Source of the DNA: a virus
Direction: 5' to 3' (one strand)
DNA length: 64,000 nucleotides
Virus record (IMG/VR): IMGVR_UViG_3300040771_000271
Coordinates: 1-64,000 of that record
Shown here: one piece after another, positions 1 to 64,000 of the stretch
How positions within the stretch are numbered: position 1 is the stretch's first letter
How the letters are laid out: every line of letters starts with the position of its first letter
Made by a program: the position numbers and the translations under genes
Notes under the pieces: model-generated
What the model was told of the DNA's origin: nothing
The model's input: only the letters and a program-made list of their open reading frames with translations
Database searches by the model: none

Positions 1-106
1 CATATTCTTTTTCTGTACTTTCGATAAGGTTGTTTATTTTATCGGCAAGTGTTTTTTCTATTTCCGCATACTTTTCTTTAGGGTAAGTTCTTACGTCTGC
101 TGTCAT
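1..106 (-). CDS. partial CDS of unknown function (3' end outside window)
   Basis: An open frame starts at ATG 104-106 on the minus strand and runs off the left edge; 35 residues are visible, beginning MTADVRTYPKEKY, charged and probably helical. It lies just downstream of the attC-like inverted repeat, about 235 bases after the GroES gene. Its codons (GCG, CTT GCC, ATC) look slightly less AT-biased than the neighbouring phage genes, which would fit an acquired cassette, but 35 codons are too few to judge. No function can be assigned from this fragment. Confidence 0.55.
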   Translation of the reverse strand, partial: MTADVRTYPKEKYAEIEKTLADKINNLIESTEKEY

Positions 107-340
107 TTTCTGTTTTCGTGTTTTTCAAAGTTTTCGGCTTTTCTTATCAATTACCTACAACGTTCCCGCGCTACAAGCAGTTTGGGACTAAATTAAGCCC
201 ATTATTCGGATTTGCCAAATCTTCCAAATACAAACCAATTTTTCCATTAAGCCAAATGCCCAAATTGCTTGTAGCGTTTGTTATTAATTATTTATAAGTC
301 AAAGATACTTCTTTAGTACCACACTTCCTAATTTATACTG
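107..340. other. non-coding region between GroES and the leftmost partial gene
   Basis: No open frame is supported here. The stretch holds the long inverted repeat described separately. A possible leftward -7 element (CAAAGATA at 300-307 on the plus strand, TATCTTTG on the minus strand) has no matching -33 box at the 20-base spacing used elsewhere in this genome. The block at about 160-186 is visibly richer in G+C than the surrounding phage sequence. Confidence 0.6.
155..290. repeat. long imperfect inverted repeat, attC-like or Flavobacteriaceae-type intergenic repeat
   Basis: Arms at 169-186 (CGCTACAAGCAGTTTGGG) and 259-276 (CCCAAATTGCTTGTAGCG) pair with one mismatch in 18. They flank an interior with a second small palindrome (GATTT/AAATC, about 208-222). 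Outside the arms lie AACGTT at 160-164 and TAACAAA (minus strand) near 277-283, so the whole can fold into one long hairpin of about 130 nt. Imperfect palindromes ahead of a gene resemble integron attC sites, but the flanking boxes do not match the RYYYAAC/GTTRRRY consensus well. From memory, similar sequences are scattered in flavobacterial chromosomes; this was not verified. Confidence 0.6.
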
Positions 341-589
341 TTAAAGTTTTGCTAAAATATTTTGCTTAACAATAACTAAATACTCTTTACCTTCATGGTT
401 TAAAACTGTGCCTGAATTTTCAGATACTTTTACTACATCTCCTGATTTTAAATAGCTTTTTACATCCTCACCTAATGAAATAACTTTAACTGTGTTATTA
501 AATATTTTTTCCGTACTTACAGTTATACCTCCAACTTTATTGTCTTCAAGTATTTTCTCTACTATTATTCTTTCGCCGAATGCCTTCAT
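341..589 (-). CDS. groES: GroES-like co-chaperonin (Cpn10)
   Basis: This 82-residue protein matches the Cpn10 pattern: N-terminal GERIIVEKI, then GG-I-V (mobile-loop side), a central VKVISLG strand, SGDVVKVSENSG, and a C-terminal EGKEYLVIVKQNILAKL like the GroES EEYLIMREDDILA segment. It is a little shorter than host GroES (about 90-97 residues). It would cap a GroEL ring, and a GroEL gene lies at 15462-17030 in the opposite, late-strand module. The start at 589 overlaps the stop of the upstream 53-residue gene as ATGA, suggesting translational coupling. It is the last early gene before the inverted-repeat region. Confidence 0.85.
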   Translation of the reverse strand: MKAFGERIIVEKILEDNKVGGITVSTEKIFNNTVKVISLGEDVKSYLKSGDVVKVSENSGTVLNHEGKEYLVIVKQNILAKL

Positions 590-747
590 ATATTTTTTTC
601 AAAGTTTTCAAGAGTTTTTTGATTAAACTCATATATTTCTGTAAATCTTTTTTTATCTTTTTCCCATTCTCCCTTTGCTTTGGGGAATAACATTTCTAAA
701 TCTCCTGACTCTAAAAGTGAGTCGTATGCTTTTTTAACTTCCAACAT
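586..747 (-). CDS. small acidic/basic helical protein, 53 aa, unknown function
   Basis: The frame runs from ATG at 745-747 to TGA at 586-588 on the minus strand and encodes a 53-residue protein beginning MLEVKKAYDSLLES, with many charged residues and a probable two-helix structure. Its stop overlaps the groES start (ATGA) and its start overlaps the end of the upstream 79-residue gene by 14 bases. This is the tight packing of the whole leftward operon and is the main reason to consider it real. No recognised domain; it might act with GroES but nothing in the sequence shows this. Confidence 0.6.
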   Translation of the reverse strand: MLEVKKAYDSLLESGDLEMLFPKAKGEWEKDKKRFTEIYEFNQKTLENFEKNI

Positions 748-973
748 AGCTTCTTGTTTTCAAAATTTCTGTTAGTTCTTGATAATCTTTATCTTCTAAC
801 TGTTCAGGTGTATTATTAATCTCTATTTTTACTTTATCTTTTGCGCCAGAATCGTTTAAAATGTTAGCTAAAAAGAAGTGTTTGCCGCCCTCTTGAGAAA
901 AAGCTAAGTAGGTACATTTAGCACCTACTGCTTTTCTAACTTGAGATAATTTAGCTTTATAATATTCTATCAT
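734..973 (-). CDS. hypothetical protein, 79 aa
   Basis: The protein is 79 residues, beginning MIEYYKAKLSQVRKAVGAKC, with a central aromatic stretch FSQEGGKHFFLANIL and an acidic C-terminal half. Its ATG abuts the stop of the upstream 135-residue gene (one-base overlap at 973), so it is co-transcribed and probably translationally coupled. I do not recognise the family. It has no membrane segment, signal peptide or metal-binding motif. Confidence 0.65.
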   Translation of the reverse strand: MIEYYKAKLSQVRKAVGAKCTYLAFSQEGGKHFFLANILNDSGAKDKVKIEINNTPEQLEDKDYQELTEILKTRSYVGS

Positions 974-1380
974 TACACAACTTCTACTTGACTAGCTTCA
1001 AACTGTCTTTGCAACTCTTCTACATCTGTGGTTAAACCTTGCTCAATATTTCTTTGATGAATAATCATTACAAGTTCTCTAGCGGCTAACATTTCTTGAG
1101 TAACTTTACCATCGTAAGAAATAACTCTATTTTCTAGAGAGAAAGTTTTTTCAGGACTGACTGTTTCTATAGCAAAACCATCTTTAATTTGTTTTTGATT
1201 AGGTTTGTTAATATACTCCCCTGTTTCTGCGTTTACGAAAGCTTTTACTTCTGGAAAGCTAATACTTGCTAAAGCATTTAATCCTTGTTCTACTGCAGTT
1301 TTTAATAGTATATATTCTTGAGCTGAGATTGTAATTTGTTCTGCTCCGTTATAAAATTGATTTGCGAGTGTTTTTTTCAT
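973..1380 (-). CDS. hypothetical protein, 135 aa
   Basis: This 135-residue soluble protein begins MKKTLANQFYNGAEQ; a helical first half is followed by strand-rich sequence (FVNAETGEYINKP, FSLENRVISYDGKV) and a C-terminal helix rich in Glu and Gln. No recognised domain. It lies directly downstream of the SSB-like gene, separated by a 93-base spacer holding a strong hairpin with a U-run (1397-1454). Its expression may therefore depend on read-through or on that structure. Function unknown; a role in DNA metabolism is only guilt by location. Confidence 0.7.
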   Translation of the reverse strand: MKKTLANQFYNGAEQITISAQEYILLKTAVEQGLNALASISFPEVKAFVNAETGEYINKPNQKQIKDGFAIETVSPEKTFSLENRVISYDGKVTQEMLAARELVMIIHQRNIEQGLTTDVEELQRQFEASQVEVV

Positions 1381-1390
1381 TTGTTTTTAT

Positions 1391-1454
1391 TTAAAAAAGC
1401 CAACTCAAAAGGTTATTAATCCTCGCCAGGGAAATGCCCTAGCCTTGTTGGCTT
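1391..1454 (-). terminator. branched terminator-like RNA hairpin between the SSB-like gene and its downstream gene
   Basis: On the minus strand an 8-bp stem AAGCCAAC/GTTGGCTT (1447-1454 with 1397-1404) is followed directly by a T-run (plus-strand A-run 1393-1398). The 42-nt apical region is unusually GC-rich for this genome and can form further stems: AAGG/CCTT (1443-1446 with 1409-1412) and AGGG/CCCT (1437-1440 with 1428-1431). It could be an intrinsic terminator attenuating the genes below the SSB-like gene, or a branched regulatory RNA. Confidence 0.55.
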
Positions 1455-1473
1455 GTATTATGTTAATATATTT

Positions 1474-2154
1474 TTAGAAAGGTAATTTATTATCAGCTTC
1501 TGGAACTTTAGGTGCTTCTGCTTTTGGAGTATCTTGTTTTGATACTTGAGGAGCAGGTGTGGAGCTTCCTAATTGAAATTTAGTTACTAATTCTCCTAGT
1601 TTAGAATAATAAAACTCTGTCTGTGGTGAAAAATCCCAAACCTTGTCTCCAGCAACTATTTTTTCTAGAGGAGAAGGAATATCTGTGTAAGGTATAAACC
1701 CTGTACCTTGACCTTTACCATTTTCACCTAAAATATTTACGTAATTAATATAAATATTTAAATTTTTATACTCTTTTCCGTTTTTTCCTGTGGTGGTGGT
1801 AGCTTTAGTAGTGAAAGTTACTTCTTCTCCCAATTTTAGGTTATTCAAAGCTGATAAAATAGCTTTAACTTCATCTGTATAATTTCCTTTTACATTTTTT
1901 AGTGGTGCGGAAACCTTATTAGAATCTTCTCCATCCATTAAGGTCAATTCTAAGAACTTTAATACTTTTCCTTCGTAGTTAACTTCTTTAACTTCTAAAT
2001 TTTTAGGAGTACCTTTAATGCTGTCAGCATATTTATGATAGGTTTTTTTACCTTCAGTGCCGTAAGTGACTTCTTCATAGCCATCTTTAGGACTTTTTTC
2101 TTTTAAGTAAAGTTTTCCTTTACTTGCGCTAATACTGTAATTGTAGTAATTCAT
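1474..2154 (-). CDS. ssb: single-stranded DNA-binding protein (SSB-like)
   Basis: The 226-residue protein has an N-terminal beta-rich body (about residues 1-165, including TFTTKATTTTGKNGKEYKN with the charged/aromatic pattern of OB folds). A low-complexity Pro/Ala/Lys linker (about 195-220) leads to a C-terminal tail ending DNKLPF. An acidic-then-PF tip after a flexible linker is the hallmark of SSB proteins, which use it to recruit partners. The context of a recombinase, primase and helicases in the same leftward operon supports coating of ssDNA during replication. The body is longer than a classical SSB OB fold, so it is probably a phage-specific SSB family. Confidence 0.65.
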   Translation of the reverse strand: MNYYNYSISASKGKLYLKEKSPKDGYEEVTYGTEGKKTYHKYADSIKGTPKNLEVKEVNYEGKVLKFLELTLMDGEDSNKVSAPLKNVKGNYTDEVKAILSALNNLKLGEEVTFTTKATTTTGKNGKEYKNLNIYINYVNILGENGKGQGTGFIPYTDIPSPLEKIVAGDKVWDFSPQTEFYYSKLGELVTKFQLGSSTPAPQVSKQDTPKAEAPKVPEADNKLPF

Positions 2155-2180
2155 TGTACTTCTTTTTTAATTTTTGTTTG

Positions 2181-2465
2181 TTATGTACTCTTTAATTTAT
2201 TTAATGCTTGATAATATTCTAGTAAGTCTGTTTGTAATTGCAAGTATTCTTCAAATCTCTCTGCTTTACTAACCTCTTTTTCTGATTTTTCTTTTAAAAG
2301 TTCTAATCTGGTTTTTGAATTTAATTGTTCAGATTGAGAATTAATAGTACCATACCCATGACCACTAATAATAAAGTTATTTTGAGGTTGATACGTAAAT
2401 ATCTCTTCAGAATCAATTGTAAACTCTTTACTAAGTTCTAAAAATCTTAATATTTTACTCTTCAT
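2181..2465 (-). CDS. hypothetical protein, 94 aa
   Basis: The protein is 94 residues and mostly helical, with a charged coiled-coil-like stretch (about residues 48-85: KTRLELLKEKSEKEVSKAERF and following) and a terminal YYQALNKL segment. The start overlaps the end of the upstream 154-residue gene by 11 bases, and SSB starts 27 bases downstream. Family not recognised. The coiled coil suggests oligomerisation or a partner protein. Confidence 0.65.
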   Translation of the reverse strand: MKSKILRFLELSKEFTIDSEEIFTYQPQNNFIISGHGYGTINSQSEQLNSKTRLELLKEKSEKEVSKAERFEEYLQLQTDLLEYYQALNKLKST

Positions 2466-2919
2466 TTTTATTGTTTTTAATTAATTTATTTTTTATTTCG
2501 CCAAAAAAGTAAATAACAGACTCTTTAAAAACTTCAAACTTACTCATTTGAGCTACTTTTATTCTAGCATACACTTCAAATAAATCTTCTTCAACAAAGT
2601 AATCTGTACCGTCTTTAAATTCTAAAACAGTTCCAAATTCATCACCTTCAACAGCAGATACTAAATCAGTTATATCTATAAATCTATTTTTAAAGTCATA
2701 CGTATACTCTCCTTCTTCTAATTTCATAAACCCATCTTCACTTACAACTGAGTCATTCTGAACTAAATCTTTAGGAGGTCTTATACCTAGCCTATCATAG
2801 AAATCTAAGTCATGTTCTAATTCTGGATTTTTAGTTGTAACTTGTTTAACTCTTTCTTCCCCTTTTTCACTAAGGATTGTTACCACTTGGGTAAAAAAGA
2901 TATAATTCACTTTTTTCAT
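2455..2919 (-). CDS. hypothetical protein, 154 aa
   Basis: This 154-residue protein begins MKKVNYIFFTQVVTILSEKG. Its middle is very acidic with short strands (FMKLEEGEYTYDFKNRFID, FKDGTDYFVEEDLFEVYARI) and its tail is Lys/Asn-rich. It is the first gene downstream of a strong early promoter (boxes 2938-2973) and heads the 2919 to 341 leftward unit with the SSB-like and GroES genes. No recognisable domain. Confidence 0.7.
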   Translation of the reverse strand: MKKVNYIFFTQVVTILSEKGEERVKQVTTKNPELEHDLDFYDRLGIRPPKDLVQNDSVVSEDGFMKLEEGEYTYDFKNRFIDITDLVSAVEGDEFGTVLEFKDGTDYFVEEDLFEVYARIKVAQMSKFEVFKESVIYFFGEIKNKLIKNNKNEE

Positions 2920-2937
2920 ATATTAAATTTTCTTTTA

Positions 2938-2973
2938 CAAATATACAACTATTATTTCAGTTATGCAAATTTA
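2938..2973 (-). promoter_or_regulatory. early promoter, leftward
   Basis: Read on the minus strand, a -33 box TAAATTTG (2966-2973) and a -7 box TATATTTG (2938-2945) are separated by exactly 20 bases. TAnnTTTG is the known Bacteroidetes primary-sigma -7 element. It sits 19 bases upstream of the ATG at 2919. The sequence after the -33 box (CATA) is shared with the promoters at 5037-5072 and 9761-9796. Confidence 0.85.
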
Positions 2974-3021
2974 TTTTAACTTTTCTTGATCTATTATCAT
3001 GCTAATTAAAAACCTTACTAT

Positions 3022-3741
3022 TTAAGTAATATCTTTATTTTTTATATACCTCCATATATACCCATGTCCTGTTTTATTTTTGTTGTTACAGCAACTTTGT
3101 ATACTTTCTTTACTTATATTTAAAGTTTTAGCTGCTTCTATTACAGAATCCCATTTTTTAATAAAATTTCCATTTAATTCAAACTGTAAAACTTTTTTCT
3201 TTTTGGGACTGTTAATAGAAATTTTTTGTTTAGTAGACTCTTTATGAGGTTGTCCTTTTCTACCTAAATTACCTAATTTAGCTATCGAAAGCTTTTCTTT
3301 TTGCTCTTTAGTCCATTTTCTATTTTTACTACTTTTTGAAATACTCTCTCTCCCTTCTTTAGACATAGGCTTATTTAATTTCCACAACTCATTACCAAGC
3401 ATTCTTTTTCTTAATTTTTCCTTTTCTTCCTCAGACCTAATCCTACCTATTGACGGCTTACCAACTATTTTTTCATTGTTAAAATAACATTCATTATTAT
3501 CTAAAAACCACTGCTCTATTTTTTGTCTGTATTGCTCAGGTACTGTTATTAGATACTCTATATGGAAAGACTCTTTTCCATATTTATTATAAGATCTCTG
3601 CATCTTAAGTGAATGATGTTTATTAGCTTTTAAATCTTTAAAGTGTCTTCTTATTCTATCTTTTATAACTATAGATGAACCTATATAAATTTGAGAAGTA
3701 ATATTATTTGTTATTTTATAGATTATACAATCTCTATTCAT
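3022..3741 (-). CDS. GIY-YIG homing endonuclease with NUMOD3/NUMOD1 DNA-binding modules
   Basis: The 239-residue protein starts with a GIY-YIG nuclease domain: IYKITN at 7-12, YIGSS at 19-23, a basic helix with candidate catalytic Arg (IKDRIRRH, 26-33), then NKYGKESFHIEYL. The middle carries NUMOD3-like repeats (SKEGRESISKSSK, HKESTKQKIS). The C-terminus is a NUMOD1-like module (VLQFELNGNFIKKWDSV, AAKTLNISKESI, GYIWRY). Such enzymes nick or cut an allele lacking the insertion. The ATG overlaps the stop of the upstream pyrophosphohydrolase-like gene by 8 bases and that gene looks complete, so this is a free-standing insertion. Confidence 0.93.
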   Translation of the reverse strand: MNRDCIIYKITNNITSQIYIGSSIVIKDRIRRHFKDLKANKHHSLKMQRSYNKYGKESFHIEYLITVPEQYRQKIEQWFLDNNECYFNNEKIVGKPSIGRIRSEEEKEKLRKRMLGNELWKLNKPMSKEGRESISKSSKNRKWTKEQKEKLSIAKLGNLGRKGQPHKESTKQKISINSPKKKKVLQFELNGNFIKKWDSVIEAAKTLNISKESIQSCCNNKNKTGHGYIWRYIKNKDIT

Positions 3742-4417
3742 GTTCTTGAATCCATAGTTGGAGTTCAGCTAAAGCATTCCATGCAACATGATATTGATGA
3801 GGTAAACCGCTTTCTGAGTCTTTACCTTGTCCTAATCTGTGTCTTAATCCTGCATCTGCATAAGTTTTACTGCCTCCTTCAACCCTTTTAAAATTTATAA
3901 AATCTTTATCTGTTTCTTTATATTTTTTATGCCCATATTCTGAACACATTACTATTGCTTCCAATGCTTTTGGAAACTGTTTAAATAATAATGATATTTG
4001 GGGTTTGTTTTTGTTTAACTTAACACCTTCTGTTTCTTTTATTCCCTCAACTTTGTTTAAATTATCAATAATTCTTTCTTCTGTAATTATTTTAGTAACT
4101 TCCTCTAGATTTAAATTTTTGTCATTTAAGTACTTAGGGTTGTATGTAAATATTTTACTTTCTTTAGGATAAAAAGAAAATCCTGTAGTAATTTCATCTA
4201 CAAGAAACTCTAAATCAGCTCTACCTCCATTATTTTCTTGATGTTGTTCTGCTTCTTTTAATAAATCCTCTGTTTTATTTGTTTTCGGCGAATTATAAAA
4301 AACATCAAGTCCTTTTATAGAAACAGTAGTATTGTCATTAATTAAACTTACTATTTCTTCTCTAGTCTTACTTTCATTATTAAAAAAGTATTTGAACCCA
4401 TCTCCTTTAAATTCCAT
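3734..4417 (-). CDS. dATP/dGTP diphosphohydrolase-like protein (DUF5664 type, MazG-like fold)
   Basis: The 227-residue protein carries its recognisable domain in the C-terminal half: KPQISLLFKQFPKALEAIVMC, then YGHKKY, a K-x-F-x-N-F stretch, and a terminal GLPHQYHVAWNALAELQLWI. This is the DUF5664 pattern of phage dATP/dGTP pyrophosphohydrolases (helical, metal-binding His/Glu/Asp). The N-terminal 100 residues are less conserved and look like a separate regulatory or substrate domain. It would hydrolyse or rebalance deoxynucleotides during replication. It is followed by a homing endonuclease gene that overlaps its final codons. Confidence 0.75.
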   Translation of the reverse strand: MEFKGDGFKYFFNNESKTREEIVSLINDNTTVSIKGLDVFYNSPKTNKTEDLLKEAEQHQENNGGRADLEFLVDEITTGFSFYPKESKIFTYNPKYLNDKNLNLEEVTKIITEERIIDNLNKVEGIKETEGVKLNKNKPQISLLFKQFPKALEAIVMCSEYGHKKYKETDKDFINFKRVEGGSKTYADAGLRHRLGQGKDSESGLPHQYHVAWNALAELQLWIQEHE

Positions 4418-4418
4418 A

Positions 4419-4673
4419 TTAATCGTTATTTTCTGAGTAAAAACTTAACCCTTTATTATACCACCCACTTCCAGCTAATATAAATTTTTTATCTCCTTTA
4501 AAATACTCCATCCAAAAGTCCCAATCCCATCCATTAGAATCAAAATTACCTTGTTCTAATCCTTCACTTTGCAGATATAAATTTACTTCTTCAGGAGATA
4601 TTAATACATGTGAATTTGTTACAGTTATTTCTCCACTTAACACTTTATCTATTTCTATTTCAAAATCTTCCAT
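4419..4673 (-). CDS. hypothetical acidic protein, 84 aa
   Basis: This 84-residue, strongly acidic protein has a Trp/aromatic-rich centre (NGWDWDFWMEYF, about 46-57) and a terminal GSGWYNKGLSFYSEN. It sits between tRNA-Met (20 bases upstream) and the pyrophosphohydrolase-like gene (one base apart), so it is probably transcribed with the tRNA from the promoter at 5037-5072. Small acidic aromatic proteins of phages are often inhibitors or DNA mimics, but nothing here proves such a role. Confidence 0.6.
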   Translation of the reverse strand: MEDFEIEIDKVLSGEITVTNSHVLISPEEVNLYLQSEGLEQGNFDSNGWDWDFWMEYFKGDKKFILAGSGWYNKGLSFYSENND

Positions 4674-4692
4674 TTTTATTGTTTTAATTTAG

Positions 4693-4766
4693 TTTCCGCA
4701 ACAGGGCTCGAACCTGTGACCTGAAAATTATGAGTTTTCTGCTCTAACCAACTGAGCTATGCGAAA
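4693..4766 (-). tRNA. tRNA-Met (anticodon CAT)
   Basis: A complete 74-nt cloverleaf lies on the minus strand. The acceptor stem pairs TTTCGCA with TGCGGAA (one G-U) and the D arm contains AGCTCAGTTGGTTAGAGC. The anticodon stem GAAAA/TTTTC presents loop CTCATAA (anticodon CAT), and the T arm is ACAGG-TTCGAGC-CCTGT with discriminator A. CCA is not encoded. The anticodon CAT could also be lysidine-modified for Ile AUA codons, which are abundant in this genome; initiator versus elongator identity was not resolved. Confidence 0.93.
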
Positions 4767-5032
4767 GGTTTGACAGGTTGCACGTTTGTAATCTAAGTCT
4801 ACAGTACTGTCCCTAATATTGCGTTATTAGACTCTCCATCCACGAGTCCTCTCTACTCCGATGTCTTTCACTTTGCTACAAGAGAATCAAGTGAATGTTA
4901 TTTTTAATAAAATAAGACTTGTGGTCACTCGCTCCACATTACCTGCTGTTTTAAAGTTTATTTTCTATTACTAGATACACCCCATACAGGTTACTAAAAA
5001 GGGGAAGAGTGTTTTTAACTTGTCTTATTTAC
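4767..5032 (-). ncRNA. candidate structured non-coding RNA of about 265 nt upstream of tRNA-Met
   Basis: Between a strong leftward early promoter (5037-5072) and tRNA-Met there is no open frame longer than a few codons, yet the sequence is full of inverted repeats. On the minus strand these include CCCC/GGGG (about 5000/4980), GTGG/CCAC around 4930-4942, CACTT/AAGTG, GACTC/GAGTC around 4832-4850, CTAATA/TATTAG (4812-4830), and long-range AAGTCT/AGACTT. G+C content is above that of the flanks. The transcript would run into the tRNA, which would be cut from it. Phages often place large non-coding RNAs next to tRNAs, but this matches no family I know. Confidence 0.6.
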
Positions 5033-5036
5033 TATG

Positions 5037-5072
5037 CAAATATAATACTTTTATTTTAAATATGCAAATTTA
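5037..5072 (-). promoter_or_regulatory. early promoter, leftward, for the structured RNA/tRNA-Met unit
   Basis: On the minus strand, -33 box TAAATTTG (5065-5072) and -7 box TATATTTG (5037-5044) are exactly 20 bases apart. The -33 box starts directly after the stop codon of the 151-residue gene (5074-5076). Expected transcription start is near 5032, so the first product is non-coding. Confidence 0.85.
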
Positions 5073-5073
5073 T

Positions 5074-5529
5074 TTAGTAACTTAATAAACTTTGCAACTC
5101 ATCTAGCTGTTCTTGACTAACATCTTCTTGCATTTCTTGTTCCTCATTCCATTCAATAAAAGCGTAAATAAAACTATGATCGTAATCTATACCTTGTGGA
5201 TATTCTTTTAGAAAATGTTTAATCCTATTTTCATCTATAATAATTTCAAAAGTGTCTTCTGTCATATCTCCACAAACTTCTGAATGTTTGCCCCAAATCT
5301 CTCCAAAATAAACTTCTTTGTCTAATAAAATTTCTTTAATTCTTAAAGCATTATTAAGTGGTAAAATTCTTCTTTCACCAACACTTCCACCTCTTCCTTC
5401 CCAGCCTATTTGAAGTAAAATAAGATTATCTTCTTTTAACTTAACATTGTTACATTCTTCAACAATATCTGATAATAATAAGAATGCGTCTCCTACTATA
5501 ATTCCGTCTTTTTTATATTCTATTTTCAT
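5074..5529 (-). CDS. hypothetical protein, 151 aa
   Basis: This 151-residue acidic protein has alternating strands and helices: MKIEYKKDGIIVGDAFLLLS, LILLQIGWEGRGGSVGERR, EVYFGEIWGKHSEVCGD, and a Gln/Glu-rich tail (NEEQEMQEDVSQEQLDELQ). It is separated by 9 bases from the PhoH gene upstream on the minus strand and is probably in the same operon. I do not recognise the family; the C-terminal tail resembles flexible protein-interaction tails. Confidence 0.65.
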   Translation of the reverse strand: MKIEYKKDGIIVGDAFLLLSDIVEECNNVKLKEDNLILLQIGWEGRGGSVGERRILPLNNALRIKEILLDKEVYFGEIWGKHSEVCGDMTEDTFEIIIDENRIKHFLKEYPQGIDYDHSFIYAFIEWNEEQEMQEDVSQEQLDELQSLLSY

Positions 5530-5538
5530 TTTCTAAAT

Positions 5539-6189
5539 CTATTTCTTGTAAATATAATCTAATATTTTACCTACCAAACCACTTCTATGGTTTTCTTTTA
5601 ATTTTATGTGTTCAATACCTTCTATACTTTTTGAAAGTTCTATTACAAAATCAAGCCCTGTATAATTTTCTGAAATATCCCGCTGAGCGGAGTCCCCATT
5701 AATTATTATTTTTCCTGTTTTACCTAATCTAGTGATAATAGCTTCCATCTCTCTAGGAGTTAAGTTTTGAGCTTCTTCAACAAGTAGTACATCATCTATT
5801 GTTTTACCCCTAATATACTGAACAGGTAAACCTTGTATCTTGTCGTTTTTTACGAAATCATCTATTTTAACTTTGTCTGAACACTTATATAAGTTTTCTA
5901 TTAAAGCCTCAATATACACATTAAATTTATCATCTAAATTTCCAGGCAAATAACCTAAACTTCTACCAACTTCTATTGCACTTCTAGTAACTAGTATCTT
6001 ATTGCATTGTTTTGTAGTTAAAAAATCTAACGCTGTTACTGCCCCTACAAGGCTTTTACCACTACCTGCTCTACCTGTTATAATAACAATTTGATTTTCA
6101 AGTACTAATCTTTTAGCCTCTTTTTGTTCTTCGTTTAATTGAACATTATACTTAACTTCTCCTTTTCTAACTCTATTAGGTTCTTTCAT
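5539..6189 (-). CDS. phoH: PhoH-like P-loop ATPase
   Basis: The 216-residue protein is a typical phage PhoH. Walker A is GRAGSGKS (39-46), a conserved ILVTRS and GRSLGYLPG segment follows (65-84), Walker B is LLVEEAQN (135-142), and GDSAQRD (165-171) and ENHRSG lie near the C-terminus. PhoH proteins couple ATP hydrolysis to nucleic acid (RNA/DNA) transactions and are common in phages of phosphate-poor waters; the precise role in infection is not known. The length is normal for a PhoH core without added domains. A weak -7-like element (TATATTTA) lies upstream near 6215, but no good promoter pair is seen. Confidence 0.92.
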   Translation of the reverse strand: MKEPNRVRKGEVKYNVQLNEEQKEAKRLVLENQIVIITGRAGSGKSLVGAVTALDFLTTKQCNKILVTRSAIEVGRSLGYLPGNLDDKFNVYIEALIENLYKCSDKVKIDDFVKNDKIQGLPVQYIRGKTIDDVLLVEEAQNLTPREMEAIITRLGKTGKIIINGDSAQRDISENYTGLDFVIELSKSIEGIEHIKLKENHRSGLVGKILDYIYKK

Positions 6190-6240
6190 TTAATGTGTTG
6201 TTTTTATTACTTTTGTAAATATAGAAATAATTTTTATTAT

Positions 6241-6660
6241 TTACAAATCTTTTTGTAAATGTTTTGAGTAAATAGTTGCTTTTATCCAGTAGTTTAAACA
6301 TTTAGGGTCTGTTAATGCTCCACTACAAATGATTTGTTGTGTCTCTCTGTATGTAGTTTCGGCACGAGAAAAAGTAAAAAGCAAAATTTCTTTCTCATAT
6401 TTCATACCTTCTTTAATAAGTTTTTTTAATTCTATAGAACTTGAACAGTATGTTTGCCACGAATATTGCCCTTTACTTGTACCTTTTTTTGCGCCACTTG
6501 TATAATTAGGTTTCCACATATACTTTTTTCCAAAATAAAATCTTCCGTCTTTTAGGGTAATCTTATATACGAACGCAAAAGAATTTTTTGGTGTTTTATC
6601 TATGTGGTCTACTATTTTACCTTGATATACCCAAGGAACTGTTTGTCTTTTTACTCCCAT
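6241..6660 (-). CDS. GIY-YIG-like nuclease domain protein
   Basis: This 139-residue protein has FAFVYKITLKDGRFYFGKKY (about 28-47), which fits the two strands of a GIY-YIG domain (VYKI and YFGKK replacing YIG). A basic region (PNYTSGAKKGTSKGQYSW), a Tyr/Cys-Ser segment and a Glu-containing helix (SRAETTYRETQQII) follow. It lacks NUMOD-type DNA-binding modules, so it is either a compact nuclease or a diverged homing endonuclease. The start overlaps the stop of the 48-residue gene upstream. Confidence 0.6.
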   Translation of the reverse strand: MGVKRQTVPWVYQGKIVDHIDKTPKNSFAFVYKITLKDGRFYFGKKYMWKPNYTSGAKKGTSKGQYSWQTYCSSSIELKKLIKEGMKYEKEILLFTFSRAETTYRETQQIICSGALTDPKCLNYWIKATIYSKHLQKDL

Positions 6661-6797
6661 TTTTCTACTTTAACAACGTCAAAACTATTAAATCTGTTCC
6701 ATTTATTTTTAAACTTTGGGTAAGCTCTGTACTTTTCATTGTGTTTGTACCACGTACCACCTTTTAATCTTCTATACCACTTAAAACTATTAAACAT
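6651..6797 (-). CDS. small basic aromatic protein, 48 aa
   Basis: The frame runs from ATG at 6795-6797 to TAA at 6651-6653 (minus strand) and encodes a Lys/Arg/Trp/Tyr-rich 48-residue protein beginning MFNSFKWYRRLKGGTWYK. It overlaps the end of the upstream 77-residue gene by 8 bases and the start of the GIY-YIG-like gene by 10 bases, so all three appear translationally coupled. The high charge suggests nucleic-acid contact. Family not recognised. Confidence 0.6.
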   Translation of the reverse strand: MFNSFKWYRRLKGGTWYKHNEKYRAYPKFKNKWNRFNSFDVVKVEKWE

Positions 6798-7023
6798 CTA
6801 ATTCTTCTAAAGTTACTGTTTTAAATATATTTTCTAACTCTTGTTCTGTCACTTTACCTTTGCTTTCAATGTATTTACCTAAACTGCCTCTTAAAGTGTT
6901 TTGCGCCATTTGTATAGCAGTCATAACATCTCCAAGTTTATCTTTTGAATTTAAAGATAGCTGTGTATTATTAATTTTACCATCATTTGTGACAGTTATT
7001 TTTATTTCATTATTTAATAGCAT
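6790..7023 (-). CDS. hypothetical protein, 77 aa
   Basis: This 77-residue protein begins MLLNNEIKITVTNDGKIN (two short strands), followed by a helical middle (GDVMTAIQMAQNTLRGSLGKYI) and an acidic C-terminal helix. It starts 32 bases after a terminator-like hairpin (7055-7081), so its expression may be attenuated. Function unknown. Confidence 0.6.
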   Translation of the reverse strand: MLLNNEIKITVTNDGKINNTQLSLNSKDKLGDVMTAIQMAQNTLRGSLGKYIESKGKVTEQELENIFKTVTLEELDV

Positions 7024-7054
7024 TGTTTATATTTTATATTGCGATATACGTTTT

Positions 7055-7081
7055 AAAAAAGGGCAGAACCTCCTAACTGCC
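7055..7081 (-). terminator. intrinsic terminator or attenuator, leftward
   Basis: On the minus strand GGCAG (7081-7077) pairs with CTGCC (7066-7062), followed by C and six Ts (plus-strand A-run 7055-7060). It lies in the 104-base gap between the 72- and 77-residue genes. Upstream of it, 7082-7125 contains a further hairpin (GTCT/AGAC around 7100-7113), so the gap may be a folded leader rather than a simple operon end. Confidence 0.65.
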
Positions 7082-7127
7082 AAAGTAATAGTTTACGGTC
7101 TTGGTCTTCCCAGACTTGATAGGGTTT

Positions 7128-7346
7128 TTAATTACACAGAATTTTTAAAAAATTATCTGCTGCTGTATTTGCTAATTCATGCACATCTTCAAATTGATGT
7201 TCAGACTGTTGGGAACTTTGTCTGTAATACTCATCTTTAAAAGCCATTGCAATATTTGCTTGCCAACTAATTCTATAGCCTTCATCTGTTTTTAATGCTT
7301 CTACTAAAACTTGTATTGCATCTTTTAACTTATTATTCATTTTCAC
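7128..7346 (-). CDS. hypothetical protein, 72 aa
   Basis: The 72-residue helical protein begins MKMNNKLKDAIQVLVEALKT, followed by SWQANIAMAFKDEYYRQ and an acidic, His-containing C-terminal half (SEHQFEDVHELANTAADNF). An internal ATG at 7340 is an alternative start. It resembles small helical phage proteins seen with replication genes, but no family is recognised. Confidence 0.6.
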   Translation of the reverse strand: MKMNNKLKDAIQVLVEALKTDEGYRISWQANIAMAFKDEYYRQSSQQSEHQFEDVHELANTAADNFLKILCN

Positions 7347-7359
7347 ACATATTTAATTG

Positions 7360-7647
7360 CTACATCTTTAAGTCTTCTAATAAAGGCTGATTTTCTAACA
7401 TTTCAATCTCTATATTAATAGCTTCAGGGTAACTATTTCCTTTTTGACCTGAAAAATAAATACCTATTAACCCTAAAACTTCATTATCGATATAATGTCT
7501 AAATTTTCCTTGCTGTTTATTTACTTCCCAGTCCATTGAAACGTCATTCCAATCTTCTAATACTAATTCGTGACCACCTTTAATTTTATAATGCAATCTT
7601 ATAAGATTATTGTGACTAAAATTTTTAATAAATTCTCCTAGTTTCAT
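7360..7647 (-). CDS. hypothetical protein, 95 aa
   Basis: This 95-residue protein begins MKLGEFIKNFSHNNLIRLHY and contains LVLEDWNDVSMDWEVNKQ, FRHYIDNEVLGLIGIYF and an acidic end. The phrases about loss of activity seen in phage early genes cannot be tested from sequence. It starts just downstream of a run of four 9-base repeats (7650-7685) that fills the gap to the next gene. Function unknown. Confidence 0.6.
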   Translation of the reverse strand: MKLGEFIKNFSHNNLIRLHYKIKGGHELVLEDWNDVSMDWEVNKQQGKFRHYIDNEVLGLIGIYFSGQKGNSYPEAINIEIEMLENQPLLEDLKM

Positions 7648-7649
7648 AT

Positions 7650-7685
7650 TTTATCTATTTTATCTATTTTATCTATTTTGTCTAT
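7650..7685. repeat. tandem repeat, 4 copies of a 9-base unit
   Basis: TTTATCTAT is repeated three times (7650-7658, 7659-7667, 7668-7676), followed by TTTGTCTAT (7677-7685). On the minus strand it covers the last codons and stop of the 147-residue gene and the leader of the 95-residue gene. A change in copy number would add or remove three residues or alter the spacing to the next start. Confidence 0.8.
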
Positions 7686-8112
7686 CCCTGCACAAAGTGA
7701 TGAACCCTTGTATATCGTCTCGTAAATCGGATACATTAACAAAACTTTCTTTATAAAATGTTCTTTGGTCTAGAAACTCTTTATATTGTTTTGTTGCGGC
7801 GGCAAATTTATCTGCGTTTGTAATTGTTGGAGGTTTTTCATACATAGGTTTTTCCCCATTCTCAAAAACATACTCATCTTTAACCATTGCAATTGCAATC
7901 CTCATTTTAATCGCAGTCGCTCCTTTATCTGATCGGTTCTCACTGTCTCTCAATGTTTTAGTGTGCCAAGGTCTTAAATCTGCTTTCAAGTCTAAAAACC
8001 TTTGTTGATACTCTAAAAGGGTATCTTTATTTGCGTCACCGACAGAAGTGAAGTTTTTAAAAGACTGTCTAGTATTTTCGTACTCCTCTAATATTTCTTC
8101 TAATGGTCTCAT
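7669..8112 (-). CDS. hypothetical protein, 147 aa
   Basis: This 147-residue, highly charged, helical protein begins MRPLEEILEEYENTRQSFKN. A central KADLRPWHTKTLRDSENRSDKG region and AIKMRIAIAMVKDEYVF follow, and DLRDDIQGFITLCRDR lies near the end. It overlaps the upstream 100-residue gene by 4 bases (ATGA type). It has no recognised domain. Its place between the RecA-like and PhoH genes suggests DNA metabolism. Confidence 0.65.
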   Translation of the reverse strand: MRPLEEILEEYENTRQSFKNFTSVGDANKDTLLEYQQRFLDLKADLRPWHTKTLRDSENRSDKGATAIKMRIAIAMVKDEYVFENGEKPMYEKPPTITNADKFAAATKQYKEFLDQRTFYKESFVNVSDLRDDIQGFITLCRDRQNR

Positions 8113-8411
8113 TTAAATTTCTTTTTTGGTTTTTCCTTTTCTAGTGTAAAATATTTTACATTTTGAGGTAGTCTTCTGTGCGGGTGTAATGAGTAATCTA
8201 TAAATGGTACTGTTGGAAAATTCCATGTGTCTACTAACTTGATACATAAATCTCCTTTGTCGTATATACACACTCTCCACTCTTTTCCCGCAGGATACTC
8301 GCACCAACACCATACAACTTGATTTTGCTTTAAATGTTTTTTAGCTTTTGAAAATTCAATATATTTAGGTATTTCTTTTTTACTAAATAACTTTTTAAAA
8401 AATAGTCTCAT
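8109..8411 (-). CDS. hypothetical basic protein, 100 aa
   Basis: This 100-residue basic protein has Lys-rich ends (MRLFFKKLFSKKE and EKPKKKFK), an aromatic/Cys core (VVWCWCEYPAGKEWRVCIYDKG) and a WNFPTVPFIDYSLHPHRR segment. It overlaps the stop of the RecA-like gene by one base and is therefore probably co-translated with it. It might be a recombination accessory or nucleic-acid-binding protein; the family is not recognised. Confidence 0.65.
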   Translation of the reverse strand: MRLFFKKLFSKKEIPKYIEFSKAKKHLKQNQVVWCWCEYPAGKEWRVCIYDKGDLCIKLVDTWNFPTVPFIDYSLHPHRRLPQNVKYFTLEKEKPKKKFK

Positions 8412-9379
8412 TATAACTGCTGTTTTAAAAATTCAAAGTCTTCAGGATTTGCTTTTAAATGGTCTATAAATTTGTCAACTCCTTGTATAGAAATCTCTTC
8501 TGCACCTACATTTGGAAATTTAATCCAAGCTCCTCCTTGTTTAACTACCTCTGTTTCTATAAATACTCTTGCGTATTCATCAATCTTATTAAAACCTCCA
8601 TCATTATAAAAGTTAACTTTAAAAGCTTCAGACCCATCATAAGCACTGTTTTTAGATTTCTTTACTCTGACTTCTATAGTGTGTCCTATAACGTTTTTAT
8701 CTCCGTCTTTAATTAACTCTTTCTTAGTCATATCTAAAGTAGTGTTAGACATTGTTTTCTGCCATTCTCCAGCTGGGAGTACTCTAGGGTCTCCCATAGC
8801 TCCAGGATTTAGTTTATAGCTTGTTAAACCTATAATACAAATATCTCTTGATGAAGCATACCCTTCAATAATTGGCATACGACCCGTATAACGTTTTGCA
8901 GCATTACCTATAGAATTTTCTATGGCAGATTTAGCTTCAATAGCTGCGGCAGTAAAAATTGGAATAGAGTCCATAATAATTATCCCTACATCTTCAGACT
9001 GAGCAAAAAGTTCAGCTTCGTCTAACATATTTTCTAAATTTCTTCCAACAATGTGTACAAATTTATCTTTTGGAATACCCATTCTTTCAAAATAACTTTC
9101 ATTTAAAGTTCTTTCTCCGTCAAAATAAACAGCTACTTTACCTCTTCTTTCAATAGTATCTTTACAAGCAAGAAGAGAAATAGAACTTTTACCTACACCT
9201 CCAGAAGCAATTATCGTATTATAACCTCCATTCATAAAACCTCCTCCTGTTAAATAATCTAGATAAGGACTTCCTGTTGAAGTAGTTGTTCTTACAATTT
9301 TTGTATCTCCTAAAATTGAAACTTTATCCTCTTCTTTTTTATTCTTATTTAATTTTTTTAGTACGTCTTGTAAATTCAT
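8411..9379 (-). CDS. RecA/UvsX-like recombinase
   Basis: The 322-residue protein is a RecA-type ATPase. Walker A is ASGGVGKSS (58-66), a core AVYFDGERTLNE follows with GIPKDKFVHI, Walker B is VGIIIMDSIP (about 136-145), then come loop segments (RMPIIEGYASSRDICIIGL) and GHTIEVRVKKSKNSAY near the C-terminal DNA-binding part. It would form filaments on ssDNA and drive strand exchange and recombination-dependent replication. It is shorter than host RecA (about 350) and closer in layout to phage UvsX-type proteins. The HNH-like gene upstream overlaps its start by 4 bases. Confidence 0.92.
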   Translation of the reverse strand: MNLQDVLKKLNKNKKEEDKVSILGDTKIVRTTTSTGSPYLDYLTGGGFMNGGYNTIIASGGVGKSSISLLACKDTIERRGKVAVYFDGERTLNESYFERMGIPKDKFVHIVGRNLENMLDEAELFAQSEDVGIIIMDSIPIFTAAAIEAKSAIENSIGNAAKRYTGRMPIIEGYASSRDICIIGLTSYKLNPGAMGDPRVLPAGEWQKTMSNTTLDMTKKELIKDGDKNVIGHTIEVRVKKSKNSAYDGSEAFKVNFYNDGGFNKIDEYARVFIETEVVKQGGAWIKFPNVGAEEISIQGVDKFIDHLKANPEDFEFLKQQL

Positions 9380-9756
9380 TCGTAAAGGTCTCTATGTTTA
9401 TAATTTATTTTTTCTGTTATTTCTTCTTCTAGTTGTTTAAATATCTCCTGTACTTTTAGATATATTTTCATTTCTTTAACTTTTTCTTGTGGATAATTAT
9501 CAAAGTTATAGTGACAATTGTTAATACTATAAATTCCACACAAGTACAAAACATTTAAGTCAGAGCATATTACTGATTTAAAATACTGTTTTGGTAGTAT
9601 GTGTGCTATCTCGGTAGCATTTCCTTTAAGCTGTTCTCCACAATTCTCACAATATTTTGTTTTTGCAATCTCAATATGCTTTTTAAAAAATTCTGGTAGA
9701 CAATCTCTTTCAGTTTTACGTTTCTCTAATCCTTTTTTTGAGTACTTTCTTATCAT
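9376..9756 (-). CDS. HNH/zinc-finger nuclease-like protein
   Basis: The chosen start is ATG 9754-9756, giving 126 residues (MIRKYSKKGLEKRK...). An upstream in-frame TTG (9771) is unlikely because it lies inside the -7 promoter box. A CENCG zinc knuckle is followed by EIAHILPKQYF (the His of an HNH-type beta-beta-metal motif), a second Cys cluster with NCHYNFDN, and a Lys/Glu-rich helical tail. It resembles NinG/HNH-type nucleases encoded next to phage recombinases, and its stop overlaps the RecA-like start. A junction-processing or nicking role is inferred. Its mRNA appears leaderless. Confidence 0.65.
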   Translation of the reverse strand: MIRKYSKKGLEKRKTERDCLPEFFKKHIEIAKTKYCENCGEQLKGNATEIAHILPKQYFKSVICSDLNVLYLCGIYSINNCHYNFDNYPQEKVKEMKIYLKVQEIFKQLEEEITEKINYKHRDLYE

Positions 9757-9760
9757 TATA

Positions 9761-9796
9761 CAAATATACAATTAATATTTTAATTATGCAAATTTA
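9761..9796 (-). promoter_or_regulatory. early promoter, leftward, for the HNH-like/RecA-like unit
   Basis: On the minus strand, -33 box TAAATTTG (9789-9796), 20 bases, and -7 box TATATTTG (9761-9768). The ATG of the HNH-like gene begins 5 bases after the -7 box, so transcription should start at or next to the ATG itself. Confidence 0.85.
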
Positions 9797-9807
9797 TTTT
9801 TCTGTTT

Positions 9808-10110
9808 TTATTCTTTTTTTGCCAAAAATAAATTTAAAACATCTTCTATTTTAACATAGTAATTATCATATTTTTCTAGTTGTAATAATTTAAATATCAA
9901 GTAATCTATTTTCTGTTTAACTTGTTGCTCTATAGAGTAGGGATTTATTTCTACGTGTGATTGATGAATTGTTTTATACTTTTCTACGTCAAAACCTATT
10001 TTTATAGATTCTTTATAACCATCTACTAATTCCTGAGTTCTTGGAGAACATATCATATTATTCCCATTACAACCTACATATCCACATCTAGTACATTTCG
10101 CTGCTATCAT
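9808..10110 (-). CDS. zinc-ribbon-containing hypothetical protein, 100 aa
   Basis: The 100-residue protein has an N-terminal Cys cluster (AKCTRCGYVGCNG, with another Cys at MICSPR), which could bind zinc. A helical body follows (ELVDGYKESIKIGF, IEQQVKQKIDYLIFKLLQLEKY), ending NLFLAKKE. It lies immediately upstream of the promoter for the HNH-like/RecA-like unit. Small zinc-ribbon proteins in phage early regions often touch nucleic acid or RNA polymerase, but there is no direct evidence here. Confidence 0.65.
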   Translation of the reverse strand: MIAAKCTRCGYVGCNGNNMICSPRTQELVDGYKESIKIGFDVEKYKTIHQSHVEINPYSIEQQVKQKIDYLIFKLLQLEKYDNYYVKIEDVLNLFLAKKE

Positions 10111-10261
10111 TTTCTATATTTTTAATTTTTAAGTAGTTTTGTACAATCTTTGAAAACTCACAAATAGGTTGGTAATCTAATACATCAATTTCATCTAATA
10201 TTTTAAAAGAACCAAATGTAGCTTTTATATTTTCTAATTCTATGTAGTCGTACCATTCCAT
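10088..10261 (-). CDS. small hypothetical protein, 57 aa
   Basis: The frame runs from ATG 10259-10261 to TAG 10088-10090 on the minus strand and encodes 57 residues beginning MEWYDYIELENIKATFGSFK. It has a TFGSF-type turn and a helical end (FSKIVQNYLKIKNI). It overlaps both neighbours (22 bases with the gene before it, 23 with the gene after), in line with the rest of the operon. It is one of the few genes here ending in TAG, which argues that TAG is a true stop in this phage. Function unknown. Confidence 0.6.
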   Translation of the reverse strand: MEWYDYIELENIKATFGSFKILDEIDVLDYQPICEFSKIVQNYLKIKNIENDSSEMY

Positions 10262-10515
10262 TGTGTATTGTATTTGTTTATTATATCTTCTTGTTCGGGA
10301 ATTTCAAAGTCTAAATTTTCTCCTGCTAGTTCTATTCTCACTTCTTCTTTCATTTCTTTTTCGGCGATTTTATCTGATAAATCTTTTTTAGCTTTTCTAA
10401 ACTCTCCCCAATCATTATTTAATCTATCAAAAAGGTTCCCTAAGTCTGTAGGTAGTTCTTCTAATAAACCATTGTTATATTTACCTTTGTTTTTATGTTT
10501 ATAAGTATTTGACAT
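10240..10515 (-). CDS. hypothetical protein, 91 aa
   Basis: This 91-residue, highly charged protein begins MSNTYKHKNKGKYNNG, followed by a helical coiled-coil-like segment (DRLNNDWGEFRKAKKDLSDK, AEKEMKEEVRIELAG) and an acidic end. It is separated by 2 bases from the next gene upstream. Family not recognised. Confidence 0.6.
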   Translation of the reverse strand: MSNTYKHKNKGKYNNGLLEELPTDLGNLFDRLNNDWGEFRKAKKDLSDKIAEKEMKEEVRIELAGENLDFEIPEQEDIINKYNTQWNGTTT

Positions 10516-10517
10516 AA

Positions 10518-10796
10518 TTATCTAGATATAGCTTCATCAAAAATATATTCCATTTTTTCAATCATCTGCTTTTTTAAATCTTTTAAAACAGTTAATGGGT
10601 TTTGGTTATGAAAATACATTTGGTCAACTTCTGTATTTTTAAGAAGTTCAAAACCTTCTTTTTTATAAACTCTCCCCATTAAATCAGCTACAATTTTTTC
10701 TCTATCAAATTTATCTTCTGTTGTAACTTTTAATCTAATATTTATATACCCGTCATCAGATATAAAAAAATCTTGAGTTATTATCTTTTTTTCCAT
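10518..10796 (-). CDS. hypothetical protein, 92 aa
   Basis: The 92-residue protein begins with a strand-rich half (MEKKIITQDFFISDDGYINI, RLKVTTEDKFDREKIV), followed by YFHNQNPLTVLKDLKKQMIEKMEYIF, which is helical. It lies 6 bases downstream of the SF2 helicase gene and is presumably coupled to it. It has no recognised domain; an accessory role for the helicase is only suggested by position. Confidence 0.6.
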   Translation of the reverse strand: MEKKIITQDFFISDDGYINIRLKVTTEDKFDREKIVADLMGRVYKKEGFELLKNTEVDQMYFHNQNPLTVLKDLKKQMIEKMEYIFDEAISR

Positions 10797-10802
10797 TTTG
10801 TT

Positions 10803-12194
10803 TTATTTTTTATTCCAAATTAAATTTAATTGTCTTTCTAACTCTTTATTTGAATGTTTAAATCCACAGTCATATAAATACTTTAAGTAATGTCTTTTTC
10901 TGTAGTACAAATATTTTATACTATAATTTTGATTTACACCGAAATCTAACTTCTCTGTTCCTGGATTATACTCTCCAAATACATACTCTATATTTATTTT
11001 CCCGCCGTTTCTAAGATAGTCTTTAGTAATTTTTTTATCCAAACCTAAAGGTACATCTGTTATGATTTCATCACCTTTAAATAATCCCCATCCATACCCT
11101 TGTATGTAATCATAATTTAGATTATGTACGTGACCATGTCTTTGATAATTACCTACGAAGTCTATAATTCTACCTTCTTTTTTATCTTTATGTTTGCGGA
11201 CAATTCTGCCAATTTTTTGAATATAAATTCTTATTGAATTACTAGCTGTACAATCTATAAGGTTTATCATTGTGTCCTTATCAAATCCTACTAGTAAAGC
11301 CCCAACATTTATCATAACTTTATAATTACCACCTTTAAATCCATCAACATTTTCTTTTCTTATTTTTTTATTCATCTTAGAGTGAACAAAAACTGAATTA
11401 GGAATTAATAATTGTAATTCTTCTGCATCATAAATACTTGGCACAAAAACTATAGCATCTTCTCCTTTAGGTAAACGGCTTAAAAAATTTACAACTTTAT
11501 CTTTTAATTTACAAGCTTCATAAAACGATTTCTGAGACTCTTCTGTAAATTCTGAGCCCCATTTATTAAGTTCAAGTAAATCTTTCTTAGAAGCATCAAA
11601 AAGGTCAAAATACTTGATGTCTGACCAATACTTATTAGCCACCATATAATTAATATCTACAACTTTACATATTTCGTTAAAATATGCTCCTTTTACTTGA
11701 GTCATAATTCTTGAAACACTACCATCTAAAGTGTTTTCCATGTATATTGCAGAACCTGTTAAGCCTAAAACTGATTTTACTTTTAATTTTTTAAGTAGTT
11801 TAATTAACTCTGAAGTTGGCTTACTTGCATGGTCACACTCATCAACTATTACGTACTTTATATTTAACTCTCTAAATACTTCATAAGTTATAGATTTTGG
11901 AGTGCCATATATTAAATTTCCTTCTGTTTCTTTTCTTTTCGCCGAAGCAGAGTAAACAGAAGGATAAATACCAAAACTCTCTATTTTTTGAAGGTTCTGC
12001 TCAAGAATTTCAACATTTGGAGAAAGAACTAAAGTTTTACCATCTGTTAATCTTTTTGAAATCTCAGCAATTATTAAACTTTTTCCAGATGAAGTTGCCG
12101 CAATTAAAACAGCTCTCCTTCCTTTTTTATCTGTTAAAACTTCTAGTCCTGCTGTTATACAGTCTTCTTGGTAATGTCTTGGTTTGTAAACCAT
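10803..12194 (-). CDS. SF2 DNA helicase (DEAD/DEAH-like, UvsW/RecG-like family)
   Basis: The 463-residue protein has full SF2 motifs: Q-like RHYQEDCI (6-13), motif I IAATSSGKS (31-39), Ia LVLSPNVEIL, II VDECDH (117-122), III GLTGSAIYM, IV AIVFVPS with VHSKMNKKIR, V VMINVGALLVGFD, and VI YIQKIGRIVRKHKDK. The motif II DECD and the layout match phage DEAD-like helicases that unwind branched DNA or remodel recombination intermediates. It sits between the primase and recombinase genes, consistent with a replication/recombination role. The last 100 residues are family-specific and contain no recognised domain. Confidence 0.9.
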   Translation of the reverse strand: MVYKPRHYQEDCITAGLEVLTDKKGRRAVLIAATSSGKSLIIAEISKRLTDGKTLVLSPNVEILEQNLQKIESFGIYPSVYSASAKRKETEGNLIYGTPKSITYEVFRELNIKYVIVDECDHASKPTSELIKLLKKLKVKSVLGLTGSAIYMENTLDGSVSRIMTQVKGAYFNEICKVVDINYMVANKYWSDIKYFDLFDASKKDLLELNKWGSEFTEESQKSFYEACKLKDKVVNFLSRLPKGEDAIVFVPSIYDAEELQLLIPNSVFVHSKMNKKIRKENVDGFKGGNYKVMINVGALLVGFDKDTMINLIDCTASNSIRIYIQKIGRIVRKHKDKKEGRIIDFVGNYQRHGHVHNLNYDYIQGYGWGLFKGDEIITDVPLGLDKKITKDYLRNGGKINIEYVFGEYNPGTEKLDFGVNQNYSIKYLYYRKRHYLKYLYDCGFKHSNKELERQLNLIWNKK

Positions 12195-12196
12195 AC

Positions 12197-12460
12197 TTAA
12201 ATATTTTTAAAGTTTATTCCATCTTTAAGATATTTGATAGTCAAATCACCTTTGTTTTTTTTATTCTTTAAACTTGAATGTATCTCTCTGTACTGTTTTT
12301 CAACTTGGTTGGCATAATTATTTTCATCCCCCGCCACAACTATGTAAGTTGTATCTATAAGACTTTCATAGGTTGTTATTATTGTAGAAGGTAATTGAGA
12401 AGCATATTCTTTTACATCTCCTACTATTTCTATAAAATAAACTGGTCTTTCTATTATCAT
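12197..12460 (-). CDS. hypothetical protein, 87 aa
   Basis: The start chosen is ATG 12458-12460 (MIIERPVYFIEIVGDVKEY). The longer frame beginning with TTG at 12487 would run through the promoter's -7 box. The protein has strands (VYFIEIVGDV, STIITTYESLIDTTYIVVAGD) and a helix (NYANQVEKQYREIHSSLKNK). It is the first gene of a unit with the SF2 helicase, starting about 12 bases after the predicted transcription start. Family not recognised. Confidence 0.6.
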   Translation of the reverse strand: MIIERPVYFIEIVGDVKEYASQLPSTIITTYESLIDTTYIVVAGDENNYANQVEKQYREIHSSLKNKKNKGDLTIKYLKDGINFKNI

Positions 12461-12476
12461 AATATTTTTTATTATA

Positions 12477-12512
12477 CAAATATACAAAATTAAAACTTAC
12501 TACACAAATTTA
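12477..12512 (-). promoter_or_regulatory. early promoter, leftward, embedded in the 3' end of the primase gene
   Basis: On the minus strand, -33 box TAAATTTG (12505-12512), 20 bases, and -7 box TATATTTG (12477-12484). The -33 box lies inside the last codons of the primase-like gene. It would drive the helicase, small proteins and zinc-ribbon gene down to the next unit at 9796. Confidence 0.8.
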
Positions 12513-13668
12513 AATCCTTTATTTTTTCTTTATATAAAGGGTAATATTTTTCAATCGTCTTTTTGTTTTTACAACTTATAGTTGTTAGTTTTAACTGTGT
12601 TATTTTACCAAGTTTAGTAAAATCCCAATTATTAATAAAGTATAGAAGCTCACTTTTTGTTTTATCAACCTTATCTTTACCAATAGCTTTCATATTTTCT
12701 TGTCTTCTTTGAGTAGTTGTCAATTCATAATCAGGATTATAAATAAATCTTCTAAATTCATTAGGATATAATTTTATATTCTCTATTCTAAAAACAGAAT
12801 CTAAAATAGACCTTATTTCGTCCTCTCTTAATTTTGGCTTAAATTTAGCTATATTTATAGCTTCTAAATAACTATAAATTATATTTTTTTCTACTTGTGG
12901 GTTTAAACCTTTTATAAAATAACATATTTTATTCATTGTTGTATTTCTATGACCATCTTCTACATCTTTAAAAGGTGTCATAAGTTTTATATACCCTAAT
13001 TTTTCTTTGCCATAATCTTTATATAGTTCTCCATTAAAATCAATATCTTTAGTAACTTCCCAAAAGTTATCTTTTATTATTTTACCCCCATTACAATCGT
13101 TACTAATTATATTATAATGTTTAGTATTGTAGTGGGGGTTTTTTAGCACTCCACTTTCATACAGAAAATAAGTATGTTCAGGATTATAATAAGCCTCTTT
13201 GTCATAGCTGATAACGGTTAATCTATCTTTAGATATAGCATCTGTATCTAGTTTAATATCTAATTCTTGAGCAACTGACTGAGTTATTTTTGATACATTT
13301 TCAGAAGTAACACCTATCACACCAACAATTATACTAAAACCCTTGTTTGATATAGATTTACAATAAAAAACAACAGATGGATGGTCTAAATTTATGTTAT
13401 CTACATTATCAATATCTAAATATAAATAACCTGTAGGACTTCCAATATTTTTATTGGAAATATAACCTCTAAAATTAAATGCTGTTGTAAAACAAGGGAG
13501 GGTTCTTTTTATATCATCATATTCTTTTGATTTTCTAGGTAGGTTTCTTATTTCCGAAACCTTATTTAAAAAATCAGAAGAGGGATTTCTAATTCTTTCA
13601 ATTAAGGAATCTAAAGTTAAAGATTCTATAATTTTTCTTTTTTCCCAATTTTCTACTATTTGAAACAT
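12490..13668 (-). CDS. VirE/BT4734-like N-terminal domain primase-helicase-type protein with PriCT-like C-terminus
   Basis: The 392-residue protein has an N-terminal BT4734/VirE_N-type domain: a YLYLDIDNVD strand with two Asp (85, 87), then VVFYCKSISNKGFSIIVGV and DAISKDRLTVISYD. These fit the metal-binding and basic motifs of an archaeo-eukaryotic-primase-like fold. Further on is a PriCT-like helical segment (LMTPFKDVEDGHRNTTMNKI to DEIRSILDSVFRI, about residues 235-300). The basic C-terminus ends KIKDLNLCSKF. It would synthesise primers or act as replication initiator. No helicase core is present, so it is the primase part only. A structured leader precedes its start. Confidence 0.7.
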   Translation of the reverse strand: MFQIVENWEKRKIIESLTLDSLIERIRNPSSDFLNKVSEIRNLPRKSKEYDDIKRTLPCFTTAFNFRGYISNKNIGSPTGYLYLDIDNVDNINLDHPSVVFYCKSISNKGFSIIVGVIGVTSENVSKITQSVAQELDIKLDTDAISKDRLTVISYDKEAYYNPEHTYFLYESGVLKNPHYNTKHYNIISNDCNGGKIIKDNFWEVTKDIDFNGELYKDYGKEKLGYIKLMTPFKDVEDGHRNTTMNKICYFIKGLNPQVEKNIIYSYLEAINIAKFKPKLREDEIRSILDSVFRIENIKLYPNEFRRFIYNPDYELTTTQRRQENMKAIGKDKVDKTKSELLYFINNWDFTKLGKITQLKLTTISCKNKKTIEKYYPLYKEKIKDLNLCSKF

Positions 13669-13699
13669 ATATTAAAAATAAAAAACCCTAAATAAAAAA

Positions 13700-13787
13700 T
13701 AAAACATCCAAGGTGGAAACCAATGTTTTAAATTCTATAAAGGGTTAAATCTTTAATAATATTTTGTTTTATTTCAGGGTTTCCACA
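13700..13787 (-). promoter_or_regulatory. candidate attenuator-type leader upstream of the primase gene
   Basis: On the minus strand GTGGAAACC (13786-13778) can pair with GGTTTCCAC (13721-13713), a perfect 9-bp stem. The second arm also lies in the loop of a competing 7-bp hairpin AAAACAT/ATGTTTT (13729-13723 with 13707-13701), which is followed by a T-rich run. The two folds exclude each other or form a pseudoknot. The element is 33 to 118 bases upstream of the primase start and downstream of tRNA-Asn in the same transcript. Confidence 0.5.
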
Positions 13788-13814
13788 TCTGCTTTAAACT
13801 ATGATAAAATTTTG

Positions 13815-13888
13815 CTGATTTGAAAGGACTCGAACCTTTAACCTAACGATTAACAGTCGTTTGCACTAACCAATTGTGCTACAAATCA
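13815..13888 (-). tRNA. tRNA-Asn (anticodon GTT)
   Basis: A complete 74-nt cloverleaf lies on the minus strand: acceptor TGATTTG/CAAATCA (7 bp perfect), D arm with AATTGGTTAGT, anticodon stem AACGA/TCGTT enclosing CTGTTAA (anticodon GTT), T arm AAAGG-TTCGAGT-CCTTT, discriminator G. CCA is not encoded. Asn AAC/AAT codons are very common in the AT-rich late genes, so the tRNA fits translational support. Confidence 0.93.
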
Positions 13889-14162
13889 ATAATAAAAAGC
13901 TGTGTAAAAGTTCTCGGCTCAACTAACAGCTTTAGGCTCAAAGATACTATCTGAGAGGGGGATACACCGAAATAATTTTAAACTTCTGTTCCGCCGTTTA
14001 ATCTAAATACCATCAAAATCATTTTTCATATTGTCTATTTAAAGTACAAATATAAGAATAAGTTTTTAAATAAAAAAATAAATTAAACATTAATTTCACT
14101 AGTTATCTAAACTTTAACATAATAAAGCCCCAAATTAATGAGGCTTAAAGGTATTCAACAAT
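13889..14162 (-). other. non-coding stretch: leader of the tRNA-Asn/primase transcript and terminator of the upstream gene
   Basis: No gene is supported. A -7-like box TATATTTG (minus strand; CAAATATA at 14047-14054) lacks a good -33 box, being preceded by a T-rich tract. Downstream on the minus strand is a possible 8-codon leader peptide (ATG at about 14029). After it comes an 8-bp hairpin AAAGCTGT/ACAGCTTT (13926-13933 with 13896-13903) with T-run, immediately ahead of tRNA-Asn. The terminator at 14125-14146 is annotated separately. AT-rich sequence around 14055-14100 shows nothing else. Confidence 0.5.
14125..14146 (-). terminator. terminator hairpin downstream of the 84-aa gene
   Basis: On the minus strand AAGCC (14146-14142) pairs with GGCTT (14129-14125), with a further weak CC/GG extension, and is followed by TATTATG. 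It lies 17 bases after the stop codon of the leftward gene at 14163-14417 and closes that unit before the tRNA-Asn promoter. Confidence 0.55.
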
Positions 14163-14417
14163 TCAACAACAATTAAAATCTCTAATTTCTCCTACATCAA
14201 ATGTTTTTGGCGAATGTAAAAATAGATTAGTAAAAAATATTTTTAACACTTTTCCGTAAACAGAAACGTTTACATTATTCTTTTCATATTCTTTAAAAAA
14301 AGAAAAAGAAACAGATCTTATAAAATCTATATTTTCTTCTCTATAATCAAATGAAACATCACTTTCACTTATAAAATAGTTCCAAATTTGGAAATAGAAG
14401 TCTTCATAATCTAACAT
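14163..14417 (-). CDS. hypothetical protein, 84 aa
   Basis: This 84-residue acidic, aromatic protein begins MLDYEDFYFQIWNYF; a Phe/Ser-rich middle (IRSVSFSFFKEYEK) and FFTNLFLHSPKTFDVG follow, ending in two Cys. It is the leftward gene nearest the divergent promoter region and forms a short unit closed by the hairpin at 14125-14146. A weak -7 box (CAAAAATA on the plus strand, 14441-14448) lies upstream. It could be a first-expressed takeover protein by position; no family recognised. Confidence 0.65.
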   Translation of the reverse strand: MLDYEDFYFQIWNYFISESDVSFDYREENIDFIRSVSFSFFKEYEKNNVNVSVYGKVLKIFFTNLFLHSPKTFDVGEIRDFNCC

Positions 14418-14522
14418 TGGTTTTGTTTTTATTTGAGCTACAAAAATAATAAATAACCTTTTAAAAATAAAATAGATTAAATTACAGTATTTAAATGTTA
14501 AAGTTTTGTTATATTTTATATA
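14418..14522. promoter_or_regulatory. divergent AT-rich regulatory region
   Basis: This is the switch point between leftward early genes and the rightward genes. The leftward side has a weak -7 box TATTTTTG (minus strand, 14441-14448) with a T-tract where the -33 box should be. The rightward side leads into the strong promoter at 14523-14558. The sequence is extremely AT-rich with no long inverted repeat; a replication origin is possible but not shown. Confidence 0.4.
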
Positions 14523-14558
14523 TTTATTTGCAACATAGATATAAAGTTAATATATTTG
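14523..14558 (+). promoter_or_regulatory. early-class promoter, rightward
   Basis: -33 box TTTATTTG (14523-14530), 20 bases, -7 box TATATTTG (14551-14558). It has the same spacing and nearly the same boxes as the leftward early promoters. Expected start near 14563, which places the first usable codon at the TTG 14582-14584. It reads into the two small proteins, GroEL and genes up to the terminator at 18413-18440. Confidence 0.8.
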
Positions 14559-14581
14559 CATATATTAAAAAAATAAAAACT

Positions 14582-14953
14582 TTGGCTTTACCAGAAACTC
14601 ACATAAGTAAATGTAAATATAATAACGAGATTGATATGGTAGACACTATATTAACAGTTTATAGCACTATAAAGTTTAAGGGTAAAGACAGGTTAAGAGA
14701 TTTTGAAAAAAATATTTTGATTTATTACATAAGAAAAGGGCTTACAGATGAAACTTTAGAAATGATTTCTGAAGATTTAGATAAAAAGAAAAACTACTTA
14801 CATGGAATAAACAAACATTTAAGAGACAAAGGCTATTTAATTTCTTCAAAAACAAACTTAAGAAAATTTGACTTGAATGAAGATTTAAAAAAACTTAGAG
14901 ATTCTTTTATAAGTAAAAAAATAAAACTATATACATTAGTATTTCACAATTAA
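14582..14953 (+). CDS. small DNA-binding-like (winged-helix candidate) protein, about 123 aa
   Basis: The frame extends upstream to ATG 14495, but that start lies before the promoter. TTG 14582-14584, 19 bases after the predicted transcription start, is preferred, giving a protein beginning LALPETHISKCKYNNEI with Met for Leu. The body is helical and basic (FKGKDRLRDFEKNILIYYIR, GLTDETLEMISEDLDKKKNY, LHGINKHLRDKGYLISS). Two helices and a KGYLIS wing-like turn look like a winged helix. It is the first gene of the rightward unit and a candidate transcription regulator, for instance of late promoters; this is inference. Confidence 0.6.
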   Translation: MALPETHISKCKYNNEIDMVDTILTVYSTIKFKGKDRLRDFEKNILIYYIRKGLTDETLEMISEDLDKKKNYLHGINKHLRDKGYLISSKTNLRKFDLNEDLKKLRDSFISKKIKLYTLVFHN

Positions 14954-14956
14954 AAA

Positions 14957-15442
14957 ATGAAAGATACAAATGAAATATCCTATTCAGAGGACATTGCTTT
15001 AGAAGTTAGTAAAGCTTTAGGATATGATTATGAAACTTGTCTAGGAATTCAAAAAGAACTTTTTAATTTCGCCGTAGAACAAACTAAAGAGAGAGATATT
15101 TACTCAATAAACTTTCCATATCTAGGAGTTCTATATATAAATAAAATATTAGCAAACGGCAAAAGAAAAAAATTACACTATAAATGTAAAGGTAAAGATT
15201 TACCAACAGTAGAAAAAGAGTTAGATTTTTGGAAGCATAGAATAGGAATGATGGACTACTACAGAGATGAAAACAAGCTGTATATAAGAGCTTGTAAACA
15301 TTTTACTCTACCATTTCAAAGTAAATTTGCAAGTATGTTACCAAAATATTACTTAGCGAGTTCATACTCAAGGCAAACAATAAAAACAGCAGATATATAC
15401 GCTGCAGTAGAGACATTACAGAATGAAGCTTACTATAAATAA
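14957..15442 (+). CDS. HU/IHF-like candidate or hypothetical protein, 161 aa
   Basis: The 161-residue basic protein begins MKDTNEISYSEDIALEVSKA. LGYDYETCLGIQKELFNFAV followed by DIYSINFPYLGVLYINK recalls the helix-helix-then-beta-arm order of HU-like proteins (phage versions are highly diverged). The C-terminal half has a Cys/His-containing core and SYSRQTIKTADIYAAVETL. It starts 3 bases after the upstream gene. Assignment to HU-like is tentative; another HU-like protein of this phage lies at 41019-41645. Confidence 0.6.
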   Translation: MKDTNEISYSEDIALEVSKALGYDYETCLGIQKELFNFAVEQTKERDIYSINFPYLGVLYINKILANGKRKKLHYKCKGKDLPTVEKELDFWKHRIGMMDYYRDENKLYIRACKHFTLPFQSKFASMLPKYYLASSYSRQTIKTADIYAAVETLQNEAYYK

Positions 15443-15449
15443 AAATTAA

Positions 15450-17030
<1,581 letters not shown>

Positions 17031-17031
17031 A

Positions 17032-17382
17032 ATGAAAAATATTTTAAGAAAAATAAGCAGAGCATTATTATCAAGAATGTTTCCGCAAAAAGAAACTCCA
17101 CAATATGCACTAGACAGATTAGAAATATGTAAATACTGTTTTTACAACTCTTTAAACTTTAATGAATATACAAAAATTCAAAAGTTAAAGTTGTACTTAA
17201 ATAGAGTTTTAGATTATATTTTCAGAGTTAAACATTTTGTAGGGGTTTGCTTACATAACGAGTGTGGTTGTAATATTAGAAAAAAGGCAGAATGGAATTC
17301 AGAAATTTGTCCTGATGGAAAATGGGAAGAGCAAAAAACATTAGAAGGATATGAATCAGTTTACATACCAAATAAGAAATAA
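17032..17382 (+). CDS. cysteine-rich zinc-binding-type protein, 116 aa
   Basis: This 116-residue protein has a basic N-terminus (MKNILRKISRALLSRMF) and Cys pairs CKYC (34-37 region), C-x(n)-HNECGC and EICPDGKW. The CPxGKW end and spaced Cys residues suggest a zinc-ribbon. Similar short Cys-rich proteins with CPxGKW are common in phages of Bacteroidetes (from memory). It starts one base after groEL and is in the same unit. Role unknown. Confidence 0.65.
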   Translation: MKNILRKISRALLSRMFPQKETPQYALDRLEICKYCFYNSLNFNEYTKIQKLKLYLNRVLDYIFRVKHFVGVCLHNECGCNIRKKAEWNSEICPDGKWEEQKTLEGYESVYIPNKK

Positions 17383-17715
17383 ATGGAAATAGTAAAAATA
17401 TTAAGTCTAGAAAAAGCAAGAGTAGAAAAAATAGATAATTTATATTGGATTTATTTTAATGACTTAAAGTACAAGCAAGACTCAACTATTCAAGTTCAAA
17501 TAGAAGTAGAAATCGACTCAGCAAGACTTAAAGTCGGTTGCCAAGCGTGTACAACTGCCAAAATAATTGGTTCAGAAGAAAATAATCATATCATAGAAAT
17601 TACCTATGACACAACAAACATTGGAGATTTCACAAAGACAGTAACTTTTTTCTACACAAAAGACGAAGTAGAAAATAGTATAGTTATGAAAATATCAGGA
17701 ACTGTAGTAAGATAA
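17383..17715 (+). CDS. DUF1573-like immunoglobulin-fold protein, 110 aa
   Basis: The 110-residue beta-rich protein contains EIDSARLKVGCQACTTAKI, followed by IIEITYDTTNIGDFTKTVTFFY. This closely follows the DUF1573 pattern (hexapeptide-type Ig fold with a Cys pair, then a GxFxKTVTV strand) common in Bacteroidetes. It is directly adjacent to its neighbours with no spacer. Such domains are usually exported or structural; here it has no signal peptide, so a virion decoration or assembly role is plausible but unproven. Confidence 0.65.
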   Translation: MEIVKILSLEKARVEKIDNLYWIYFNDLKYKQDSTIQVQIEVEIDSARLKVGCQACTTAKIIGSEENNHIIEITYDTTNIGDFTKTVTFFYTKDEVENSIVMKISGTVVR

Positions 17716-17733
17716 ATTAAAAAATACACAAAA

Positions 17734-17943
17734 TTGAATTATAAAGCAAATTGCCTAGAAGAATTAAAACAGTTTTCAAGAGAAAACGATAGCTACTCAT
17801 TTGGAGATGTATTATTCTCCTTAATACAAAAAATCGCAGTAGAAAATAAAACAAGTGTAAGTTTTCTAAGAGAAGTTACAGATGAAGATTACTTCACTTT
17901 AATTGAAAAGATTAGAATTAAAAAAGCACAGAATGAAGACTAA
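17734..17943 (+). CDS. hypothetical protein, 69 aa (TTG start)
   Basis: This 69-residue protein starts at TTG 17734-17736 (NYKANCLEELKQFSREND), with a helical, charged body ending ...IRIKKAQNED. It overlaps the next gene's start by 11 bases. No domain recognised. The TTG start is kept because no ATG is available in the frame before most of the gene and TTG starts are used repeatedly in this genome. Confidence 0.6.
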   Translation: MNYKANCLEELKQFSRENDSYSFGDVLFSLIQKIAVENKTSVSFLREVTDEDYFTLIEKIRIKKAQNED

Positions 17944-18400
17944 TTTATTATATGATAAAATTGTAAACACTTATAAACAGTATTTACAATATCAAGAACT
18001 AATTTCGGCGAAAGAAAAAGATTTAGAAGCTAGAAAAAACGATATAGCTAAAATTTTAATAGAGTCTGAATTTGAAGAGGATGTTGAAGGTATTGCTTTT
18101 GAAGTGTTTACAGAAGTATCTCTCTATAAAAATGATTTAAAAATACTAGGTCATAAACTATATATTTTAGTCGATGGGTATGTAGAAGTAAAAGAGTTAG
18201 AAACTAAATTAGAAGATAACATACTAGAACTCTGTAAAAATTTAGAATCAGGAATACCAAAAAATAATTTCTTTATAAATAACTCCTCAGAAATTGAAGA
18301 AAAAGAAAAAGGATTTATTAATAAAGTTAAAGAATCTCAAGTAAAATCTGGAGCTATGAAAAACTTAGTGAACGAATTAAAAAGCTTACTAAACATCTAA
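17933..18400 (+). CDS. hypothetical coiled-coil protein, 155 aa
   Basis: The ATG at 17933 (MKTNLLYDKIVNTYKQYLQY) is preferred over a TTG 30 bases earlier, because it overlaps the upstream stop in the compact way seen elsewhere. The protein is helical with long charged stretches (SAKEKDLEARKNDIAKILIE, KVKESQVKSGAMKNLVNELK). It is the last gene before a strong terminator and immediately precedes terminase. The position recalls small terminase or packaging accessory proteins, but no HTH is visible, so that is only a possibility. Confidence 0.6.
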   Translation: MKTNLLYDKIVNTYKQYLQYQELISAKEKDLEARKNDIAKILIESEFEEDVEGIAFEVFTEVSLYKNDLKILGHKLYILVDGYVEVKELETKLEDNILELCKNLESGIPKNNFFINNSSEIEEKEKGFINKVKESQVKSGAMKNLVNELKSLLNI

Positions 18401-18412
18401 AAACCAATTTAA

Positions 18413-18446
18413 AACCTCTTAGTTTAGTTACTGAGAGGTTATTTTC
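18413..18446 (+). terminator. intrinsic terminator upstream of terminase
   Basis: AACCTCT (18413-18419) pairs with AGAGGTT (18434-18440), followed by ATTTTCATTT. It closes the unit that starts at the promoter 14523-14558. The terminase gene starts 19 bases after the hairpin and no promoter pair is visible in between, so terminase may depend on read-through. Confidence 0.75.
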
Positions 18447-18458
18447 ATTTATATAAAT

Positions 18459-21089
18459 ATGAGCAGTACAATTAAGGACGCTATAAATAAAAACAAACCG
18501 CATTTCTTAAAATATAAGAAGTACTTAACAGATAATGATTGGACAAAAATAAAAAGAAAAGACTCCGCAGAAGAGTTAAAGGGAAAGTCAAAATCAACAG
18601 TTGAACTAAGAGAAGAGGAATTTAAAGTACAAAATGAATTAGTTAAAGCTATTTTAGAAAGATTAAAAACTTTTGTAAAAAAACATGATGCAGATAGAGA
18701 TTTAAAAACATTTAAAGATTTTGTAAAAGAGACTATTGTTATTATAGAACTTCACACAAATAGGGCGGATAACTACACTACAGACTCTGACTTAACAAAA
18801 ATAAAAGATATTGATTTAAGGGCAAGTGAAATAGCATTTCACAATGCTCTTTTCAAAGCAGTTTCTTCTATAGAAGATACCCTTTCAAGTTTAAATATTA
18901 AAGAGGACAGTACACAAACAGATGGTATAATTTTTCACGATAATAAGAAAGCCCAACTAGCAATGCATGATATGTTAGCTGGAGGAGATTCCCCTTTATA
19001 TCCAGAAATAAACGTTATCTTAGAAAAAATGGGAATAGATTTTACAAGTCTTCCTAAAAACGAGATGCTTATTTATATGGATGATATTCCAAAATGGAAT
19101 ACATCTAAACACTATTGGGAGCAAGAAAAAGAAACACTTCAATTTTATGTTGATGAATTTAAAAAAATAAGAAATGGTATTATAATAGATGGAGTTCACA
19201 TTGAACCTTGGCTTTATTATCATTTAAATATTTTTGTTACATCTTATCCAGACGAAAGAGTAAACCCTTTAACAGGAGAATTAGAATTATATAATAAGAT
19301 AGGTTCTCCTCCCGCTAGAGACAATGAGTGGTGGGTTATACAAGATAATTATGCTAAAGCAAAAAAAGACGGGTTAATGCTCTTTCTTGCTGCTACACGT
19401 AGAGCAGCTAAAACAACTTTATTAGCTTCTCATTTAGATTGGTGCGCTACAATAGGTAAATTAAATATATTGTGTGCAGGAGGAAGTACAAAAGATCTTG
19501 ACCAAATAGAAGCTAACTTTAAAATAACAACTCTTAAAAAAAACCCTGCCTTTAAAATTTATAATATAAATGATGATTGGACTAAAAAAATAGAGTTAGG
19601 GTTAAAGAAAAAAGATGGTAAAAACTTAATACTTTCCATATTACACATTATAAACTTAAATAAAGGAGGAAGTAGCAGTTCTGAGATTTTAGCAGGTTAC
19701 ACACCAGACGCAGTAGTTATTGATGAGATTATGAAAGTAGCTTTTATAGATCAATTAGCAGCTTTAAAACCTGCACTAGGGGCAACTACAGCTAAACGAT
19801 GCGTTGTAATTCTTTCAGGAACGGCGGGTAATGAAGAGTTGGCAAAAGATGCTTTTAAAGTTTTAAGTGATCCAGCAGCAAATGATGTACTAGGAATGCA
19901 GTGGGATATATTAAATAGTAGAGTAGATTTAGAAGATAGAACTTGGAAAGAGAGAAAATTTGGAACATTCATACCAGGTCAAATGTGCCAAAAAGAAGGG
20001 CTTATTAAAAAAGATTCTAACTTAGCAGAATTTTTAAAAAAATCCCAATCTAAAAATTTAGAAAAGATAAAAATTAAAATAACTAATTGGAAGTTAGCTA
20101 AAGAAGTTTTATTAGAAGCTAGAAAAAAAGTAAAAGGAGATCATAAACTTGCAACCAAAGAAAAATTATATCATCCAATAGACCCAGAAGAAATGTTATT
20201 GTCTTCTAAGACTAACCCTTTTCCACATGAAGAGGGTAAAAAACATCTTAATAGAATAAGAGAAGAAGGTCTTACAGGAAGAAAAATGGATATAACTAGA
20301 GACATGGGGAAAGTTGTAGCAAATTCTTCTGATAAGATACTACCTCAGTTTCCACATGGTGGAGGCTATCATGATTCCCCTGCAATAATATTTGGCGATT
20401 TCCCAACAGAAAAGCCACCAAGAGGCTTATATGTAGCGTCTTTAGATGATTACAAGCAAGAACAAGCTGATAGTGACTCTTTAGGTTGCTTTGTAATATA
20501 TAAAAGACAATCAGGAAATGACGAATACGGAGATAGAATAGCTGCAATATATACTTCAAGACCAGACCCCCATAGTAAATTTCATAGATGGGGACACATG
20601 CTATTAGAAGCTTACAATGCTGAATGTCTTATGGAAAATGAAGATATGGAGTTTAAATTATACCTTGATACCATAAAACAAACAGAAACCTATTTAGTTC
20701 CATCTTTTAATGTAGCAGGAGACTTAGTTTTAAAAAGTAACAATAGAAGGACTTATGGTATATCACCATCTGGAAATAAATCTACAATTATAAATAAAGC
20801 AGTTAATTATGCCAAAGCAACTCATAAACTATTAGATGAAAATAACGAAGAGTATACTGTTTTAGGAATAGAGCTTGTAAATGATGAGATGTTATTAGAA
20901 GAAATGATAAACTATAGAGAAGGTGAAAATCACGATAGGATAACCACTTTTGGAATAGCTTTAATACAGGCTCACTATCTTGATGCCACATACGTAGAGG
21001 CTAGATTAAAAGAGCCTGTAAGAAGAGAAGAAAGCATTAGAGTTAATCAAAATAAATTATTTACACACACTCGTAGAAAGCTGTTTTAG
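18459..21089 (+). CDS. terL: terminase large subunit (TerL)
   Basis: The 876-residue protein carries a packaging ATPase core: an adenine-motif region (YPDERVNPLTGELELYNK), a Walker A-like AATRRAAKTT (about 309-318, deviating from GxxxxGK[ST]), a beta-strand LNILCAGGSTKDLDQ, Walker B AVVIDEIMK and the coupling strand VVILSGTAGN. The C-terminal nuclease part has YVASLDDYKQEQADSDS and FVIYKR (RNase H-like, acidic residues). It drives DNA into the prohead and cuts concatemers. It is longer than most TerL proteins (500-700), with an extra N-terminal helical region of about 150 residues, as in crAss-like phages. Confidence 0.9.
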   Translation: MSSTIKDAINKNKPHFLKYKKYLTDNDWTKIKRKDSAEELKGKSKSTVELREEEFKVQNELVKAILERLKTFVKKHDADRDLKTFKDFVKETIVIIELHTNRADNYTTDSDLTKIKDIDLRASEIAFHNALFKAVSSIEDTLSSLNIKEDSTQTDGIIFHDNKKAQLAMHDMLAGGDSPLYPEINVILEKMGIDFTSLPKNEMLIYMDDIPKWNTSKHYWEQEKETLQFYVDEFKKIRNGIIIDGVHIEPWLYYHLNIFVTSYPDERVNPLTGELELYNKIGSPPARDNEWWVIQDNYAKAKKDGLMLFLAATRRAAKTTLLASHLDWCATIGKLNILCAGGSTKDLDQIEANFKITTLKKNPAFKIYNINDDWTKKIELGLKKKDGKNLILSILHIINLNKGGSSSSEILAGYTPDAVVIDEIMKVAFIDQLAALKPALGATTAKRCVVILSGTAGNEELAKDAFKVLSDPAANDVLGMQWDILNSRVDLEDRTWKERKFGTFIPGQMCQKEGLIKKDSNLAEFLKKSQSKNLEKIKIKITNWKLAKEVLLEARKKVKGDHKLATKEKLYHPIDPEEMLLSSKTNPFPHEEGKKHLNRIREEGLTGRKMDITRDMGKVVANSSDKILPQFPHGGGYHDSPAIIFGDFPTEKPPRGLYVASLDDYKQEQADSDSLGCFVIYKRQSGNDEYGDRIAAIYTSRPDPHSKFHRWGHMLLEAYNAECLMENEDMEFKLYLDTIKQTETYLVPSFNVAGDLVLKSNNRRTYGISPSGNKSTIINKAVNYAKATHKLLDENNEEYTVLGIELVNDEMLLEEMINYREGENHDRITTFGIALIQAHYLDATYVEARLKEPVRREESIRVNQNKLFTHTRRKLF

Positions 21090-21101
21090 CACTAACTATT
21101 T

Positions 21102-21139
21102 AAGGAATTTTGCAATATAAGTAATAAAACTTAAATTTG
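21102..21139 (+). promoter_or_regulatory. late promoter L1 (portal)
   Basis: -33-position box AAGGAATTTT (21102-21111), 20 bases, -7 box TAAATTTG (21132-21139). It lies between the terminase stop and the portal TTG start (21168). It shares box and spacing with four other late promoters. Confidence 0.8.
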
Positions 21140-21167
21140 TAAATTAAAACACACTAAATTTAGTATT

Positions 21168-23948
21168 TTGAGTAATAACGCATATCATAACTTTTTTAAC
21201 GGTGTAGGATTATCTGGAGAGAATTCTTCAGCACTACCTCCTCAAGCCATACCTGATTCTAAAAAGAATCCAAAATGGGTAGAAGCTAACTTAGATAGAC
21301 TAGAACAAATAGGTTTAAGGCAGTTACGTAAAAACATAGAGTTTGTCGATTACTATAAGATGATACGTGGAGAGATGGTGCTGTCTGATTATGGACTTTC
21401 TGATAAAACTCAAGAGTTTGTAGATTTAGTAAGTGAAGTTCAAATTTCTTCCAACGTTAGGCACTATGACTTTCTAGGAATGATAGTGAATCAAATTGTA
21501 GGGGAGTATGGAAAGTTTAAAGACAATTACATAATTGACACTAGAGATACCTTTTCCCAAAATGAGTACACTAGAGATAAGACAGAAAAAGTAAAAGCTT
21601 ACGCTACTCAGTTATTTGATTTAGAGTTACAGAAAAAACTTGTAGAGGCTGGAGTTGATTTAGATAAACAAGATTTTCAATCAGAGGAAGAACAGCAACA
21701 ATACCTACAATCTTTACAACAACAGAAAGATGCATTAATTGCTCCAGAAGTTATCGAAAAAGACATGAATAAAAATTGGAAAACTAAAGCTGCAGAATGG
21801 GCACAAAAAACCCTAGAGCAAGACAGAGACCGATTTGAAATGGATGAAATGAATAATGAGGAAATAACTGATTATTTATTAACAGGTAGATGGTTTAGGC
21901 ATTATCATATAGGGTATGATTTCTACAGACCTGAAACTTGGAGTCCTATGACAACATTCTTTTCTGAGGATGTGAATATAAAATACCCACAAGACGGAGA
22001 ATATGTAGGTAGAATACATTATTTATCACCCTCTGATATATTAGACCGCTGGGGAAGCAAACTCACTGCAGAACAACAACAAAAACTTTCAGGATATTAC
22101 AATAAAAATTTAGATAATAATTCTACAGGTAGGGAAGGCAATTCATTTAGAAACCTTTTAAATAATAATTTTTCAAAACAACAATACGTACCATTTGAAG
22201 GGTATTATGAATATGACATGACTTTACAACTTCAAGATGCATTTGATGTGCCACTTGGAGAATCTACAGTTATAAACCCTGATGGAACTACAAAACAGGA
22301 AGCTACTTGGTTCTCCCCTATGAATAAAGGAGAAAATAATAGTACTAATTATTATGCAAAACAATTAAGAGGAGATATTGATGTTAGAAGTGATTTAATT
22401 CAAATCACAGAAGGATATTGGAGAAGTTATCAAAGGATTGGCATTTTAAATTATATTACAAAAGATGGAATTCCAGATCAACAAATAGTTACTGATGATT
22501 TAATTAAAGATTTTTTAGTAGAAAATGGAATTAAAAAACTTACTAAAGTAACTCTTGAAGAAATTGAGTCAAATCCAGAGCCAAATACTATAGCTTTCAC
22601 GTACATGCCTCAAATTAGATGGGGCGCAAAAATAAATGCAGGGAACTCTTATTTATCAGAAGATTTATATATAGGTGGAGAAGCATTAGATTATCAAATC
22701 AAAGGTGATAGTAACATCTATGATATGAAACTTCCTGTCGCAGGAATAATTGGAAATTCAATAGCTAAAAAATTAAGACCTTTTATAGTAATGTATAATA
22801 TTTGTATGAATCAAATATTCAACTTACTGGAAAAAGAAATTGGAACATTCTTATTATTTGACGTAAATTATTTACCATCTGAATATAAAGATAATGTAGA
22901 TACTAAGCACACTTTAGAAATGCTTAGAGAAGCCGCAGTAGAAATAGGTATTGTACCTATTGACACTAAAAAACAAAACATGCAAGGGGCAGGACAAGGT
23001 ATGAATACATTCATGTCTCAATCTATAACTTTTACAGACCAAATTAATAATAGAATGAACTTAGCTGAAAGATATAAACTTTTAGCTTTAGAGCAAATAG
23101 GAATAAACCCTCAAAGAATAGGTGCAGCTAGTGAGTATTCAACAGCTGAGGGAATCAAGCAAGGTTTGACAGCCTCTTACGCCCAAACAGAGCCTTTATT
23201 TTCAGCAATGTCAACAGCAAACAAAAAAGCAACTCACGTACACTTAGTTGTAGCGCAATATTGCCAAAAGAATTATAAAGATGTATCTTATTACTATACA
23301 AAATCGGATGGTGATAAAACCTTTATAGAACTATCTGATCCTTATTTTCCTTTAAGACATTTTGGAATTGTTTCCACAAATAATTCTAATGATAAAAAAG
23401 AGTTGGAAAACCTTAAAAATATAATGTTACAAAACAATACTCAAGGTTCAGATATGTTAGACTTTGCTCAAATTGTTAAAGCAAAAACTATTACAGATTT
23501 ACTATCTTTTGGTAATCAAAATAGAATAGAAAAACAAAGAGACGTAGAAGCACAGAGAGCACACGAACAAGAATTAGCAGATAAAAACTTAGCCGCAATT
23601 AAAGCTGAAAAAGACGCTGATAGATTATTCACTCAAACAGAAAGTCAAAAAGATAGAGATAATGCTATAGAAAGGGAAGAGATAAATGCTTTGGGACGAG
23701 CTTCAGATAAAGACGCAAACGCAGAATCTTTTGATAGAATACAATCTGCAGCCCAAACAGACTTACAAAACAGTATGAAATTTGAGGAGATAGAAATGAA
23801 AAAATCTTTAAGTAAATTAAAGGAAGAGGATTTTAAAACTAAAAAAGAGTTTGAGCAGAAAAAGCTTGAGCTTCAACAAGAGTCCCTACAAGTACAAAGG
23901 GATAAGATGGCTTCAGCAGAAAGAATAGCTTTGTATAATCCAGGATAA
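21168..23948 (+). CDS. portal protein
   Basis: The 926-residue protein starts with TTG (SNNAYHNFFNGVG). Its position directly after TerL, its size, a mixed alpha/beta body with the segment PQAIPDSKKNPKWVEANLDR, and a long C-terminal alpha-helical region fit the large portals of crAss-like phages. That region (about residues 790-920, e.g. RDVEAQRAHEQELADKNLAA, DFKTKKEFEQKKLELQQESL) forms a coiled coil resembling the barrel/crown. It would form the dodecameric vertex ring that nucleates the prohead and binds terminase. Identification is by order and architecture; a direct motif is not available. Confidence 0.8.
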   Translation: MSNNAYHNFFNGVGLSGENSSALPPQAIPDSKKNPKWVEANLDRLEQIGLRQLRKNIEFVDYYKMIRGEMVLSDYGLSDKTQEFVDLVSEVQISSNVRHYDFLGMIVNQIVGEYGKFKDNYIIDTRDTFSQNEYTRDKTEKVKAYATQLFDLELQKKLVEAGVDLDKQDFQSEEEQQQYLQSLQQQKDALIAPEVIEKDMNKNWKTKAAEWAQKTLEQDRDRFEMDEMNNEEITDYLLTGRWFRHYHIGYDFYRPETWSPMTTFFSEDVNIKYPQDGEYVGRIHYLSPSDILDRWGSKLTAEQQQKLSGYYNKNLDNNSTGREGNSFRNLLNNNFSKQQYVPFEGYYEYDMTLQLQDAFDVPLGESTVINPDGTTKQEATWFSPMNKGENNSTNYYAKQLRGDIDVRSDLIQITEGYWRSYQRIGILNYITKDGIPDQQIVTDDLIKDFLVENGIKKLTKVTLEEIESNPEPNTIAFTYMPQIRWGAKINAGNSYLSEDLYIGGEALDYQIKGDSNIYDMKLPVAGIIGNSIAKKLRPFIVMYNICMNQIFNLLEKEIGTFLLFDVNYLPSEYKDNVDTKHTLEMLREAAVEIGIVPIDTKKQNMQGAGQGMNTFMSQSITFTDQINNRMNLAERYKLLALEQIGINPQRIGAASEYSTAEGIKQGLTASYAQTEPLFSAMSTANKKATHVHLVVAQYCQKNYKDVSYYYTKSDGDKTFIELSDPYFPLRHFGIVSTNNSNDKKELENLKNIMLQNNTQGSDMLDFAQIVKAKTITDLLSFGNQNRIEKQRDVEAQRAHEQELADKNLAAIKAEKDADRLFTQTESQKDRDNAIEREEINALGRASDKDANAESFDRIQSAAQTDLQNSMKFEEIEMKKSLSKLKEEDFKTKKEFEQKKLELQQESLQVQRDKMASAERIALYNPG

Positions 23949-24001
23949 ATTAAATAATATTTAAGTAATTAAATATCTAATAAGGCTATAAGCCATAATA
24001 T

Positions 24002-24039
24002 AAGTAATTTTCGTATTAAAGTAAAAACCAATAAATTTG
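24002..24039 (+). promoter_or_regulatory. late promoter L2 (scaffold and major capsid)
   Basis: Box AAGTAATTTT (24002-24011), 20 bases, -7 box TAAATTTG (24032-24039). The ATG of the scaffold-like gene begins at 24048, so the transcript has a leader of at most a few bases. Confidence 0.85.
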
Positions 24040-24047
24040 TAACATAA

Positions 24048-25115
24048 ATGACAGTAGATAACATTCAAGAAGGAAGCACTAGCTTTGAATCTCTAGCCGA
24101 GTTTGATTTTGAAATACCTGAAGCAAAGGTAGAAAATAAAGCTAAAGAAGAAACTCCTGATATTGATTTTGTCTCTAAAGAAGAAGTAGAGACAATAGAA
24201 GAAAAAAAAGAAAAGCCTGCAGAATTAGATTTAGATAATAAACCTAATCAATATTCAAAATTAGCTCAAAAGTTAATTGAAAGAGGTGAGTGGGCAGATG
24301 CAGAAATTGTAAATGAAGACGGAAGTAAAGTAATGTTATCTGAATTGAAAGATTTAGATGAAGACAGATACTTAGAAATTCTAGAAAATCAAAAAGCTTT
24401 TAAAGACGAAGAACTTAAAGAAAAGTACACTAGTGTTGAAGGTTTAGACGACCACAAAAAAAGACTTATAAACATCATAAAAGAAGGAGGAGACTTAACT
24501 CAAATCTTTCAAGACACAAATTCTATTCAAAGACCCTTTGAACAAGTAGATTTAGATGATGAAAATACTTGCGCTAATATAGTTTATAGACAGCATTTAG
24601 CAAATGGACTAGATGAAAAAGAAGCTACAGAACTTACCAAACTTGCACAAAAAGACTTCACTCTTGATGAAAAAGCTAAAAAAATTGTAGGATACCACCA
24701 AAGTAACTATGATAAACATTTAGAAGAAACAGAAGAAGCTCTAAAACAAGAAAAAGTAAAAGAGCAAGAACAGTTAAAAGTTTATAGAACTTCTCTTTCA
24801 AAAAGCTATAAAGATTTAGGTATTCAAGATAGTCAAGTTAAAAAATTAATTGATTTAGCCACAAGAGAAAATCAAGAAGGAGTTTTAGAAGTTGACAGTT
24901 TATATGAGAAGATGATGGAGAATCCAGAAACAGCTCAAGAACTAATATACTTTTTAGCCGACAAAGAAAACTACTTGAAATTAAAATCTTTAGATATTAA
25001 AAGAAAAGATAATATCCAAACTTACAAAACAATTAGTTTCGTACCAAAAGATAAAGTTAAAAAAGTAGCAACAACCACAGAAGATACAAATGTTCCATTT
25101 GATTTTGGAATATAA
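24048..25115 (+). CDS. scaffolding-like protein, 355 aa
   Basis: This 355-residue acidic protein is Glu/Asp/Lys-rich and predicted mainly helical (e.g. DEDRYLEILENQKAFKDEEL, EETEEALKQEKVKEQEQLKV), with flexible N- and C-terminal ends (FEIPEAKVENKAKEE; TTTEDTNVPFDFGI). Charge, low aromatic content and its place between portal and major capsid are typical of scaffolds. The short terminal FDFGI may be the capsid-contacting tip, as in other scaffolds with C-terminal binding motifs; this is inference. Confidence 0.7.
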   Translation: MTVDNIQEGSTSFESLAEFDFEIPEAKVENKAKEETPDIDFVSKEEVETIEEKKEKPAELDLDNKPNQYSKLAQKLIERGEWADAEIVNEDGSKVMLSELKDLDEDRYLEILENQKAFKDEELKEKYTSVEGLDDHKKRLINIIKEGGDLTQIFQDTNSIQRPFEQVDLDDENTCANIVYRQHLANGLDEKEATELTKLAQKDFTLDEKAKKIVGYHQSNYDKHLEETEEALKQEKVKEQEQLKVYRTSLSKSYKDLGIQDSQVKKLIDLATRENQEGVLEVDSLYEKMMENPETAQELIYFLADKENYLKLKSLDIKRKDNIQTYKTISFVPKDKVKKVATTTEDTNVPFDFGI

Positions 25116-25148
25116 CAACAACAATTCAATAATAAAAACAACACAACA
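25111..25148 (+). promoter_or_regulatory. A-rich translation leader of the capsid gene (duplicated copy)
   Basis: The sequence from the upstream stop to the capsid ATG starts ATATAACAACAACAATTCAA and ends AAAACAACACAACA before ATGAGC. Nearly the same leader stands before the 653-residue structural gene (28604-28646). It has no Shine-Dalgarno sequence; unstructured A/C-rich leaders favour translation in Bacteroidetes. Confidence 0.7.
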
Positions 25149-26837
25149 ATGAGCGTTACGCAATCAAACAAGTCTCTTTTTAATGGAGACCACGTAATTA
25201 AGTTTACAGATAGAAAGACAGTCCAAAGTATTCAAGGATACCAAGACCTTTCTTCTATGGGAGCTTGGTATCAAGAAGACCCAAATAAACACCACTTAGG
25301 ACTTATGTCTTTATGGGGACAGCAAGCAAGAACAACTTACCCAATGTACAGAGAATTATTGGCTGACAAAGCAGTAATGGAAGTAAATGGCACAGATGGT
25401 TCATTCACTTATGACATTGCTATCAAAGAAACAACAAACTGTACAACTATTAGAGATACTTCAAACCAAGATTTTCCAGGTTTAGATGAGTCTGCTTTCA
25501 AAATTGTACTTACTAAACAATTCGCTCCAGGAGATATTATTTCTGCTGACCCTTTATTTGGAGAGCAATTAGTTGTATCTCAAGACGATGAAGTAGTTAT
25601 GCGTAATGAAGGTTTTGAACATTCAGTGAAACTAGTTTCTACATCTAAGAGAGCTTATTATGATGCTGCATTACTTGTTAAAGGTATTCAGTATTACAAA
25701 GTAGCTCACACAATGTTTGGTGAATATGCACAAAACTACTCTAACGTAGATTTTATGGATTCTCCAACTACTATGACTTGCCAATTCCAATTAGGAAACA
25801 TGTCAGGTGTTGAAGCTATGGTTACAGGATCAGCCGATAGAAAAACTATGGGTGGAGCTACAGCACACGCAAGAGCTTATGTTGATGACCTTATGAACGA
25901 AGCTATGGACTTAGGAGAATTTGCAGTAATTGCAGATAGAGATGGAGTTACAGGTAAAGCTAAATCATCTTCTATGCGTATTGGAGCAACTATGGAATTC
26001 TTAGTTCACAGAGAGCATGAGAAATTAGTAGCTCAAGCATTACTTTTCCAAAAAGCAGGTGTAATCCGTGAGTCAAGTGGAGTAGCAAGATTAAATGAAG
26101 GATTGTGGCATCAAATTCGCCGAGGAAAACTTATCAAATATGGTAGACCAGGTGGAATCACTAGAGCACACATCAAAGAAGCAGTAGAATACGTATTTAG
26201 AGCTAATGACAAACCTGCAGAGGAAAGAGTTGTTAAATTTAAAGGTGGTAAAGAAGCTGTAGATAATATCTATCAAATCTTTAAAGAGGAAGTTGGAGCA
26301 CAAGTTGCATCATTAGCGCCTTTCATGGGTTCTGACAGAGTTTTACCAACTAATCCTGTATCAGGAAACTTGTTGAATTTAAAATTAGCTCCTGTACGTT
26401 TTACAGAAGTTTATATTCCTGGAATTGGAAATCTTCAAATTGAGGAAGACCCGTCTTTGAATAACATTCCGATGACAGACCGTTTCCAAAAAGGCATGCA
26501 TTCAAACAATAGAGCACACACAGTTTACTCTCTTGTAATTTGGGACGTAGCAGATTCTTACTACTCTAACAATAAAACTATGCCAAAAGGAGCAACAGTT
26601 ATTGAAGGTGGTAACACTAAAGCTAACATCTACTTGGTAAAACCAGAAGGAGAAATGACATATTGGGGTTCTGACAATGGACGTTACAATAACAAAAAAG
26701 CTTCTGACGTTATTAGTTCATACAAAACAATGGCTCAATCATTCTGGATTCACTCTTCTGTAGCATTACACGTTAGAGATTTAACTCGATTTGTAGTTAT
26801 AGAATTGGACGAAGCAGCAAGAAAAGGATTTAATTAA
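25149..26837 (+). CDS. major capsid protein
   Basis: The 562-residue protein begins MSVTQSNKSLFNGDHV. It follows the scaffold-like gene, is preceded by a leader shared with another abundant protein, and is closed by a terminator. All this fits the major capsid protein of the HK97 fold with an extended N-terminal arm. Visible features are a mixed strand/helix body (RMGATMEFLVH, HLGLMSLWGQQARTTYPMYR, YVEYVFRANDKP-type segment) and a strand-rich end (SSVALHVRDLTRFVVIELDE). Sequence motifs cannot prove the fold. The order (TerL, portal, scaffold, capsid) is the evidence. Confidence 0.75.
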   Translation: MSVTQSNKSLFNGDHVIKFTDRKTVQSIQGYQDLSSMGAWYQEDPNKHHLGLMSLWGQQARTTYPMYRELLADKAVMEVNGTDGSFTYDIAIKETTNCTTIRDTSNQDFPGLDESAFKIVLTKQFAPGDIISADPLFGEQLVVSQDDEVVMRNEGFEHSVKLVSTSKRAYYDAALLVKGIQYYKVAHTMFGEYAQNYSNVDFMDSPTTMTCQFQLGNMSGVEAMVTGSADRKTMGGATAHARAYVDDLMNEAMDLGEFAVIADRDGVTGKAKSSSMRIGATMEFLVHREHEKLVAQALLFQKAGVIRESSGVARLNEGLWHQIRRGKLIKYGRPGGITRAHIKEAVEYVFRANDKPAEERVVKFKGGKEAVDNIYQIFKEEVGAQVASLAPFMGSDRVLPTNPVSGNLLNLKLAPVRFTEVYIPGIGNLQIEEDPSLNNIPMTDRFQKGMHSNNRAHTVYSLVIWDVADSYYSNNKTMPKGATVIEGGNTKANIYLVKPEGEMTYWGSDNGRYNNKKASDVISSYKTMAQSFWIHSSVALHVRDLTRFVVIELDEAARKGFN

Positions 26838-26852
26838 TTTAAAAAATAAAAA

Positions 26853-26877
26853 AGCCCCAATGTAAAAGTTGGGGTAA
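26853..26877 (+). terminator. hairpin terminator after the major capsid gene
   Basis: CCCCAA (26855-26860) pairs with TTGGGG (26869-26874), with AGC/GT flanks, followed by TAATATG. The T-run is weak but the stem is strong in AT-rich surroundings. It lies 18 bases after the capsid stop codon and before late promoter L3. Confidence 0.65.
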
Positions 26878-26895
26878 TATGTAAATCTAGTTTGT

Positions 26896-26933
26896 AAGTA
26901 ATTTTATTTAGGCTTATTAATATTGTATTTTTG
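26896..26933 (+). promoter_or_regulatory. late promoter L3 (connector and 653-aa structural gene)
   Basis: Box AAGTAATTTT (26896-26905, preceded by TTTGT), 20 bases, -7 box TATTTTTG (26926-26933). Leader of about 22 bases before ATG 26960. Confidence 0.85.
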
Positions 26934-26959
26934 CAGATAATAAACCAAAAAAAAGTAAA

Positions 26960-27937
26960 ATGGCAGCATTAAAAAATACAGACGAAAAATTTAGTATTAA
27001 AGTTCATGGATTTGATATTTCATCAGATACAATTTATAAAGTAGTACCTAAGTTAGATACTCAAGCCCCAGATGGTTTTATAGCACATGATACTACAAAG
27101 ATACTAAACCCAGAAATAGGAACTTCAGTACCTATGGCAGTTTGGGATGGTGACAGAGGAGTTTGGGATACAGGTCTTCACGAAAATTCTAAAGTATTAG
27201 TTAGATTATATCCAGACCCAAAAGCAAGAGCAGAAGTATTAAAAGGGTTAAAAAAATACATCATAGACCCTGTTGAAGCTATTAAAGGTAGAGGAATTTT
27301 AACTCACATCCAACCTAGAGATGAAGATTCATTTTGGGACAATGCCTCCACAAATCTAGTAAAAGATTTAACTTTCTCAACTAGTAATCCTATGGATTTA
27401 TTATCTTTATACTCTGCAGTGTTACATGCAAATCTAGCTCCTAAATCAATGGAGGAAGATCCAACATTTAGAACTAAAGCTCAATTTGCAGTTCAAAATA
27501 TAGAACAGGTTGTAGACTTAAAACAACGAAAAGATTTAGAAAGAAATAAAGCTATTGGATTATTCTTTACAATGTTAACTCAAAACAAAGACGACCTTAT
27601 AGTTATCTTGGATTACTTAGGAATCCCTAGTACTAATAACCCAGATGAAGCAGCATTAAACAGTGTATTTACAGAGTGGTTGAATAACAAAGAGAACGGA
27701 TACCAAAATGCTTCAATATTTGTTGAAACTTACACATTTTTCCAAACAAAAGAAGGTAAAGAAGAATTAAAAATATTCTCAACACTTAAAGAATTACTTA
27801 GAAAAGGTTCTATTAAAAGAAAGATGGGAGCTATTTACCTAGATGATATAGATTTAGGAGCTAACTTAAAAATAGCCGCAAAAGGAGCAGTGAAATCAGA
27901 AGAAATACAAGAACTGATTTTTAATAAATTGACTTAG
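26960..27937 (+). CDS. virion structural protein, connector candidate, 325 aa
   Basis: The 325-residue protein has a strand-rich first half (FSIKVHGFDISSDTIYKVVP, MAVWDGDRGVW) and a helical second half (EEDPTFRTKAQFAVQNIEQV, ERNKAIGLFFTMLTQ). It ends KGAVKSEEIQELIFNKLT. Placed after the capsid in the same late block, it is a head-completion, tail-adaptor or decoration candidate. Family not recognised from sequence alone. Confidence 0.65.
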   Translation: MAALKNTDEKFSIKVHGFDISSDTIYKVVPKLDTQAPDGFIAHDTTKILNPEIGTSVPMAVWDGDRGVWDTGLHENSKVLVRLYPDPKARAEVLKGLKKYIIDPVEAIKGRGILTHIQPRDEDSFWDNASTNLVKDLTFSTSNPMDLLSLYSAVLHANLAPKSMEEDPTFRTKAQFAVQNIEQVVDLKQRKDLERNKAIGLFFTMLTQNKDDLIVILDYLGIPSTNNPDEAALNSVFTEWLNNKENGYQNASIFVETYTFFQTKEGKEELKIFSTLKELLRKGSIKRKMGAIYLDDIDLGANLKIAAKGAVKSEEIQELIFNKLT

Positions 27938-27942
27938 AATTA

Positions 27943-28608
27943 ATGGATATAAATAAAGCTTACCAAAAATTTATTATAAAGATAAATAAAAATGCTACTA
28001 CAGATAGCATCTCATGTGATAAAGGTAGGTTTGCAATAATTCTAAATGAATCTCAAAATAAGTTTCAAGAATTTATTTTAGATAAAAAAGGAGACGATGA
28101 AATCAGATATATTCAACATTTATTAGTAGAAGACTATTTGATTTCATCTTCTAATCCTCAAAAAGATTCCCAAGATTTCCCTTTACCAAAAAATTATTTT
28201 GACCTATCAAGTGTACATGCAGAAGCCACCAAAGGTATTTGTACAAAACAAAAGATAGATTTATTTGAAATAAAAAATGATGATAGAAATAACATCTTAA
28301 GTGATGAATTTAATAAACCATCATTTAAATACCGAGAAGCACCATACAATCTCACTTCAAATAAAATCAAAGTTTATAAAGAAGACTTTGAAATAGAAAA
28401 TTTAGTATTATCATACTACAGATATGCTAAACAAATTGAACTACAAGACTCAGAAGACCCTGAAAGTGATTTTAAAAACACCTCTTTCCTAGAGTGGGAT
28501 GATAAAACAGCAGACAGAGTAATTAGTTTAGCAGCTTCAGAATTTGAACTTAATAATGGTTCTGAAAAATATCAAGCAAACAAGTTAAATTCCGCACAAA
28601 AAATATAA
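27943..28608 (+). CDS. virion structural protein, connector candidate, 221 aa
   Basis: The 221-residue protein begins MDINKAYQKFIIKINKNATT. It includes an aromatic/charged helix (NLVLSYYRYAKQIELQDSED) and a terminal SLAASEFELNNGSEKYQANKL. It has no signal or membrane segments. Its place (capsid, 325-aa gene, this gene, abundant 653-aa gene) suggests a head-tail joining or stopper component, common in this position in crAss-like genomes. Exact function unknown. Confidence 0.6.
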   Translation: MDINKAYQKFIIKINKNATTDSISCDKGRFAIILNESQNKFQEFILDKKGDDEIRYIQHLLVEDYLISSSNPQKDSQDFPLPKNYFDLSSVHAEATKGICTKQKIDLFEIKNDDRNNILSDEFNKPSFKYREAPYNLTSNKIKVYKEDFEIENLVLSYYRYAKQIELQDSEDPESDFKNTSFLEWDDKTADRVISLAASEFELNNGSEKYQANKLNSAQKI

Positions 28609-28646
28609 CAACAACAATTCAAATATTAAATAAAAACAACACAACA
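28604..28646 (+). promoter_or_regulatory. A-rich translation leader of the 653-aa structural gene (duplicated copy)
   Basis: The leader starts ATATAACAACAACAATTCAA and ends AAAACAACACAACA before ATGAGC, matching the leader of the major capsid gene with a small insertion (ATATTAAA-type) in the middle. It suggests the same high translation level for the two proteins. Confidence 0.7.
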
Positions 28647-30608
28647 ATGAGCTTAAACAAAGGACAAGACAGAATATTCAACTTAATTGATGGAAATGTC
28701 TTAACATCAGGAGGTACACTAAACCTTGCAAATGGTCAATTGGCTATTTTAGATTTATCCTTACCAAACACACAGAACGGTAGACGAGCTGTAAACAAGT
28801 TTGATGGTAAACCTAAAGATACTAATTTCCAAATTAAAATGGGAGTAGCACCTCTAGCAGCTACACGTTCTATTACAGACAAACCTTTTTCTTCTCTACC
28901 TTTCAAATTATCAGAAGTAGTAGATTATAAAGTGTTTGCTCCAAAAGTAAAAGGTATTAAAAATGATTCTTTTATAATTGGGTACAACGGAAAAGCAGGA
29001 ACAGAAATTAAACTTTCTCAAAACACTTCAGATGTAATTGACTTTACTTTATCAGGAGCAGCTATTGGAGCTTTAGGTTATCAAGACAACTCAGTAAAAG
29101 TTAGTCTGTATTTAGAGTATCCATACGTGGATGAAAACGGTTTAGACCTAGTAACAGGTGTTGCGCCAACAATGCAAGAAATTATTGAGAATGCAATTGA
29201 TGTAGCTAAAAGAATGACTTTAATGGGTGGTGTATCAATCCTTGATTATATTGATATTTCTCCAGTAAATTCTTTATCTCCTTCTCTTACAGCAATTACT
29301 AATGAAGTAGCTTACAAAACATTTAGCTTAACTTTAGCAGACAAAGGAGACCAAACAGCTTTAGGTAGAGTACAATCAAAATATCCTTTATTTTCTGTAG
29401 TAAAATCAGACAGATTAGAGGACACAGCAACAGTATACACAATACTTGCTCCAGCAGCAACTGTATTAGCAGATTTTACAACTTCAACTCCATCTTACAT
29501 TAAAGGATGTGAAGATTGTACAGCAGGTTACACAGAAGCACCAGAAGGATTTGTTTATTCAATTTCAATTGAAAACGATGGTGTAGATGTAACAACTACA
29601 ATTGATAATGTTCCAGGATTTGTAGCAGGTTCAGTTTTAAAACAAGCTCAAAATGACGGAGTAGCAATCTACACAGTAGCAGTAACTGCAGAATTAACAG
29701 AAGCTCAAATAGCAACTTTTAAAGCTACAGATGCAATAAGCTCTACAGCAGTATTTTCAGCATTAGGAGAAGCTTCAGCAGTATGTGAGAGCTCAGCTAT
29801 AGTAGCTAAAGCTTGGGTAGCAGGTAAAACTTGTAACGCAATCCCAGAAACTTACAACATTACTCTTGCAGATGATGATTGTGGAGATAACAAATTAGCT
29901 AAAATTCAAGCCGCTTACCCTAATTTAGTGATTACAGCAGGTGCTTCAGCATTATGCCAAACTAGTTATGCAACAACTGTATTATCAAATATTGTTTGTG
30001 AAGATTGCTCAGATGAATTCAGAGATTTATTTGTAACTGAAGCACCAAGTGACTTTGAAAGAATTTCTTGGACAAAGGCTGAAAAAGTTTATGATCCTTT
30101 AGCTAAAATGGGTATTAAAATCACAGGTAAAGATTTTATCATGAGTGGTTCGGAAGAGTACAGAGATGACATGCCTTTCTATGCAACTTCAACAAGAATT
30201 AGTATTGCAGGTGGTTACACTACAATGATTAGTGAAAACTTTATAGCAGGAACAGGAAGATTTGCTGTAAAAATGTTATCAATTGCAGAAGAGCCAGAAG
30301 CTTACGGAGGAATGTTGAGAGACCAAGAAGAGCGTTCAAGAATCTACTTTGATGGAACTCACAGACTAGAAGGCAACAACTATGGTAAGTGGGCAATGGG
30401 GCAAGAGACAAGATTAAAAGGTCTAGCTCAATATGTTGATTATGCTTTAACAGTTAACATCAAAACACCTGTAATGAACTTAGGTACTAGTAATGATAAA
30501 ATCACTTACATTGTACGTGTAGAGGTTGGTTATCATCAAGCAGTAGAAGCCTTATTTAATTCCTTAGCAACAGCTGCTGGTTTGCCAGCTGCACAAGCTT
30601 ATTCATAA
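28647..30608 (+). CDS. abundant virion structural protein with duplicated cysteine-containing insert, 653 aa
   Basis: The 653-residue protein has an N-terminal half (to about 220) rich in strands (FIIGYNGKAGTEIKLS, SLYLEYPYVDENGLDLVTGV) and a helical piece (EIIENAIDVAKRMTLMGG). Two related insert units follow (about 230-300, 415-485), each with [FY]-x-x-TLAD, a YP motif and Cys pairs CEDC, then a C-terminal body (FERISWTKAEKVYDPLAKMG onward). Tail tube/sheath-like or auxiliary capsid roles are possible; the strong leader and terminator imply high expression. The insert is a likely virion surface module. No family is assigned with certainty. Confidence 0.6.
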   Translation: MSLNKGQDRIFNLIDGNVLTSGGTLNLANGQLAILDLSLPNTQNGRRAVNKFDGKPKDTNFQIKMGVAPLAATRSITDKPFSSLPFKLSEVVDYKVFAPKVKGIKNDSFIIGYNGKAGTEIKLSQNTSDVIDFTLSGAAIGALGYQDNSVKVSLYLEYPYVDENGLDLVTGVAPTMQEIIENAIDVAKRMTLMGGVSILDYIDISPVNSLSPSLTAITNEVAYKTFSLTLADKGDQTALGRVQSKYPLFSVVKSDRLEDTATVYTILAPAATVLADFTTSTPSYIKGCEDCTAGYTEAPEGFVYSISIENDGVDVTTTIDNVPGFVAGSVLKQAQNDGVAIYTVAVTAELTEAQIATFKATDAISSTAVFSALGEASAVCESSAIVAKAWVAGKTCNAIPETYNITLADDDCGDNKLAKIQAAYPNLVITAGASALCQTSYATTVLSNIVCEDCSDEFRDLFVTEAPSDFERISWTKAEKVYDPLAKMGIKITGKDFIMSGSEEYRDDMPFYATSTRISIAGGYTTMISENFIAGTGRFAVKMLSIAEEPEAYGGMLRDQEERSRIYFDGTHRLEGNNYGKWAMGQETRLKGLAQYVDYALTVNIKTPVMNLGTSNDKITYIVRVEVGYHQAVEALFNSLATAAGLPAAQAYS

Positions 30609-30631
30609 TCAAATAATAATTAATACTAATT

Positions 30632-30668
30632 AGGAGAGAGAAATTAAAATCCTCTCTCCTTTTTTTAT
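30632..30668 (+). terminator. strong intrinsic terminator after the 653-aa structural gene
   Basis: AGGAGAGAG (30632-30640) pairs perfectly with CTCTCTCCT (30652-30660), followed by seven Ts. It separates the late structural unit from the lysis genes, which have no clear promoter directly upstream. Confidence 0.9.
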
Positions 30669-30681
30669 AAAGTAGAATTAC

Positions 30682-31110
30682 ATGTTGTTACAGGAACACT
30701 GGAAAGAATTAGGCACTTTAGTAGTAGCTATAATAGCATACTTAGGAGGAAGGAAATCTAAAAAAATACAAGATAAAAAAGAATCCGCAATAGCTGAACA
30801 AGAGCAAATTAAAATTAAAAAAGAAGAAGTTGGATTAACTATAATGATCCAAGATGTTTATAGAAAAGGAGTTGAAGATTTTGCTAAAAGATTGCAAAAT
30901 TTAGAAGAGTCAAATAAAGACTTAACAAATAAATACGGAGAAATATTATTAAGAAACGCAATCTTAGAAGAGAGGGCTGAAACTTATGAACAAAAATATA
31001 AAGGTTTGGAGAAAGATTACATTAAATTAAAATCTGACCACGATAAAATACACAAAGAAAATAAAGAAATTAGAAAAGAATTAGACCAATTAAAAAATAA
31101 AACAGAATGA
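30682..31110 (+). CDS. membrane-anchored coiled-coil protein (lysis/spanin-like candidate), 142 aa
   Basis: The 142-residue protein has a short hydrophobic N-terminal segment (LGTLVVAIIAYLGG, about 10-23) followed by a long charged coiled coil to the end (e.g. KESAIAEQEQIKIKKEEVGL, EERAETYEQKYKGLEKDYIK). The layout of one TM plus a coiled coil fits an inner-membrane spanin or a lysis-cassette anchor. It overlaps the next gene by 4 bases (ATGA), and that gene is a holin-like protein followed by an endolysin. Role inferred from context. Confidence 0.6.
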   Translation: MLLQEHWKELGTLVVAIIAYLGGRKSKKIQDKKESAIAEQEQIKIKKEEVGLTIMIQDVYRKGVEDFAKRLQNLEESNKDLTNKYGEILLRNAILEERAETYEQKYKGLEKDYIKLKSDHDKIHKENKEIRKELDQLKNKTE

Positions 31111-31373
31111 GATGGTTAAATAAAATAATTAAAGATACTCTTATGAGTAACGGGCGTTGGTCTAGAAAAAGTCTAACCACTATAACTACTTTTATTTTCG
31201 TTTTAGCTTTAGGAACATTCATAGTAATTTCAGACAAAATATTGGACAAACCTGTCAACGTTTATGCTTTATCAGTCTTTCAATCATTGCTGGTTTTTTT
31301 AGGAACATTGATGGGAATAACTGAATTTTCTAAAAAAGTAGCTAATAAACAAGCTCCTGTAAATGAAGAATAA
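31107..31373 (+). CDS. holin-like membrane protein, 88 aa
   Basis: The 88-residue protein has a basic N-terminus (MRWLNKIIKDTLMSNGRWSR) and two hydrophobic stretches (TTFIFVLALGTFIVIS, about 28-43; VFQSLLVFLGTLMGITEFS, about 56-74), with a charged tail. Two TM helices, small size and overlap with the upstream gene and near-contact with the downstream endolysin gene fit a class II holin. It would form membrane pores that release the endolysin. Sequence alone cannot exclude a different membrane role. Confidence 0.65.
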   Translation: MRWLNKIIKDTLMSNGRWSRKSLTTITTFIFVLALGTFIVISDKILDKPVNVYALSVFQSLLVFLGTLMGITEFSKKVANKQAPVNEE

Positions 31374-31376
31374 ATT

Positions 31377-32015
31377 ATGAGTAAAGTAATAAAATTTCAA
31401 AAAGATAATGGATTAATAGCTGATGGAAAAATAGGTAAAAAAACCTTAGCTAAAATGAAAGAGGTTTGGAAGATAAAAACAGATGAGAACTTAGCTCACT
31501 TCCTTGGACAAGGTGACCATGAGTCAATAGAATTTACAGCAGATAAAGAAAATTTAAATTACTCGGCAAAAGCCTTAATGAGTACATTTAAAAAGTATTT
31601 TAAAACTTTACAATCAACTGTAGGATATGAGAGAAACCCTCAAAATATTGCAGATAAAGTTTATGCAAATCGTATGGGTAATGGAGATGAAGATAGCGGT
31701 CAAGGTTTTCAACACAGAGGCGTAGGTATGATTCAACTCACAGGAGCTGATAATTATAAAGCATTTTCTAAATGGTTAGGTTTAAATAAAGTTTTAACTA
31801 CAGAAGAAATAGCTAATAACTATTTTTGGGAGACAGGTTTGTTTTATTTTATTACTAATAATTTATGGAAACTATGCGAAGAAGTAAATGATGAAACTAT
31901 TTTAAAACTGAGTAGAGCTATAAATGTAGGTAATGTAAACACTAAAATAATACCTAATGGTTTACAAGATAGAATAAAAAAAACAGAGTATTATTATAAT
32001 TTAATAAAAAACTAA
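31377..32015 (+). CDS. endolysin: peptidoglycan-binding domain plus GH19 chitinase-like domain
   Basis: The 212-residue protein starts with a peptidoglycan-binding module (VIKFQKDNGLIADGKIGKKT, about 4-23). A GH19-type catalytic domain follows: AHFLGQGDHESIEFT (with catalytic-position His/Glu), SALMSTFKKYFKT-type region, ADKVYANRMGNGDEDSGQGF, and HRGVGMIQLTGADNY, the conserved GxGxxQLTG motif. It ends with a helical region. It cleaves host cell wall glycan at lysis. No signal peptide, so release depends on the holin-like gene 4 bases upstream. Confidence 0.88.
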   Translation: MSKVIKFQKDNGLIADGKIGKKTLAKMKEVWKIKTDENLAHFLGQGDHESIEFTADKENLNYSAKALMSTFKKYFKTLQSTVGYERNPQNIADKVYANRMGNGDEDSGQGFQHRGVGMIQLTGADNYKAFSKWLGLNKVLTTEEIANNYFWETGLFYFITNNLWKLCEEVNDETILKLSRAINVGNVNTKIIPNGLQDRIKKTEYYYNLIKN

Positions 32016-32651
32016 ATGACAGATTTTAAATACAAATTAACGTTACATTTAATTATCCTAGGATTACTAGTTTTTATTTTTATAGGCTCTCAAAAAAAAG
32101 CAGAAAACACAACTAAACAAAAAGTAGTTGTACCTGAAAGAAAAGGAGAGTTTAAAAGCCCTTCAGCTATAATAAATATTAAAGGGAAAAAGGACAGTAT
32201 TATTTGGAAAGATAAGATAGTAAGAACAGAGAATCCTATCAATAAAAAACTAGCTGAAGACTTCATAGCATCTCAAAAAGAAAACGACTCCTTAAAAATT
32301 CTAAAACTATACTTAGATGCAATTGAAGAAGTTGATGGAACTTATGTTTTCAACGACAATTATTTAAAGCTTGAAGTCGCCACAAAAACTAGAGGTAAAA
32401 TATTAAAAATAACTCCTAAATACACAATTAAAGAAAGAGAAGAAATTCTACAAGTAAAACAAAAAGAAACTGTATTTGCTTTATATGCAGGAGCAGGATT
32501 AAACACTACAACAACTGTAGAAAAATTAACACCAGAAGTTAATTTAGGGTTTCAAAATAGAAAGGGAAGCATATTAACTTTTAAGTATGGTATCACAGAT
32601 AAGTCAATAGGAATAGGATACTCTTTAAGAATAATAAATTATAAAAAATAA
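32016..32651 (+). CDS. membrane-anchored protein, probable spanin-type or lysis accessory, 211 aa
   Basis: The 211-residue protein has an N-terminal hydrophobic segment (LHLIILGLLVFIFIGS, about 11-26) followed by a periplasm-type charged region with coiled potential (KTEVVV..KPSAIINIKGKK-type), a middle helix and a C-terminal strand-rich end (TPEVNLGFQNRKGSILTFKY). It starts one base after the endolysin. The arrangement in the lysis cassette suggests a spanin-like or cell-envelope protein; not confirmed. Confidence 0.6.
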   Translation: MTDFKYKLTLHLIILGLLVFIFIGSQKKAENTTKQKVVVPERKGEFKSPSAIINIKGKKDSIIWKDKIVRTENPINKKLAEDFIASQKENDSLKILKLYLDAIEEVDGTYVFNDNYLKLEVATKTRGKILKITPKYTIKEREEILQVKQKETVFALYAGAGLNTTTTVEKLTPEVNLGFQNRKGSILTFKYGITDKSIGIGYSLRIINYKK

Positions 32652-32669
32652 CAACTAAACAAAAAAACA

Positions 32670-32963
32670 ATGCCAACAATTAAACAAGAAATAAGCGGAT
32701 TAAACTGGGTAAACTTAATACTAAAGTTAAAATCTATTTTTAATAAAATAGAATCTCAAAAAATAACAGAATCTGCTACAATTTCCGCAATGGGGAATAC
32801 AACAGATTTAACAGCAATTTCAGCAGTTTACGCAGATTTATCAGAAGCAAGAGTATCAGTAAATACATTGAGAACGGATTCAGAAGCAAGACTTGTAGCC
32901 ATCGAAGCTAAGGTAGATATAATTATTTTAGCTTTAAAAACATCAGGTGTAGTAGCAGACTAA
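32670..32963 (+). CDS. hypothetical small helical/coiled protein, 97 aa
   Basis: The 97-residue protein begins MPTIKQEISGLNWVNLILKL and is mostly helical and Ala/Ser-rich (SAVYADLSEARVSVNTLRTD), with repeated polar stretches typical of trimeric coiled coils. It is the first gene of the fibre cluster, one base before the next gene. Possibly a small fibre or chaperone subunit. Confidence 0.6.
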   Translation: MPTIKQEISGLNWVNLILKLKSIFNKIESQKITESATISAMGNTTDLTAISAVYADLSEARVSVNTLRTDSEARLVAIEAKVDIIILALKTSGVVAD

Positions 32964-32964
32964 T

Positions 32965-33507
32965 ATGGAAATATCAAATATAAATATAGATTTTGAAGTT
33001 ATACCAACTAACAATCCAAAAAGACTTTGGATAACAGATTGTAGTGATTGGAGTGTAGCAGAAAACAAAGCATCTATAATTTCCATAACTCCTCCAGGAA
33101 GCAGTACAGCCATAAACAATACTTTTATAAAACATAACTTAAATGTTTTTCACAGTGTAAACTTATTACTGAGTTGTCTAGCAGAATGCAAGGAGCAAGA
33201 GTATCAAGATTTACCAGATGGTATCTATACAATTAAACTTTCTTCTGCATTCACAGATATAGATAAAACAAGATATTTTTTAAAAACAGATTTAACACAG
33301 TTAAGCTTAGATCAAGTTTATATAAAAGCAGGTTTAGAGTATGATAAAAGTAGTAAGAACTTTAGAGAAGATTTGCAAGATATAGAGTTTCTTTTAAGAA
33401 CAGCTTCGGCACACACAAGAAACTCAGATTTATTTAAAGCTAATAGAGATTTTAGTTTATCACAAGAGTTACTTTCCAAATATATATCTTGCCAAAACTG
33501 TATATAA
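32965..33507 (+). CDS. hypothetical virion protein, 180 aa
   Basis: The 180-residue protein is mainly beta-rich in its first half (MEISNINIDFEVIPTNNPKR, WSVAENKASIISITPPGSS) with an acidic/helical end (YDKSSKNFREDLQDIEFLLR) and Cys near both ends. The ECKEQEYQDLPDGIYTIKLS stretch looks like a domain linker. Its place between the short coiled protein and the fibre suggests a base or adaptor of the fibre. No family recognised. Confidence 0.6.
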   Translation: MEISNINIDFEVIPTNNPKRLWITDCSDWSVAENKASIISITPPGSSTAINNTFIKHNLNVFHSVNLLLSCLAECKEQEYQDLPDGIYTIKLSSAFTDIDKTRYFLKTDLTQLSLDQVYIKAGLEYDKSSKNFREDLQDIEFLLRTASAHTRNSDLFKANRDFSLSQELLSKYISCQNCI

Positions 33508-33522
33508 AAAACTAACACTACA

Positions 33523-33879
33523 ATGTCAACACAATCCATTTTAGAATTAAATAAAGACACCTACTTTAAAAAAACTGAGAATAGATTACTTTGTTTATCT
33601 GACAGTTATTTCTACAAAAGAAAGTTTTTATTAGGAGAAGGAGTAAATAGAGATGAACTAAGTTTCGCTATGAACTTTCACAGAATATTAAACTCAAAAG
33701 AGTGCAGTATTTATGACTTTGTAAAAAATAAAATTAAAGGTAAGTTAGAAGAGTGTGGACTTACAGTGAGTAATGATTTTCAGAAAAACTTACACCAATA
33801 CAGTGAAGTGCTTAACTGTACAGAACAAGAAGCTTTAAACACAGTTTGTAAAAATATATGGGCGAATGCCGAATGGTAA
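33523..33879 (+). CDS. hypothetical protein, 118 aa
   Basis: The 118-residue protein begins MSTQSILELNKDTYFKKTEN and includes LSFAMNFHRILNSKECSIYD and a C-terminal TEQEALNTVCKNIWANAEW. Three Cys residues and a helical body are visible. It ends 3 bases before the 1264-residue fibre, so it is likely a fibre attachment or assembly factor; no sequence proof. Confidence 0.6.
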   Translation: MSTQSILELNKDTYFKKTENRLLCLSDSYFYKRKFLLGEGVNRDELSFAMNFHRILNSKECSIYDFVKNKIKGKLEECGLTVSNDFQKNLHQYSEVLNCTEQEALNTVCKNIWANAEW

Positions 33880-33882
33880 AAA

Positions 33883-36800
33883 ATGAAAAAAGTAGAAATA
33901 AAGCATTTTAAAGTATTACAGTTACCAATATCTTGCGAACCTAATGCAATATACTACGTATTGGACTCTCTAAATAATAAAGTAAAAACTTTTATTACAG
34001 ATTCAAGTGGAATACCTATACCTTTAATAGATTTAACAGGTATGGGGATAGTACAGTCCGTAACAGGCACAGGGGTAAGCGGAACAATAAATAATCCAGA
34101 AATAGATATTGTAAACTTTGTAAGCTCTGAATTAGGTAACTTAGTAAAACTATCTAATCAAGATGGAAAATTAAAAGTAAATAAAATTACAAGTCCTGAT
34201 TTAAGTTTAGAGATTATAAACACACCTAATGAACTGCAGATAGAAATAGCTAATAACTTATTAGAAAAAATAAATAATGCTCTTCAACCAGAAGACATTA
34301 CTCAATATACAAATGAAGATGCTCAAGACGCTGTAGGTAATATATTTGTTGATACAACTACAATAGATTTAACTTATAATGATACTACACCTGAAATTTC
34401 AGCAAGTGTAAAAGCAAACTCTATAACAACTAGTGAATTAAGTGCAGGAGTTAACACATCCTTAAACTTAGCTAATACTTCAGTTCAACCAATTAACATA
34501 CAAAACTTTTTTAATAAACTTTTAGACAACAGCGACAGTATAATTGAAGGTACAACAAAAAAGTTTACAACAACTACTGAAAAAAACTTTTGGGATGCAA
34601 AGCAGGAAAATTTAGTATCTGGAACTAATATAAAAACCATAAACGGTAACAGTGTATTAGGTGCGGGAGATATCACTTTAATTACTGACATAAGTGGCAA
34701 AGAAGATGTAGCGAATAAACAAAACAGCTTAGTAGTCGACGGAACAGGAATTAAATATCCAACAGTTGATGCAGTTAATGCTGGATTAATAACAATACCC
34801 ACTTTACAAAGTGTATTAAATGCTGGTAATTATGCTGAATTAGATAACGGTCAATCTTGGATTGATGTATTAGGAGGGAATGAATATTATAGAGTGTTTA
34901 ATGTAGCTCTTTATTCAGGTAATGGAGTAAATAATAGCACTGAGTTTTATCTTACACCTACTGATATTAATTTCTACAATTCTGGGACTTTGAAAGAGGG
35001 TGGAATGAATGTTAATTCAGGAGAAATTTATTTATTTTCAAAAAATAAAACACTAAACCAAACTACAAGTTTGCGTTTTGCTAATCCTATAGCTGGTTCA
35101 ACACTTTTTTTACCTGCAAAAGCGACATCAGGGAATTATACCTTAGCTACTTTAGATGATATACCAACCCCTTTAGATATAAGTAGCAAAGAAGATATTG
35201 CAAACAAACAAAACAGTTTAGCAGCAGACGGAACAGGAATTAAATACCCTACAGTTGACGCAGTTAATGCGGGTTTAGTTACAAAAGTTTCAATTGCGGG
35301 GGACACTATGACAGGTCATTTGCAAATAAATGCTTCTGGTACAGGTGAAAAAAGAGCCTTAATAATTCAAAACAATTTAGATGAGGATTTTAGACAAGCC
35401 ATTACGGTAAAAGCAGGAAACACAACTAATCAAAGAAGATACTTTGAATTTCAAAACAATTTAGGAGTTAGAACAAATTTATTAGGTTTTAACGCCCAAA
35501 ATGGATTTATAGCATTTGACAGTACATTGTCTTATCATTTTCTTACTGCCAATAGTGGCGGAGCGAGTTCATTTAATAGTTATGGAACAAACCAAGTGCG
35601 TATTAATGCAGATGAGGGTTTGACGGGTACAAATGGAATGGCTATTTATAACGGTACTGCTAATCCTAGTGCTTCGGCAATTATGTACAATTTTAGTTCA
35701 GCACAAATGGTGCTTAATGGCGGTAGAAATATACAAATTCAAAGTCCCGATAATATTCAACATTTAAGACTTTTTGCGACAAATGCCTCTACAAATATTT
35801 TTTCAACTTTAGCTACTAGATTTTATAACACTGCTAATATTTTTAGTTTTTCAGATAGCGCATTAAATGAAAAAATACGAATTGATTTAACAGGCGGGAA
35901 TACATCTTTAGTTATTGGTGCTACAACCGCAGGCGCTAGGCTAGACCTAAGGTCGCAAGGTGATTTATCTACAGATATTGTTTTTAGAGTTAGAAACAGC
36001 GCTAATACTTTAAACTTATTTAGTGTTGCGGGTAATGGCGAAGTAATAGCAAGTAGTACAATATCTGCATCACCAGCAACACTATCAAATCAAGTTGTGG
36101 TTAAGTCTCAATTAGATTTAAAACAAGACATTATTACAAACCCAATTACAGGTACAGGAACTTTAAATACATCTACAAGATGGACGGGAACGAATACCCA
36201 AGGTAATGGGAGTTTCATAGATGACGGATTAGGTAATGTTTCTTTAGTTGGTGACGGTAAAAGTTTAGCCTTGCAGAATAATGGTGGTGCAAATTATGCT
36301 TTAAGATTAATAAACACAACAGCTGCTGGGTTTTCTGCTTTTTCAGTAAAGGGAGGTCCGAATGTTACCAGCGCAATGCTTGGTATATTTGGTCAGCGTG
36401 ATAATGGTGAACTTCTAGTATTTAATGCCGCAAACGCACCGATTGCATTTAGTACGAATTCAGTACAGCGGGGTCAATTTAACGCAAACGGTTTAGATGT
36501 TACAGGTAAAATTACTGCAACCGTAGCCCCTACAAACGCAAATGATGTAGTAAGAAAAACCGAGTTAGATTTAAAAGCAAATTTAGCCTCTCCAGCACTA
36601 ACAGGAACACCAACAGCCCCAACAGCCACAGCAGGAACGAATACAACTCAAATTGCAACTACTGCTTTTGTAAATACAGAATTAGCAACTAAACAAAACA
36701 CAATAACAGGAACAACAAACGTAATTCCAAAGTTTGGAACGGGTGGTGTGGTTGCTAGCAGTATGACAGATACAGGAAATTCTGTAACTTTCAACTCAAG

Positions 36801-37677
36801 TATTAACGTCACTAGAAGCAGTAATACTAATAATCCTATATTATTTCCGTCTTCTGTTATGACCAACTCTTTAGCCACTATTGGTGACGGCACGACTACT
36901 TTTAACATGTCTAGACATATATTGCAATCAGGAAATGGTACAGTAGATGTAAGGTTAAGTTCCGAATTTAATAGCACTTTTTCTGGTGGTACTATAGGGA
37001 CAAACAGCGCTCACGGATTTAGAATTTTAACACAAGGTTTAACTAGAATTAATACTTTTTCAGATGGTAGAGTTGTAATTGGTAGTGGTGCTAATAATGG
37101 CGTAGACGCTTTGCAAATAAACGGGACAGCTTCGGCATCACCAGCAACACTATCAAATCAAGTTGTTGTTAAGTCGCAGTTGGATTTAAAAGCAGACTTA
37201 GCCTTAACACCTATACAACTTAAAGATTTCTTTGTAGATGCTAATAATGTTGGAATAACAGAAACAGATTTATACACTTACACCACTCTAGCAAATAGAC
37301 TAAATACAACAGGTGAAAAGATAGTAGCGGTTTACGGAGGAGAGCTTAAAGACGCAACAGCAAGTAGTCAATTAAAAGTATATTTTGCAGGACAAGTTAT
37401 TGGGGATACAGGAGTTTTAACAATGAGTGTTGCAGGAGCATTTGTAATAAATGTTTCTATAATACGAACAGGAACAACAACAGCCAGGTCAATATTAAAT
37501 ATTTCTACTCCAGGAGCAAGCACTTCAGCATATACAAAATATACATCACTAACAGGTTTAACTTTTAGTAACACTAACATATTGAAAATAACAGGAACAG
37601 CAGGTGGAGCTACAGGAGGTAATGACGATATAACTGCAACTTATGGAAACATTCAATGGCAACCAGCCGCAATATAA
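33883..37677 (+). CDS. long tail fibre/receptor-binding protein, 1264 aa
   Basis: The 1264-residue protein has an N-terminal attachment part, then repeated fibre modules. GKEDVANKQNSLVVDGTGIK recurs as GKEDIANKQNSLAADGTGIK (about 280 and 440), and SASPATLSNQVVVKSQLDL occurs twice (about 728 and 1084). A tail-collar-like repeat SPALTGTPTAPTATAGTNTT lies at about 905. The C-terminus (TLYTYTTLANRL-type to ATYGNIQWQPAAI) looks like a receptor-binding tip shared by flavobacterial phages. It would bind the cell surface. The middle (about 35,280-37,190) has a base composition richer in GC than the flanks, suggesting module exchange. Confidence 0.85.
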   Translation: MKKVEIKHFKVLQLPISCEPNAIYYVLDSLNNKVKTFITDSSGIPIPLIDLTGMGIVQSVTGTGVSGTINNPEIDIVNFVSSELGNLVKLSNQDGKLKVNKITSPDLSLEIINTPNELQIEIANNLLEKINNALQPEDITQYTNEDAQDAVGNIFVDTTTIDLTYNDTTPEISASVKANSITTSELSAGVNTSLNLANTSVQPINIQNFFNKLLDNSDSIIEGTTKKFTTTTEKNFWDAKQENLVSGTNIKTINGNSVLGAGDITLITDISGKEDVANKQNSLVVDGTGIKYPTVDAVNAGLITIPTLQSVLNAGNYAELDNGQSWIDVLGGNEYYRVFNVALYSGNGVNNSTEFYLTPTDINFYNSGTLKEGGMNVNSGEIYLFSKNKTLNQTTSLRFANPIAGSTLFLPAKATSGNYTLATLDDIPTPLDISSKEDIANKQNSLAADGTGIKYPTVDAVNAGLVTKVSIAGDTMTGHLQINASGTGEKRALIIQNNLDEDFRQAITVKAGNTTNQRRYFEFQNNLGVRTNLLGFNAQNGFIAFDSTLSYHFLTANSGGASSFNSYGTNQVRINADEGLTGTNGMAIYNGTANPSASAIMYNFSSAQMVLNGGRNIQIQSPDNIQHLRLFATNASTNIFSTLATRFYNTANIFSFSDSALNEKIRIDLTGGNTSLVIGATTAGARLDLRSQGDLSTDIVFRVRNSANTLNLFSVAGNGEVIASSTISASPATLSNQVVVKSQLDLKQDIITNPITGTGTLNTSTRWTGTNTQGNGSFIDDGLGNVSLVGDGKSLALQNNGGANYALRLINTTAAGFSAFSVKGGPNVTSAMLGIFGQRDNGELLVFNAANAPIAFSTNSVQRGQFNANGLDVTGKITATVAPTNANDVVRKTELDLKANLASPALTGTPTAPTATAGTNTTQIATTAFVNTELATKQNTITGTTNVIPKFGTGGVVASSMTDTGNSVTFNSSINVTRSSNTNNPILFPSSVMTNSLATIGDGTTTFNMSRHILQSGNGTVDVRLSSEFNSTFSGGTIGTNSAHGFRILTQGLTRINTFSDGRVVIGSGANNGVDALQINGTASASPATLSNQVVVKSQLDLKADLALTPIQLKDFFVDANNVGITETDLYTYTTLANRLNTTGEKIVAVYGGELKDATASSQLKVYFAGQVIGDTGVLTMSVAGAFVINVSIIRTGTTTARSILNISTPGASTSAYTKYTSLTGLTFSNTNILKITGTAGGATGGNDDITATYGNIQWQPAAI
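36067..36098 (+). repeat. 32-base direct repeat within the fibre gene (copy 1; copy 2 at 37135-37166)
   Basis: The 32 bases beginning GCATCACCAGCAACACTATC are identical at 36067-36098 and 37135-37166, and similarity extends further on both sides at the codon level (encoding SPATLSNQVV). The copies are 1068 bases apart, in frame. Recombination between them would delete or duplicate a 356-residue fibre segment without breaking the frame. Confidence 0.9.
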
Positions 37678-37692
37678 AACTAAAATAAAAAT

Positions 37693-38025
37693 ATGACTAC
37701 AAACTGTAATAAGATAAAATATACTTGCGGAGATATTAAAGGATTTTCAGCCTGTATAAAATATGAAAAAGAAGTTCCTCAATTCTCACCTTTATTTGGC
37801 AATGATTGTAAGGACTTAGAACAAACAACAGAAGACCTATACAACACTGTAAGTAAGCTAAAACAAGATATAGATGTTTCAGGACTATTAAATGCATGTG
37901 TAACATTTAGCACGCCAAAAACAACTAAATCGGTTATTGAACAAATGTATATAAAAATATGTGAAATGCAAGCACAAATAACAGCACAAGGGTTATTAAT
38001 AACAGAATTACAACAAACAACATAA
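37693..38025 (+). CDS. hypothetical fibre-associated protein, 110 aa
   Basis: The 110-residue protein has several Cys residues (N-terminal NCNKIKYTCGDIKGFSACIK) and a helical coiled C-terminal half (MYIKICEMQAQITAQGLLIT). It overlaps the next gene's start by one base. It probably forms a trimeric base for the following beta-rich proteins. Family not recognised. Confidence 0.6.
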   Translation: MTTNCNKIKYTCGDIKGFSACIKYEKEVPQFSPLFGNDCKDLEQTTEDLYNTVSKLKQDIDVSGLLNACVTFSTPKTTKSVIEQMYIKICEMQAQITAQGLLITELQQTT

Positions 38026-38729
38026 TGGAAGAGTGCAACACAGGAATAACAATAATACAAACAGCTGAAGAATGTCAAAATAACTACGTAAGTACAAATT
38101 GTGTAGCTACACCAAACGCAATAACTTATCTAGACCTTTCAGCAGGCGCAAGTCAAACTCAAATTAATGCAAACATAGTATCTGCTTTAATGAGAAAAGA
38201 TGAACAGATAAGTGAAATACCAATCGCAAATGGAAGCGAAACAAAAATAGTAGCAGGAACAAATGTAACAGTTACAGGAACAGGAACAAATTTATCTAAT
38301 TATGTTATATCAGCAATAGTTAATACTCCTACATTAGATTTAAAGACAATAAATGGAGAATCTCTTTTAGGCATTGGTAATTTGACTATTAGCAGTCCTG
38401 TGGTAGACTATAGACCTTACAAAGTATATACGGCTTTACTAAATCAAACAGGAACTTCAAACCCTGTCGCTAGAGTTTTAGAAAATACGTTAGGGGGGTC
38501 GATAGTATGGACAAGAAATTCAACAGGGACTTATCTAGGTACTCTTACAGGAATATTTACCACAAATAAAACAACGGTAATGATAACAAATGGAAGTGCT
38601 GGTTCAGATACAGTAGCAGGTTATGCTGAATTAGATTACATTGTTTTATTTAGTCACTTAACTACAAATGGCTCTACATCTGACAGCGTATATGACAATG
38701 CAACAATTGAAATAAGAGTATATAACTAA
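38025..38729 (+). CDS. beta-rich fibre/baseplate-type protein, 234 aa
   Basis: The 234-residue protein begins MEECNTGITIIQTAEECQNN and contains GSETKIVAGTNVTVTGTGTN, which recurs in the next gene as GSETKINAGTNVTKTGTG. GESLLGIGNLTISSPVVDYR and a strand-rich C-terminus follow. These Gly/Thr/Asn-rich repeats are typical of trimeric phage fibres. It is probably a second fibre or receptor-binding protein. Confidence 0.65.
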   Translation: MEECNTGITIIQTAEECQNNYVSTNCVATPNAITYLDLSAGASQTQINANIVSALMRKDEQISEIPIANGSETKIVAGTNVTVTGTGTNLSNYVISAIVNTPTLDLKTINGESLLGIGNLTISSPVVDYRPYKVYTALLNQTGTSNPVARVLENTLGGSIVWTRNSTGTYLGTLTGIFTTNKTTVMITNGSAGSDTVAGYAELDYIVLFSHLTTNGSTSDSVYDNATIEIRVYN

Positions 38730-38750
38730 TAAAAATAAGAATAGTATATT

Positions 38751-39917
38751 ATGAAAAATAATAATTGTGAATGTGGAGGAGAGTTAGAAATTGATTGCAC
38801 TTGTAAAACTAGACTTAGCACAGACTGTATTACCTTAAAAGAAGATTTAGTTTGTAGTAATGTTTTAAAATCACAAACTTTAACAGAGGCATTAAAACTA
38901 TTAGATGCATACATCTGCGAAAGATTTGAATCTTTAGAAAATTTTTTTGACTTAATAAATGTAGGTTCAGGTTCACAGATATATAAAGGTATTTCAAATA
39001 TCGGCAAAAAACAATTAAGAACACTTGTGAACAGTAATTTAATAACAATTACCCAAGGAACAGATACTATAACTATAGCTGTAGATGAAACTAACTTAAT
39101 ACCATTTATAAAAGCTAATCAAAAGACTTACTCCGCCACAAATTTAGGGATAGGCTCTGAAGTTTATAAAAGTACAACCATAGTAGGAGATAACACCCAA
39201 CTAAACTTTAGAAAAATAAAATCTTCAAATGCTTCTGTAAATATTTCTCAAGGGACAGATGATATAGATATTACAGTGAGTGCAAGTGTAGTACCAGACG
39301 GTTCAGAAACTAAAATAAATGCAGGAACAAACGTAACAAAGACAGGAACAGGAACAATAGCAAATCCTTATGTAATTTCTTCAGTAGATACTAATACCAC
39401 TTATTCAGCAGGAACAGGAATTTCTCTAGTAGGCACAACCTTTAATAACACATCTCCAGACCAAACAGTTATTCTATCTCAAGGTGGAGCAACTATTGTA
39501 ACAGGCACTTATCCTAACTTTGTAATATCTTCTGCAGATACAAATACTACTTATTCTGCAGGTTCAGGACTATCATTAACAGGAACAGTTTTCGCCGTAG
39601 AAAATTTACAAAAAGTAATTACATACCCAACAGATTTTACAGGTACAAATTATACACTAACCAACGCAGATTATAATTTTGAAATTATAATTGCAAATGG
39701 AGCAACAAATGTAAGTATAACAGTACCTAGTGGACTAACTTCTAAAATAGGAGTGGGCTTCACTCAAAAAGGTACAGGAGATGTAACTTACGTAGCTTCT
39801 GGAACAATTATAAACAATCCTATAGGATTAAAAATAAAAGGTCAGTACTATCAAACATATTTAAGTCAAGAATTATCAACAAATAATTACTTTTTAGGAG
39901 GTAATACAAAAATTTAA
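38751..39917 (+). CDS. fibre/receptor-binding-type protein, 388 aa
   Basis: The 388-residue protein has an N-terminal Cys-rich cap (NNNCECGGELEIDCTCKTRL), a coiled helix around 50-70, then beta repeats: twice DTNTTYSAG[TS]G[IL]SLTGT-like units (about 213-290) and GSETKINAGTNVTKTGTG. A C-terminal strand-rich tip ends LSQELSTNNYFLGGNTKI. It shares repeat modules with the preceding gene, so the two were probably shuffled from one fibre. Likely exposed on the virion tail. Confidence 0.65.
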   Translation: MKNNNCECGGELEIDCTCKTRLSTDCITLKEDLVCSNVLKSQTLTEALKLLDAYICERFESLENFFDLINVGSGSQIYKGISNIGKKQLRTLVNSNLITITQGTDTITIAVDETNLIPFIKANQKTYSATNLGIGSEVYKSTTIVGDNTQLNFRKIKSSNASVNISQGTDDIDITVSASVVPDGSETKINAGTNVTKTGTGTIANPYVISSVDTNTTYSAGTGISLVGTTFNNTSPDQTVILSQGGATIVTGTYPNFVISSADTNTTYSAGSGLSLTGTVFAVENLQKVITYPTDFTGTNYTLTNADYNFEIIIANGATNVSITVPSGLTSKIGVGFTQKGTGDVTYVASGTIINNPIGLKIKGQYYQTYLSQELSTNNYFLGGNTKI

Positions 39918-39918
39918 T

Positions 39919-40239
39919 ATGAATAGTTTTAAAAGAGATATTTTCAGAACAGAACATATAACAGAAGTAACACCACCTAATAATTTACAAGAGGGGTCTA
40001 TAAGCAGTACATTTCAAGTAACTAATCAAGATGTTTGTAGTTTAGTTGTAGACACTCCATGCTACATAGAGACAGTAACTACAGGTTTGGTTGTTAATGG
40101 AGATAAAGTTTTTAGTGATGCACAAGGACTAATTCCTGTAGCAGGACAAGGTAGATACTATAAATTAATATTAATAGATATTTACAATGTATCTATTGAT
40201 GATAATGGTATAATAACAGTTGATTCAATTTGTTTATAG
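39919..40239 (+). CDS. hypothetical virion protein, 106 aa
   Basis: The 106-residue protein is beta-rich (GSISSTFQVTNQDVCSLVVD, AGQGRYYKLILIDIYNVSID) with an N-terminal basic stretch (MNSFKRDIFRTEHITE). It is the last gene of the fibre cluster, directly before a double terminator. It may close the fibre assembly; family not recognised. Confidence 0.6.
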   Translation: MNSFKRDIFRTEHITEVTPPNNLQEGSISSTFQVTNQDVCSLVVDTPCYIETVTTGLVVNGDKVFSDAQGLIPVAGQGRYYKLILIDIYNVSIDDNGIITVDSICL

Positions 40240-40241
40240 TT

Positions 40242-40308
40242 AAAACAAAAGTTTATTGGTTTTCTTTTGTTTTAAAAAGAAGGAGGTGTAGAAATACATC
40301 TCTTTTTT
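40242..40308 (+). terminator. tandem terminator hairpins after the fibre cluster
   Basis: The first hairpin has perfect 10-bp arms AAAACAAAAG (40242-40251) and CTTTTGTTTT (40264-40273). The second, AGGTGTA/TACATCT with a GAAA tetraloop (40284-40301; one G-U), is followed by CTTTTTTG. The first is AT-only but long. Together they separate the fibre unit from the neck/muzzle unit. Confidence 0.8.
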
Positions 40309-40324
40309 GTATAAACCACTTTGT

Positions 40325-40362
40325 AAGTAATTTTAAAAAATAAGTATAATATAGTATATTTG
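40325..40362 (+). promoter_or_regulatory. late promoter L4 (neck, IHF-like, ring and muzzle genes)
   Basis: Box AAGTAATTTT (40325-40334, preceded by TTGT), 20 bases, -7 box TATATTTG (40355-40362). The ATG of the first gene starts at 40367, so the mRNA should be leaderless. Confidence 0.85.
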
Positions 40363-40366
40363 CAGA

Positions 40367-41032
40367 ATGAATAATCGAGAATTTGTATCAAGAGTGTTAA
40401 ACGGACTAAAGTCTTTAAGTAAGGACTCTATGATTTCACGCCGTTTTATTTTAAAAGTAGGACAAGAAAAAGCAAAGTTTTTTATATCTCAAAAAGCAGG
40501 AGAAAACTCAATATATAGAGAAGATAACTTATTGTCAAGTTTAAACTGTTTTGAATTAAAAAAAATAGATATTATTGATTGCCCTATTATAGAGTTTAGA
40601 ACTTGTAAACAGTTAATGCAGTCTAAGAAAAAACTACCTGAACTAATTTACAGTAAGTTTGGCTCAAGTATAAAAGAAGTTACTTCATTAGATGGAGAAC
40701 ACTTGATAAAACCTATTACTCTTGCACAATACAGATTAAATAAACAAAGAAAAGACGCATCAAAAGACTTATATTTTTATATAAAAGATAATTATTTATA
40801 TATACCAGATACAGAAGTAGAAATAGTAAATGTTTCCCTAATAACTTTAGATTTATTTGACCTTGATGAATTATCCTCGTGCAAAGAAAGTAATTGCAAA
40901 TCAGCTTGGGATTACGATTTTATATGCAGTGACAAATTAATGGAAGTTGTTATCTCAGAAACTATAAAAGAAGTAGTACTATCGAAGCAAGTGCAAGAAG
41001 ATCAAAACCCTAACTTAAATGAAGGTAGCTAA
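40367..41032 (+). CDS. crAss-like neck/ring protein candidate, 221 aa
   Basis: The 221-residue protein begins MNNREFVSRVLNGLKSLSKD, with SRRFILKVGQEKAKFFISQK, EYRTCKQLMQ-like FRTCKQLMQSKKKLPEL and a Cys-containing middle. A protein of this kind directly before the IHF-like and ring genes is a conserved crAss-like arrangement (from memory). It would belong to the head-tail neck. The start codon follows the promoter so closely that no ribosome-binding site can exist upstream. Confidence 0.6.
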   Translation: MNNREFVSRVLNGLKSLSKDSMISRRFILKVGQEKAKFFISQKAGENSIYREDNLLSSLNCFELKKIDIIDCPIIEFRTCKQLMQSKKKLPELIYSKFGSSIKEVTSLDGEHLIKPITLAQYRLNKQRKDASKDLYFYIKDNYLYIPDTEVEIVNVSLITLDLFDLDELSSCKESNCKSAWDYDFICSDKLMEVVISETIKEVVLSKQVQEDQNPNLNEGS

Positions 41033-41645
41033 ATACACGAAAGGAGAAAAGAGAGTTTTTAGACATTCAAAAAACAATCCTAAAAATGTCAATCACGTAA
41101 AAAGAAAACAACCTGACGCAGAGAACAAAGAAGTTTACAAAAAAACATTCGTAAATACTGTAGATTTAAGAGCTAATAAAAAATTAATTCAACATTTAGA
41201 AAAAACTTTAAATCTAAAAGAAAAAGGATTTACAAAAAAACAAACCTTTGAAATAATATACCAAACTCTAAAAACAATAGCAGAAAGAACAGTTAGAAAT
41301 GAAGCAGGAGTTTTTATTAAGAATTTTGGATATTTCTGCATAGTAAGGTATCCGCAAAGAAGAGTAATGGAAGGGTTTGTACAAGGAAAGAAAAAAAAGT
41401 ACATGAACTTTCAGACTAAAGGTTTCCCTCACAGTATAACATTTATACCTATAAGGAAAGATACAGCACTAAAAGAGTGGGTAATGGAAAGAGCCTTTCA
41501 TAAATACTACACTACAAGAATAATGTCACAATTATTAAGTGAAGGAAAAAGATATAAAATGAATTTCTCACTGTTACATAACCTACACGGAAATAGAACA
41601 TACACAGTAGACGTAATAAAAAAACAAAACATTGACAACACGTAA
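41019..41645 (+). CDS. IHF/HU-like DNA-binding protein
   Basis: The 208-residue protein has a basic N-terminal tail (YTKGEKRVFRHSKNNPKNVN). An IHF/HU-type fold follows: LKEKGFTKKQTFEIIYQTLK (two helices) and FIKNFGYFCIVRYPQRRVME, which is the strand-turn with the GxF...RxP motif of the DNA-contacting arm. A Lys-rich C-terminal extension follows. In crAss-like phages an IHF-like gene stands at exactly this place beside the ring and muzzle genes. It may bind phage DNA in the capsid or neck. It overlaps its neighbours at both ends. Confidence 0.75.
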   Translation: MKVAKYTKGEKRVFRHSKNNPKNVNHVKRKQPDAENKEVYKKTFVNTVDLRANKKLIQHLEKTLNLKEKGFTKKQTFEIIYQTLKTIAERTVRNEAGVFIKNFGYFCIVRYPQRRVMEGFVQGKKKKYMNFQTKGFPHSITFIPIRKDTALKEWVMERAFHKYYTTRIMSQLLSEGKRYKMNFSLLHNLHGNRTYTVDVIKKQNIDNT

Positions 41646-42519
41646 TCAACTTATAGCGGAGGTTTTAACAGATTTAAAACAATATAATGAAAGTGGGTTA
41701 ATAGATACTATATCTTTAAACTTATGGACTAAGAACGCCTTATTAAAGTTTGGAGGGAATATTATGCCAAAGGTTGACAAAGTGGTGGAAGTTAAAAATG
41801 GAATGGCTAAATTGCCTGAAAACTTTTATTCATTGTTTTTAGCGGCAAAATGCATTCCAGATAAAAGTGAAGTGTTATGTGGAGAAGAGGACGAAGACAC
41901 TTTACAAAATATTTATCAATATAGAGTAAGAATAGAAGCTAAAAGAGACTGGGATAATTTAGCAGATGATTTTAAAACAGGAGAATTTACAGAAATAACA
42001 GAAAAATTATTTTTTCACGATGGAAGAACTCAAGTAGAATTTAAATACAAAAATCCTCAACTATTAAAGTTAACAAGAGGATTTAAAAAAGAAAGGCTTT
42101 GCGGAAACAACTTGAATTTGCAAAAAAACTTAACAAATTCTTGCCCCTATGAAATAAACATACTAGGAGAATATATACAAACTAATTTTAATAAGGGTTT
42201 TATTTACATTCAATACCAAGGCTTACCAACTGAAGAAGGCACAGATGACTTGATAATTCCAGAAGTAATGGGTAACTATGTTTATGAATATGTAGTGGCA
42301 GAGCTAAAGAAAAAAATATATGAAAACTTATGGACTAATGGAGATGATCCAGATGTTCAAAATAAGTTAATGTATTGGAAACAAGAATCTGCAGATAAAT
42401 TTTCAAATGCTATGACCGCCGCCAAATTTGAAGGTATGGGAGGAAAATGGTGGAAAGAATTAGCAGCAAATCACAAAAGAAGAAACAGCATATATCAGCA
42501 ATTTGCTTACGGTAAATAA
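41632..42519 (+). CDS. tail tube/ring (neck) protein, crAss-like Ttub type
   Basis: The 295-residue protein starts with TTG (TTRNQLIAEVLTDLKQYNES). The segment GFIYIQYQGLPTEEGTDDLI with IPEVMGNYVYEYVVAELKKK, and an N-terminal half with helices around AVKNALLKFGGN-type sequence, match the ring proteins of crAss-like tails and P22-gp4-like adaptors. It is expected to form a dodecameric ring between portal and muzzle. It overlaps its neighbours at both ends (14 and 1 bases), pointing to tight stoichiometry. Confidence 0.65.
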   Translation: MTTRNQLIAEVLTDLKQYNESGLIDTISLNLWTKNALLKFGGNIMPKVDKVVEVKNGMAKLPENFYSLFLAAKCIPDKSEVLCGEEDEDTLQNIYQYRVRIEAKRDWDNLADDFKTGEFTEITEKLFFHDGRTQVEFKYKNPQLLKLTRGFKKERLCGNNLNLQKNLTNSCPYEINILGEYIQTNFNKGFIYIQYQGLPTEEGTDDLIIPEVMGNYVYEYVVAELKKKIYENLWTNGDDPDVQNKLMYWKQESADKFSNAMTAAKFEGMGGKWWKELAANHKRRNSIYQQFAYGK

Positions 42520-45500
42520 TGGAAAAACCAATAAAAAGTTTAAATATTCCTAAAAAAGGAATGTCTAGAAAAAACCCTTTAGAATTAGAAAATACAGAAT
42601 ACTCCTTTGCAATGAATGCCAACTTGGAAAATTCATCAGAGGATTTTTTCAGTTTATCTAATGAGCAGAGTAATTTACTAGCAACTAGATTTAAATTAGG
42701 CTTTAAATTTATAGGGGGTAAAGTAGATATTGATTCAAGTACAACTTTTGTATTTTTAACAAATCCTATTACAGGAGAAGGAGAGTTTGGAAAACTTGAA
42801 GGATTTGAGAATAACATACAAATAGCTCAACCTCTTGAAAATACAGTACAACAACCATTACAAACTTACACCACGTTACTTAATGACGCTTGCAACAATG
42901 GATTTAATTTTAATATTAATTTCCCAATAAAAAAGTGCGCAATAAAAAATGAAAAAGGAGTAAAAATAATATATTTTACAGATAATAGAAATGAACCACG
43001 TTACATTGAAATAAACAAACTATCTCAATACATAAATAGTCAAACTATAAGTTGTGGAGAACCTGTAGAAGAAGTTAAATGCTTCAATGCAGACAAGATG
43101 AGGATCTTTAAAAAGCACGCTATACCTGACTTAACGCCAACATCAATAGATCAAGGAGGGAGTCTAACAGAAGGAAATTATCAATTCCTAATAGCTTATT
43201 CAGATGAAGCAGGAAATGAGTTATCTCAATATTACTCACTAACTCAACAAGTATCAATATTTGATGAGAACAATACAGTTCAGGAAGCTTCAAGTGAAGT
43301 ATCTGAAAGAACAAACTTTGCTATAAAATTAAAAGTAGAAGGTTTGGACAAACAATACACTCACTATAAGATTGCAGTTATACAGAATACAAATAACGCT
43401 CAAACTTATTTTATAGAGGGTTTACATACTATTGACGACAACAGTGTAGTTTATACAACTCAACAAAATAAAAAGGCAACCACTCTAGTTGAACTTTTAA
43501 AAGTAAACACAGAAGTAAAAAAAGCCGAAGCATTGGCAGTGTCTAATAATGCTTTATTTTTATATGGACTAGAATCAGAAAAGGAGTGGAATTTACAACC
43601 TGTAGTAAACTTTATAGGACAATTTGCTAAATGGCAAACTTCTATAGCTTCTGAAAATTTCTACGAAAGTGGAGTAAACAACGGCAAAAAAGGATATAAC
43701 AGAGATGAAGTATATCCTCTAGCAATACAGTTCCAAACAAATACAGGGTATAAAACACCCGTATATCCTTTAATAGGAAGACAAGCTACAGAAGAAGACT
43801 TAACAGAAGTAGCAAGTAATAATAAAGATAGGTTATCCATAGAAGCAAACAAAGTAAATTGTACAACTACAGATAGATTAAAAAGATGGCAGTTTTATAA
43901 TGATGCAAAAGAGACGGGTGTATGTTTAAATGAAAATGTTCCTACTACAACTATAATAGAATCAATTGAAAAAACTTCAACTATTGAAAATGTTGTAACT
44001 ATTCTAGGAGCGACTTTTTCACTTTTTGACACACAAGAATATGAAAACCTTTCAGAACTTATTGAAGACAGTTTTGAAGAATGTTTTGAATATCCTTTTT
44101 GTGAATATCTAGATATTACAGACTATACAAATCAAAACAGTGTGCCTATATTTGATTCAGAATGTTCTGCACCAATATTATTATCTGAAAAATTATCTTT
44201 AAAAACAATTACAGGAGAAAATTCAGAAAAAATACCGAGTATATTCCCTTTAGATTATGCTAAAATAATACCTTTAAATTATTGTCAGGTCTCCGCTACA
44301 AGTCAAGTTGATGGAGCTCTAGTAAAAGATGAAGAGTTTAGGGAGTTGTACACTAAAGACATAGCATTTATTAATAAATTTGTATATAAAAGAGAGTCTG
44401 TATTCTCAAACACTATATGTAATACTCCAGAAGATATACAAAACATATCTGCAAATACACCTCCCCTATCTAGTCAGTACTTTATGTACTATGGAGCAAA
44501 CACTTCAAGCGAATTACAGACAACAAAAAATGCAACGTCTTTATCATCAGAATTTACAAATAAAATACATAAAGGGGCTTTATGGTACAAGGGAAACTTT
44601 GTAACTAAACAAGAATTAATTTTAGAAGTAACAAAACAAAAATTACCAGAAACACCAACAGATAGCATTTCTTCAGGAACTTTAGTAAGATTATCCCTTT
44701 ATAATAACTGTGGAACAGCAGCACCATTATATAGTCAAATTGTAGATTTATCAGAAGGAGAACAATACAAATTAAGGTTATCGGCAGGAAGCTTATTTAT
44801 AAAAGTAGGTGATAATGCAGAAACTAATTTAGGAGTATATAATAGTACAACTTTTATAGTAGCTATTGATTGTCCTATAAGACAAGTCACAGGGCAAGAT
44901 GATGTAACTAGATTTATAGTAGCTCCAACTAAAGGTTGTTTTTCTGTAGTGACTAGAGATATAACTTACAGCAGAGTTGATGTTACGTACACATCAATAG
45001 TTTTAAACAAAAGACAAACTTATACTTCAGAATGTAGTTTTGAATTACCACAAGTTCAAAATTGTATATCTTTACCTTATAAGAAAGGAACTTTTGCTTA
45101 CGTAGAAAGTTTAGAGACCTATCCAGACAATATAGAATTGTATAATTCTAAAGTATTAAATATACAACCTCAAGATTTTTCAGATTTAAATGAGAGGTTA
45201 GAATTTGAAGATTACTTTACCAATGGAACTATTTCAGGTAATTATAATTTAGTAGATAGTACAGATTTTAGATGTGAGCCTATAAGACATTTTAAGTTTC
45301 CAGATAATAAGGTAGCACCTTTTATGTGGGATAACCCACTTTCTAGTTTTTCAGCAAGTACTATATTTCCTTTAGGTATAACTATTGATGAGAAAGTTAT
45401 TAACACTTTTTTAAAAATTGCGGTAAAAAATAAATTAATAACTCAAGAACAAAAAGATAGTGTAGTTAGTTATGAAATATTTAGAGGAGATAGAACAGCT

Positions 45501-48203
45501 AATAAAAGTATAGAAGCCTCAGGGTATCTATTTGATATGAGAAAGTATCAAGAAGATAACAAAGATATATTATACTCTAACTATCCTTATAATGATTTAG
45601 GTGCAGATAAGTTAAACTTAAATGATAATAATTCTTTAATATCACACAATAGTCAAAGTAACTATAACTTCACATTTCACTCACCAGAAACAGATTTTAA
45701 GAAATTAACAGTACCTTCTGAATTAAAAGTGGAAGGATATATTTTTGGAAAATCCAGTGGTAATTTTGTGGACGTACACGATCATCCTAAATGGGTAATA
45801 TTAGGCAGAAAGGCAAAATCAACAGCAACAACTTTAGCAATAATAGAAGCTGCTTCTGAATTAGCTATACGTATAGCAGAATCTGGAGAAAATTTTAGAG
45901 TTACTTTTGGACTTTCTAACAGTGTTAATGTTGGAGGTATAATATTAGCTACAATAGCAGCCACAACTACAGCCTTAAGATCAGTTTCTCAAATAGGTAG
46001 ATACAGATATGAGTGGCTAAAAACGTTTAAAGATTTAGGAAGCCCTAAAAACTTTGCTTATAAGTACTCTTCTAAAGGACACTATAACTACATTAAAACA
46101 CTGCAAGAAGAAGGAGATGTTTTAAGAAGTATAAATATTGGTAAAAATTTAAAATCAGGTAATTACACCACAGTTAATGAAACAGATGGAGAAAAGTTAG
46201 AAATAAATAATTTAGACAGAGAACACAGCACATTTATATCTTTAGGAAAAGATTTCCCCTTAACTTGGGAAGAAGAGTACAGAGGATATGATAACGGAAA
46301 CTTAAATAGAAATCTTTCTAGCTTGACTTACGGCAGTGAATCTAATTCAGAAATTGAAGGTAGGAGTAATGACATAATCAAAAATATTGCTTCACCTTAC
46401 GTAAAATTAAAAAATTATAATCCTGCACAATATGGGAGTATAAATAGCATTTCTTGGATTAATACAGGATACAGAGGAGATTTAAAAAATCCTTCTAGTA
46501 ACTGTATAAGTATTCTTGGAGGAGATACTTTTATAACAAGGTATCACTTAAAAAGAAAAATGCCGTTATTTGTAACTGACGCTATGGGAATAGCTTCCCT
46601 AACACCATTCGACTACAGAAAATATACAAACATAGGAAGAAAAGCAAGATTTTTTGGTGATTATGAAATAACAGGAGATTTTAGCAGAGGTAATATTATA
46701 TTTCCAGATTTTGACAGTAGTTATAATTTTGATAGTTTAGCAGGTAATAGAGATATGTATGTAAAACCACCAAGTAAGTTTTATTTATATTACTACGGAA
46801 TACCTGGAATGCTTACAGAAACAGAAATTAATACTAACTATAGAGCCGCAAGGAAAGAGCCTGAAAATGATTTCTACCCTAACATAGGGGATCATGTAGA
46901 TTGGACTCAAGAGAATAATGTATCAATAAAAAAACCAAATACATTTTTTTACAACGAACAATATAAAAAACAGGCAGTACAACTATTTTATAAAACAACT
47001 CCAAATAATTATACAACTTTTGAAGCAGAAAGACAGTCAAAAAGTCCTAATGGGGTAAGATATAGTTTGCAAGACAATTCAGAAACAGGTCAAGCTGATC
47101 CGTGGCTAGTTTTTAGAGCAAATGATTTCTACGAGTTTCCTACACCGTATGGTAAATTAAAGGAGTTAAAAGGGATAGAAAACGAAGTAATACTAGGTAG
47201 GTTTGAAAATACTGTAGCATATTTTAATTCAACCGATATAGCAGTACAAGGAGTTTTTCAAAATGACAATGTTTTTGGAAATACTGGTATTTTCACTAGA
47301 AATAAGCCTAGAACCTATTTTCAAACAGAATTAGGATTTGGAGGGACTCAAAGTTCAGAAAGTGTATCTTCAGAGTATGGGCATTTCCATGTGGATGCAA
47401 AAAGAGGGCAAGTTATGCAAACAGTTGGTGGTAAAACTCCAGTTGAAATATCAGGTTATGAAAGTAATCTAAGAAATTGGTTTAAGGAGCACTTACCATT
47501 TAAGATAGGAATAAAGGGAGTAGACACAGATAATGCTTGTAATGGTATAGGTATCACTATGGGATGGGACAGTAGGTTTAATAGAATGTTCTTAACTAAG
47601 AAAGACTACCTACCATTAAATGATTGTATAGAATACTCTAAAGAAGAGGGATTTTTATTTAATCAATCTAAGTGTGGAATTATTCCAGCAGTAATAGAGT
47701 GCCCTTCAGATTACATATATAACTCACAAACACAAATGTGTGAAAAAGTAGTTGTTAGTGGTAGCTTATGTCCTAGTGGTTACATATATGATGAACAAAA
47801 TCAAACATGTACCTTATTAACAACTACATTAGCTGATTGCTCAGTAAATCTTAATTTTATAACAGGTTTATCAGAAGGCTCTTCTCTAGTTACCACTAGC
47901 TTTTTAGATAAAACTACTCAAGAAATAAAGTGTATAATGCAAAATTCAGAAGCGAAAGCTATTACTAATACATCATTTGAAATAAATTCATTACCTTTAC
48001 AAGTAGGGCAACAATTATATTTTGGATTAAGTCCAATAACTTTAACAGGAATTGTATATACTTCAGATATAAATGGAATTCAAAATACAACTGTGATAGG
48101 TGGTGGAGGAGGAATATCATTGCCTAGTACTTCTGTAGCTGTAACGTTAAATTTAGGAGTAGTTCAATCAATAACTTTATTTAGTAATTTATCACCCTGT
48201 TAA
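42519..48203 (+). CDS. muzzle (tail-tip/tail-stabilisation) protein, crAss-like, major part, 1894 aa
   Basis: The 1894-residue protein begins MEKPIKSLNIPKKGMSRKNP. NTEYSFAMNANLENSSEDFF, SLSNEQSNLLATRFKLGFKF and VFLTNPITGEGEFGKLEGF form the N-terminal signature of the crAss-like Tstab/muzzle family. The protein is beta-rich throughout, with Cys-rich modules near the C-terminus (CPSDYIYNSQTQMC and CPSGYIYDEQNQTC, about 1725-1760). It would close the tail and form the exit channel. The usual C-terminal domain of the family appears as a separate gene downstream (48213-49148), so the gene seems split. Confidence 0.85.
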   Translation: MEKPIKSLNIPKKGMSRKNPLELENTEYSFAMNANLENSSEDFFSLSNEQSNLLATRFKLGFKFIGGKVDIDSSTTFVFLTNPITGEGEFGKLEGFENNIQIAQPLENTVQQPLQTYTTLLNDACNNGFNFNINFPIKKCAIKNEKGVKIIYFTDNRNEPRYIEINKLSQYINSQTISCGEPVEEVKCFNADKMRIFKKHAIPDLTPTSIDQGGSLTEGNYQFLIAYSDEAGNELSQYYSLTQQVSIFDENNTVQEASSEVSERTNFAIKLKVEGLDKQYTHYKIAVIQNTNNAQTYFIEGLHTIDDNSVVYTTQQNKKATTLVELLKVNTEVKKAEALAVSNNALFLYGLESEKEWNLQPVVNFIGQFAKWQTSIASENFYESGVNNGKKGYNRDEVYPLAIQFQTNTGYKTPVYPLIGRQATEEDLTEVASNNKDRLSIEANKVNCTTTDRLKRWQFYNDAKETGVCLNENVPTTTIIESIEKTSTIENVVTILGATFSLFDTQEYENLSELIEDSFEECFEYPFCEYLDITDYTNQNSVPIFDSECSAPILLSEKLSLKTITGENSEKIPSIFPLDYAKIIPLNYCQVSATSQVDGALVKDEEFRELYTKDIAFINKFVYKRESVFSNTICNTPEDIQNISANTPPLSSQYFMYYGANTSSELQTTKNATSLSSEFTNKIHKGALWYKGNFVTKQELILEVTKQKLPETPTDSISSGTLVRLSLYNNCGTAAPLYSQIVDLSEGEQYKLRLSAGSLFIKVGDNAETNLGVYNSTTFIVAIDCPIRQVTGQDDVTRFIVAPTKGCFSVVTRDITYSRVDVTYTSIVLNKRQTYTSECSFELPQVQNCISLPYKKGTFAYVESLETYPDNIELYNSKVLNIQPQDFSDLNERLEFEDYFTNGTISGNYNLVDSTDFRCEPIRHFKFPDNKVAPFMWDNPLSSFSASTIFPLGITIDEKVINTFLKIAVKNKLITQEQKDSVVSYEIFRGDRTANKSIEASGYLFDMRKYQEDNKDILYSNYPYNDLGADKLNLNDNNSLISHNSQSNYNFTFHSPETDFKKLTVPSELKVEGYIFGKSSGNFVDVHDHPKWVILGRKAKSTATTLAIIEAASELAIRIAESGENFRVTFGLSNSVNVGGIILATIAATTTALRSVSQIGRYRYEWLKTFKDLGSPKNFAYKYSSKGHYNYIKTLQEEGDVLRSINIGKNLKSGNYTTVNETDGEKLEINNLDREHSTFISLGKDFPLTWEEEYRGYDNGNLNRNLSSLTYGSESNSEIEGRSNDIIKNIASPYVKLKNYNPAQYGSINSISWINTGYRGDLKNPSSNCISILGGDTFITRYHLKRKMPLFVTDAMGIASLTPFDYRKYTNIGRKARFFGDYEITGDFSRGNIIFPDFDSSYNFDSLAGNRDMYVKPPSKFYLYYYGIPGMLTETEINTNYRAARKEPENDFYPNIGDHVDWTQENNVSIKKPNTFFYNEQYKKQAVQLFYKTTPNNYTTFEAERQSKSPNGVRYSLQDNSETGQADPWLVFRANDFYEFPTPYGKLKELKGIENEVILGRFENTVAYFNSTDIAVQGVFQNDNVFGNTGIFTRNKPRTYFQTELGFGGTQSSESVSSEYGHFHVDAKRGQVMQTVGGKTPVEISGYESNLRNWFKEHLPFKIGIKGVDTDNACNGIGITMGWDSRFNRMFLTKKDYLPLNDCIEYSKEEGFLFNQSKCGIIPAVIECPSDYIYNSQTQMCEKVVVSGSLCPSGYIYDEQNQTCTLLTTTLADCSVNLNFITGLSEGSSLVTTSFLDKTTQEIKCIMQNSEAKAITNTSFEINSLPLQVGQQLYFGLSPITLTGIVYTSDINGIQNTTVIGGGGGISLPSTSVAVTLNLGVVQSITLFSNLSPC

Positions 48204-48212
48204 AAAGTAACT

Positions 48213-49148
48213 ATGGCTTGTAACTGCCCCAATATAAATTGTACTCAAGAAACTATAAATAGTATAGTATACTGTAATTGCACAACTACTATACAAAATA
48301 TATCTTGTCCAGAAGGTTGTGACACAGTGATACTACCTAACGGAAACGCTGTATGTGAATGCATAGAAAGTGTTGAACCTACAGTAACTGAAATAAAAAT
48401 ACCAATAGAACTTACAAATCCTATATATTTTAAGGATGTAAGTTTTACAGTAGCTTATAGTCCTGTATTAGAAAAGTGGATAAGTTATTATAGCTTTGCT
48501 CCAAACTATTATCTAAATCATCAAAACTATTTCCAAACAGGAATAAACAATTCAAACACTTCTTTTGAAAAAGGGTTGTGGAGTCACTTACTAACAAATC
48601 AATCTTATCAAGTTTTCTATGGTAAAAAGTATCCTTTCATAATAGATTACACAACAAAAACAGCATTAACTTCAAAAGTTGTAAACTCTATAAACTTTAA
48701 TCTAAATACTAGAAGATACCACGATGAACATGATTGGGCAGAAATAGAAAATAAACCTATGTCAGCTATAACAATATATAATAATTTAGCTAACAGTGGT
48801 GAGTTAAGACTTGTAAATAATACAGGACAAACAAGTCTTATAAACAAGTATCCCAAAACCGCAATAAATGGTAAAAGTCAAGAAATATTAACAACTCATA
48901 AAGAAGAGCAATGGTTTGTAAATTACTTTTATAATAGAGTTGTAGACAATAATCAAAACAAGCCATTGTGGCTATGGGATGAAAATCAAATAAATAAAAC
49001 TATAAATACAAATGTAGTAAAGTTTAAAGGAAAATCGGTACTTGAGAACATAAAAGGTATGTTTGCAAATGTAAGATTAACTCAAGATGTAGAAACACAA
49101 TTCCAATACGTTTACAGGTTTGGAGTAGCTAATGAAAAACCAGAATAA
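48213..49148 (+). CDS. split-off C-terminal domain of the muzzle family, 311 aa
   Basis: The 311-residue protein has a Cys-rich N-terminus (ACNCPNINC, SIVYCNCTT, ISCPEGCDTVILPNGNAVCE), then FKDVSFTVAYSPVLEKWISY, YSFAPNYYLNHQNYF and GLWSHLLTNQSYQVFYGKKY. These are the strand motifs of the C-terminal portion of crAss-like muzzle/Tstab proteins (known of the family, recalled). In this phage it is a separate gene, 9 bases after the 1894-residue gene. The two may act as one fused unit with an interface made by the Cys-rich ends. Confidence 0.75.
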   Translation: MACNCPNINCTQETINSIVYCNCTTTIQNISCPEGCDTVILPNGNAVCECIESVEPTVTEIKIPIELTNPIYFKDVSFTVAYSPVLEKWISYYSFAPNYYLNHQNYFQTGINNSNTSFEKGLWSHLLTNQSYQVFYGKKYPFIIDYTTKTALTSKVVNSINFNLNTRRYHDEHDWAEIENKPMSAITIYNNLANSGELRLVNNTGQTSLINKYPKTAINGKSQEILTTHKEEQWFVNYFYNRVVDNNQNKPLWLWDENQINKTINTNVVKFKGKSVLENIKGMFANVRLTQDVETQFQYVYRFGVANEKPE

Positions 49149-49330
49149 TGAGGTACAAAGAATATAAAGAGGGAGGAAAAACTTCAGGAGATAAAAAAGT
49201 ATATGCTTACAACTATTATCTTAAAAAAGGAGTGCCTGCAATACAAGCTGCAGGTATTGTTGGGAACTTAGCTGCGGAATCAGCCTTTGACACAACAGTT
49301 GTAGGTAAGGCTGATAGCAAGCAAATATAA
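49148..49330 (+). pseudogene. truncated phage-lysozyme gene (N-terminal fragment), 60 aa
   Basis: The 60-residue frame begins MRYKEYKEGGKTSGDKKVYA, followed by YNYYLKKGVPAIQAAGIVGN and LAAESAFDTTVVGKADSKQI. The GVxxxQAAGIVGNxxxES segment is the start of the phage tail lysozyme family (Phage_lysozyme2). The domain stops just where the GIY-YIG gene begins (one base later), and the rest of the lysozyme does not follow. The same MR[FY]KEYK-x-GG N-terminus begins the intact protein at 50152. A disrupted remnant, possibly still translated. Confidence 0.75.
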
Positions 49331-49331
49331 A

Positions 49332-50162
49332 ATGGTAGTAGTTTATAGACATATTAGATTAGATACTAATGAAGTTTTTTACATTGGTATAGGAGCAAAG
49401 GAAATAAGAGCTTATGCAACAAAAGATAGGAGTAATTGGTGGAATAATATAATATCAAAAACTCTTTATGAAGTTGAAATAATTTTTGAACATGAAGACT
49501 ATGAATTTATCAAAGAAAAGGAGAAAGAGTTTATAAAATTATATGGTAGAAGAGATTTAGGATTAGGCACTTTAGTAAATATGACAAATGGTGGAGAAGG
49601 AACAATAGGTGTAGAGATAACTGAAGATCAAAGAGCAGTTAGGAGAGATCAAATGATGGGTTGTAAAAATCCTTTTTATGGTAAAAAACATACTGAAGAG
49701 ACCAAAAAGAAAATAAGTGATGTAAATTCTAATGTAATAGTTTCACAAGAAACAAGAAGTAAATTGAGTAAAGCTTTAAAAGGACGAGAAGTTACATTAG
49801 AAGAGATGGAAAAGCGATACTCTAAAAATAATCATATTACTAGAGGTTGTTATCATATTATTACAGGGCAGTATTTTAAAAGTTTAGCGGAAGGATGTAG
49901 ATATTTTAAAATAGGATACAGAGTTGAAAAAAATAGAGTATTGCAAAAAGGTAGATATAGGTCTTTTGATTACGCTGAAAAAGATATTCGTAGTTCAGAG
50001 TTTACTTGCTTTGATGAAATTACCAATAGGAAGTTTAAGTCTTTAGCCGAAGCATGTAGAGAGTTAGGCTTAAACTATAATCAAACCCGAAAAAAATATA
50101 AAAGTGGTTTAATAAGAATTAAAAGTATATCTGAAATAAAACAAAATAAAAATGAGGTTTAA
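49332..50162 (+). CDS. GIY-YIG homing endonuclease with NUMOD modules
   Basis: The 276-residue protein has VYRHIRL and VFYIGIGA (GIY-YIG strands, about 4-22), AYATKDRSNWW, then NPFYGKKHTEETKKKISDVN (NUMOD3). Two C-terminal NUMOD1-like units follow (YHIITGQYFKSLAEGCRYFK; FDEITNRKFKSLAEACRELG). It is inserted next to a truncated lysozyme gene and the next gene's start overlaps its stop. The presence of the endonuclease explains the truncation: homing or its imperfect repair may have deleted the recipient's remainder. Confidence 0.9.
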   Translation: MVVVYRHIRLDTNEVFYIGIGAKEIRAYATKDRSNWWNNIISKTLYEVEIIFEHEDYEFIKEKEKEFIKLYGRRDLGLGTLVNMTNGGEGTIGVEITEDQRAVRRDQMMGCKNPFYGKKHTEETKKKISDVNSNVIVSQETRSKLSKALKGREVTLEEMEKRYSKNNHITRGCYHIITGQYFKSLAEGCRYFKIGYRVEKNRVLQKGRYRSFDYAEKDIRSSEFTCFDEITNRKFKSLAEACRELGLNYNQTRKKYKSGLIRIKSISEIKQNKNEV

Positions 50163-53052
50163 AGAGTATAAAAATGGAGGAAGCATAGACCCAAATTATT
50201 ACACAAGGCTTTCTGAAATAGAGAGTAATAATAATTCACAAGCAAGAAGTAAAACTTCAAGTGCTAGTGGCAAGTTTCAGTTTATAAAATCTACTTGGGA
50301 AGGGCTTACTAAAAAGTATAATTTATCTTATAATTTAGAGGATAGATTTGACCCAGAAAAATCAAGAAAAGTAGCTGAACTTTATACTCAGGAAAATGCA
50401 AATTATTTAAAAAATAATTTAGGTATTACACCAAATAATACAGATTTATACGCTGCACATTTTATGGGAGTTGGAGGAGCATCTAAATTATTATCAACTT
50501 TAAGAAATAATCCAAACGCATCCGCTTATGAAGTAGCTACAACTGCTCAGATAAATGCTAATAAACCTATTTTTTTAAGAAAAGATGGAACAGTTAAAAC
50601 GGCAAAAGAAGTTTATGACACGTTGAACTATAAAGTCACTAAAAATAGCGCTCCTACACAAAACACTCAAGAAGAAACACAACAGAATGACCCTTATAGA
50701 TTCAGCGAATACAAAAAAACAGACTACTACGCTCCACAAGTAAGTGAAAATATAAGTAGTTTGGATAATACACAAGAAACCACTAATTTAGCAGAAGATA
50801 AAGCAACAGAAATTAAAAACAGGTTAGAGCAGAAAAAAACAGAAAAAGCTTTACTACAACAAATGATTTTAGCTACACAGGTAGCTTACGTAAATCCTGC
50901 TGATTATCAATCACAACCTACATTTGAAGAGCCTCAAGAAGGACAAATGTTTCAAAGAGGCGGTGTTTCACAATTTAAGAAAAAACCTTTTCAATTACAA
51001 GACGAAAGGAGTAACATTGCAACAGAAAACACTAAGGTAAATAATTATAACAACTCAAGACTGTTTAATCCAAATGTAAGGAATAAAACAGATAAAGAAA
51101 TTGCACAAGAAAGAGAAGTAAAAATACAAACAAGTGTAGAAGCGCAAAAAACACCCTACACAAAAGAAAATTGGAGAAAGCAATTAGCAGCAGAAACAAA
51201 TGCAACAGGAGATAAATTAAGAGTTTCAAATGAACCTAATTTTTTTGATGATTATTTAAATCCCGCTGTAATGATAGGAAGTATGGCAAGTAATTTAGGA
51301 CAAGCTCCTTTACAAGCAGAACAATCAGATTCTGTATTACCTTATGTAACATCAATTGGAGCTCCATTAACAGTAGGAGCTTTAGCAGGGTTAGGTACAC
51401 AAACAACAGGACAATTTGTAAATAACTTGGCAAATCCTTTAGCAGGAACAGGGGATTTAGTAAATAATTTAGGTAATAAATACTTACCTAATGCTTATAA
51501 GTTAAATCCTAAAGCCTTCAAACCTTCTGCAGATAAATTTTATAGACAAGTTGATAATACAACTTATAATGAAGGATTAGAAAGTGGTATAATAAGAGGA
51601 AAACAAGATGTAGATATGACTCAAGGGGAGGGAATTATTAATTTAAATAGGTCGTTTGGAGATGACGCTTATTATAATAAAAGTTCTTTATACTATAAAG
51701 ATAATAAAGACTTACCTTATTTATTTGAAGCTAATTTACCAGAAGAAATGTTCATTCCTAAATTAAACGGCAGAACAAGAAAGCTAACAACTGAAAACAC
51801 TTCTGTTAGAGTGTCTAAAGAACCTTTATCTATAAATGATCCTAATATTACAACATACAAAAAAGATTGGCTACAAGGTTATAAAAAAATGCCAACACAA
51901 CAAGGAGATAATACAGTTTTAGGATTAGGAAAAATAGGTATTTCAGACACAGATACTTTTAAATCAGAAATAAATTGGAGTCAATGGAATAAAGAAATTC
52001 CAGATAATCCCCAATTAATGCAAGAGTATAATGCAATAGAACAAACTTCTAAAGCAAATAAAACTTGGATGAAAAATCCTGATGGTTCAAAGTTTCAAGG
52101 AACTCCCGAACAATTTGTACAGCAGAATAGTGAAAACTTTAAAAAAGCTTTTCCTAGAGGGGTTGATAAAACATATAGAGGGAGTTGGTCTCAAAAATCT
52201 TATAAGGGAAGATTAAATGAAGATAATACAAAAGGAGCTGTTTTTACAGGAGATGAAGAAAGTATTAAAAAAAGTTATGCGCCAGAAAAAATTTTCAAAA
52301 GCGCATCAGAAAAATATAGAAGAGGTTTGCACGAGCTTTACTATCCAAAAAGTGAAAATAGTTTCCTACTTGACGCACAAAATAGCAATTGGAGAAATAT
52401 TGATAAAAAATTATTACCAGAAAACGTTCAAGATATAAGTAGTAAATCAAGAGTTAGTACCGATGATATTGCAAAATACGTAGAGAAAAATGATATTGCC
52501 TACGCTAAAATAAAAAATGTCGATGACGCAGGGCTTATAAAAGAAGAAATTATTTTTAATCATAAACCTAATAACTATCTAAAGTCTGTTTGGGGAAACA
52601 ACGGAATGTTTGACATGACAAATCCTAATATATACAAATCAATAGTTCCAATAGCAGGAGCATCATATTTAGCAACACAGCAAGAAGAATTTAAAAACGG
52701 AGGAGAAAAAAACTCACTCTGGAAAAACATAAGAGCCAACAGAGGTTCAGGCAAAAAGCCAACAAAAGAAATGTTGAAACAGGAGAGAAAGATAAACCGT
52801 AAAGAAGATGGTGGGGCAATACCAATAAGCTCACAAGGAATGTACGAATACCAAAATCAAGAGGTTATTGTACCTACTAATGGATCAATAACAATGAAAA
52901 ATATTCCTCATGATATATTAGGAATATCACAAGAAACAGGTCAACAAATTTTAATGAAACCTGAAAAAGAGTACTTCTTTCCAAATACTCAAAATGTACT
53001 TGAAATCCCACAAACAAAATCGAGAATAAAAACAAAAAGATTTTCAAAATAA
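50152..53052 (+). CDS. virion ejection-type protein with lytic transglycosylase and ADP-ribosyltransferase-like domains, 966 aa
   Basis: The 966-residue protein has an N-terminal transglycosylase-type domain (about 11-165: YYTRLSEIESNNN with candidate Glu24, ASGKFQFIKSTWEGLTKKYN). A Gln/Asn-rich linker with FQRGG (267-271) and a first ART-like segment (KFYRQVDNTTYNEGLESGII, Arg465; FGDDAYYNKSSLYY) follow. A second ART-like domain (TYRGSWSQKSYKGRLN with Arg676; GAVFTGDEESIKKSYAP) ends SVWGNNGMFDMTNPNIYKS (about 812-830), the typical end of phage polyvalent-protein ARTs. A charged tail with FKNGG and EDGG closes it. It may enter the host with the DNA. ART function is a homology-based inference. 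Confidence 0.65.
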   Translation: MRFKEYKNGGSIDPNYYTRLSEIESNNNSQARSKTSSASGKFQFIKSTWEGLTKKYNLSYNLEDRFDPEKSRKVAELYTQENANYLKNNLGITPNNTDLYAAHFMGVGGASKLLSTLRNNPNASAYEVATTAQINANKPIFLRKDGTVKTAKEVYDTLNYKVTKNSAPTQNTQEETQQNDPYRFSEYKKTDYYAPQVSENISSLDNTQETTNLAEDKATEIKNRLEQKKTEKALLQQMILATQVAYVNPADYQSQPTFEEPQEGQMFQRGGVSQFKKKPFQLQDERSNIATENTKVNNYNNSRLFNPNVRNKTDKEIAQEREVKIQTSVEAQKTPYTKENWRKQLAAETNATGDKLRVSNEPNFFDDYLNPAVMIGSMASNLGQAPLQAEQSDSVLPYVTSIGAPLTVGALAGLGTQTTGQFVNNLANPLAGTGDLVNNLGNKYLPNAYKLNPKAFKPSADKFYRQVDNTTYNEGLESGIIRGKQDVDMTQGEGIINLNRSFGDDAYYNKSSLYYKDNKDLPYLFEANLPEEMFIPKLNGRTRKLTTENTSVRVSKEPLSINDPNITTYKKDWLQGYKKMPTQQGDNTVLGLGKIGISDTDTFKSEINWSQWNKEIPDNPQLMQEYNAIEQTSKANKTWMKNPDGSKFQGTPEQFVQQNSENFKKAFPRGVDKTYRGSWSQKSYKGRLNEDNTKGAVFTGDEESIKKSYAPEKIFKSASEKYRRGLHELYYPKSENSFLLDAQNSNWRNIDKKLLPENVQDISSKSRVSTDDIAKYVEKNDIAYAKIKNVDDAGLIKEEIIFNHKPNNYLKSVWGNNGMFDMTNPNIYKSIVPIAGASYLATQQEEFKNGGEKNSLWKNIRANRGSGKKPTKEMLKQERKINRKEDGGAIPISSQGMYEYQNQEVIVPTNGSITMKNIPHDILGISQETGQQILMKPEKEYFFPNTQNVLEIPQTKSRIKTKRFSK

Positions 53053-53054
53053 TT

Positions 53055-56006
53055 ATGAAAAAAAAACTAAATAGAAAACCTGCATATAAAAAAGGAGGAG
53101 AAAGTTGGGTAAGTGATAAAATGGCTAATCTACCTATGTATCAAATGGGAACACAAACCACTTTATCATCTACACTAGGATTTAAACAATCTCCTATGAA
53201 CTTACAAGCTCAAGAAAATAAATTAGACCCAAACAGTTTAAATTATGGAGAAAATTGGGCTAACAACAATCCATTACCACAAATGGGCATGAATGGTTTT
53301 AGCTATAGTCCAAACGCTGTAGGCAACTTGAACGAAGTTCCATCAGACATACTAAAACAAAACCAAGAGCAGTCCTCTTCAAACAATACAATTAGTGAAG
53401 ATACAACGCAACCACAACAATTTATGAACAATTATGGTGGGGTTGATATAGAATCAAGACTTGCTTATGGAGCTAATCAATTAGGTAAAGGAAATACAGC
53501 TCAAGGTATTCTAGGTATTGCTTCTGGAGCTTTAGGAATAGCTAGAACAGGAGTGGGAGCATATGCTGCAGGAAATAGAGAAAAATATATTATGAATGAA
53601 TATAATGATAAAGTAAACAAATCAATGACTCCAAGAACAATGTCCCTAGAAGACGGAGGAATGATTGACTTTATGCAAAAGGGAGGGTACAATTATAACA
53701 AGACAGGTAATATAGATCTTAACAATAATGATGTAAAACAAGTTAATAAGAACTTACAAGGATTAGGCTTACAATTTGATGAGGAGTTTGCCAAAGCTTA
53801 TTTTTCAACAGAACTTACACCACCAACACAAACAGTTAATTCTCAACCAAAAATACAAAACACAAACGTGTTGGACATTACTTCAGACGGACAGTTTACA
53901 GATAGAAAAGTCTGGAGAAATCAAAAGCCAGAATGGTACGTAGGTAAACAAGAAGCTATAGAAGGTAGAGATTACACAACAGTTCCTTATAAGCAATGGG
54001 AGAATTACAAGATGACCCCTGAATATAATAAATTTCAGAATAGAGATACTAGAGTAGCAGAATTTCAAGAAGGAGGACAAGCAGTTCAAGACCAAGTTAT
54101 GCAAATAATTCAAATGTATGCTCAAATGGCTCAACAAGACCCTCAAGCTATAATGGAACAATTACAACAAATGTCTCCAGAAGAACAGCAACAAGCTATT
54201 CAACAAATGGCTCAATCTTTACAACAACCTCAACAGGAACAGCAGTTTCAGAAGGGAGGCGAATTCGCAAAAAAGCTTACGGGGGAATACACAACCCCCT
54301 TAGATGAGAATGACCCTACTATAAACGCCGAAGTTGAAAAAGATGAATACTTACAATCACCTGATGGTGAAATTACACGTGCACTAGGGGAAACTCATGA
54401 GAAAAATGGCACAAAAGTAAATTTAGAAGGAGGAACACGCATAGTATCTGACCACTTAAAACTAGGCGGAGTAAATGCAAAACACTATAAAGAAAATTTT
54501 GACTTAGAAGTAAAAGCTACTGACACTTATGCAAAAGTACTAGATAGATTTACAAAAAAATCAGGTTTACAAAAAATTGTTGACGAGCAAGAAAAAGTTA
54601 TAGAGCAATTGAAAAAATCAGAGGAATCTGTTCAAGGAAGTAGTATATCTGAATCTACAAATAATCTTAATAAAATGTTTCTCTCAGAAAAATTATCTGA
54701 ATTAGAACAAGAAAAATCACCATTATTAGAAGCTAGAAAAGCCCTAATGGATGATGTGTTTCAAAGACAAGAGGCTTCAAAACCTGCGGAAGAAAGTTCA
54801 CAAGAACAATTCCAGATAGGAGGAACATCAAAACCTTATGGAGAAAATTGGACAAATGAAGATAAGAAACAAAGATATTTAGGATTTCTACAACAAGCCA
54901 GATTTTCGGGATATGAAGGTAATCTTACAGGTAAAGAATCAAATATAGATAAATCTTGGGGAGAGTTGCAAGCTTATATGAGGAGCAACAAACCTGAAGA
55001 GACAGAAGCTTACGCTAAAAGTGCAAGAATGACAGCAAAAGGGGTAACTATGTTAAAACAGTCTAGACCCGATTTATTTAAGTCTTTAAACATACCATTA
55101 AATAAAAAAGATTCAGAATACTCACAAGAAGAAACAGATAAATTAAAAACAGCTTTAGTAGAGACAGGAACAACACCTCAAGGATTTTGGTTAGAGCAAT
55201 TTAATGATAATTTAGGAGCTTATAGATTCCCAGTGTTACCAACAGATTTAAAAGCAGTAGGTGCAAATATTCAACAAATATCTGCTCCACAATTACCAAA
55301 CTTTTATAAAGAACCTGAAAAGTCACCAACAACAGAAAATACAGAAGTAGGTAAAATTAAAGATCAGCAAGAAGATACAAGAAAGAGTTTAAATCTTATG
55401 ACGCTTCCAAACCAATCGCCTATGATGCCTGATAGCTTAGAAGGAGCTTTAAAAATCACTAGAAGGTATGATAGAGTAGACCCTATGCAATTTTCTCCAG
55501 AACAACAATTAGGAGCAATTAAAGGACAAGAGGCTCAAGCTATGGAGCAAATAAATCAATTACCTGAATCTCAAAGAGCAGGAGCTTTAGCTAATTTATC
55601 AGCTATAACTCAAGAGAACTTAGCAAAAGTATATTCTGACGTAAATAGAACAAATTTAGTAGCGGACAATCAAGCTCAACAATTTAACGCTCAAACTCAA
55701 GCTCAAGAAGAGAATGCAAGAGGAGTAGACTTACAAAGTTATGAGAATAAAATTATGAGAGCTAAAGCAACAACTGATGCAGATAGAAGAGGCTACTATA
55801 ACCAATTGCAGGCGATTGATTTGGCAAATTATAATGCAGTAAATAATACAAACTTGTTAAATCAAATGTATGAAAACTACGGTTATAATGGAAGTAGTGT
55901 AGAACAAACACAAGGAGCGCCAAAATTTAACTATGCACCAAATGGTATTCCTCTAACAAATACAAAGAAGAAAACAACTAAAAAAAGATTTGGAGGTAAA
56001 ATATAA
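53055..56006 (+). CDS. giant virion/ejection protein rich in Gln and [FY]-x-x-GG motifs, 983 aa
   Basis: The 983-residue protein begins KKKLNRKPAYKKGGES and includes a transmembrane-like Gly/Ala stretch (GILGIASGALGIARTG, about 155-170), a Gln-rich region (about 345-400), coiled coils (about 510-570) and a C-terminal helical region. [FYM]-[QK]-x-GG motifs occur at Y11, M207, F337, F398 and F586, plus FGG at the C-terminus (979-981). Three of them follow Gln-rich or flexible segments. It begins 2 bases after the preceding gene, so the two giant genes are co-expressed. Probable cargo protein ejected with DNA; no enzyme domain found. Confidence 0.7.
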   Translation: MKKKLNRKPAYKKGGESWVSDKMANLPMYQMGTQTTLSSTLGFKQSPMNLQAQENKLDPNSLNYGENWANNNPLPQMGMNGFSYSPNAVGNLNEVPSDILKQNQEQSSSNNTISEDTTQPQQFMNNYGGVDIESRLAYGANQLGKGNTAQGILGIASGALGIARTGVGAYAAGNREKYIMNEYNDKVNKSMTPRTMSLEDGGMIDFMQKGGYNYNKTGNIDLNNNDVKQVNKNLQGLGLQFDEEFAKAYFSTELTPPTQTVNSQPKIQNTNVLDITSDGQFTDRKVWRNQKPEWYVGKQEAIEGRDYTTVPYKQWENYKMTPEYNKFQNRDTRVAEFQEGGQAVQDQVMQIIQMYAQMAQQDPQAIMEQLQQMSPEEQQQAIQQMAQSLQQPQQEQQFQKGGEFAKKLTGEYTTPLDENDPTINAEVEKDEYLQSPDGEITRALGETHEKNGTKVNLEGGTRIVSDHLKLGGVNAKHYKENFDLEVKATDTYAKVLDRFTKKSGLQKIVDEQEKVIEQLKKSEESVQGSSISESTNNLNKMFLSEKLSELEQEKSPLLEARKALMDDVFQRQEASKPAEESSQEQFQIGGTSKPYGENWTNEDKKQRYLGFLQQARFSGYEGNLTGKESNIDKSWGELQAYMRSNKPEETEAYAKSARMTAKGVTMLKQSRPDLFKSLNIPLNKKDSEYSQEETDKLKTALVETGTTPQGFWLEQFNDNLGAYRFPVLPTDLKAVGANIQQISAPQLPNFYKEPEKSPTTENTEVGKIKDQQEDTRKSLNLMTLPNQSPMMPDSLEGALKITRRYDRVDPMQFSPEQQLGAIKGQEAQAMEQINQLPESQRAGALANLSAITQENLAKVYSDVNRTNLVADNQAQQFNAQTQAQEENARGVDLQSYENKIMRAKATTDADRRGYYNQLQAIDLANYNAVNNTNLLNQMYENYGYNGSSVEQTQGAPKFNYAPNGIPLTNTKKKTTKKRFGGKI

Positions 56007-56017
56007 TCTCTCAATTT

Positions 56018-56055
56018 AAGCAATTTTTATATACCACAGAAATGTGGTATTTTTG
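56018..56055 (+). promoter_or_regulatory. late promoter L5 overlapping a terminator hairpin
   Basis: Box AAGCAATTTT (56018-56027), 20 bases, -7 box TATTTTTG (56048-56055). The 20-base spacer contains the arms of the terminator hairpin at 56031-56050, and the -7 box is made of the end of the second arm plus the T-run. It drives the 960-residue gene starting at 56076. Confidence 0.8.
56031..56054 (+). terminator. terminator hairpin overlapping late promoter L5
   Basis: ATACCACA (56031-56038), GAAA tetraloop, TGTGGTAT (56043-56050), then TTTTG. It is a perfect 8-bp stem with a GNRA loop, 24 bases after the stop of the 983-residue gene. It closes the unit starting at L4 while its T-run supplies part of the next promoter. 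Confidence 0.85.
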
Positions 56056-56075
56056 CATTTAAATAACTCAAAGAA

Positions 56076-58958
56076 ATGGCAAACTTTCTATCAGAAAAGC
56101 AACAATATAATAAAATAATCGACCCTGTTAACATTAATTTGGTCAATACAGTACTTTCGGCAAAACAAGGAAAATTTGACCAAGGAGTTGCTGCAATTGA
56201 CTCTGCTCTAGGAGAACTAGGACGTATTGATGGAATGCTTTTAAGGGACAAAGATAGAGAGTATTTAGCTAACAATGTTAAGAGTTTATTAGATGTAGTT
56301 AATAACAGCGGTAAATTAGATTTATCTAAATCAGGGGTAACTAGAAACATTCAAAGTCAAATAAAATCAGCTTTAGATTCAACAGTTATAAATGCAGTAT
56401 CTCAAAGTAGTAAAGTTTCAAAATATAACTCTGAAGTTAGTGCTATAAAAGAGAAAGAAAAAGGATTATATTCTGACATAAATTATAACTATGGTATGTA
56501 TAAAGCTGGCTATCAAGATTGGATAGAAGGTAAAACAGATACTATGGGAAATTTAAGTTATACTCCATATAAAGATATTGATAAAAAAGTCAGTGATTTT
56601 GTATTAGATTTAGAGGCTAAAAAGAAAGATGAGAAAGTTCAGTATAGAGATAATCAGGGAGGTATTCAAGAAGTAACAATAAGTGGACTCTCTCCAAATC
56701 AACTTAGACAAGTAGCCTACGGAATGCTTGACGTTAATGATTTAAAACAGATTGAAATAAATGGCTATTCAAATACAGGAGGATACCAAGACGGAGAAAA
56801 AATAAGTAGAGAAGTAGGGTCATTAATGGATTCAAGAATAGAGTCAAACTCTCAAAGTATCCTCGAAATTGAAGCAGATCTTAAAAAGGGAGGGTTAACA
56901 GAATCTCAAAAAGAAAAGAAAAATAAAGAAAAAGATGATTTAAGTGCCCAAGTATCTAGCTTTAAAAAAAATAAAGATGTACTTATGTCAAATAAAGTGT
57001 CTGCAGCAACATACTTAGAGCAAGAAAATTTTTTAGATAAGTCTGTAGCTAAGTTTGCCCCTCTGTATACTCAAAGTACTGAGTATAAAGCGGACGATAT
57101 ATTCTGGAAGAAAAGGGCTGATATGAGAGCAGAAGCATCTCAAGAGTTAGAACTTGAAAAGTTTGAATATACAAAAAACAAAGATAAAGGACTTATATCA
57201 GGAGCAGGAGAGTTTATATCAGGTAAAGTCCCCACTGTAGGAGAAGAAAATATTGACCAAGAGTTAGAGATAGATAAAACAATAAGTACTTTAAGCGAAA
57301 ACTTAAAAGCTGTAACTACGCCATATAAATCAAAAATAGAAGATTTAGCAGGACAAGGTAACCCAGAAGCTAAAGTAGTTATAGCAGAATATCAAAAAAA
57401 TATAAAAGCAGGAAAAAGTGAAGAAGAAGCTTTTCAAAATGCAGTGTTATCGAAAGTATCAACAAATAGTAATATTGCAATACTAGATAATAAGAACTAC
57501 AGGGCTGATATAAAAGAAATTTCAGGAAAAAGAGACACTTACTTAATAGGAAGAGCAGAAGCTATTAAAAAAGGAACTGTAGAGCATGTAAATAAAACTT
57601 TAAACAATCAAGAAACATTCTCTGCATTTTTTAACAATCCTAATACAAAAATGTTATGGGTAGGAAAGAGTGGAAAAGAGGGTGCATTTAGTGTTAGAGA
57701 TGTTTTAATCAATAACGGCTTAATGGATAGACAAGGCAATAAAATTGGAGACATTACCCAAGCAAAAACAGCAAGCGTATTAAAGGCACTTCAACAATCT
57801 TATTATGCAGATGATGCTCTTTCAAACAATTTAAAAAAAGACAGTGTATCTAAGTTAGCTAGAATGTTTAATGAAAATCCAGATGATGTTGTTACAACTT
57901 ACACTACTGCATCTACAGGGGCTGGATCTGTAATAGGAGCTCCAGGAACAACTACAACATCTAGTAAAATAAATCCAAATACAAAAACAGGGCAATATTT
58001 AATAAAAGCAAGAGATAATAAAGTATATGATACTGTCAGTTGGTCTGATAATTCTTTAAGTGGAGATGATAATACAATATCAAAATTTATAAAAGGAAGT
58101 GATTATAAAAACTCAGAAACTTATAAAAGTTCAATAGGTAAATTATTTGGAAAATTACCTCAAAATCAATCTGTGGGAGTAGTACCAACTGATAAAGTAA
58201 ATTACCAAAGATTAAAATCTTTATCTGCTAGCGAGTTTGTAACTAATCCTCAAGGAGCTTTTAACGAAGCCAATCCTATGAATATAAAATTAGATTCAAC
58301 AGGTAAGAATGTAATAATTTCTCAGTACTCTAAAAGTAAAGAGGGAACAATAGTTTCAGCATCTTCAACTTTAGATATTGAAACTTTTAATGCAAATATG
58401 CCAGATTTAGCAAAAAAGCTTAACTTCGATGCAAATCAAGCTCACTACACAATAGATAGAGTTAAAAAAGAGGATTTAATATCAGAAAAAGTTAAGTTTT
58501 TTACTGAAGAAACTAGAGAAGAAAATTTAAGATGGAACGCTAAAGTACTATTAAAAAATCAACCTCAATTTGTACCTTATTTAACAAATGTAGATACAAA
58601 AGCTTTTTTAGGTCAAGGAGTAGTAAGCACTTTTGGAAAAGACAGTGAAGAATTCAAAGTTTTAAATAGAGCTATAGATAATTCAAATGATTTTACAATT
58701 AATGGAGAAGTTACTCAAGATGTAGATAACTCTTACTATTTAACACTCACTATGAAAAACGATAATAATGAAACAATTTATAAAAAAATTGTTAATAACG
58801 TAGCTGATGTAGATAATTATAAAACAGTTATTGATAACGCTCCTCAAGTTTACTACGCAGACATGGTTAAAGACATATTTCAAGCACAAGCTAAGAGTAA
58901 ACAATCTACAGGAGAAAACTCTCCTTATTATACTAAACTAGTTAAAAATTTACAGTAA
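56076..58958 (+). CDS. giant virion/ejection cargo protein, 960 aa
   Basis: The 960-residue protein begins MANFLSEKQQYNKIIDPVNI, followed by NLVNTVLSAKQGKFDQGVAA and GRIDGMLLRDKDREYLANNV. Long helical/coiled stretches cover about residues 250-330 and 345-480; then come strand-containing regions (YDTVSWSDNSLSGDDNTISK). This N-terminal pattern (SAKQGKxxxG plus a D[KR]xYL element) is typical of the cargo proteins that follow the muzzle in crAss-like genomes (known of the group, recalled). It has no catalytic motif I can recognise. Expected to fill the capsid or tail and be ejected. Confidence 0.7.
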   Translation: MANFLSEKQQYNKIIDPVNINLVNTVLSAKQGKFDQGVAAIDSALGELGRIDGMLLRDKDREYLANNVKSLLDVVNNSGKLDLSKSGVTRNIQSQIKSALDSTVINAVSQSSKVSKYNSEVSAIKEKEKGLYSDINYNYGMYKAGYQDWIEGKTDTMGNLSYTPYKDIDKKVSDFVLDLEAKKKDEKVQYRDNQGGIQEVTISGLSPNQLRQVAYGMLDVNDLKQIEINGYSNTGGYQDGEKISREVGSLMDSRIESNSQSILEIEADLKKGGLTESQKEKKNKEKDDLSAQVSSFKKNKDVLMSNKVSAATYLEQENFLDKSVAKFAPLYTQSTEYKADDIFWKKRADMRAEASQELELEKFEYTKNKDKGLISGAGEFISGKVPTVGEENIDQELEIDKTISTLSENLKAVTTPYKSKIEDLAGQGNPEAKVVIAEYQKNIKAGKSEEEAFQNAVLSKVSTNSNIAILDNKNYRADIKEISGKRDTYLIGRAEAIKKGTVEHVNKTLNNQETFSAFFNNPNTKMLWVGKSGKEGAFSVRDVLINNGLMDRQGNKIGDITQAKTASVLKALQQSYYADDALSNNLKKDSVSKLARMFNENPDDVVTTYTTASTGAGSVIGAPGTTTTSSKINPNTKTGQYLIKARDNKVYDTVSWSDNSLSGDDNTISKFIKGSDYKNSETYKSSIGKLFGKLPQNQSVGVVPTDKVNYQRLKSLSASEFVTNPQGAFNEANPMNIKLDSTGKNVIISQYSKSKEGTIVSASSTLDIETFNANMPDLAKKLNFDANQAHYTIDRVKKEDLISEKVKFFTEETREENLRWNAKVLLKNQPQFVPYLTNVDTKAFLGQGVVSTFGKDSEEFKVLNRAIDNSNDFTINGEVTQDVDNSYYLTLTMKNDNNETIYKKIVNNVADVDNYKTVIDNAPQVYYADMVKDIFQAQAKSKQSTGENSPYYTKLVKNLQ

Positions 58959-61900
58959 ATGCTAGATAATACAAACCCCCTTTCAGGACTCTCAAATCCA
59001 AGACAAACTAACTTTTTAACTAGCGATACTAATGCTCAACCCATACCTACTCAGCAAATTGCGGAGGATATAAGATTAAAAAGTAGCCCTAGGTATTCAG
59101 ACTTTTTAACTTCCTTTCAACAAGAAAATCAACCTAACAGTTTAGATGCATTTAAAGATAATAGGTTAAAATTAAAAGAGTTCTCTGTAAATATAGAAGA
59201 CACATATATTAGATTAAATGATAATACTTATCAATCTAAATTTGAAAATTATATAGAAGGAACTAATAATGAAGAGCGTCTAGCACAAGGGCAATCCACT
59301 TCTGATAAATGGATAAATGGACTTGAAAAATTAGTTTTAAAAACAGGTAATGTTGTATTAGGAAATACAGTGGGCTTTGTTAATGGTTTTATAGAAGCAG
59401 CTAAACAAGGAAGTATTTCAGCAGTTTATGATAATGATTTTACTAAAACTCTTGATGATTGGAACACTAAATTAGACTATAAACTACCAAATTACTATAC
59501 TCAACAAGAAAAAGATGCAGGGTTTGTAAATAGTTTAGGTAGTGCTAACTTCTGGGCTAATGATGTATTAGCAGGAACAGCATTTACTTTAGGTACGGTA
59601 GCTTCTGAAGCAATATGGGCTTATGCTACAGGTGGAGCAAGTTTGGCTCTAAAAGGAGCTAGAATAGGATCTAAGTTAGGTACAGCTGCTAGAGTAGGAG
59701 AAGAGGCTATAGTTGCAGAAAGGACTCTTTCGGGAATAGAAAAAATGAAGCAGTTTATAAAACAACCTTTAAAATCAACAGCTAGTAAGGGAGTAATAAA
59801 CAGAGAAGGAGCTATATTAGGAAGCAAGGCAGGAGAAATATTAAACACTGTAAGATTTGGATTAACATCTGCTTCTGGAGAAGCCTCTATAGAAGCTTGG
59901 CACTATAAAAAAGAAGCAAAAGAAAATTTCTACAATAACTTTGAAACATTAAATGGTAGAAAGCCTACAGATGATGAAATTAGTAAGTTTGAAGAGGATT
60001 TAGCTAATTCTGCTAATGCAGTTTTTGCTACAAACTATTTGTTGGTAGGTGGAGCTAACTTAGCATTTTTTGGAGGACAATTTGGAATAAAAAATCCTTT
60101 AAAATCACTATCTAAAGATGTAAATAAAGGGTTGTTTGGAATAGGTACACAAACAGTTGAAATAGGTGGTAAGAAAGTTGTACAAGCCTTAAAAGCTACC
60201 AAATTTCAAAATTTTGCGGGGAAAGCTTATGGAGTAAGTAGCAATTTATTTAATGAAGTTATACTTGAAGAAGGACTACAAGGAGTAACTACAAAAACAG
60301 CTAACAAATGGTTAGATAGTACTTACGATCCAAAAAAGACAGCAGAAAATCTAGACATGATGGGTATGGTGTATGAGTCTATGGGAGAAACTTATGGCAC
60401 TAAAGAAGGGTGGAAAGAGTTAGGAACTGCAGCTTTAACAACACTTATAGGTGGAGCAGCAACAGGAAACTTATTCGGGGGAGCTAAAGATATTGACAAC
60501 AAAAGAAAAGATATGGAATACAATGCAAGTGGATTAAACACATTTGCAGGAGATATATTTGTTAAGAGATTAGCTATGACTAATCAAATACAGGGAGCTA
60601 ATGAACGTAAAGCAGAGGCAGACGCTAAAGGAGATATAGTAGGCGGAGAAATAGCTAGAAATGATAGTATGTTTTCCCGACTCAACTTCAACTATAACAT
60701 TAAGAGAGACTCTAAAGATGATATTTCAGACTTGCAAGACTCTATCAATTTAATGTCTGTAGAGCAGTTTAAAGAGGCAGGAATAGAAGAGGAAAACATA
60801 GAACAGTTCAAAACAAATACTGTTGAAGAATATAAAACACTATCTGAATCCTTTGAAAAAAACAGGCAGTTTGCCGAAGCTATTATAGGTAAAGGAACTT
60901 TTGTAGGAGCTAACGAAGCAGGGTTAACAAATAAATCAGTACTTATTGAAGCTTTAACTTATAACCTCACAATGGGAGAAGTTACAGGCGGATTACAAAC
61001 TGATTTATTGACAAGTATTAAAAAAGAAATACTTGGAAACTTTACTCAAAGTAATGAACTGGTAGATGCTTTAGATATAGATAGAGTGCTCTTAAATTCA
61101 AGTGAGAAAACAAAGAAAACTTATCAAAATGTAAGTAGAAGAATAAAAACTTCAAATACTAAAAGGGAAGCTTTAAATAAAGAACTTTTAAGCTTAGAAA
61201 GAAATAAAAATAGTAAAGAGGATAATACAACATATAATCAAAGATATACTAAAGTATCAAGTAGATTATTAGAATTAGAAGAAGAGTATGCTCAGCTTAA
61301 GCAAGAAAGAGATGTTTTATTCAAAGCAGCTAAAGTAGAAAATCCTTTTATAAAAGATGATACATCTGTATCTTCTATAGATTTAGATAGTACAGAGAAA
61401 AGATTATCTGATTTAAATGATTTAGTAGAAAACTTAAAAGAAACTAATTTACCAGCACACTTAAAAATTAGCAAGTTAATCTCGGAGTACAACCGTTCAG
61501 TAGAGCAGTTTAAAGAGTTTGACAATACAGCTAAAAAACTTTCTGACCCTAAGTACAAACCTAAAGATCAAAGTAGTTTTCTTTCAAAAATTATTAATGG
61601 TAAAAAGTCTATGGACGAATTTACTAAAGAGTTTTTTATAGACACTATTAAAAATTATAATGACGTAAAAAATGCATACTTAAAAGAGCAAGCAGACGAA
61701 ATAAATGCTGACATTTCTAATGAAGAATATCAGAGTTTTAAAGATAATAAAGAAGTATCAGAGGAACTTTTAACTAAAATTTCGCAAAAAGTTAAAAGTA
61801 ATGAAACTTTATTACCTAGAGAAAAAGAAGTCTATGACAGTAATAAAGAGGAGATTGACGCAATAAAGGATACTATAGAAGTTACACCTCCAAAATCTGA

Positions 61901-64000
61901 AGAACCTATATTATCTTCTACAGAACAGCTTGTAAAAAGAATAGAAGATGCTATAGAAGCTAACAGTATCTCTATGACTTATGTAGGAGAAAGTTATGAC
62001 GACATTGTTAATGCTCAACCCAATCAAGAAGAATTAGAAGAGTATGAAGAATATTTAGAAAAAATTAATAATAGCAAAAGAAAAGATAAAGATTTTGCTA
62101 CAAGAGTAAACCCTAATTTTTCTTCAAATACTAAAGTTGAAATAGGTTTAACAAAAGAAGAACTTGTAAAATTTCAAAACTTAAATCTAAAACTTTCTCA
62201 ATGGAGAATGCTTGACGGAGCAGTAAGTGGAGAAAGTGAAAGTATAGCGGATTTAATTGAAATATTAAATCAAATGAAAATTTCAATTGAACAAGAAGAC
62301 ACTAAAAATAATATTACTAGTCAAGAATTTGTAACTATAAATGAGACAGATGAAGTACAAGCTTCTAACGATGTAACTCAAAATAGTTTCACTCAAGTTC
62401 ATGATAATGTTACTGCTAAAATAGTAACTATAAATAAAGAAAATGCTGTAAGATTTAGTGATTTAAACATAGGAACAGTTATAGACAGATTACAAGTACT
62501 ACCTATTATAATAACAGTAGATGGACAAAGTAGACAAGCTACAGAAGCCTTAGTACAAGAGTTTGGAAAAGTTAAAGGAACACAATTTAATTTTGGAGAA
62601 GCAACATTTACTATAGAAGATAGAGGTAGAATATCTATAAAAGAAACTGATTACAACATTGTAAAAGAAACTTTAAATTTAATACCATTGTCTTCAAATT
62701 TAACTTATAGCACTTACTCACCTGTATATCAAAAAGCAGGAGAAGAAGTAGTTCAAGTACCTTCCGATTTTACCCCATCATCTCCAATATCTTACAATCA
62801 AGAAGCAAATTATGAAGTTTCAGAAGGCGAAAATGTAGAGTTAGAAGTTAGATTTGACGACCCATATAATGCATCATTAATAGAAGAGCTTAGAAAATCA
62901 GGTAAAAAAATAAGTAAAGAGTTAGCTGAAAAAGTAGAAAAATCTTTAGTTATCTTTACAACTTTAAAAGGAGATCAAATTTCAGGATCTTTGAAAGCAA
63001 CTCATAGCACTATAGGAGAGGGAGTAACAGATAACAAATTCTTAGAAGTTAGAAAGAATGCATATTTAGCAGTTCTAGAAAATCTTAATAATGGTTCTAT
63101 AGGATTTAAGTTAAATTCAAAAGTACAAGTTAAAAATATAGTTTTAGGGTTTCCAAATATGAATACTCAACAAACAGATCAGGGTTATGAACCTCTAAAT
63201 GTAGGCTTTACAGAAGAAAGTCTAGGAGTGGTGGTAAATACAGGTTATGTTTTAAATGGTAAAAGCTTTCTTTCAAAAGATGAAAAAGGGGTAAGATTTG
63301 ATTTTACTACAAAATTGTCTAAAAAGAATAAAACTACTAAAATACCTGTAATTGTATTTGAGTACAAAGGTGTTAAAGTAGCATATCCTATAAGTTTAGT
63401 AACAACTACATTAGAAAAAAGTAGTGAGGTAGAGGATATATTTAATAATCAGCAGTTGTCTGAAGCGGAAAAAATAAAAAAAATTAACGCAAAACTTGTA
63501 GAGAATAACATAGAACCTAAACTATTTCAATTAACAAGCTTAGACCCTGTAAAACTAAGAAGTATTGCAGAAGCTATGAATAGTATTCAAGACTTTATAA
63601 ATGTTGAAACTTTGGCTGATAAAGATTATGATAAAAATTCACTAATATCTCAAGCACAAATAGCTATAAATTTAATATATAGACCTATAACTGCACCTAA
63701 ATTAGTTTTAGACTTTTCAAACTATTCAGGTGAAGGGTTTATAGCTCCAGAAGTAGAAGTTGTGGATGAAAGTGTAAATCAAGAAGTTGAAAAATACAAT
63801 AAGGAAATAGCTAAAATCTTAAAAAAACAGGAGACCATTGACAAAAAAATTGATAAAATAGAAAAGATATATCAAAGTCAAGTAAAGGTGTTGCAAAACA
63901 AAAGAGCAAAGGCTTCTGAGTATTATAGAATAGAGAAGTCTAGAGACTTAGCTTTAGCTAAATTAGACGCAGAAACTGAAATTCTTGACGATGAAATAGT
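58959..64000 (+). CDS. giant virion protein, partial (continues past right edge), at least 1680 aa
   Basis: The frame starts at ATG 58959 directly after the previous stop and remains open to the window end. The N-terminal part (MLDNTNPLSGLSNPRQTNFL; WINGLEKLVLKTGNVVLGNT) leads to long Ala/Gly-rich segments that could insert in a membrane (AGTAFTLGTVASEAIWAYAT; about 205-225, 355-380 and 490-505). Coiled coils follow (about 700-780, 890-920), then a beta-rich region and a charged coiled end. It is probably an ejected protein of the crAss-like type, possibly the one preceding the virion RNA polymerase. No polymerase motif is visible in the part shown. Confidence 0.75.
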   Translation, partial: MLDNTNPLSGLSNPRQTNFLTSDTNAQPIPTQQIAEDIRLKSSPRYSDFLTSFQQENQPNSLDAFKDNRLKLKEFSVNIEDTYIRLNDNTYQSKFENYIEGTNNEERLAQGQSTSDKWINGLEKLVLKTGNVVLGNTVGFVNGFIEAAKQGSISAVYDNDFTKTLDDWNTKLDYKLPNYYTQQEKDAGFVNSLGSANFWANDVLAGTAFTLGTVASEAIWAYATGGASLALKGARIGSKLGTAARVGEEAIVAERTLSGIEKMKQFIKQPLKSTASKGVINREGAILGSKAGEILNTVRFGLTSASGEASIEAWHYKKEAKENFYNNFETLNGRKPTDDEISKFEEDLANSANAVFATNYLLVGGANLAFFGGQFGIKNPLKSLSKDVNKGLFGIGTQTVEIGGKKVVQALKATKFQNFAGKAYGVSSNLFNEVILEEGLQGVTTKTANKWLDSTYDPKKTAENLDMMGMVYESMGETYGTKEGWKELGTAALTTLIGGAATGNLFGGAKDIDNKRKDMEYNASGLNTFAGDIFVKRLAMTNQIQGANERKAEADAKGDIVGGEIARNDSMFSRLNFNYNIKRDSKDDISDLQDSINLMSVEQFKEAGIEEENIEQFKTNTVEEYKTLSESFEKNRQFAEAIIGKGTFVGANEAGLTNKSVLIEALTYNLTMGEVTGGLQTDLLTSIKKEILGNFTQSNELVDALDIDRVLLNSSEKTKKTYQNVSRRIKTSNTKREALNKELLSLERNKNSKEDNTTYNQRYTKVSSRLLELEEEYAQLKQERDVLFKAAKVENPFIKDDTSVSSIDLDSTEKRLSDLNDLVENLKETNLPAHLKISKLISEYNRSVEQFKEFDNTAKKLSDPKYKPKDQSSFLSKIINGKKSMDEFTKEFFIDTIKNYNDVKNAYLKEQADEINADISNEEYQSFKDNKEVSEELLTKISQKVKSNETLLPREKEVYDSNKEEIDAIKDTIEVTPPKSEEPILSSTEQLVKRIEDAIEANSISMTYVGESYDDIVNAQPNQEELEEYEEYLEKINNSKRKDKDFATRVNPNFSSNTKVEIGLTKEELVKFQNLNLKLSQWRMLDGAVSGESESIADLIEILNQMKISIEQEDTKNNITSQEFVTINETDEVQASNDVTQNSFTQVHDNVTAKIVTINKENAVRFSDLNIGTVIDRLQVLPIIITVDGQSRQATEALVQEFGKVKGTQFNFGEATFTIEDRGRISIKETDYNIVKETLNLIPLSSNLTYSTYSPVYQKAGEEVVQVPSDFTPSSPISYNQEANYEVSEGENVELEVRFDDPYNASLIEELRKSGKKISKELAEKVEKSLVIFTTLKGDQISGSLKATHSTIGEGVTDNKFLEVRKNAYLAVLENLNNGSIGFKLNSKVQVKNIVLGFPNMNTQQTDQGYEPLNVGFTEESLGVVVNTGYVLNGKSFLSKDEKGVRFDFTTKLSKKNKTTKIPVIVFEYKGVKVAYPISLVTTTLEKSSEVEDIFNNQQLSEAEKIKKINAKLVENNIEPKLFQLTSLDPVKLRSIAEAMNSIQDFINVETLADKDYDKNSLISQAQIAINLIYRPITAPKLVLDFSNYSGEGFIAPEVEVVDESVNQEVEKYNKEIAKILKKQETIDKKIDKIEKIYQSQVKVLQNKRAKASEYYRIEKSRDLALAKLDAETEILDDEI

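Follow-up and report, generated by a model that had tools for sequence, protein, structure and literature searches.

A putative two-module pseudoknotted RNA ahead of a tRNA in a Bacteroidota phage genome

It has long been recognised that the tRNA regions of phages give rise to RNAs of obscure role, among them RNAC and RNAD of phage T4, GOLLD and ROOL. What, then, is specified by a stretch of about 265 nt that stands directly ahead of a tRNA gene in a phage genome and encodes no protein? A preliminary description of this DNA had taken the stretch to be a single structured RNA with its own promoter; here we compare it with its relatives, describe the modules of which it appears to be composed and weigh the roles that they may have.

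Promoter, tRNA and gene surroundings

The DNA analysed, hereafter the window, comprises 64,000 nt (positions 1 to 64,000) of a virus record of 129,922 bases, IMGVR_UViG_3300040771_000271. In its major capsid protein the virus shares 45% identity with Cellulophaga phages phi4:1 and phi17:2, and we assign it to the Bacteroidota host type. The stretch in question lies on the minus strand downstream of phoH and extends for about 265 nt from a likely transcript start near position 5031 to a tRNA (Table 1) that carries a CAU anticodon and is called tRNA-Met, with tRNA-Ile2 as an identity that it may have instead. An 84-aa ORF (ORF84, the ORF at 4673) starts 18 nt past this tRNA and is followed by a dATP/dGTP diphosphohydrolase gene, while a 151-aa ORF upstream of the promoter has its stop at 5074. 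As had been described, the stretch ends in a tRNA and is without coding capacity, with 4–11 stops in each of the six frames, and no open frame is common to its homologues. Its GC content, which had been called distinct, is indeed raised (0.362 compared with a genome mean of 0.299) but only moderately so, since 6.4% of 265-nt tiles are equally high.

The 5′ side of the RNA stretch is formed by TTTG-N20-TATATTTG (5068..5037, minus strand), in which the two elements constitute what we take to be a good match to the Bacteroidota -33/-7 consensus. By itself the motif is only suggestive, its strict form (TTTG-N18-21-TAnnTTTG) occurring 21 times in the 130-kb genome as compared with 4–11 times in shuffles. 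Better evidence is provided by syntenic conservation, as the promoter sequence is almost identical at the syntenic place in a sibling phage, G052, whose capsid protein is 97% identical to that of the window.

Genes for a GIY-YIG/NUMOD1 endonuclease (3022-3741, minus strand) and a SegE-like GIY-YIG protein (6241-6660, minus strand) flank the RNA/tRNA/phoH region. Elsewhere the window encodes a GroEL-like chaperonin (15462-17030, plus strand; phrog_5725, E 4e-145; Pfam Cpn60), and its ORF at 341-589 (minus strand) resembles GroES by look.

Conserved helices in modules A and B

The minimum free energy (MFE) of the minus strand is unremarkable, at -51.9 kcal/mol compared with a shuffled mean of -52.2 (z 0.08), and the plus strand gives a z of 0.18; with such values MFE is useless as evidence of structure here. 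That it is no better than in shuffles would suit intergenic sequence that, in a genome rich in AT, arose by chance or is free of selection. Similarly, the six nested inverted repeats of the preliminary description do not survive, their number being not above chance and the helices interleaving as pseudoknots. It is the comparison with relatives that makes the structure evident, and it divides the stretch into a 5′ half, module A, and a 3′ half, module B.

For module A, blastn matched 107 nt of the 5′ half to Cellulophaga phage Calle_1 (72.7% identity, E 4e-5), in which the copy is unannotated DNA within a tRNA array, and a pattern scan yielded a third copy in the viral contig L203. The covariance model R1, built from these three copies, scores them at 131.6 (window), 127.8 (Calle_1) and 127.5 bits (L203), all three being in the model, and gives 56 bits (E 1.8e-9) to a divergent copy in G052 that was absent from its training. 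One set of interleaved helices, from the closing helix a to f, can be drawn for all four copies, in which c/d and b/f are pseudoknots. Helix a takes the forms AAGAC/GUCUU, GAUCUU/AAGAUC, UAAAGU/ACUUUA and AAAACU/AGUUUU across the copies; in the homologues helix c appears as AGGC/GCCU, CGGC/GCUG and CGGG/CCUG, and helix d as ACACG/CGUGU, AUACG/CGUAU and AACUA/UAGUU. For each of these three helices, only the true assignment of strands (1 of the 24 possible, strands placed by eye) gives full pairing. Helix b shows double changes in one homologue, G052, and the covariation of helix e is slight, 6 of 24 permutations doing as well; helix f, invariant in three copies and with 4/5 pairs in G052, shows no covariation. 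Over the model alignment, which leans to the model structure and holds 4 copies from few lineages, 92.5% of cells pair and 11 of the 20 modelled pairs show a double change, a count reached by 0/500 shuffles. Sliding the partners lowers the pairing to 29–47%.

Module B is 79% identical to the DNA directly before tRNA-Met in the contig L003, and a further copy is present in L205. A second covariance model, R2, was built from these copies and that of the window, and it alone found three diverged copies (L004, L005 and L006; E 4e-8 to 1e-6) in contigs that rank among the closest phoH relatives, so that B is found in the window and five other viral contigs. Its helices g and h interleave in an H-type pseudoknot, which is followed by hairpin j and a closing helix k. 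In five lineages helix h reads UCUCU/AGAGA, UCAGG/CCUGA, UGUAA/UUACA, UGAAC/GUUCA and UCAGA/UCUGA. This helix lies outside the search model R2, and its strands were placed by eye; taken alone and placed freely, it is not significant in most sequences (p 0.03–0.39), and the cross-pairing test between lineages (Table 1) is decisive where this test is weak. Helix k is replaced by GAGAU/AUCUC, GAGAG/CUCUC and GUGGU/ACCAC in homologues. In the model alignment of B, again leaning to the model structure and made up of 6 copies from few lineages, the proportion of paired cells is 91.6% and a double change is seen in 17 of 20 pairs, a count that none of 500 shuffles reaches; the strands of the cross-assignments were likewise placed by eye.

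By these comparisons the pseudoknotted structure is conserved. Compensatory changes have arisen in two unrelated homologue sets, the shuffles fall short in both, slid controls for A and B together pair in only 29–50% of cells, and the members found by the models have E-values of 1e-6 to 1e-9, all of which speaks against a chance origin, an explanation that we consider very improbable. The stems covary in relatives and the homologues share no open frame, so that neither outcome named beforehand as refuting it was seen, and the earlier proposal, which placed a structured non-coding RNA some 265 nt long before tRNA-Met and under a promoter of its own, is borne out.

Table 1. Features of the RNA locus, of module C and of the tRNA array of Calle_1; coordinates are those of the window unless stated
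Feature	Position	Strand	Basis or remark
-33 element TTTG, Bacteroidota-type promoter	5065..5068	-	Sequence; kept with the -7 box in sibling phage G052
-7 element TATATTTG (TAnnTTTG)	5037..5044	-	Sequence; identical in G052
Module A, ~119-nt pseudoknotted RNA domain	4911..5029	-	Covariance model R1, 131.6 bits; homologues; covariation
A helix a, AAUAAGAC (5′ strand) with GUCUUAUU	5022..5029 with 4918..4911	-	Strands differ in four copies, pairing kept
A helix b, CACU with AGUG	5008..5011 with 4929..4926	-	AUCU/AGAU in G052
A helix c, CCCC with GGGG	5001..5004 with 4983..4980	-	Pseudoknot with d; covaries
A helix d, ACCUG with CAGGU	4987..4991 with 4945..4941	-	Covaries
A helix e, hairpin with GUAA loop	4964..4975	-	Hairpin and loop in 4/4 copies
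A helix f, UGUGG with CCACA	4920..4938 (4938..4934 with 4924..4920)	-	Pseudoknot with b
Module B, ~136-nt pseudoknotted RNA domain	4767..4902	-	Covariance model R2; five homologues; covariation
B helix g, UUCACUU with AAGUGAA	4895..4889 with 4873..4867	-	28/30 cells paired, five lineages; 1/120 permutations
B helix h, UCUCU with AGAGA	4885..4881 with 4854..4850	-	25/25 cells paired; 1/120 permutations
B helix j, CUAAUA/UAUUAG closing ACGCAA loop	4813..4830	-	25/25 cells paired, five variants; 1/120 cross-assignments
B helix k, GACAG with CUGUC	4811..4807 with 4776..4772	-	1/24 cross-assignments reaches observed pairing
tRNA with CAU anticodon, called tRNA-Met	4692..4766	-	ARAGORN; Rfam RF00005, 65.8 bits
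Module C, short H-type pseudoknot and UAGUA hairpin	13894-13970	-	5′ of tRNA-Asn; homologues
tRNA-Asn	13814-13888	-	Module C precedes
tRNA-Arg(tct), Calle_1 array	1621-1692 of L236
Module A, Calle_1 array	1501-1620 of L236
Weak tRNA match, Calle_1 array	1430-1499 of L236

Several other candidates were set aside. Of the 120 matches to a loose pattern for A most were due to chance, and a pattern scan of genome contigs gave 27, none with the structure of A on inspection. Weak model matches in L347, L255 and L330 were dismissed as they look coding, and one at 92193-92306 of the phage's own genome was dismissed on checking, as was 14647-14764 of phi4:1/phi17:2, which is located within annotated coding genes in phi4:1. 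A pattern scan for B (AGTACTG..AACGTGCAAC) printed unrelated sequences besides L205 and L206.

In L203, module A is contained in a larger predicted fold (2073-2280; z -2.2) closed by AAGATACC/GGTATCTT, and a tRNA-like sequence (Rfam tRNA, 29.5 bits) follows this fold.

Independent occurrence and neighbouring genes

Sequence comparison indicates that A and B are two independent modules. B is found without an A detectable by R1 in L003, L004, L005 and L006 (L205 being outside this search), and A without detectable B in Calle_1, L203 and G052; most homologue records are fragments, and for the short ones the absence of a module is to be read as provisional. Both modules keep close company with tRNAs. 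In Calle_1, tRNA-Arg(tct) on one side and a weak tRNA match on the other leave a space that A fills exactly. In the window and in L003, tRNA-Met comes just after B. In L006 the order is reversed, B beginning where tRNA-Met finishes, and in L004 and L005 it begins in this way at the 3′ end of tRNA-like sequences; in all three of these contigs B closes with a T run. L205 has B ahead of a partial tRNA-like sequence, which is followed by an HNH-like ORF. G052, by comparison, has the same promoter and A before the same diphosphohydrolase gene and no tRNA there, which shows that the RNA is not merely a tRNA leader and that tRNA-Met is dispensable for the combination of promoter and A. Where the preliminary description had one RNA, there are two modules that occur separately elsewhere.

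Two of these neighbourhoods have features of their own. Directly upstream of B in L005, about 200 nt are tRNA-like, with the ends TAGTGTG...CACACTA, a T-arm-like stem and a long insertion; ARAGORN calls nothing in this sequence, which is possibly an intron-containing tRNA. Past B in L205 (minus strand, ORF 4129-4635), a sequence resembling a tRNA 5′ half is followed by the HNH-like ORF and, further on, by one resembling a T arm; an insertion carrying an endonuclease may have split a tRNA here.

The varying contexts bear on the main rival explanation, a cis-acting leader by which A and B would control the processing or folding of the adjacent tRNA, or, in the manner of a riboswitch or attenuator, the downstream genes (ORF84 and the dATP/dGTP diphosphohydrolase). 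Such a role would fit the window and G052, in both of which the RNA has the promoter on one side and genes on the other and would occupy the 5′ region of an mRNA (ORF at 4673, diphosphohydrolase); G052, too, has a diphosphohydrolase homologue downstream. It fits poorly with the position of A, which Calle_1 has within a tRNA array and L203 ahead of other genes, with the location of B 3′ of a tRNA or tRNA-like sequence and ahead of a T run in L004–L006, and with the retention of A by G052 where no tRNA is left. Moreover, A is found upstream of unrelated genes in different phages, which argues against a single cis-regulated gene, and the hallmark of a riboswitch or cis-leader, a constant place upstream of the genes of one pathway, is not seen among the homologues, whose differing gene contexts argue against a riboswitch. 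On balance we regard a cis-acting leader as unlikely.

Proposed action in trans and comparison with known RNAs

The reading that we favour, with a probability of roughly 0.6, is that A and B make up a two-module pseudoknotted non-coding RNA of a Bacteroidota phage that acts in trans; its transcription, processing, trans action and target are what we infer from the comparisons above. The dedicated promoter would transcribe A and B together with tRNA-Met and the genes after it, and the ends of the modules would probably be defined by where transcription starts at the promoter, by helix a, which closes A, and by maturation of the tRNA. Cleavage by RNase P at the 5′ end of tRNA-Met would likely create the 3′ end of B, and processing would release A and B as stable RNAs. 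Once folded, these would most likely have a target in trans, be it a protein of the host or phage, the ribosome or RNA, as has been suggested for T4 RNAC and RNAD and other RNAs of tRNA regions.

A different origin would be a ribozyme or a mobile element akin to an intron (self-cleaving, or derived from group I), whether still active or a remnant, that passes from phage to phage in the company of tRNAs and homing endonucleases. The patchy distribution, the pseudoknots and the adjacency to tRNAs are compatible with this, as are the nearby GIY-YIG/NUMOD1 and SegE-like genes and the HNH-like ORF past B in L205. However, permissive Rfam searches returned no ribozyme or intron family, and no flanking exon or target repeat was recognised. 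The HDV fold has the strand order P1-P2-P3-P1'-P4-P2', from which that of A (c-d-c'-e-e'-d') differs: c' comes after d without an intervening P3 hairpin. The theta ribozymes, which are HDV-like and abut phage tRNAs in gut phages, some of which are thought to infect Bacteroidota, set a precedent for phage RNAs next to tRNAs being catalytic (PMC10879173). A and B resemble them as compact pseudoknotted RNAs abutting phage tRNAs; the theta ribozymes, however, cut at the tRNA 3′ end and have the HDV strand order, whereas A and B have neither that order nor a match to an Rfam ribozyme. We therefore consider a ribozyme or mobile element rather improbable.

For the trans-acting RNA that we favour, the nearest analogues in kind, by description only, are T4 RNAC and RNAD, small RNAs from the T4 tRNA region that are classed as late and have been validated by Northern blotting in T4 (PMC3014915, PMC9697503). 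The genomic position is RNAC/RNAD-like in Calle_1, L003, L006 and the window; A and B differ in belonging to phages of another host phylum, in being pseudoknotted and exchangeable and in that they can occur without tRNAs. Like GOLLD, a structured phage and prophage RNA often near tRNA islands with many members above 800 nt (PMC12286853), they are orphans located near phage tRNAs, G052 excepted; the stretch here is much shorter, at about 265 nt. ROOL, likewise found in phages and prophages near tRNA islands and containing multiple pseudoknots (PMC12286853), shares the tRNA vicinity, the pseudoknots and the orphan status, compared with which the modules here measure 119 and 136 nt; ROOL is further marked by a homo-oligomeric cage. 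Rfam 15 gave no match, GOLLD and ROOL included (window 4600-5100 at E<=10; homologue loci at E<=1; G052 loci at E<=2), in agreement with the initial view that the RNA is distinct from both, and tmRNA, riboswitch, group I intron and HDV-like ribozyme readings were also without Rfam support. No tmRNA was called at the locus in the window by ARAGORN or Rfam. In Calle_1 (MT732432.1), ARAGORN calls a tmRNA at 42950-43309 on the plus strand (L411:2950-3309), outside the tRNA array, and a tmRNA in this phage has been reported (PMC8776804).

Our literature search found no paper describing module A, B or the module C introduced below. Having compared them with RNAC/RNAD, GOLLD and ROOL, we propose that A and B represent families of orphan phage RNAs that are new, linked to tRNAs and modular in their organisation. 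As the modules are small (75–140 nt) and A is present in a cultured phage, Calle_1, deletion, Northern blotting and pull-down are feasible. If the modules act in trans, they could mean that Bacteroidota phages possess a compact and modular arsenal of RNAs overlooked by gene-based annotation.

A putative RNA island downstream of phoH

Our proposal places A and B in a putative island of exchangeable non-coding RNA modules downstream of phoH. A further candidate member, module C, is located 5′ of tRNA-Asn in the window, where its pseudoknot helix reads AAGCUGU/ACAGCUU, and has homologues in L003, L004 and G052, among which helix P2 covaries. At the second locus of G052 the promoter and C are kept and tRNA-Asn is missing; C begins about 10 nt past the -7 box there and ends in a T run. 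The differences between G052 and the window indicate that the island varies in RNA modules and tRNAs between close relatives. A tentative extension is that in this phage clade A, B, C and probably other short pseudoknotted modules are grouped in a cassette-like island and shuffled between phages like anti-defence genes; each module might serve as a trans RNA effector or decoy against host proteins, and the tRNAs might partly be processing signals.

Candidate RNA modules are also seen elsewhere. In L006, more than 100 nt separate the promoter downstream of phoH from tRNA-Met (6818), and in G052 (L405) candidates lie on both sides of A, one of them with the long inverted ends TTACTCTAT...ATAGAGTAA.

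Follow-up and report, generated by a model that had tools for sequence, protein, structure and literature searches.

The window analysed here is the first 64,000 bases (1-64000) of the virus record IMGVR_UViG_3300040771_000271, which is 129,922 bases long (~130 kb). Judged by its genes, the phage is a Bacteroidetes virus related to crAss: its terminase shares 46% identity with those of phi4:1 and phi17:2, Cellulophaga phages of the genus Lightbulbvirus, and 33% with that of the gut phage csAssE-Sib; the Crassvirus muzzle protein PF25731 is matched by a protein of 1,894 aa (E 3e-33), and the muzzle is accompanied by TerL and portal relatives in a crAss-like order, the succession TerL-portal-structural-MCP being common to the window genome and csAssE-Sib. 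The + strand carries the virion genes, between ~18.4 kb and 80 kb, and the replication and small genes are mostly on the - strand; intergenic regions make up 5.2% of the genome. The label "late" is assigned here from gene content, not from expression. The late strand also encodes a GroEL-like chaperonin (15462-17030, phrog_5725, E 4e-145), and a GroES-like protein (PF00166) is found at 341-589 on the other strand. A search of the proteins longer than 400 aa of the window genome for the restricted form D[FYLIVMA]D[GIVAS]D of the D-x-D-x-D motif of giant virion RNA polymerases yielded no matches; divergent forms of the motif may be present.

The sequence-only reading had proposed that five late promoters share a new upstream box placed exactly 20 bases before the Bacteroidetes -7 box, that all of them directly precede virion genes, and that the sites are intergenic; all these claims hold. 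In the window the pattern AAGNAATTTT-N20-TAnnTTTG is matched exactly at five places, all on the + strand, against a mean of 0.01 (largest count 1) in dinucleotide shuffles. All five are intergenic and stand 5-29 bases before the starts of the portal gene, the phrog_34402 gene, the gene following the major capsid gene, and the virion genes phrog_9863 and phrog_32131 (Table 1). The other 66 kb of the record have no match to the pattern, and the reversed control pattern has none in the whole record. The box alone occurs seven times in the window, which is near the chance level; the five copies on the + strand are the ones that are intergenic and followed by a -7 box at exactly 20 bases. Among the intergenic TAnnTTTG sites, the box is present at 5 of 9 on the late strand and at 0 of 39 elsewhere (Fisher p = 7e-5). 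The late-strand genes at 64156 (with AATTAATTTG), 74563, 80694 and 81928 have promoter-like sites without the box. A scan for promoters of the E. coli type, not relevant to the Bacteroidetes phylum, gave counts near the shuffled expectation.

A scan of related genomes was also suggested, and the relatives keep the sites at the same genes. In G2 (94% TerL identity) all five sites are found, four of them exact and one with a single mismatch; in G1 (57% TerL identity) four are exact and the fifth has one mismatch, and one more exact site is situated on the other strand. The portal site is exact in phi4:1 and phi17:2, where the portal promoter reads AAGGAATTTT-N20-TAAGTTTG. By comparison of the window genome with G1, the late box is under selection: 46 of 50 box positions and 36 of 40 positions of the -7 box are identical, versus 45 of 100 in the spacers and 60 of 125 in the 25 bases upstream.

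Table 1. Promoters, genes and other elements of the window considered in this study.
Feature	Coordinates	Strand	Details
84-aa protein served by the divergent promoter	14163..14417	-	Common to G1, G2 and G3; no PHROG match
Divergent promoter beside the winged-helix gene	14441..14478	-	AATCTATTTT, a degenerate form of the late box; G1, L042 and L155 have an exact AAG box here
Host-type promoter of the winged-helix gene (read from sequence)	14521..14558	+	TATTTATTTG, 20 bases, TATATTTG; without the AAG triplet
Winged-helix protein, candidate reader of the late box	14582..14953	+	Recognition helix, residues 70-83; H74
Late promoter, portal gene (start 21168)	21102..21139	+	Box 21102-21111 AAGGAATTTT, 20-base spacer, -7 box 21132-21139 TAAATTTG; kept in G1, G2, phi4:1 and phi17:2
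Late promoter before the phrog_34402 gene (24048-25115)	24002..24039	+	Box 24002-24011, -7 box 24032-24039; kept in G1 and G2
Late promoter, gene after the major capsid gene (26960-27937)	26896..26933	+	Box 26896-26905, -7 box 26926-26933; exact in G2, one mismatch in G1
Late promoter, virion gene phrog_9863 (40367-41032)	40325..40362	+	Box 40325-40334, -7 box 40355-40362; kept in G1 and G2
Late promoter, virion gene phrog_32131 (56076-58958)	56018..56055	+	Box 56018-56027, -7 box 56048-56055; exact in G1, one mismatch in G2
Terminator-like hairpin	56031..56050	+	Occupies the spacer of promoter 56018, with the T tract serving as the -7 box

The spacing between the two boxes is rigid. When TAnnTTTG was allowed within 10-30 bases of AAGNAATTTK, the distance was 20 in all 20 cases, coming from six genomes (five each in the window genome, G1 and G2, two each in phi4:1 and phi17:2, the latter represented by a part of its genome, and one in G3). 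In a wider set of relatives, with the -7 box allowed within 12-28 bases, the spacing was 20 at 65 of 67 sites with an AAC version of the box and at 22 of 24 sites with AAG. At the few TAnnTTTG promoters of csAssE-Sib (epsilon-crAss) the box is absent. An exact-pattern scan of all viral contigs produced, among the matches listed, single matches in many contigs whose kinship was unchecked; these are most likely chance background.

If positions are numbered as in F. johnsoniae (T-12 A-11 ... G-5; PMC6847099), the box extends from about -42 to -33. The five window sites have the -7 box of Bacteroidetes sigma-A, TAnnTTTG, and in the -33 register, where the TTTG of sigma-A would be expected, all five have TTTT. 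Hence the claim that the late sites lack TTTG is correct for the register, with two reservations: at site 21102 the box runs into a G (AATTTTG), creating a TTTG one base out of register, and the late boxes of some relatives contain TTTG, as at the same promoters these have AAGTAATTTG (L042 and L155, TTTG intact) or AACGAATTTG. The main group of early promoters in the window genome has the form AATAAATTTG-N20-TATATTTG, so that the early and late boxes differ chiefly in the third base, and in the window genome in the tenth base as well. The 3' half of the late box, AATTTK, shares its register, about -38 to -33, with AATTTG of the early promoters, which carry AAT where the late box has AAG.

The box was originally suggested to replace the upstream element while the host -7 box is kept. 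The second part stands, as does the distinct upstream box at a rigid spacing. A plain replacement of the -33 element was rejected: TTTG is retained in sister phages and the register is common to the early and late boxes, so this element seems to be extended, not simply replaced. By these comparisons, the mark of the late promoters is the 5' triplet at -42 to -40, half a turn upstream of the -33 element. The phage-specific information resides in the upstream triplet, which argues for a factor adjoining sigma region 4 and resembling a class-II activator more than a strict replacement for the upstream element. Sigma remodelling, as in the case of T4 MotA/AsiA (PMC2988021), may also be involved.

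It could be supposed, on the other hand, that the five sites are ordinary strong promoters of host sigma-A, for which an A/T-rich upstream context is preferred and no phage factor is needed. The presence of AATTTK in the register of the early promoters and of TTTG in the late boxes of relatives agrees with this, as does the weak definition of the host -33 element itself, which is hardly visible in F. johnsoniae (PMC6847099). However, a ten-base box with an invariant AAG is restricted to virion genes, the early promoters having AAT, and we consider such an explanation improbable, the more so as the relatives are divided in a manner that a shared sigma preference would not produce.

For the comparison of relatives we considered several dozen related contigs around TerL (57 distinct winged-helix sequences), examining the promoters of the portal gene and of the genes after it. 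Most relatives have an A/T-rich box in the same register, in which the 5' triplet varies. It is AAG in the window genome, G1, G2, L041, L042, L075 and L155; AAC in L045-L050, most of L052-L068, L084 and L163; and TAT, TAC or AAT in L051, most of L069-L092, L164 and L166. Scans of whole records found no AAG site in five AAC genomes and no AAC site in G1 and G2. Genomes of the AAG and AAC types exclude each other's box. Such mutually exclusive triplets are unexpected if the clades merely share a preference of sigma, although their hosts may differ. The latter consideration would also allow a host transcription factor to be the reader, with the boxes of the clades mirroring differences between hosts; yet the restriction to virion genes, the fixed phase, and the core winged-helix gene heading the late strand fit a phage factor better, and a host reader appears very improbable.

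Two further observations were made on the AAC clade. In its portal promoters (L053, L054, L056, L058, L084 and L090) TTAACTAATTTTG occurs twice, the copies being 27 bases apart, and the -7 box itself falls within the second copy. The TerL of L155 belongs to the AAC clade, while the winged-helix recognition helix and late promoters of this genome are nearly identical to those of L042; by this resemblance, TerL alone was probably exchanged. On the TerL tree L155 gives the impression that AAG and H arose separately within the AAC clade, but as its helix and promoters match L042, it was not counted as independent.

A comparison of the late sites with terminator-bounded units had also been suggested. 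A clear hairpin at a unit border was found at two of the five sites, 26855-26874, directly upstream of the 26896 promoter, and 56031-56050; at the other three it was not, so terminator-bounded units cannot be taken as a rule. The second hairpin is stable, with z from -3.8 to -6.1 in three genomes (also G1, 5514 -, and G2, 64292 +), and between the window genome and G1 both of its sides have changed in ways that preserve the pairs. From these pairing data, a terminator and a promoter appear to overlap at 56031-56050.

The winged-helix protein was named as a candidate factor in the sequence-only reading, and its fold, its place, its conservation and its host-type promoter speak in favour of this. 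The gene is the first one of the late strand. It is present in 127 of 137 loci (several loci can be on one contig, and most exceptions are cut contigs), has orthologs in csAssE-Sib (E 2.7e-20) and phi4:1 (gp073), and is among the few non-structural genes common to the window genome, G1, phi4:1 and G3. In the AlphaFold model (pLDDT 89.7), helices 56-66 and 70-83 are followed by wing strands 86-88 and 96-98, that is, a helix-turn-helix precedes a beta wing, as in winged-helix domains. Sequence searches gave no credible Pfam, NCBIfam or PDB family match, and fold searches gave weak MarR/SarX-like matches; MotA was absent among the 50 best PDB fold matches. As for a phage sigma factor, we rejected it, since Pfam models of sigma-70 regions 2 and 4 had no match in the record, while the controls gave matches.

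The identity of residue 74, in the recognition helix, predicts the class of the box in 34 of 35 genomes having at least two agreeing promoters: H corresponds to AAG (7/7), R to AAC (15/15), and N or T to TA or AAT (12/13). The same tendency is seen in counts of individual sites, each at spacing 20: genomes with R74 have 65 AAC and no AAG sites, those with H74 have 22 AAG and no AAC sites, and those with N or T at this position have 24 TA[TC], 8 AAT, 4 AAC and 2 AAG sites. Exceptions to the correspondence are phi4:1, with N74 and AAGG at its only clear late site, L091, with H and a TAAC box, and L124, with N and AAC. Among 2,409 columns of five proteins, residue 74 is the sole one predicting the box class at a level of at least 97% with at most five residue types, this criterion having been chosen post hoc. 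By raw mutual information with the third base of the box it is 11th of 2,510 columns, and many columns of TerL, portal and capsid reach its score, because both the columns and the box class follow the tree.

Residue 74 does not stand out in tree-aware counts, where it ranks 1,236 of 2,503 and 1,102 of 2,501; two of three changes are shared between it and the box, a level reached or passed by many columns. The box changed about three times among these genomes, and hence the covariation test has little power either way. The association of residue 74 with the box class, failing the phylogeny-controlled tests, is suggestive only. Alternatively, the box may be an activator site whose reader is another conserved small phage protein or a factor remodelling sigma region 4, the winged-helix protein having a different function. 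Small non-structural proteins encoded at 17383-17715, 100849-101439 and 127792-127977 are, like the winged-helix protein, common to the window genome, G1, phi4:1 and G3; none of them has a recognisable DNA-binding fold by PHROG match, whereas the winged-helix protein is suited to the role by its fold, place and promoter. We regard a reader of this other kind as unlikely, and the winged-helix protein, by its predicted structure and gene context, as the best candidate reader of the late box.

The winged-helix gene is adjoined by a divergent promoter (Table 1). The box in this promoter is of the genome's own class, AAG in L010, L042 and L155 and AAC in L045; in L050, both the divergent promoter and the portal promoter have GAC. 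The 84-aa protein served by this promoter is a possible feedback regulator. Direct repeats were noted in the same region: they precede the winged-helix gene in many relatives (in the window at 14497-14512, 54 bases before) and are related to the GTTAA-N6-GTTAA repeat (11-base period) of phi4:1, located exactly 44 bases before TAnnTTTG in five early-strand promoters (108546, 116360, 118804, 136104 and 142160, +). The GTTAA repeats possibly mark a middle promoter class with another regulator. Yet another promoter type, as judged from its motif, is represented by the near-identical early-strand promoters TTATTAAGTTTTTCTTGCGGGAAT...TATATTTG, which lie beyond the window on the - strand, at record positions 94931, 99679 and 109719.

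It is known that class-II activators, of the CRP or lambda cI type, bind sites that overlap or abut the -35 element in a fixed phase with host sigma; these are mostly palindromic dimer sites centred near -41.5. The late box resembles them in abutting or overlapping the -33 element, and differs in being short and not palindromic. A phage box combined with the host -10 element has a precedent in T4, where the MotA box takes the place of the -35 element, with its centre at -30 and a distance of 12 +/- 1 bp to the -10 element (PMC2988021). The likeness to the T4 middle promoters (MotA, AsiA) consists in a phage box at a fixed spacing upstream of an unchanged host -10-type element and, presumably, in a small phage DNA-binding protein as its reader. 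In contrast to the MotA box, the window box is at about -42 to -33, overlaps the -33 register and serves virion genes, and its distance from the -7 box is 20 bp at the late sites, not 12 +/- 1 bp. Relative to the Bacteroidetes sigma-A promoters (TTTG/TAnnTTTG), the late promoters have the same -7 box and the same register for TTTK, and add the AAG (AAC, TA[TC]) triplet at -42 to -40 within a near-perfect ten-base box.

Among the Crassvirales, crAss001 and phi14:2 have related virion genes, including the muzzle PF25731. In the portions of the literature consulted, the middle and late genes of these phages are thought to depend on host RNA polymerase (PMC8375218), and no promoter motif was found there (PMC8375218, PMC10136315, PMC7886860). 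A giant virion RNA polymerase is linked to the early genes of these phages. A search covering part of the literature revealed no late promoter motif in either Crassvirales or flavophages.

We are inclined to think, on the sequence evidence assembled above, that the five sites are virion-gene promoters served by the host polymerase with its primary sigma and a sequence-specific phage activator, for which the winged-helix protein is the candidate. The host polymerase would first transcribe the host-type promoters, that of the winged-helix gene included. Sigma region 2 would read TAnnTTTG at -12 to -5, and the winged-helix protein, made earlier, would sit in a fixed phase beside sigma region 4, as do class-II activators or T4 MotA, reading AAG at -42 to -40 and binding AAGNAA at -42 to -37. 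Acting together on TAnnTTTG and the degenerate TTTK, the activator and host sigma would open the virion promoters. If the box and its reader drifted together, each phage clade would acquire its own box; drift of the box is observed, and joint drift is suggestive only. The broader proposal, a clade-wide activator beside Bacteroidetes sigma-A with a co-evolving code (H with AAG, R with AAC, N or T with TA or AAT) that provides each lineage with a private switch of late genes, is a tentative one, and might well prove incorrect.

The crAss-related phages are very abundant, and earlier papers, as far as their consulted parts go, hold that host polymerase probably serves the virion genes. The exact phase, the clade versions of the box and one small candidate protein make the system testable, including in phi4:1 and phi17:2, Cellulophaga phages that are in culture. 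If the winged-helix protein is the reader, AAGNAATTTT would be preferred over AATAAATTTG; if the residue-to-base code is true, the H74R form would prefer AACNAATTTT, and the R ortholog (L054) with H introduced would prefer AAG. The proposed scheme, if true, would make late promoters predictable by a rule across crAss-related phages, and would amount to a phage promoter switch that relies on the unusual sigma factor of Bacteroidetes, of a kind that we did not encounter in the literature searched.
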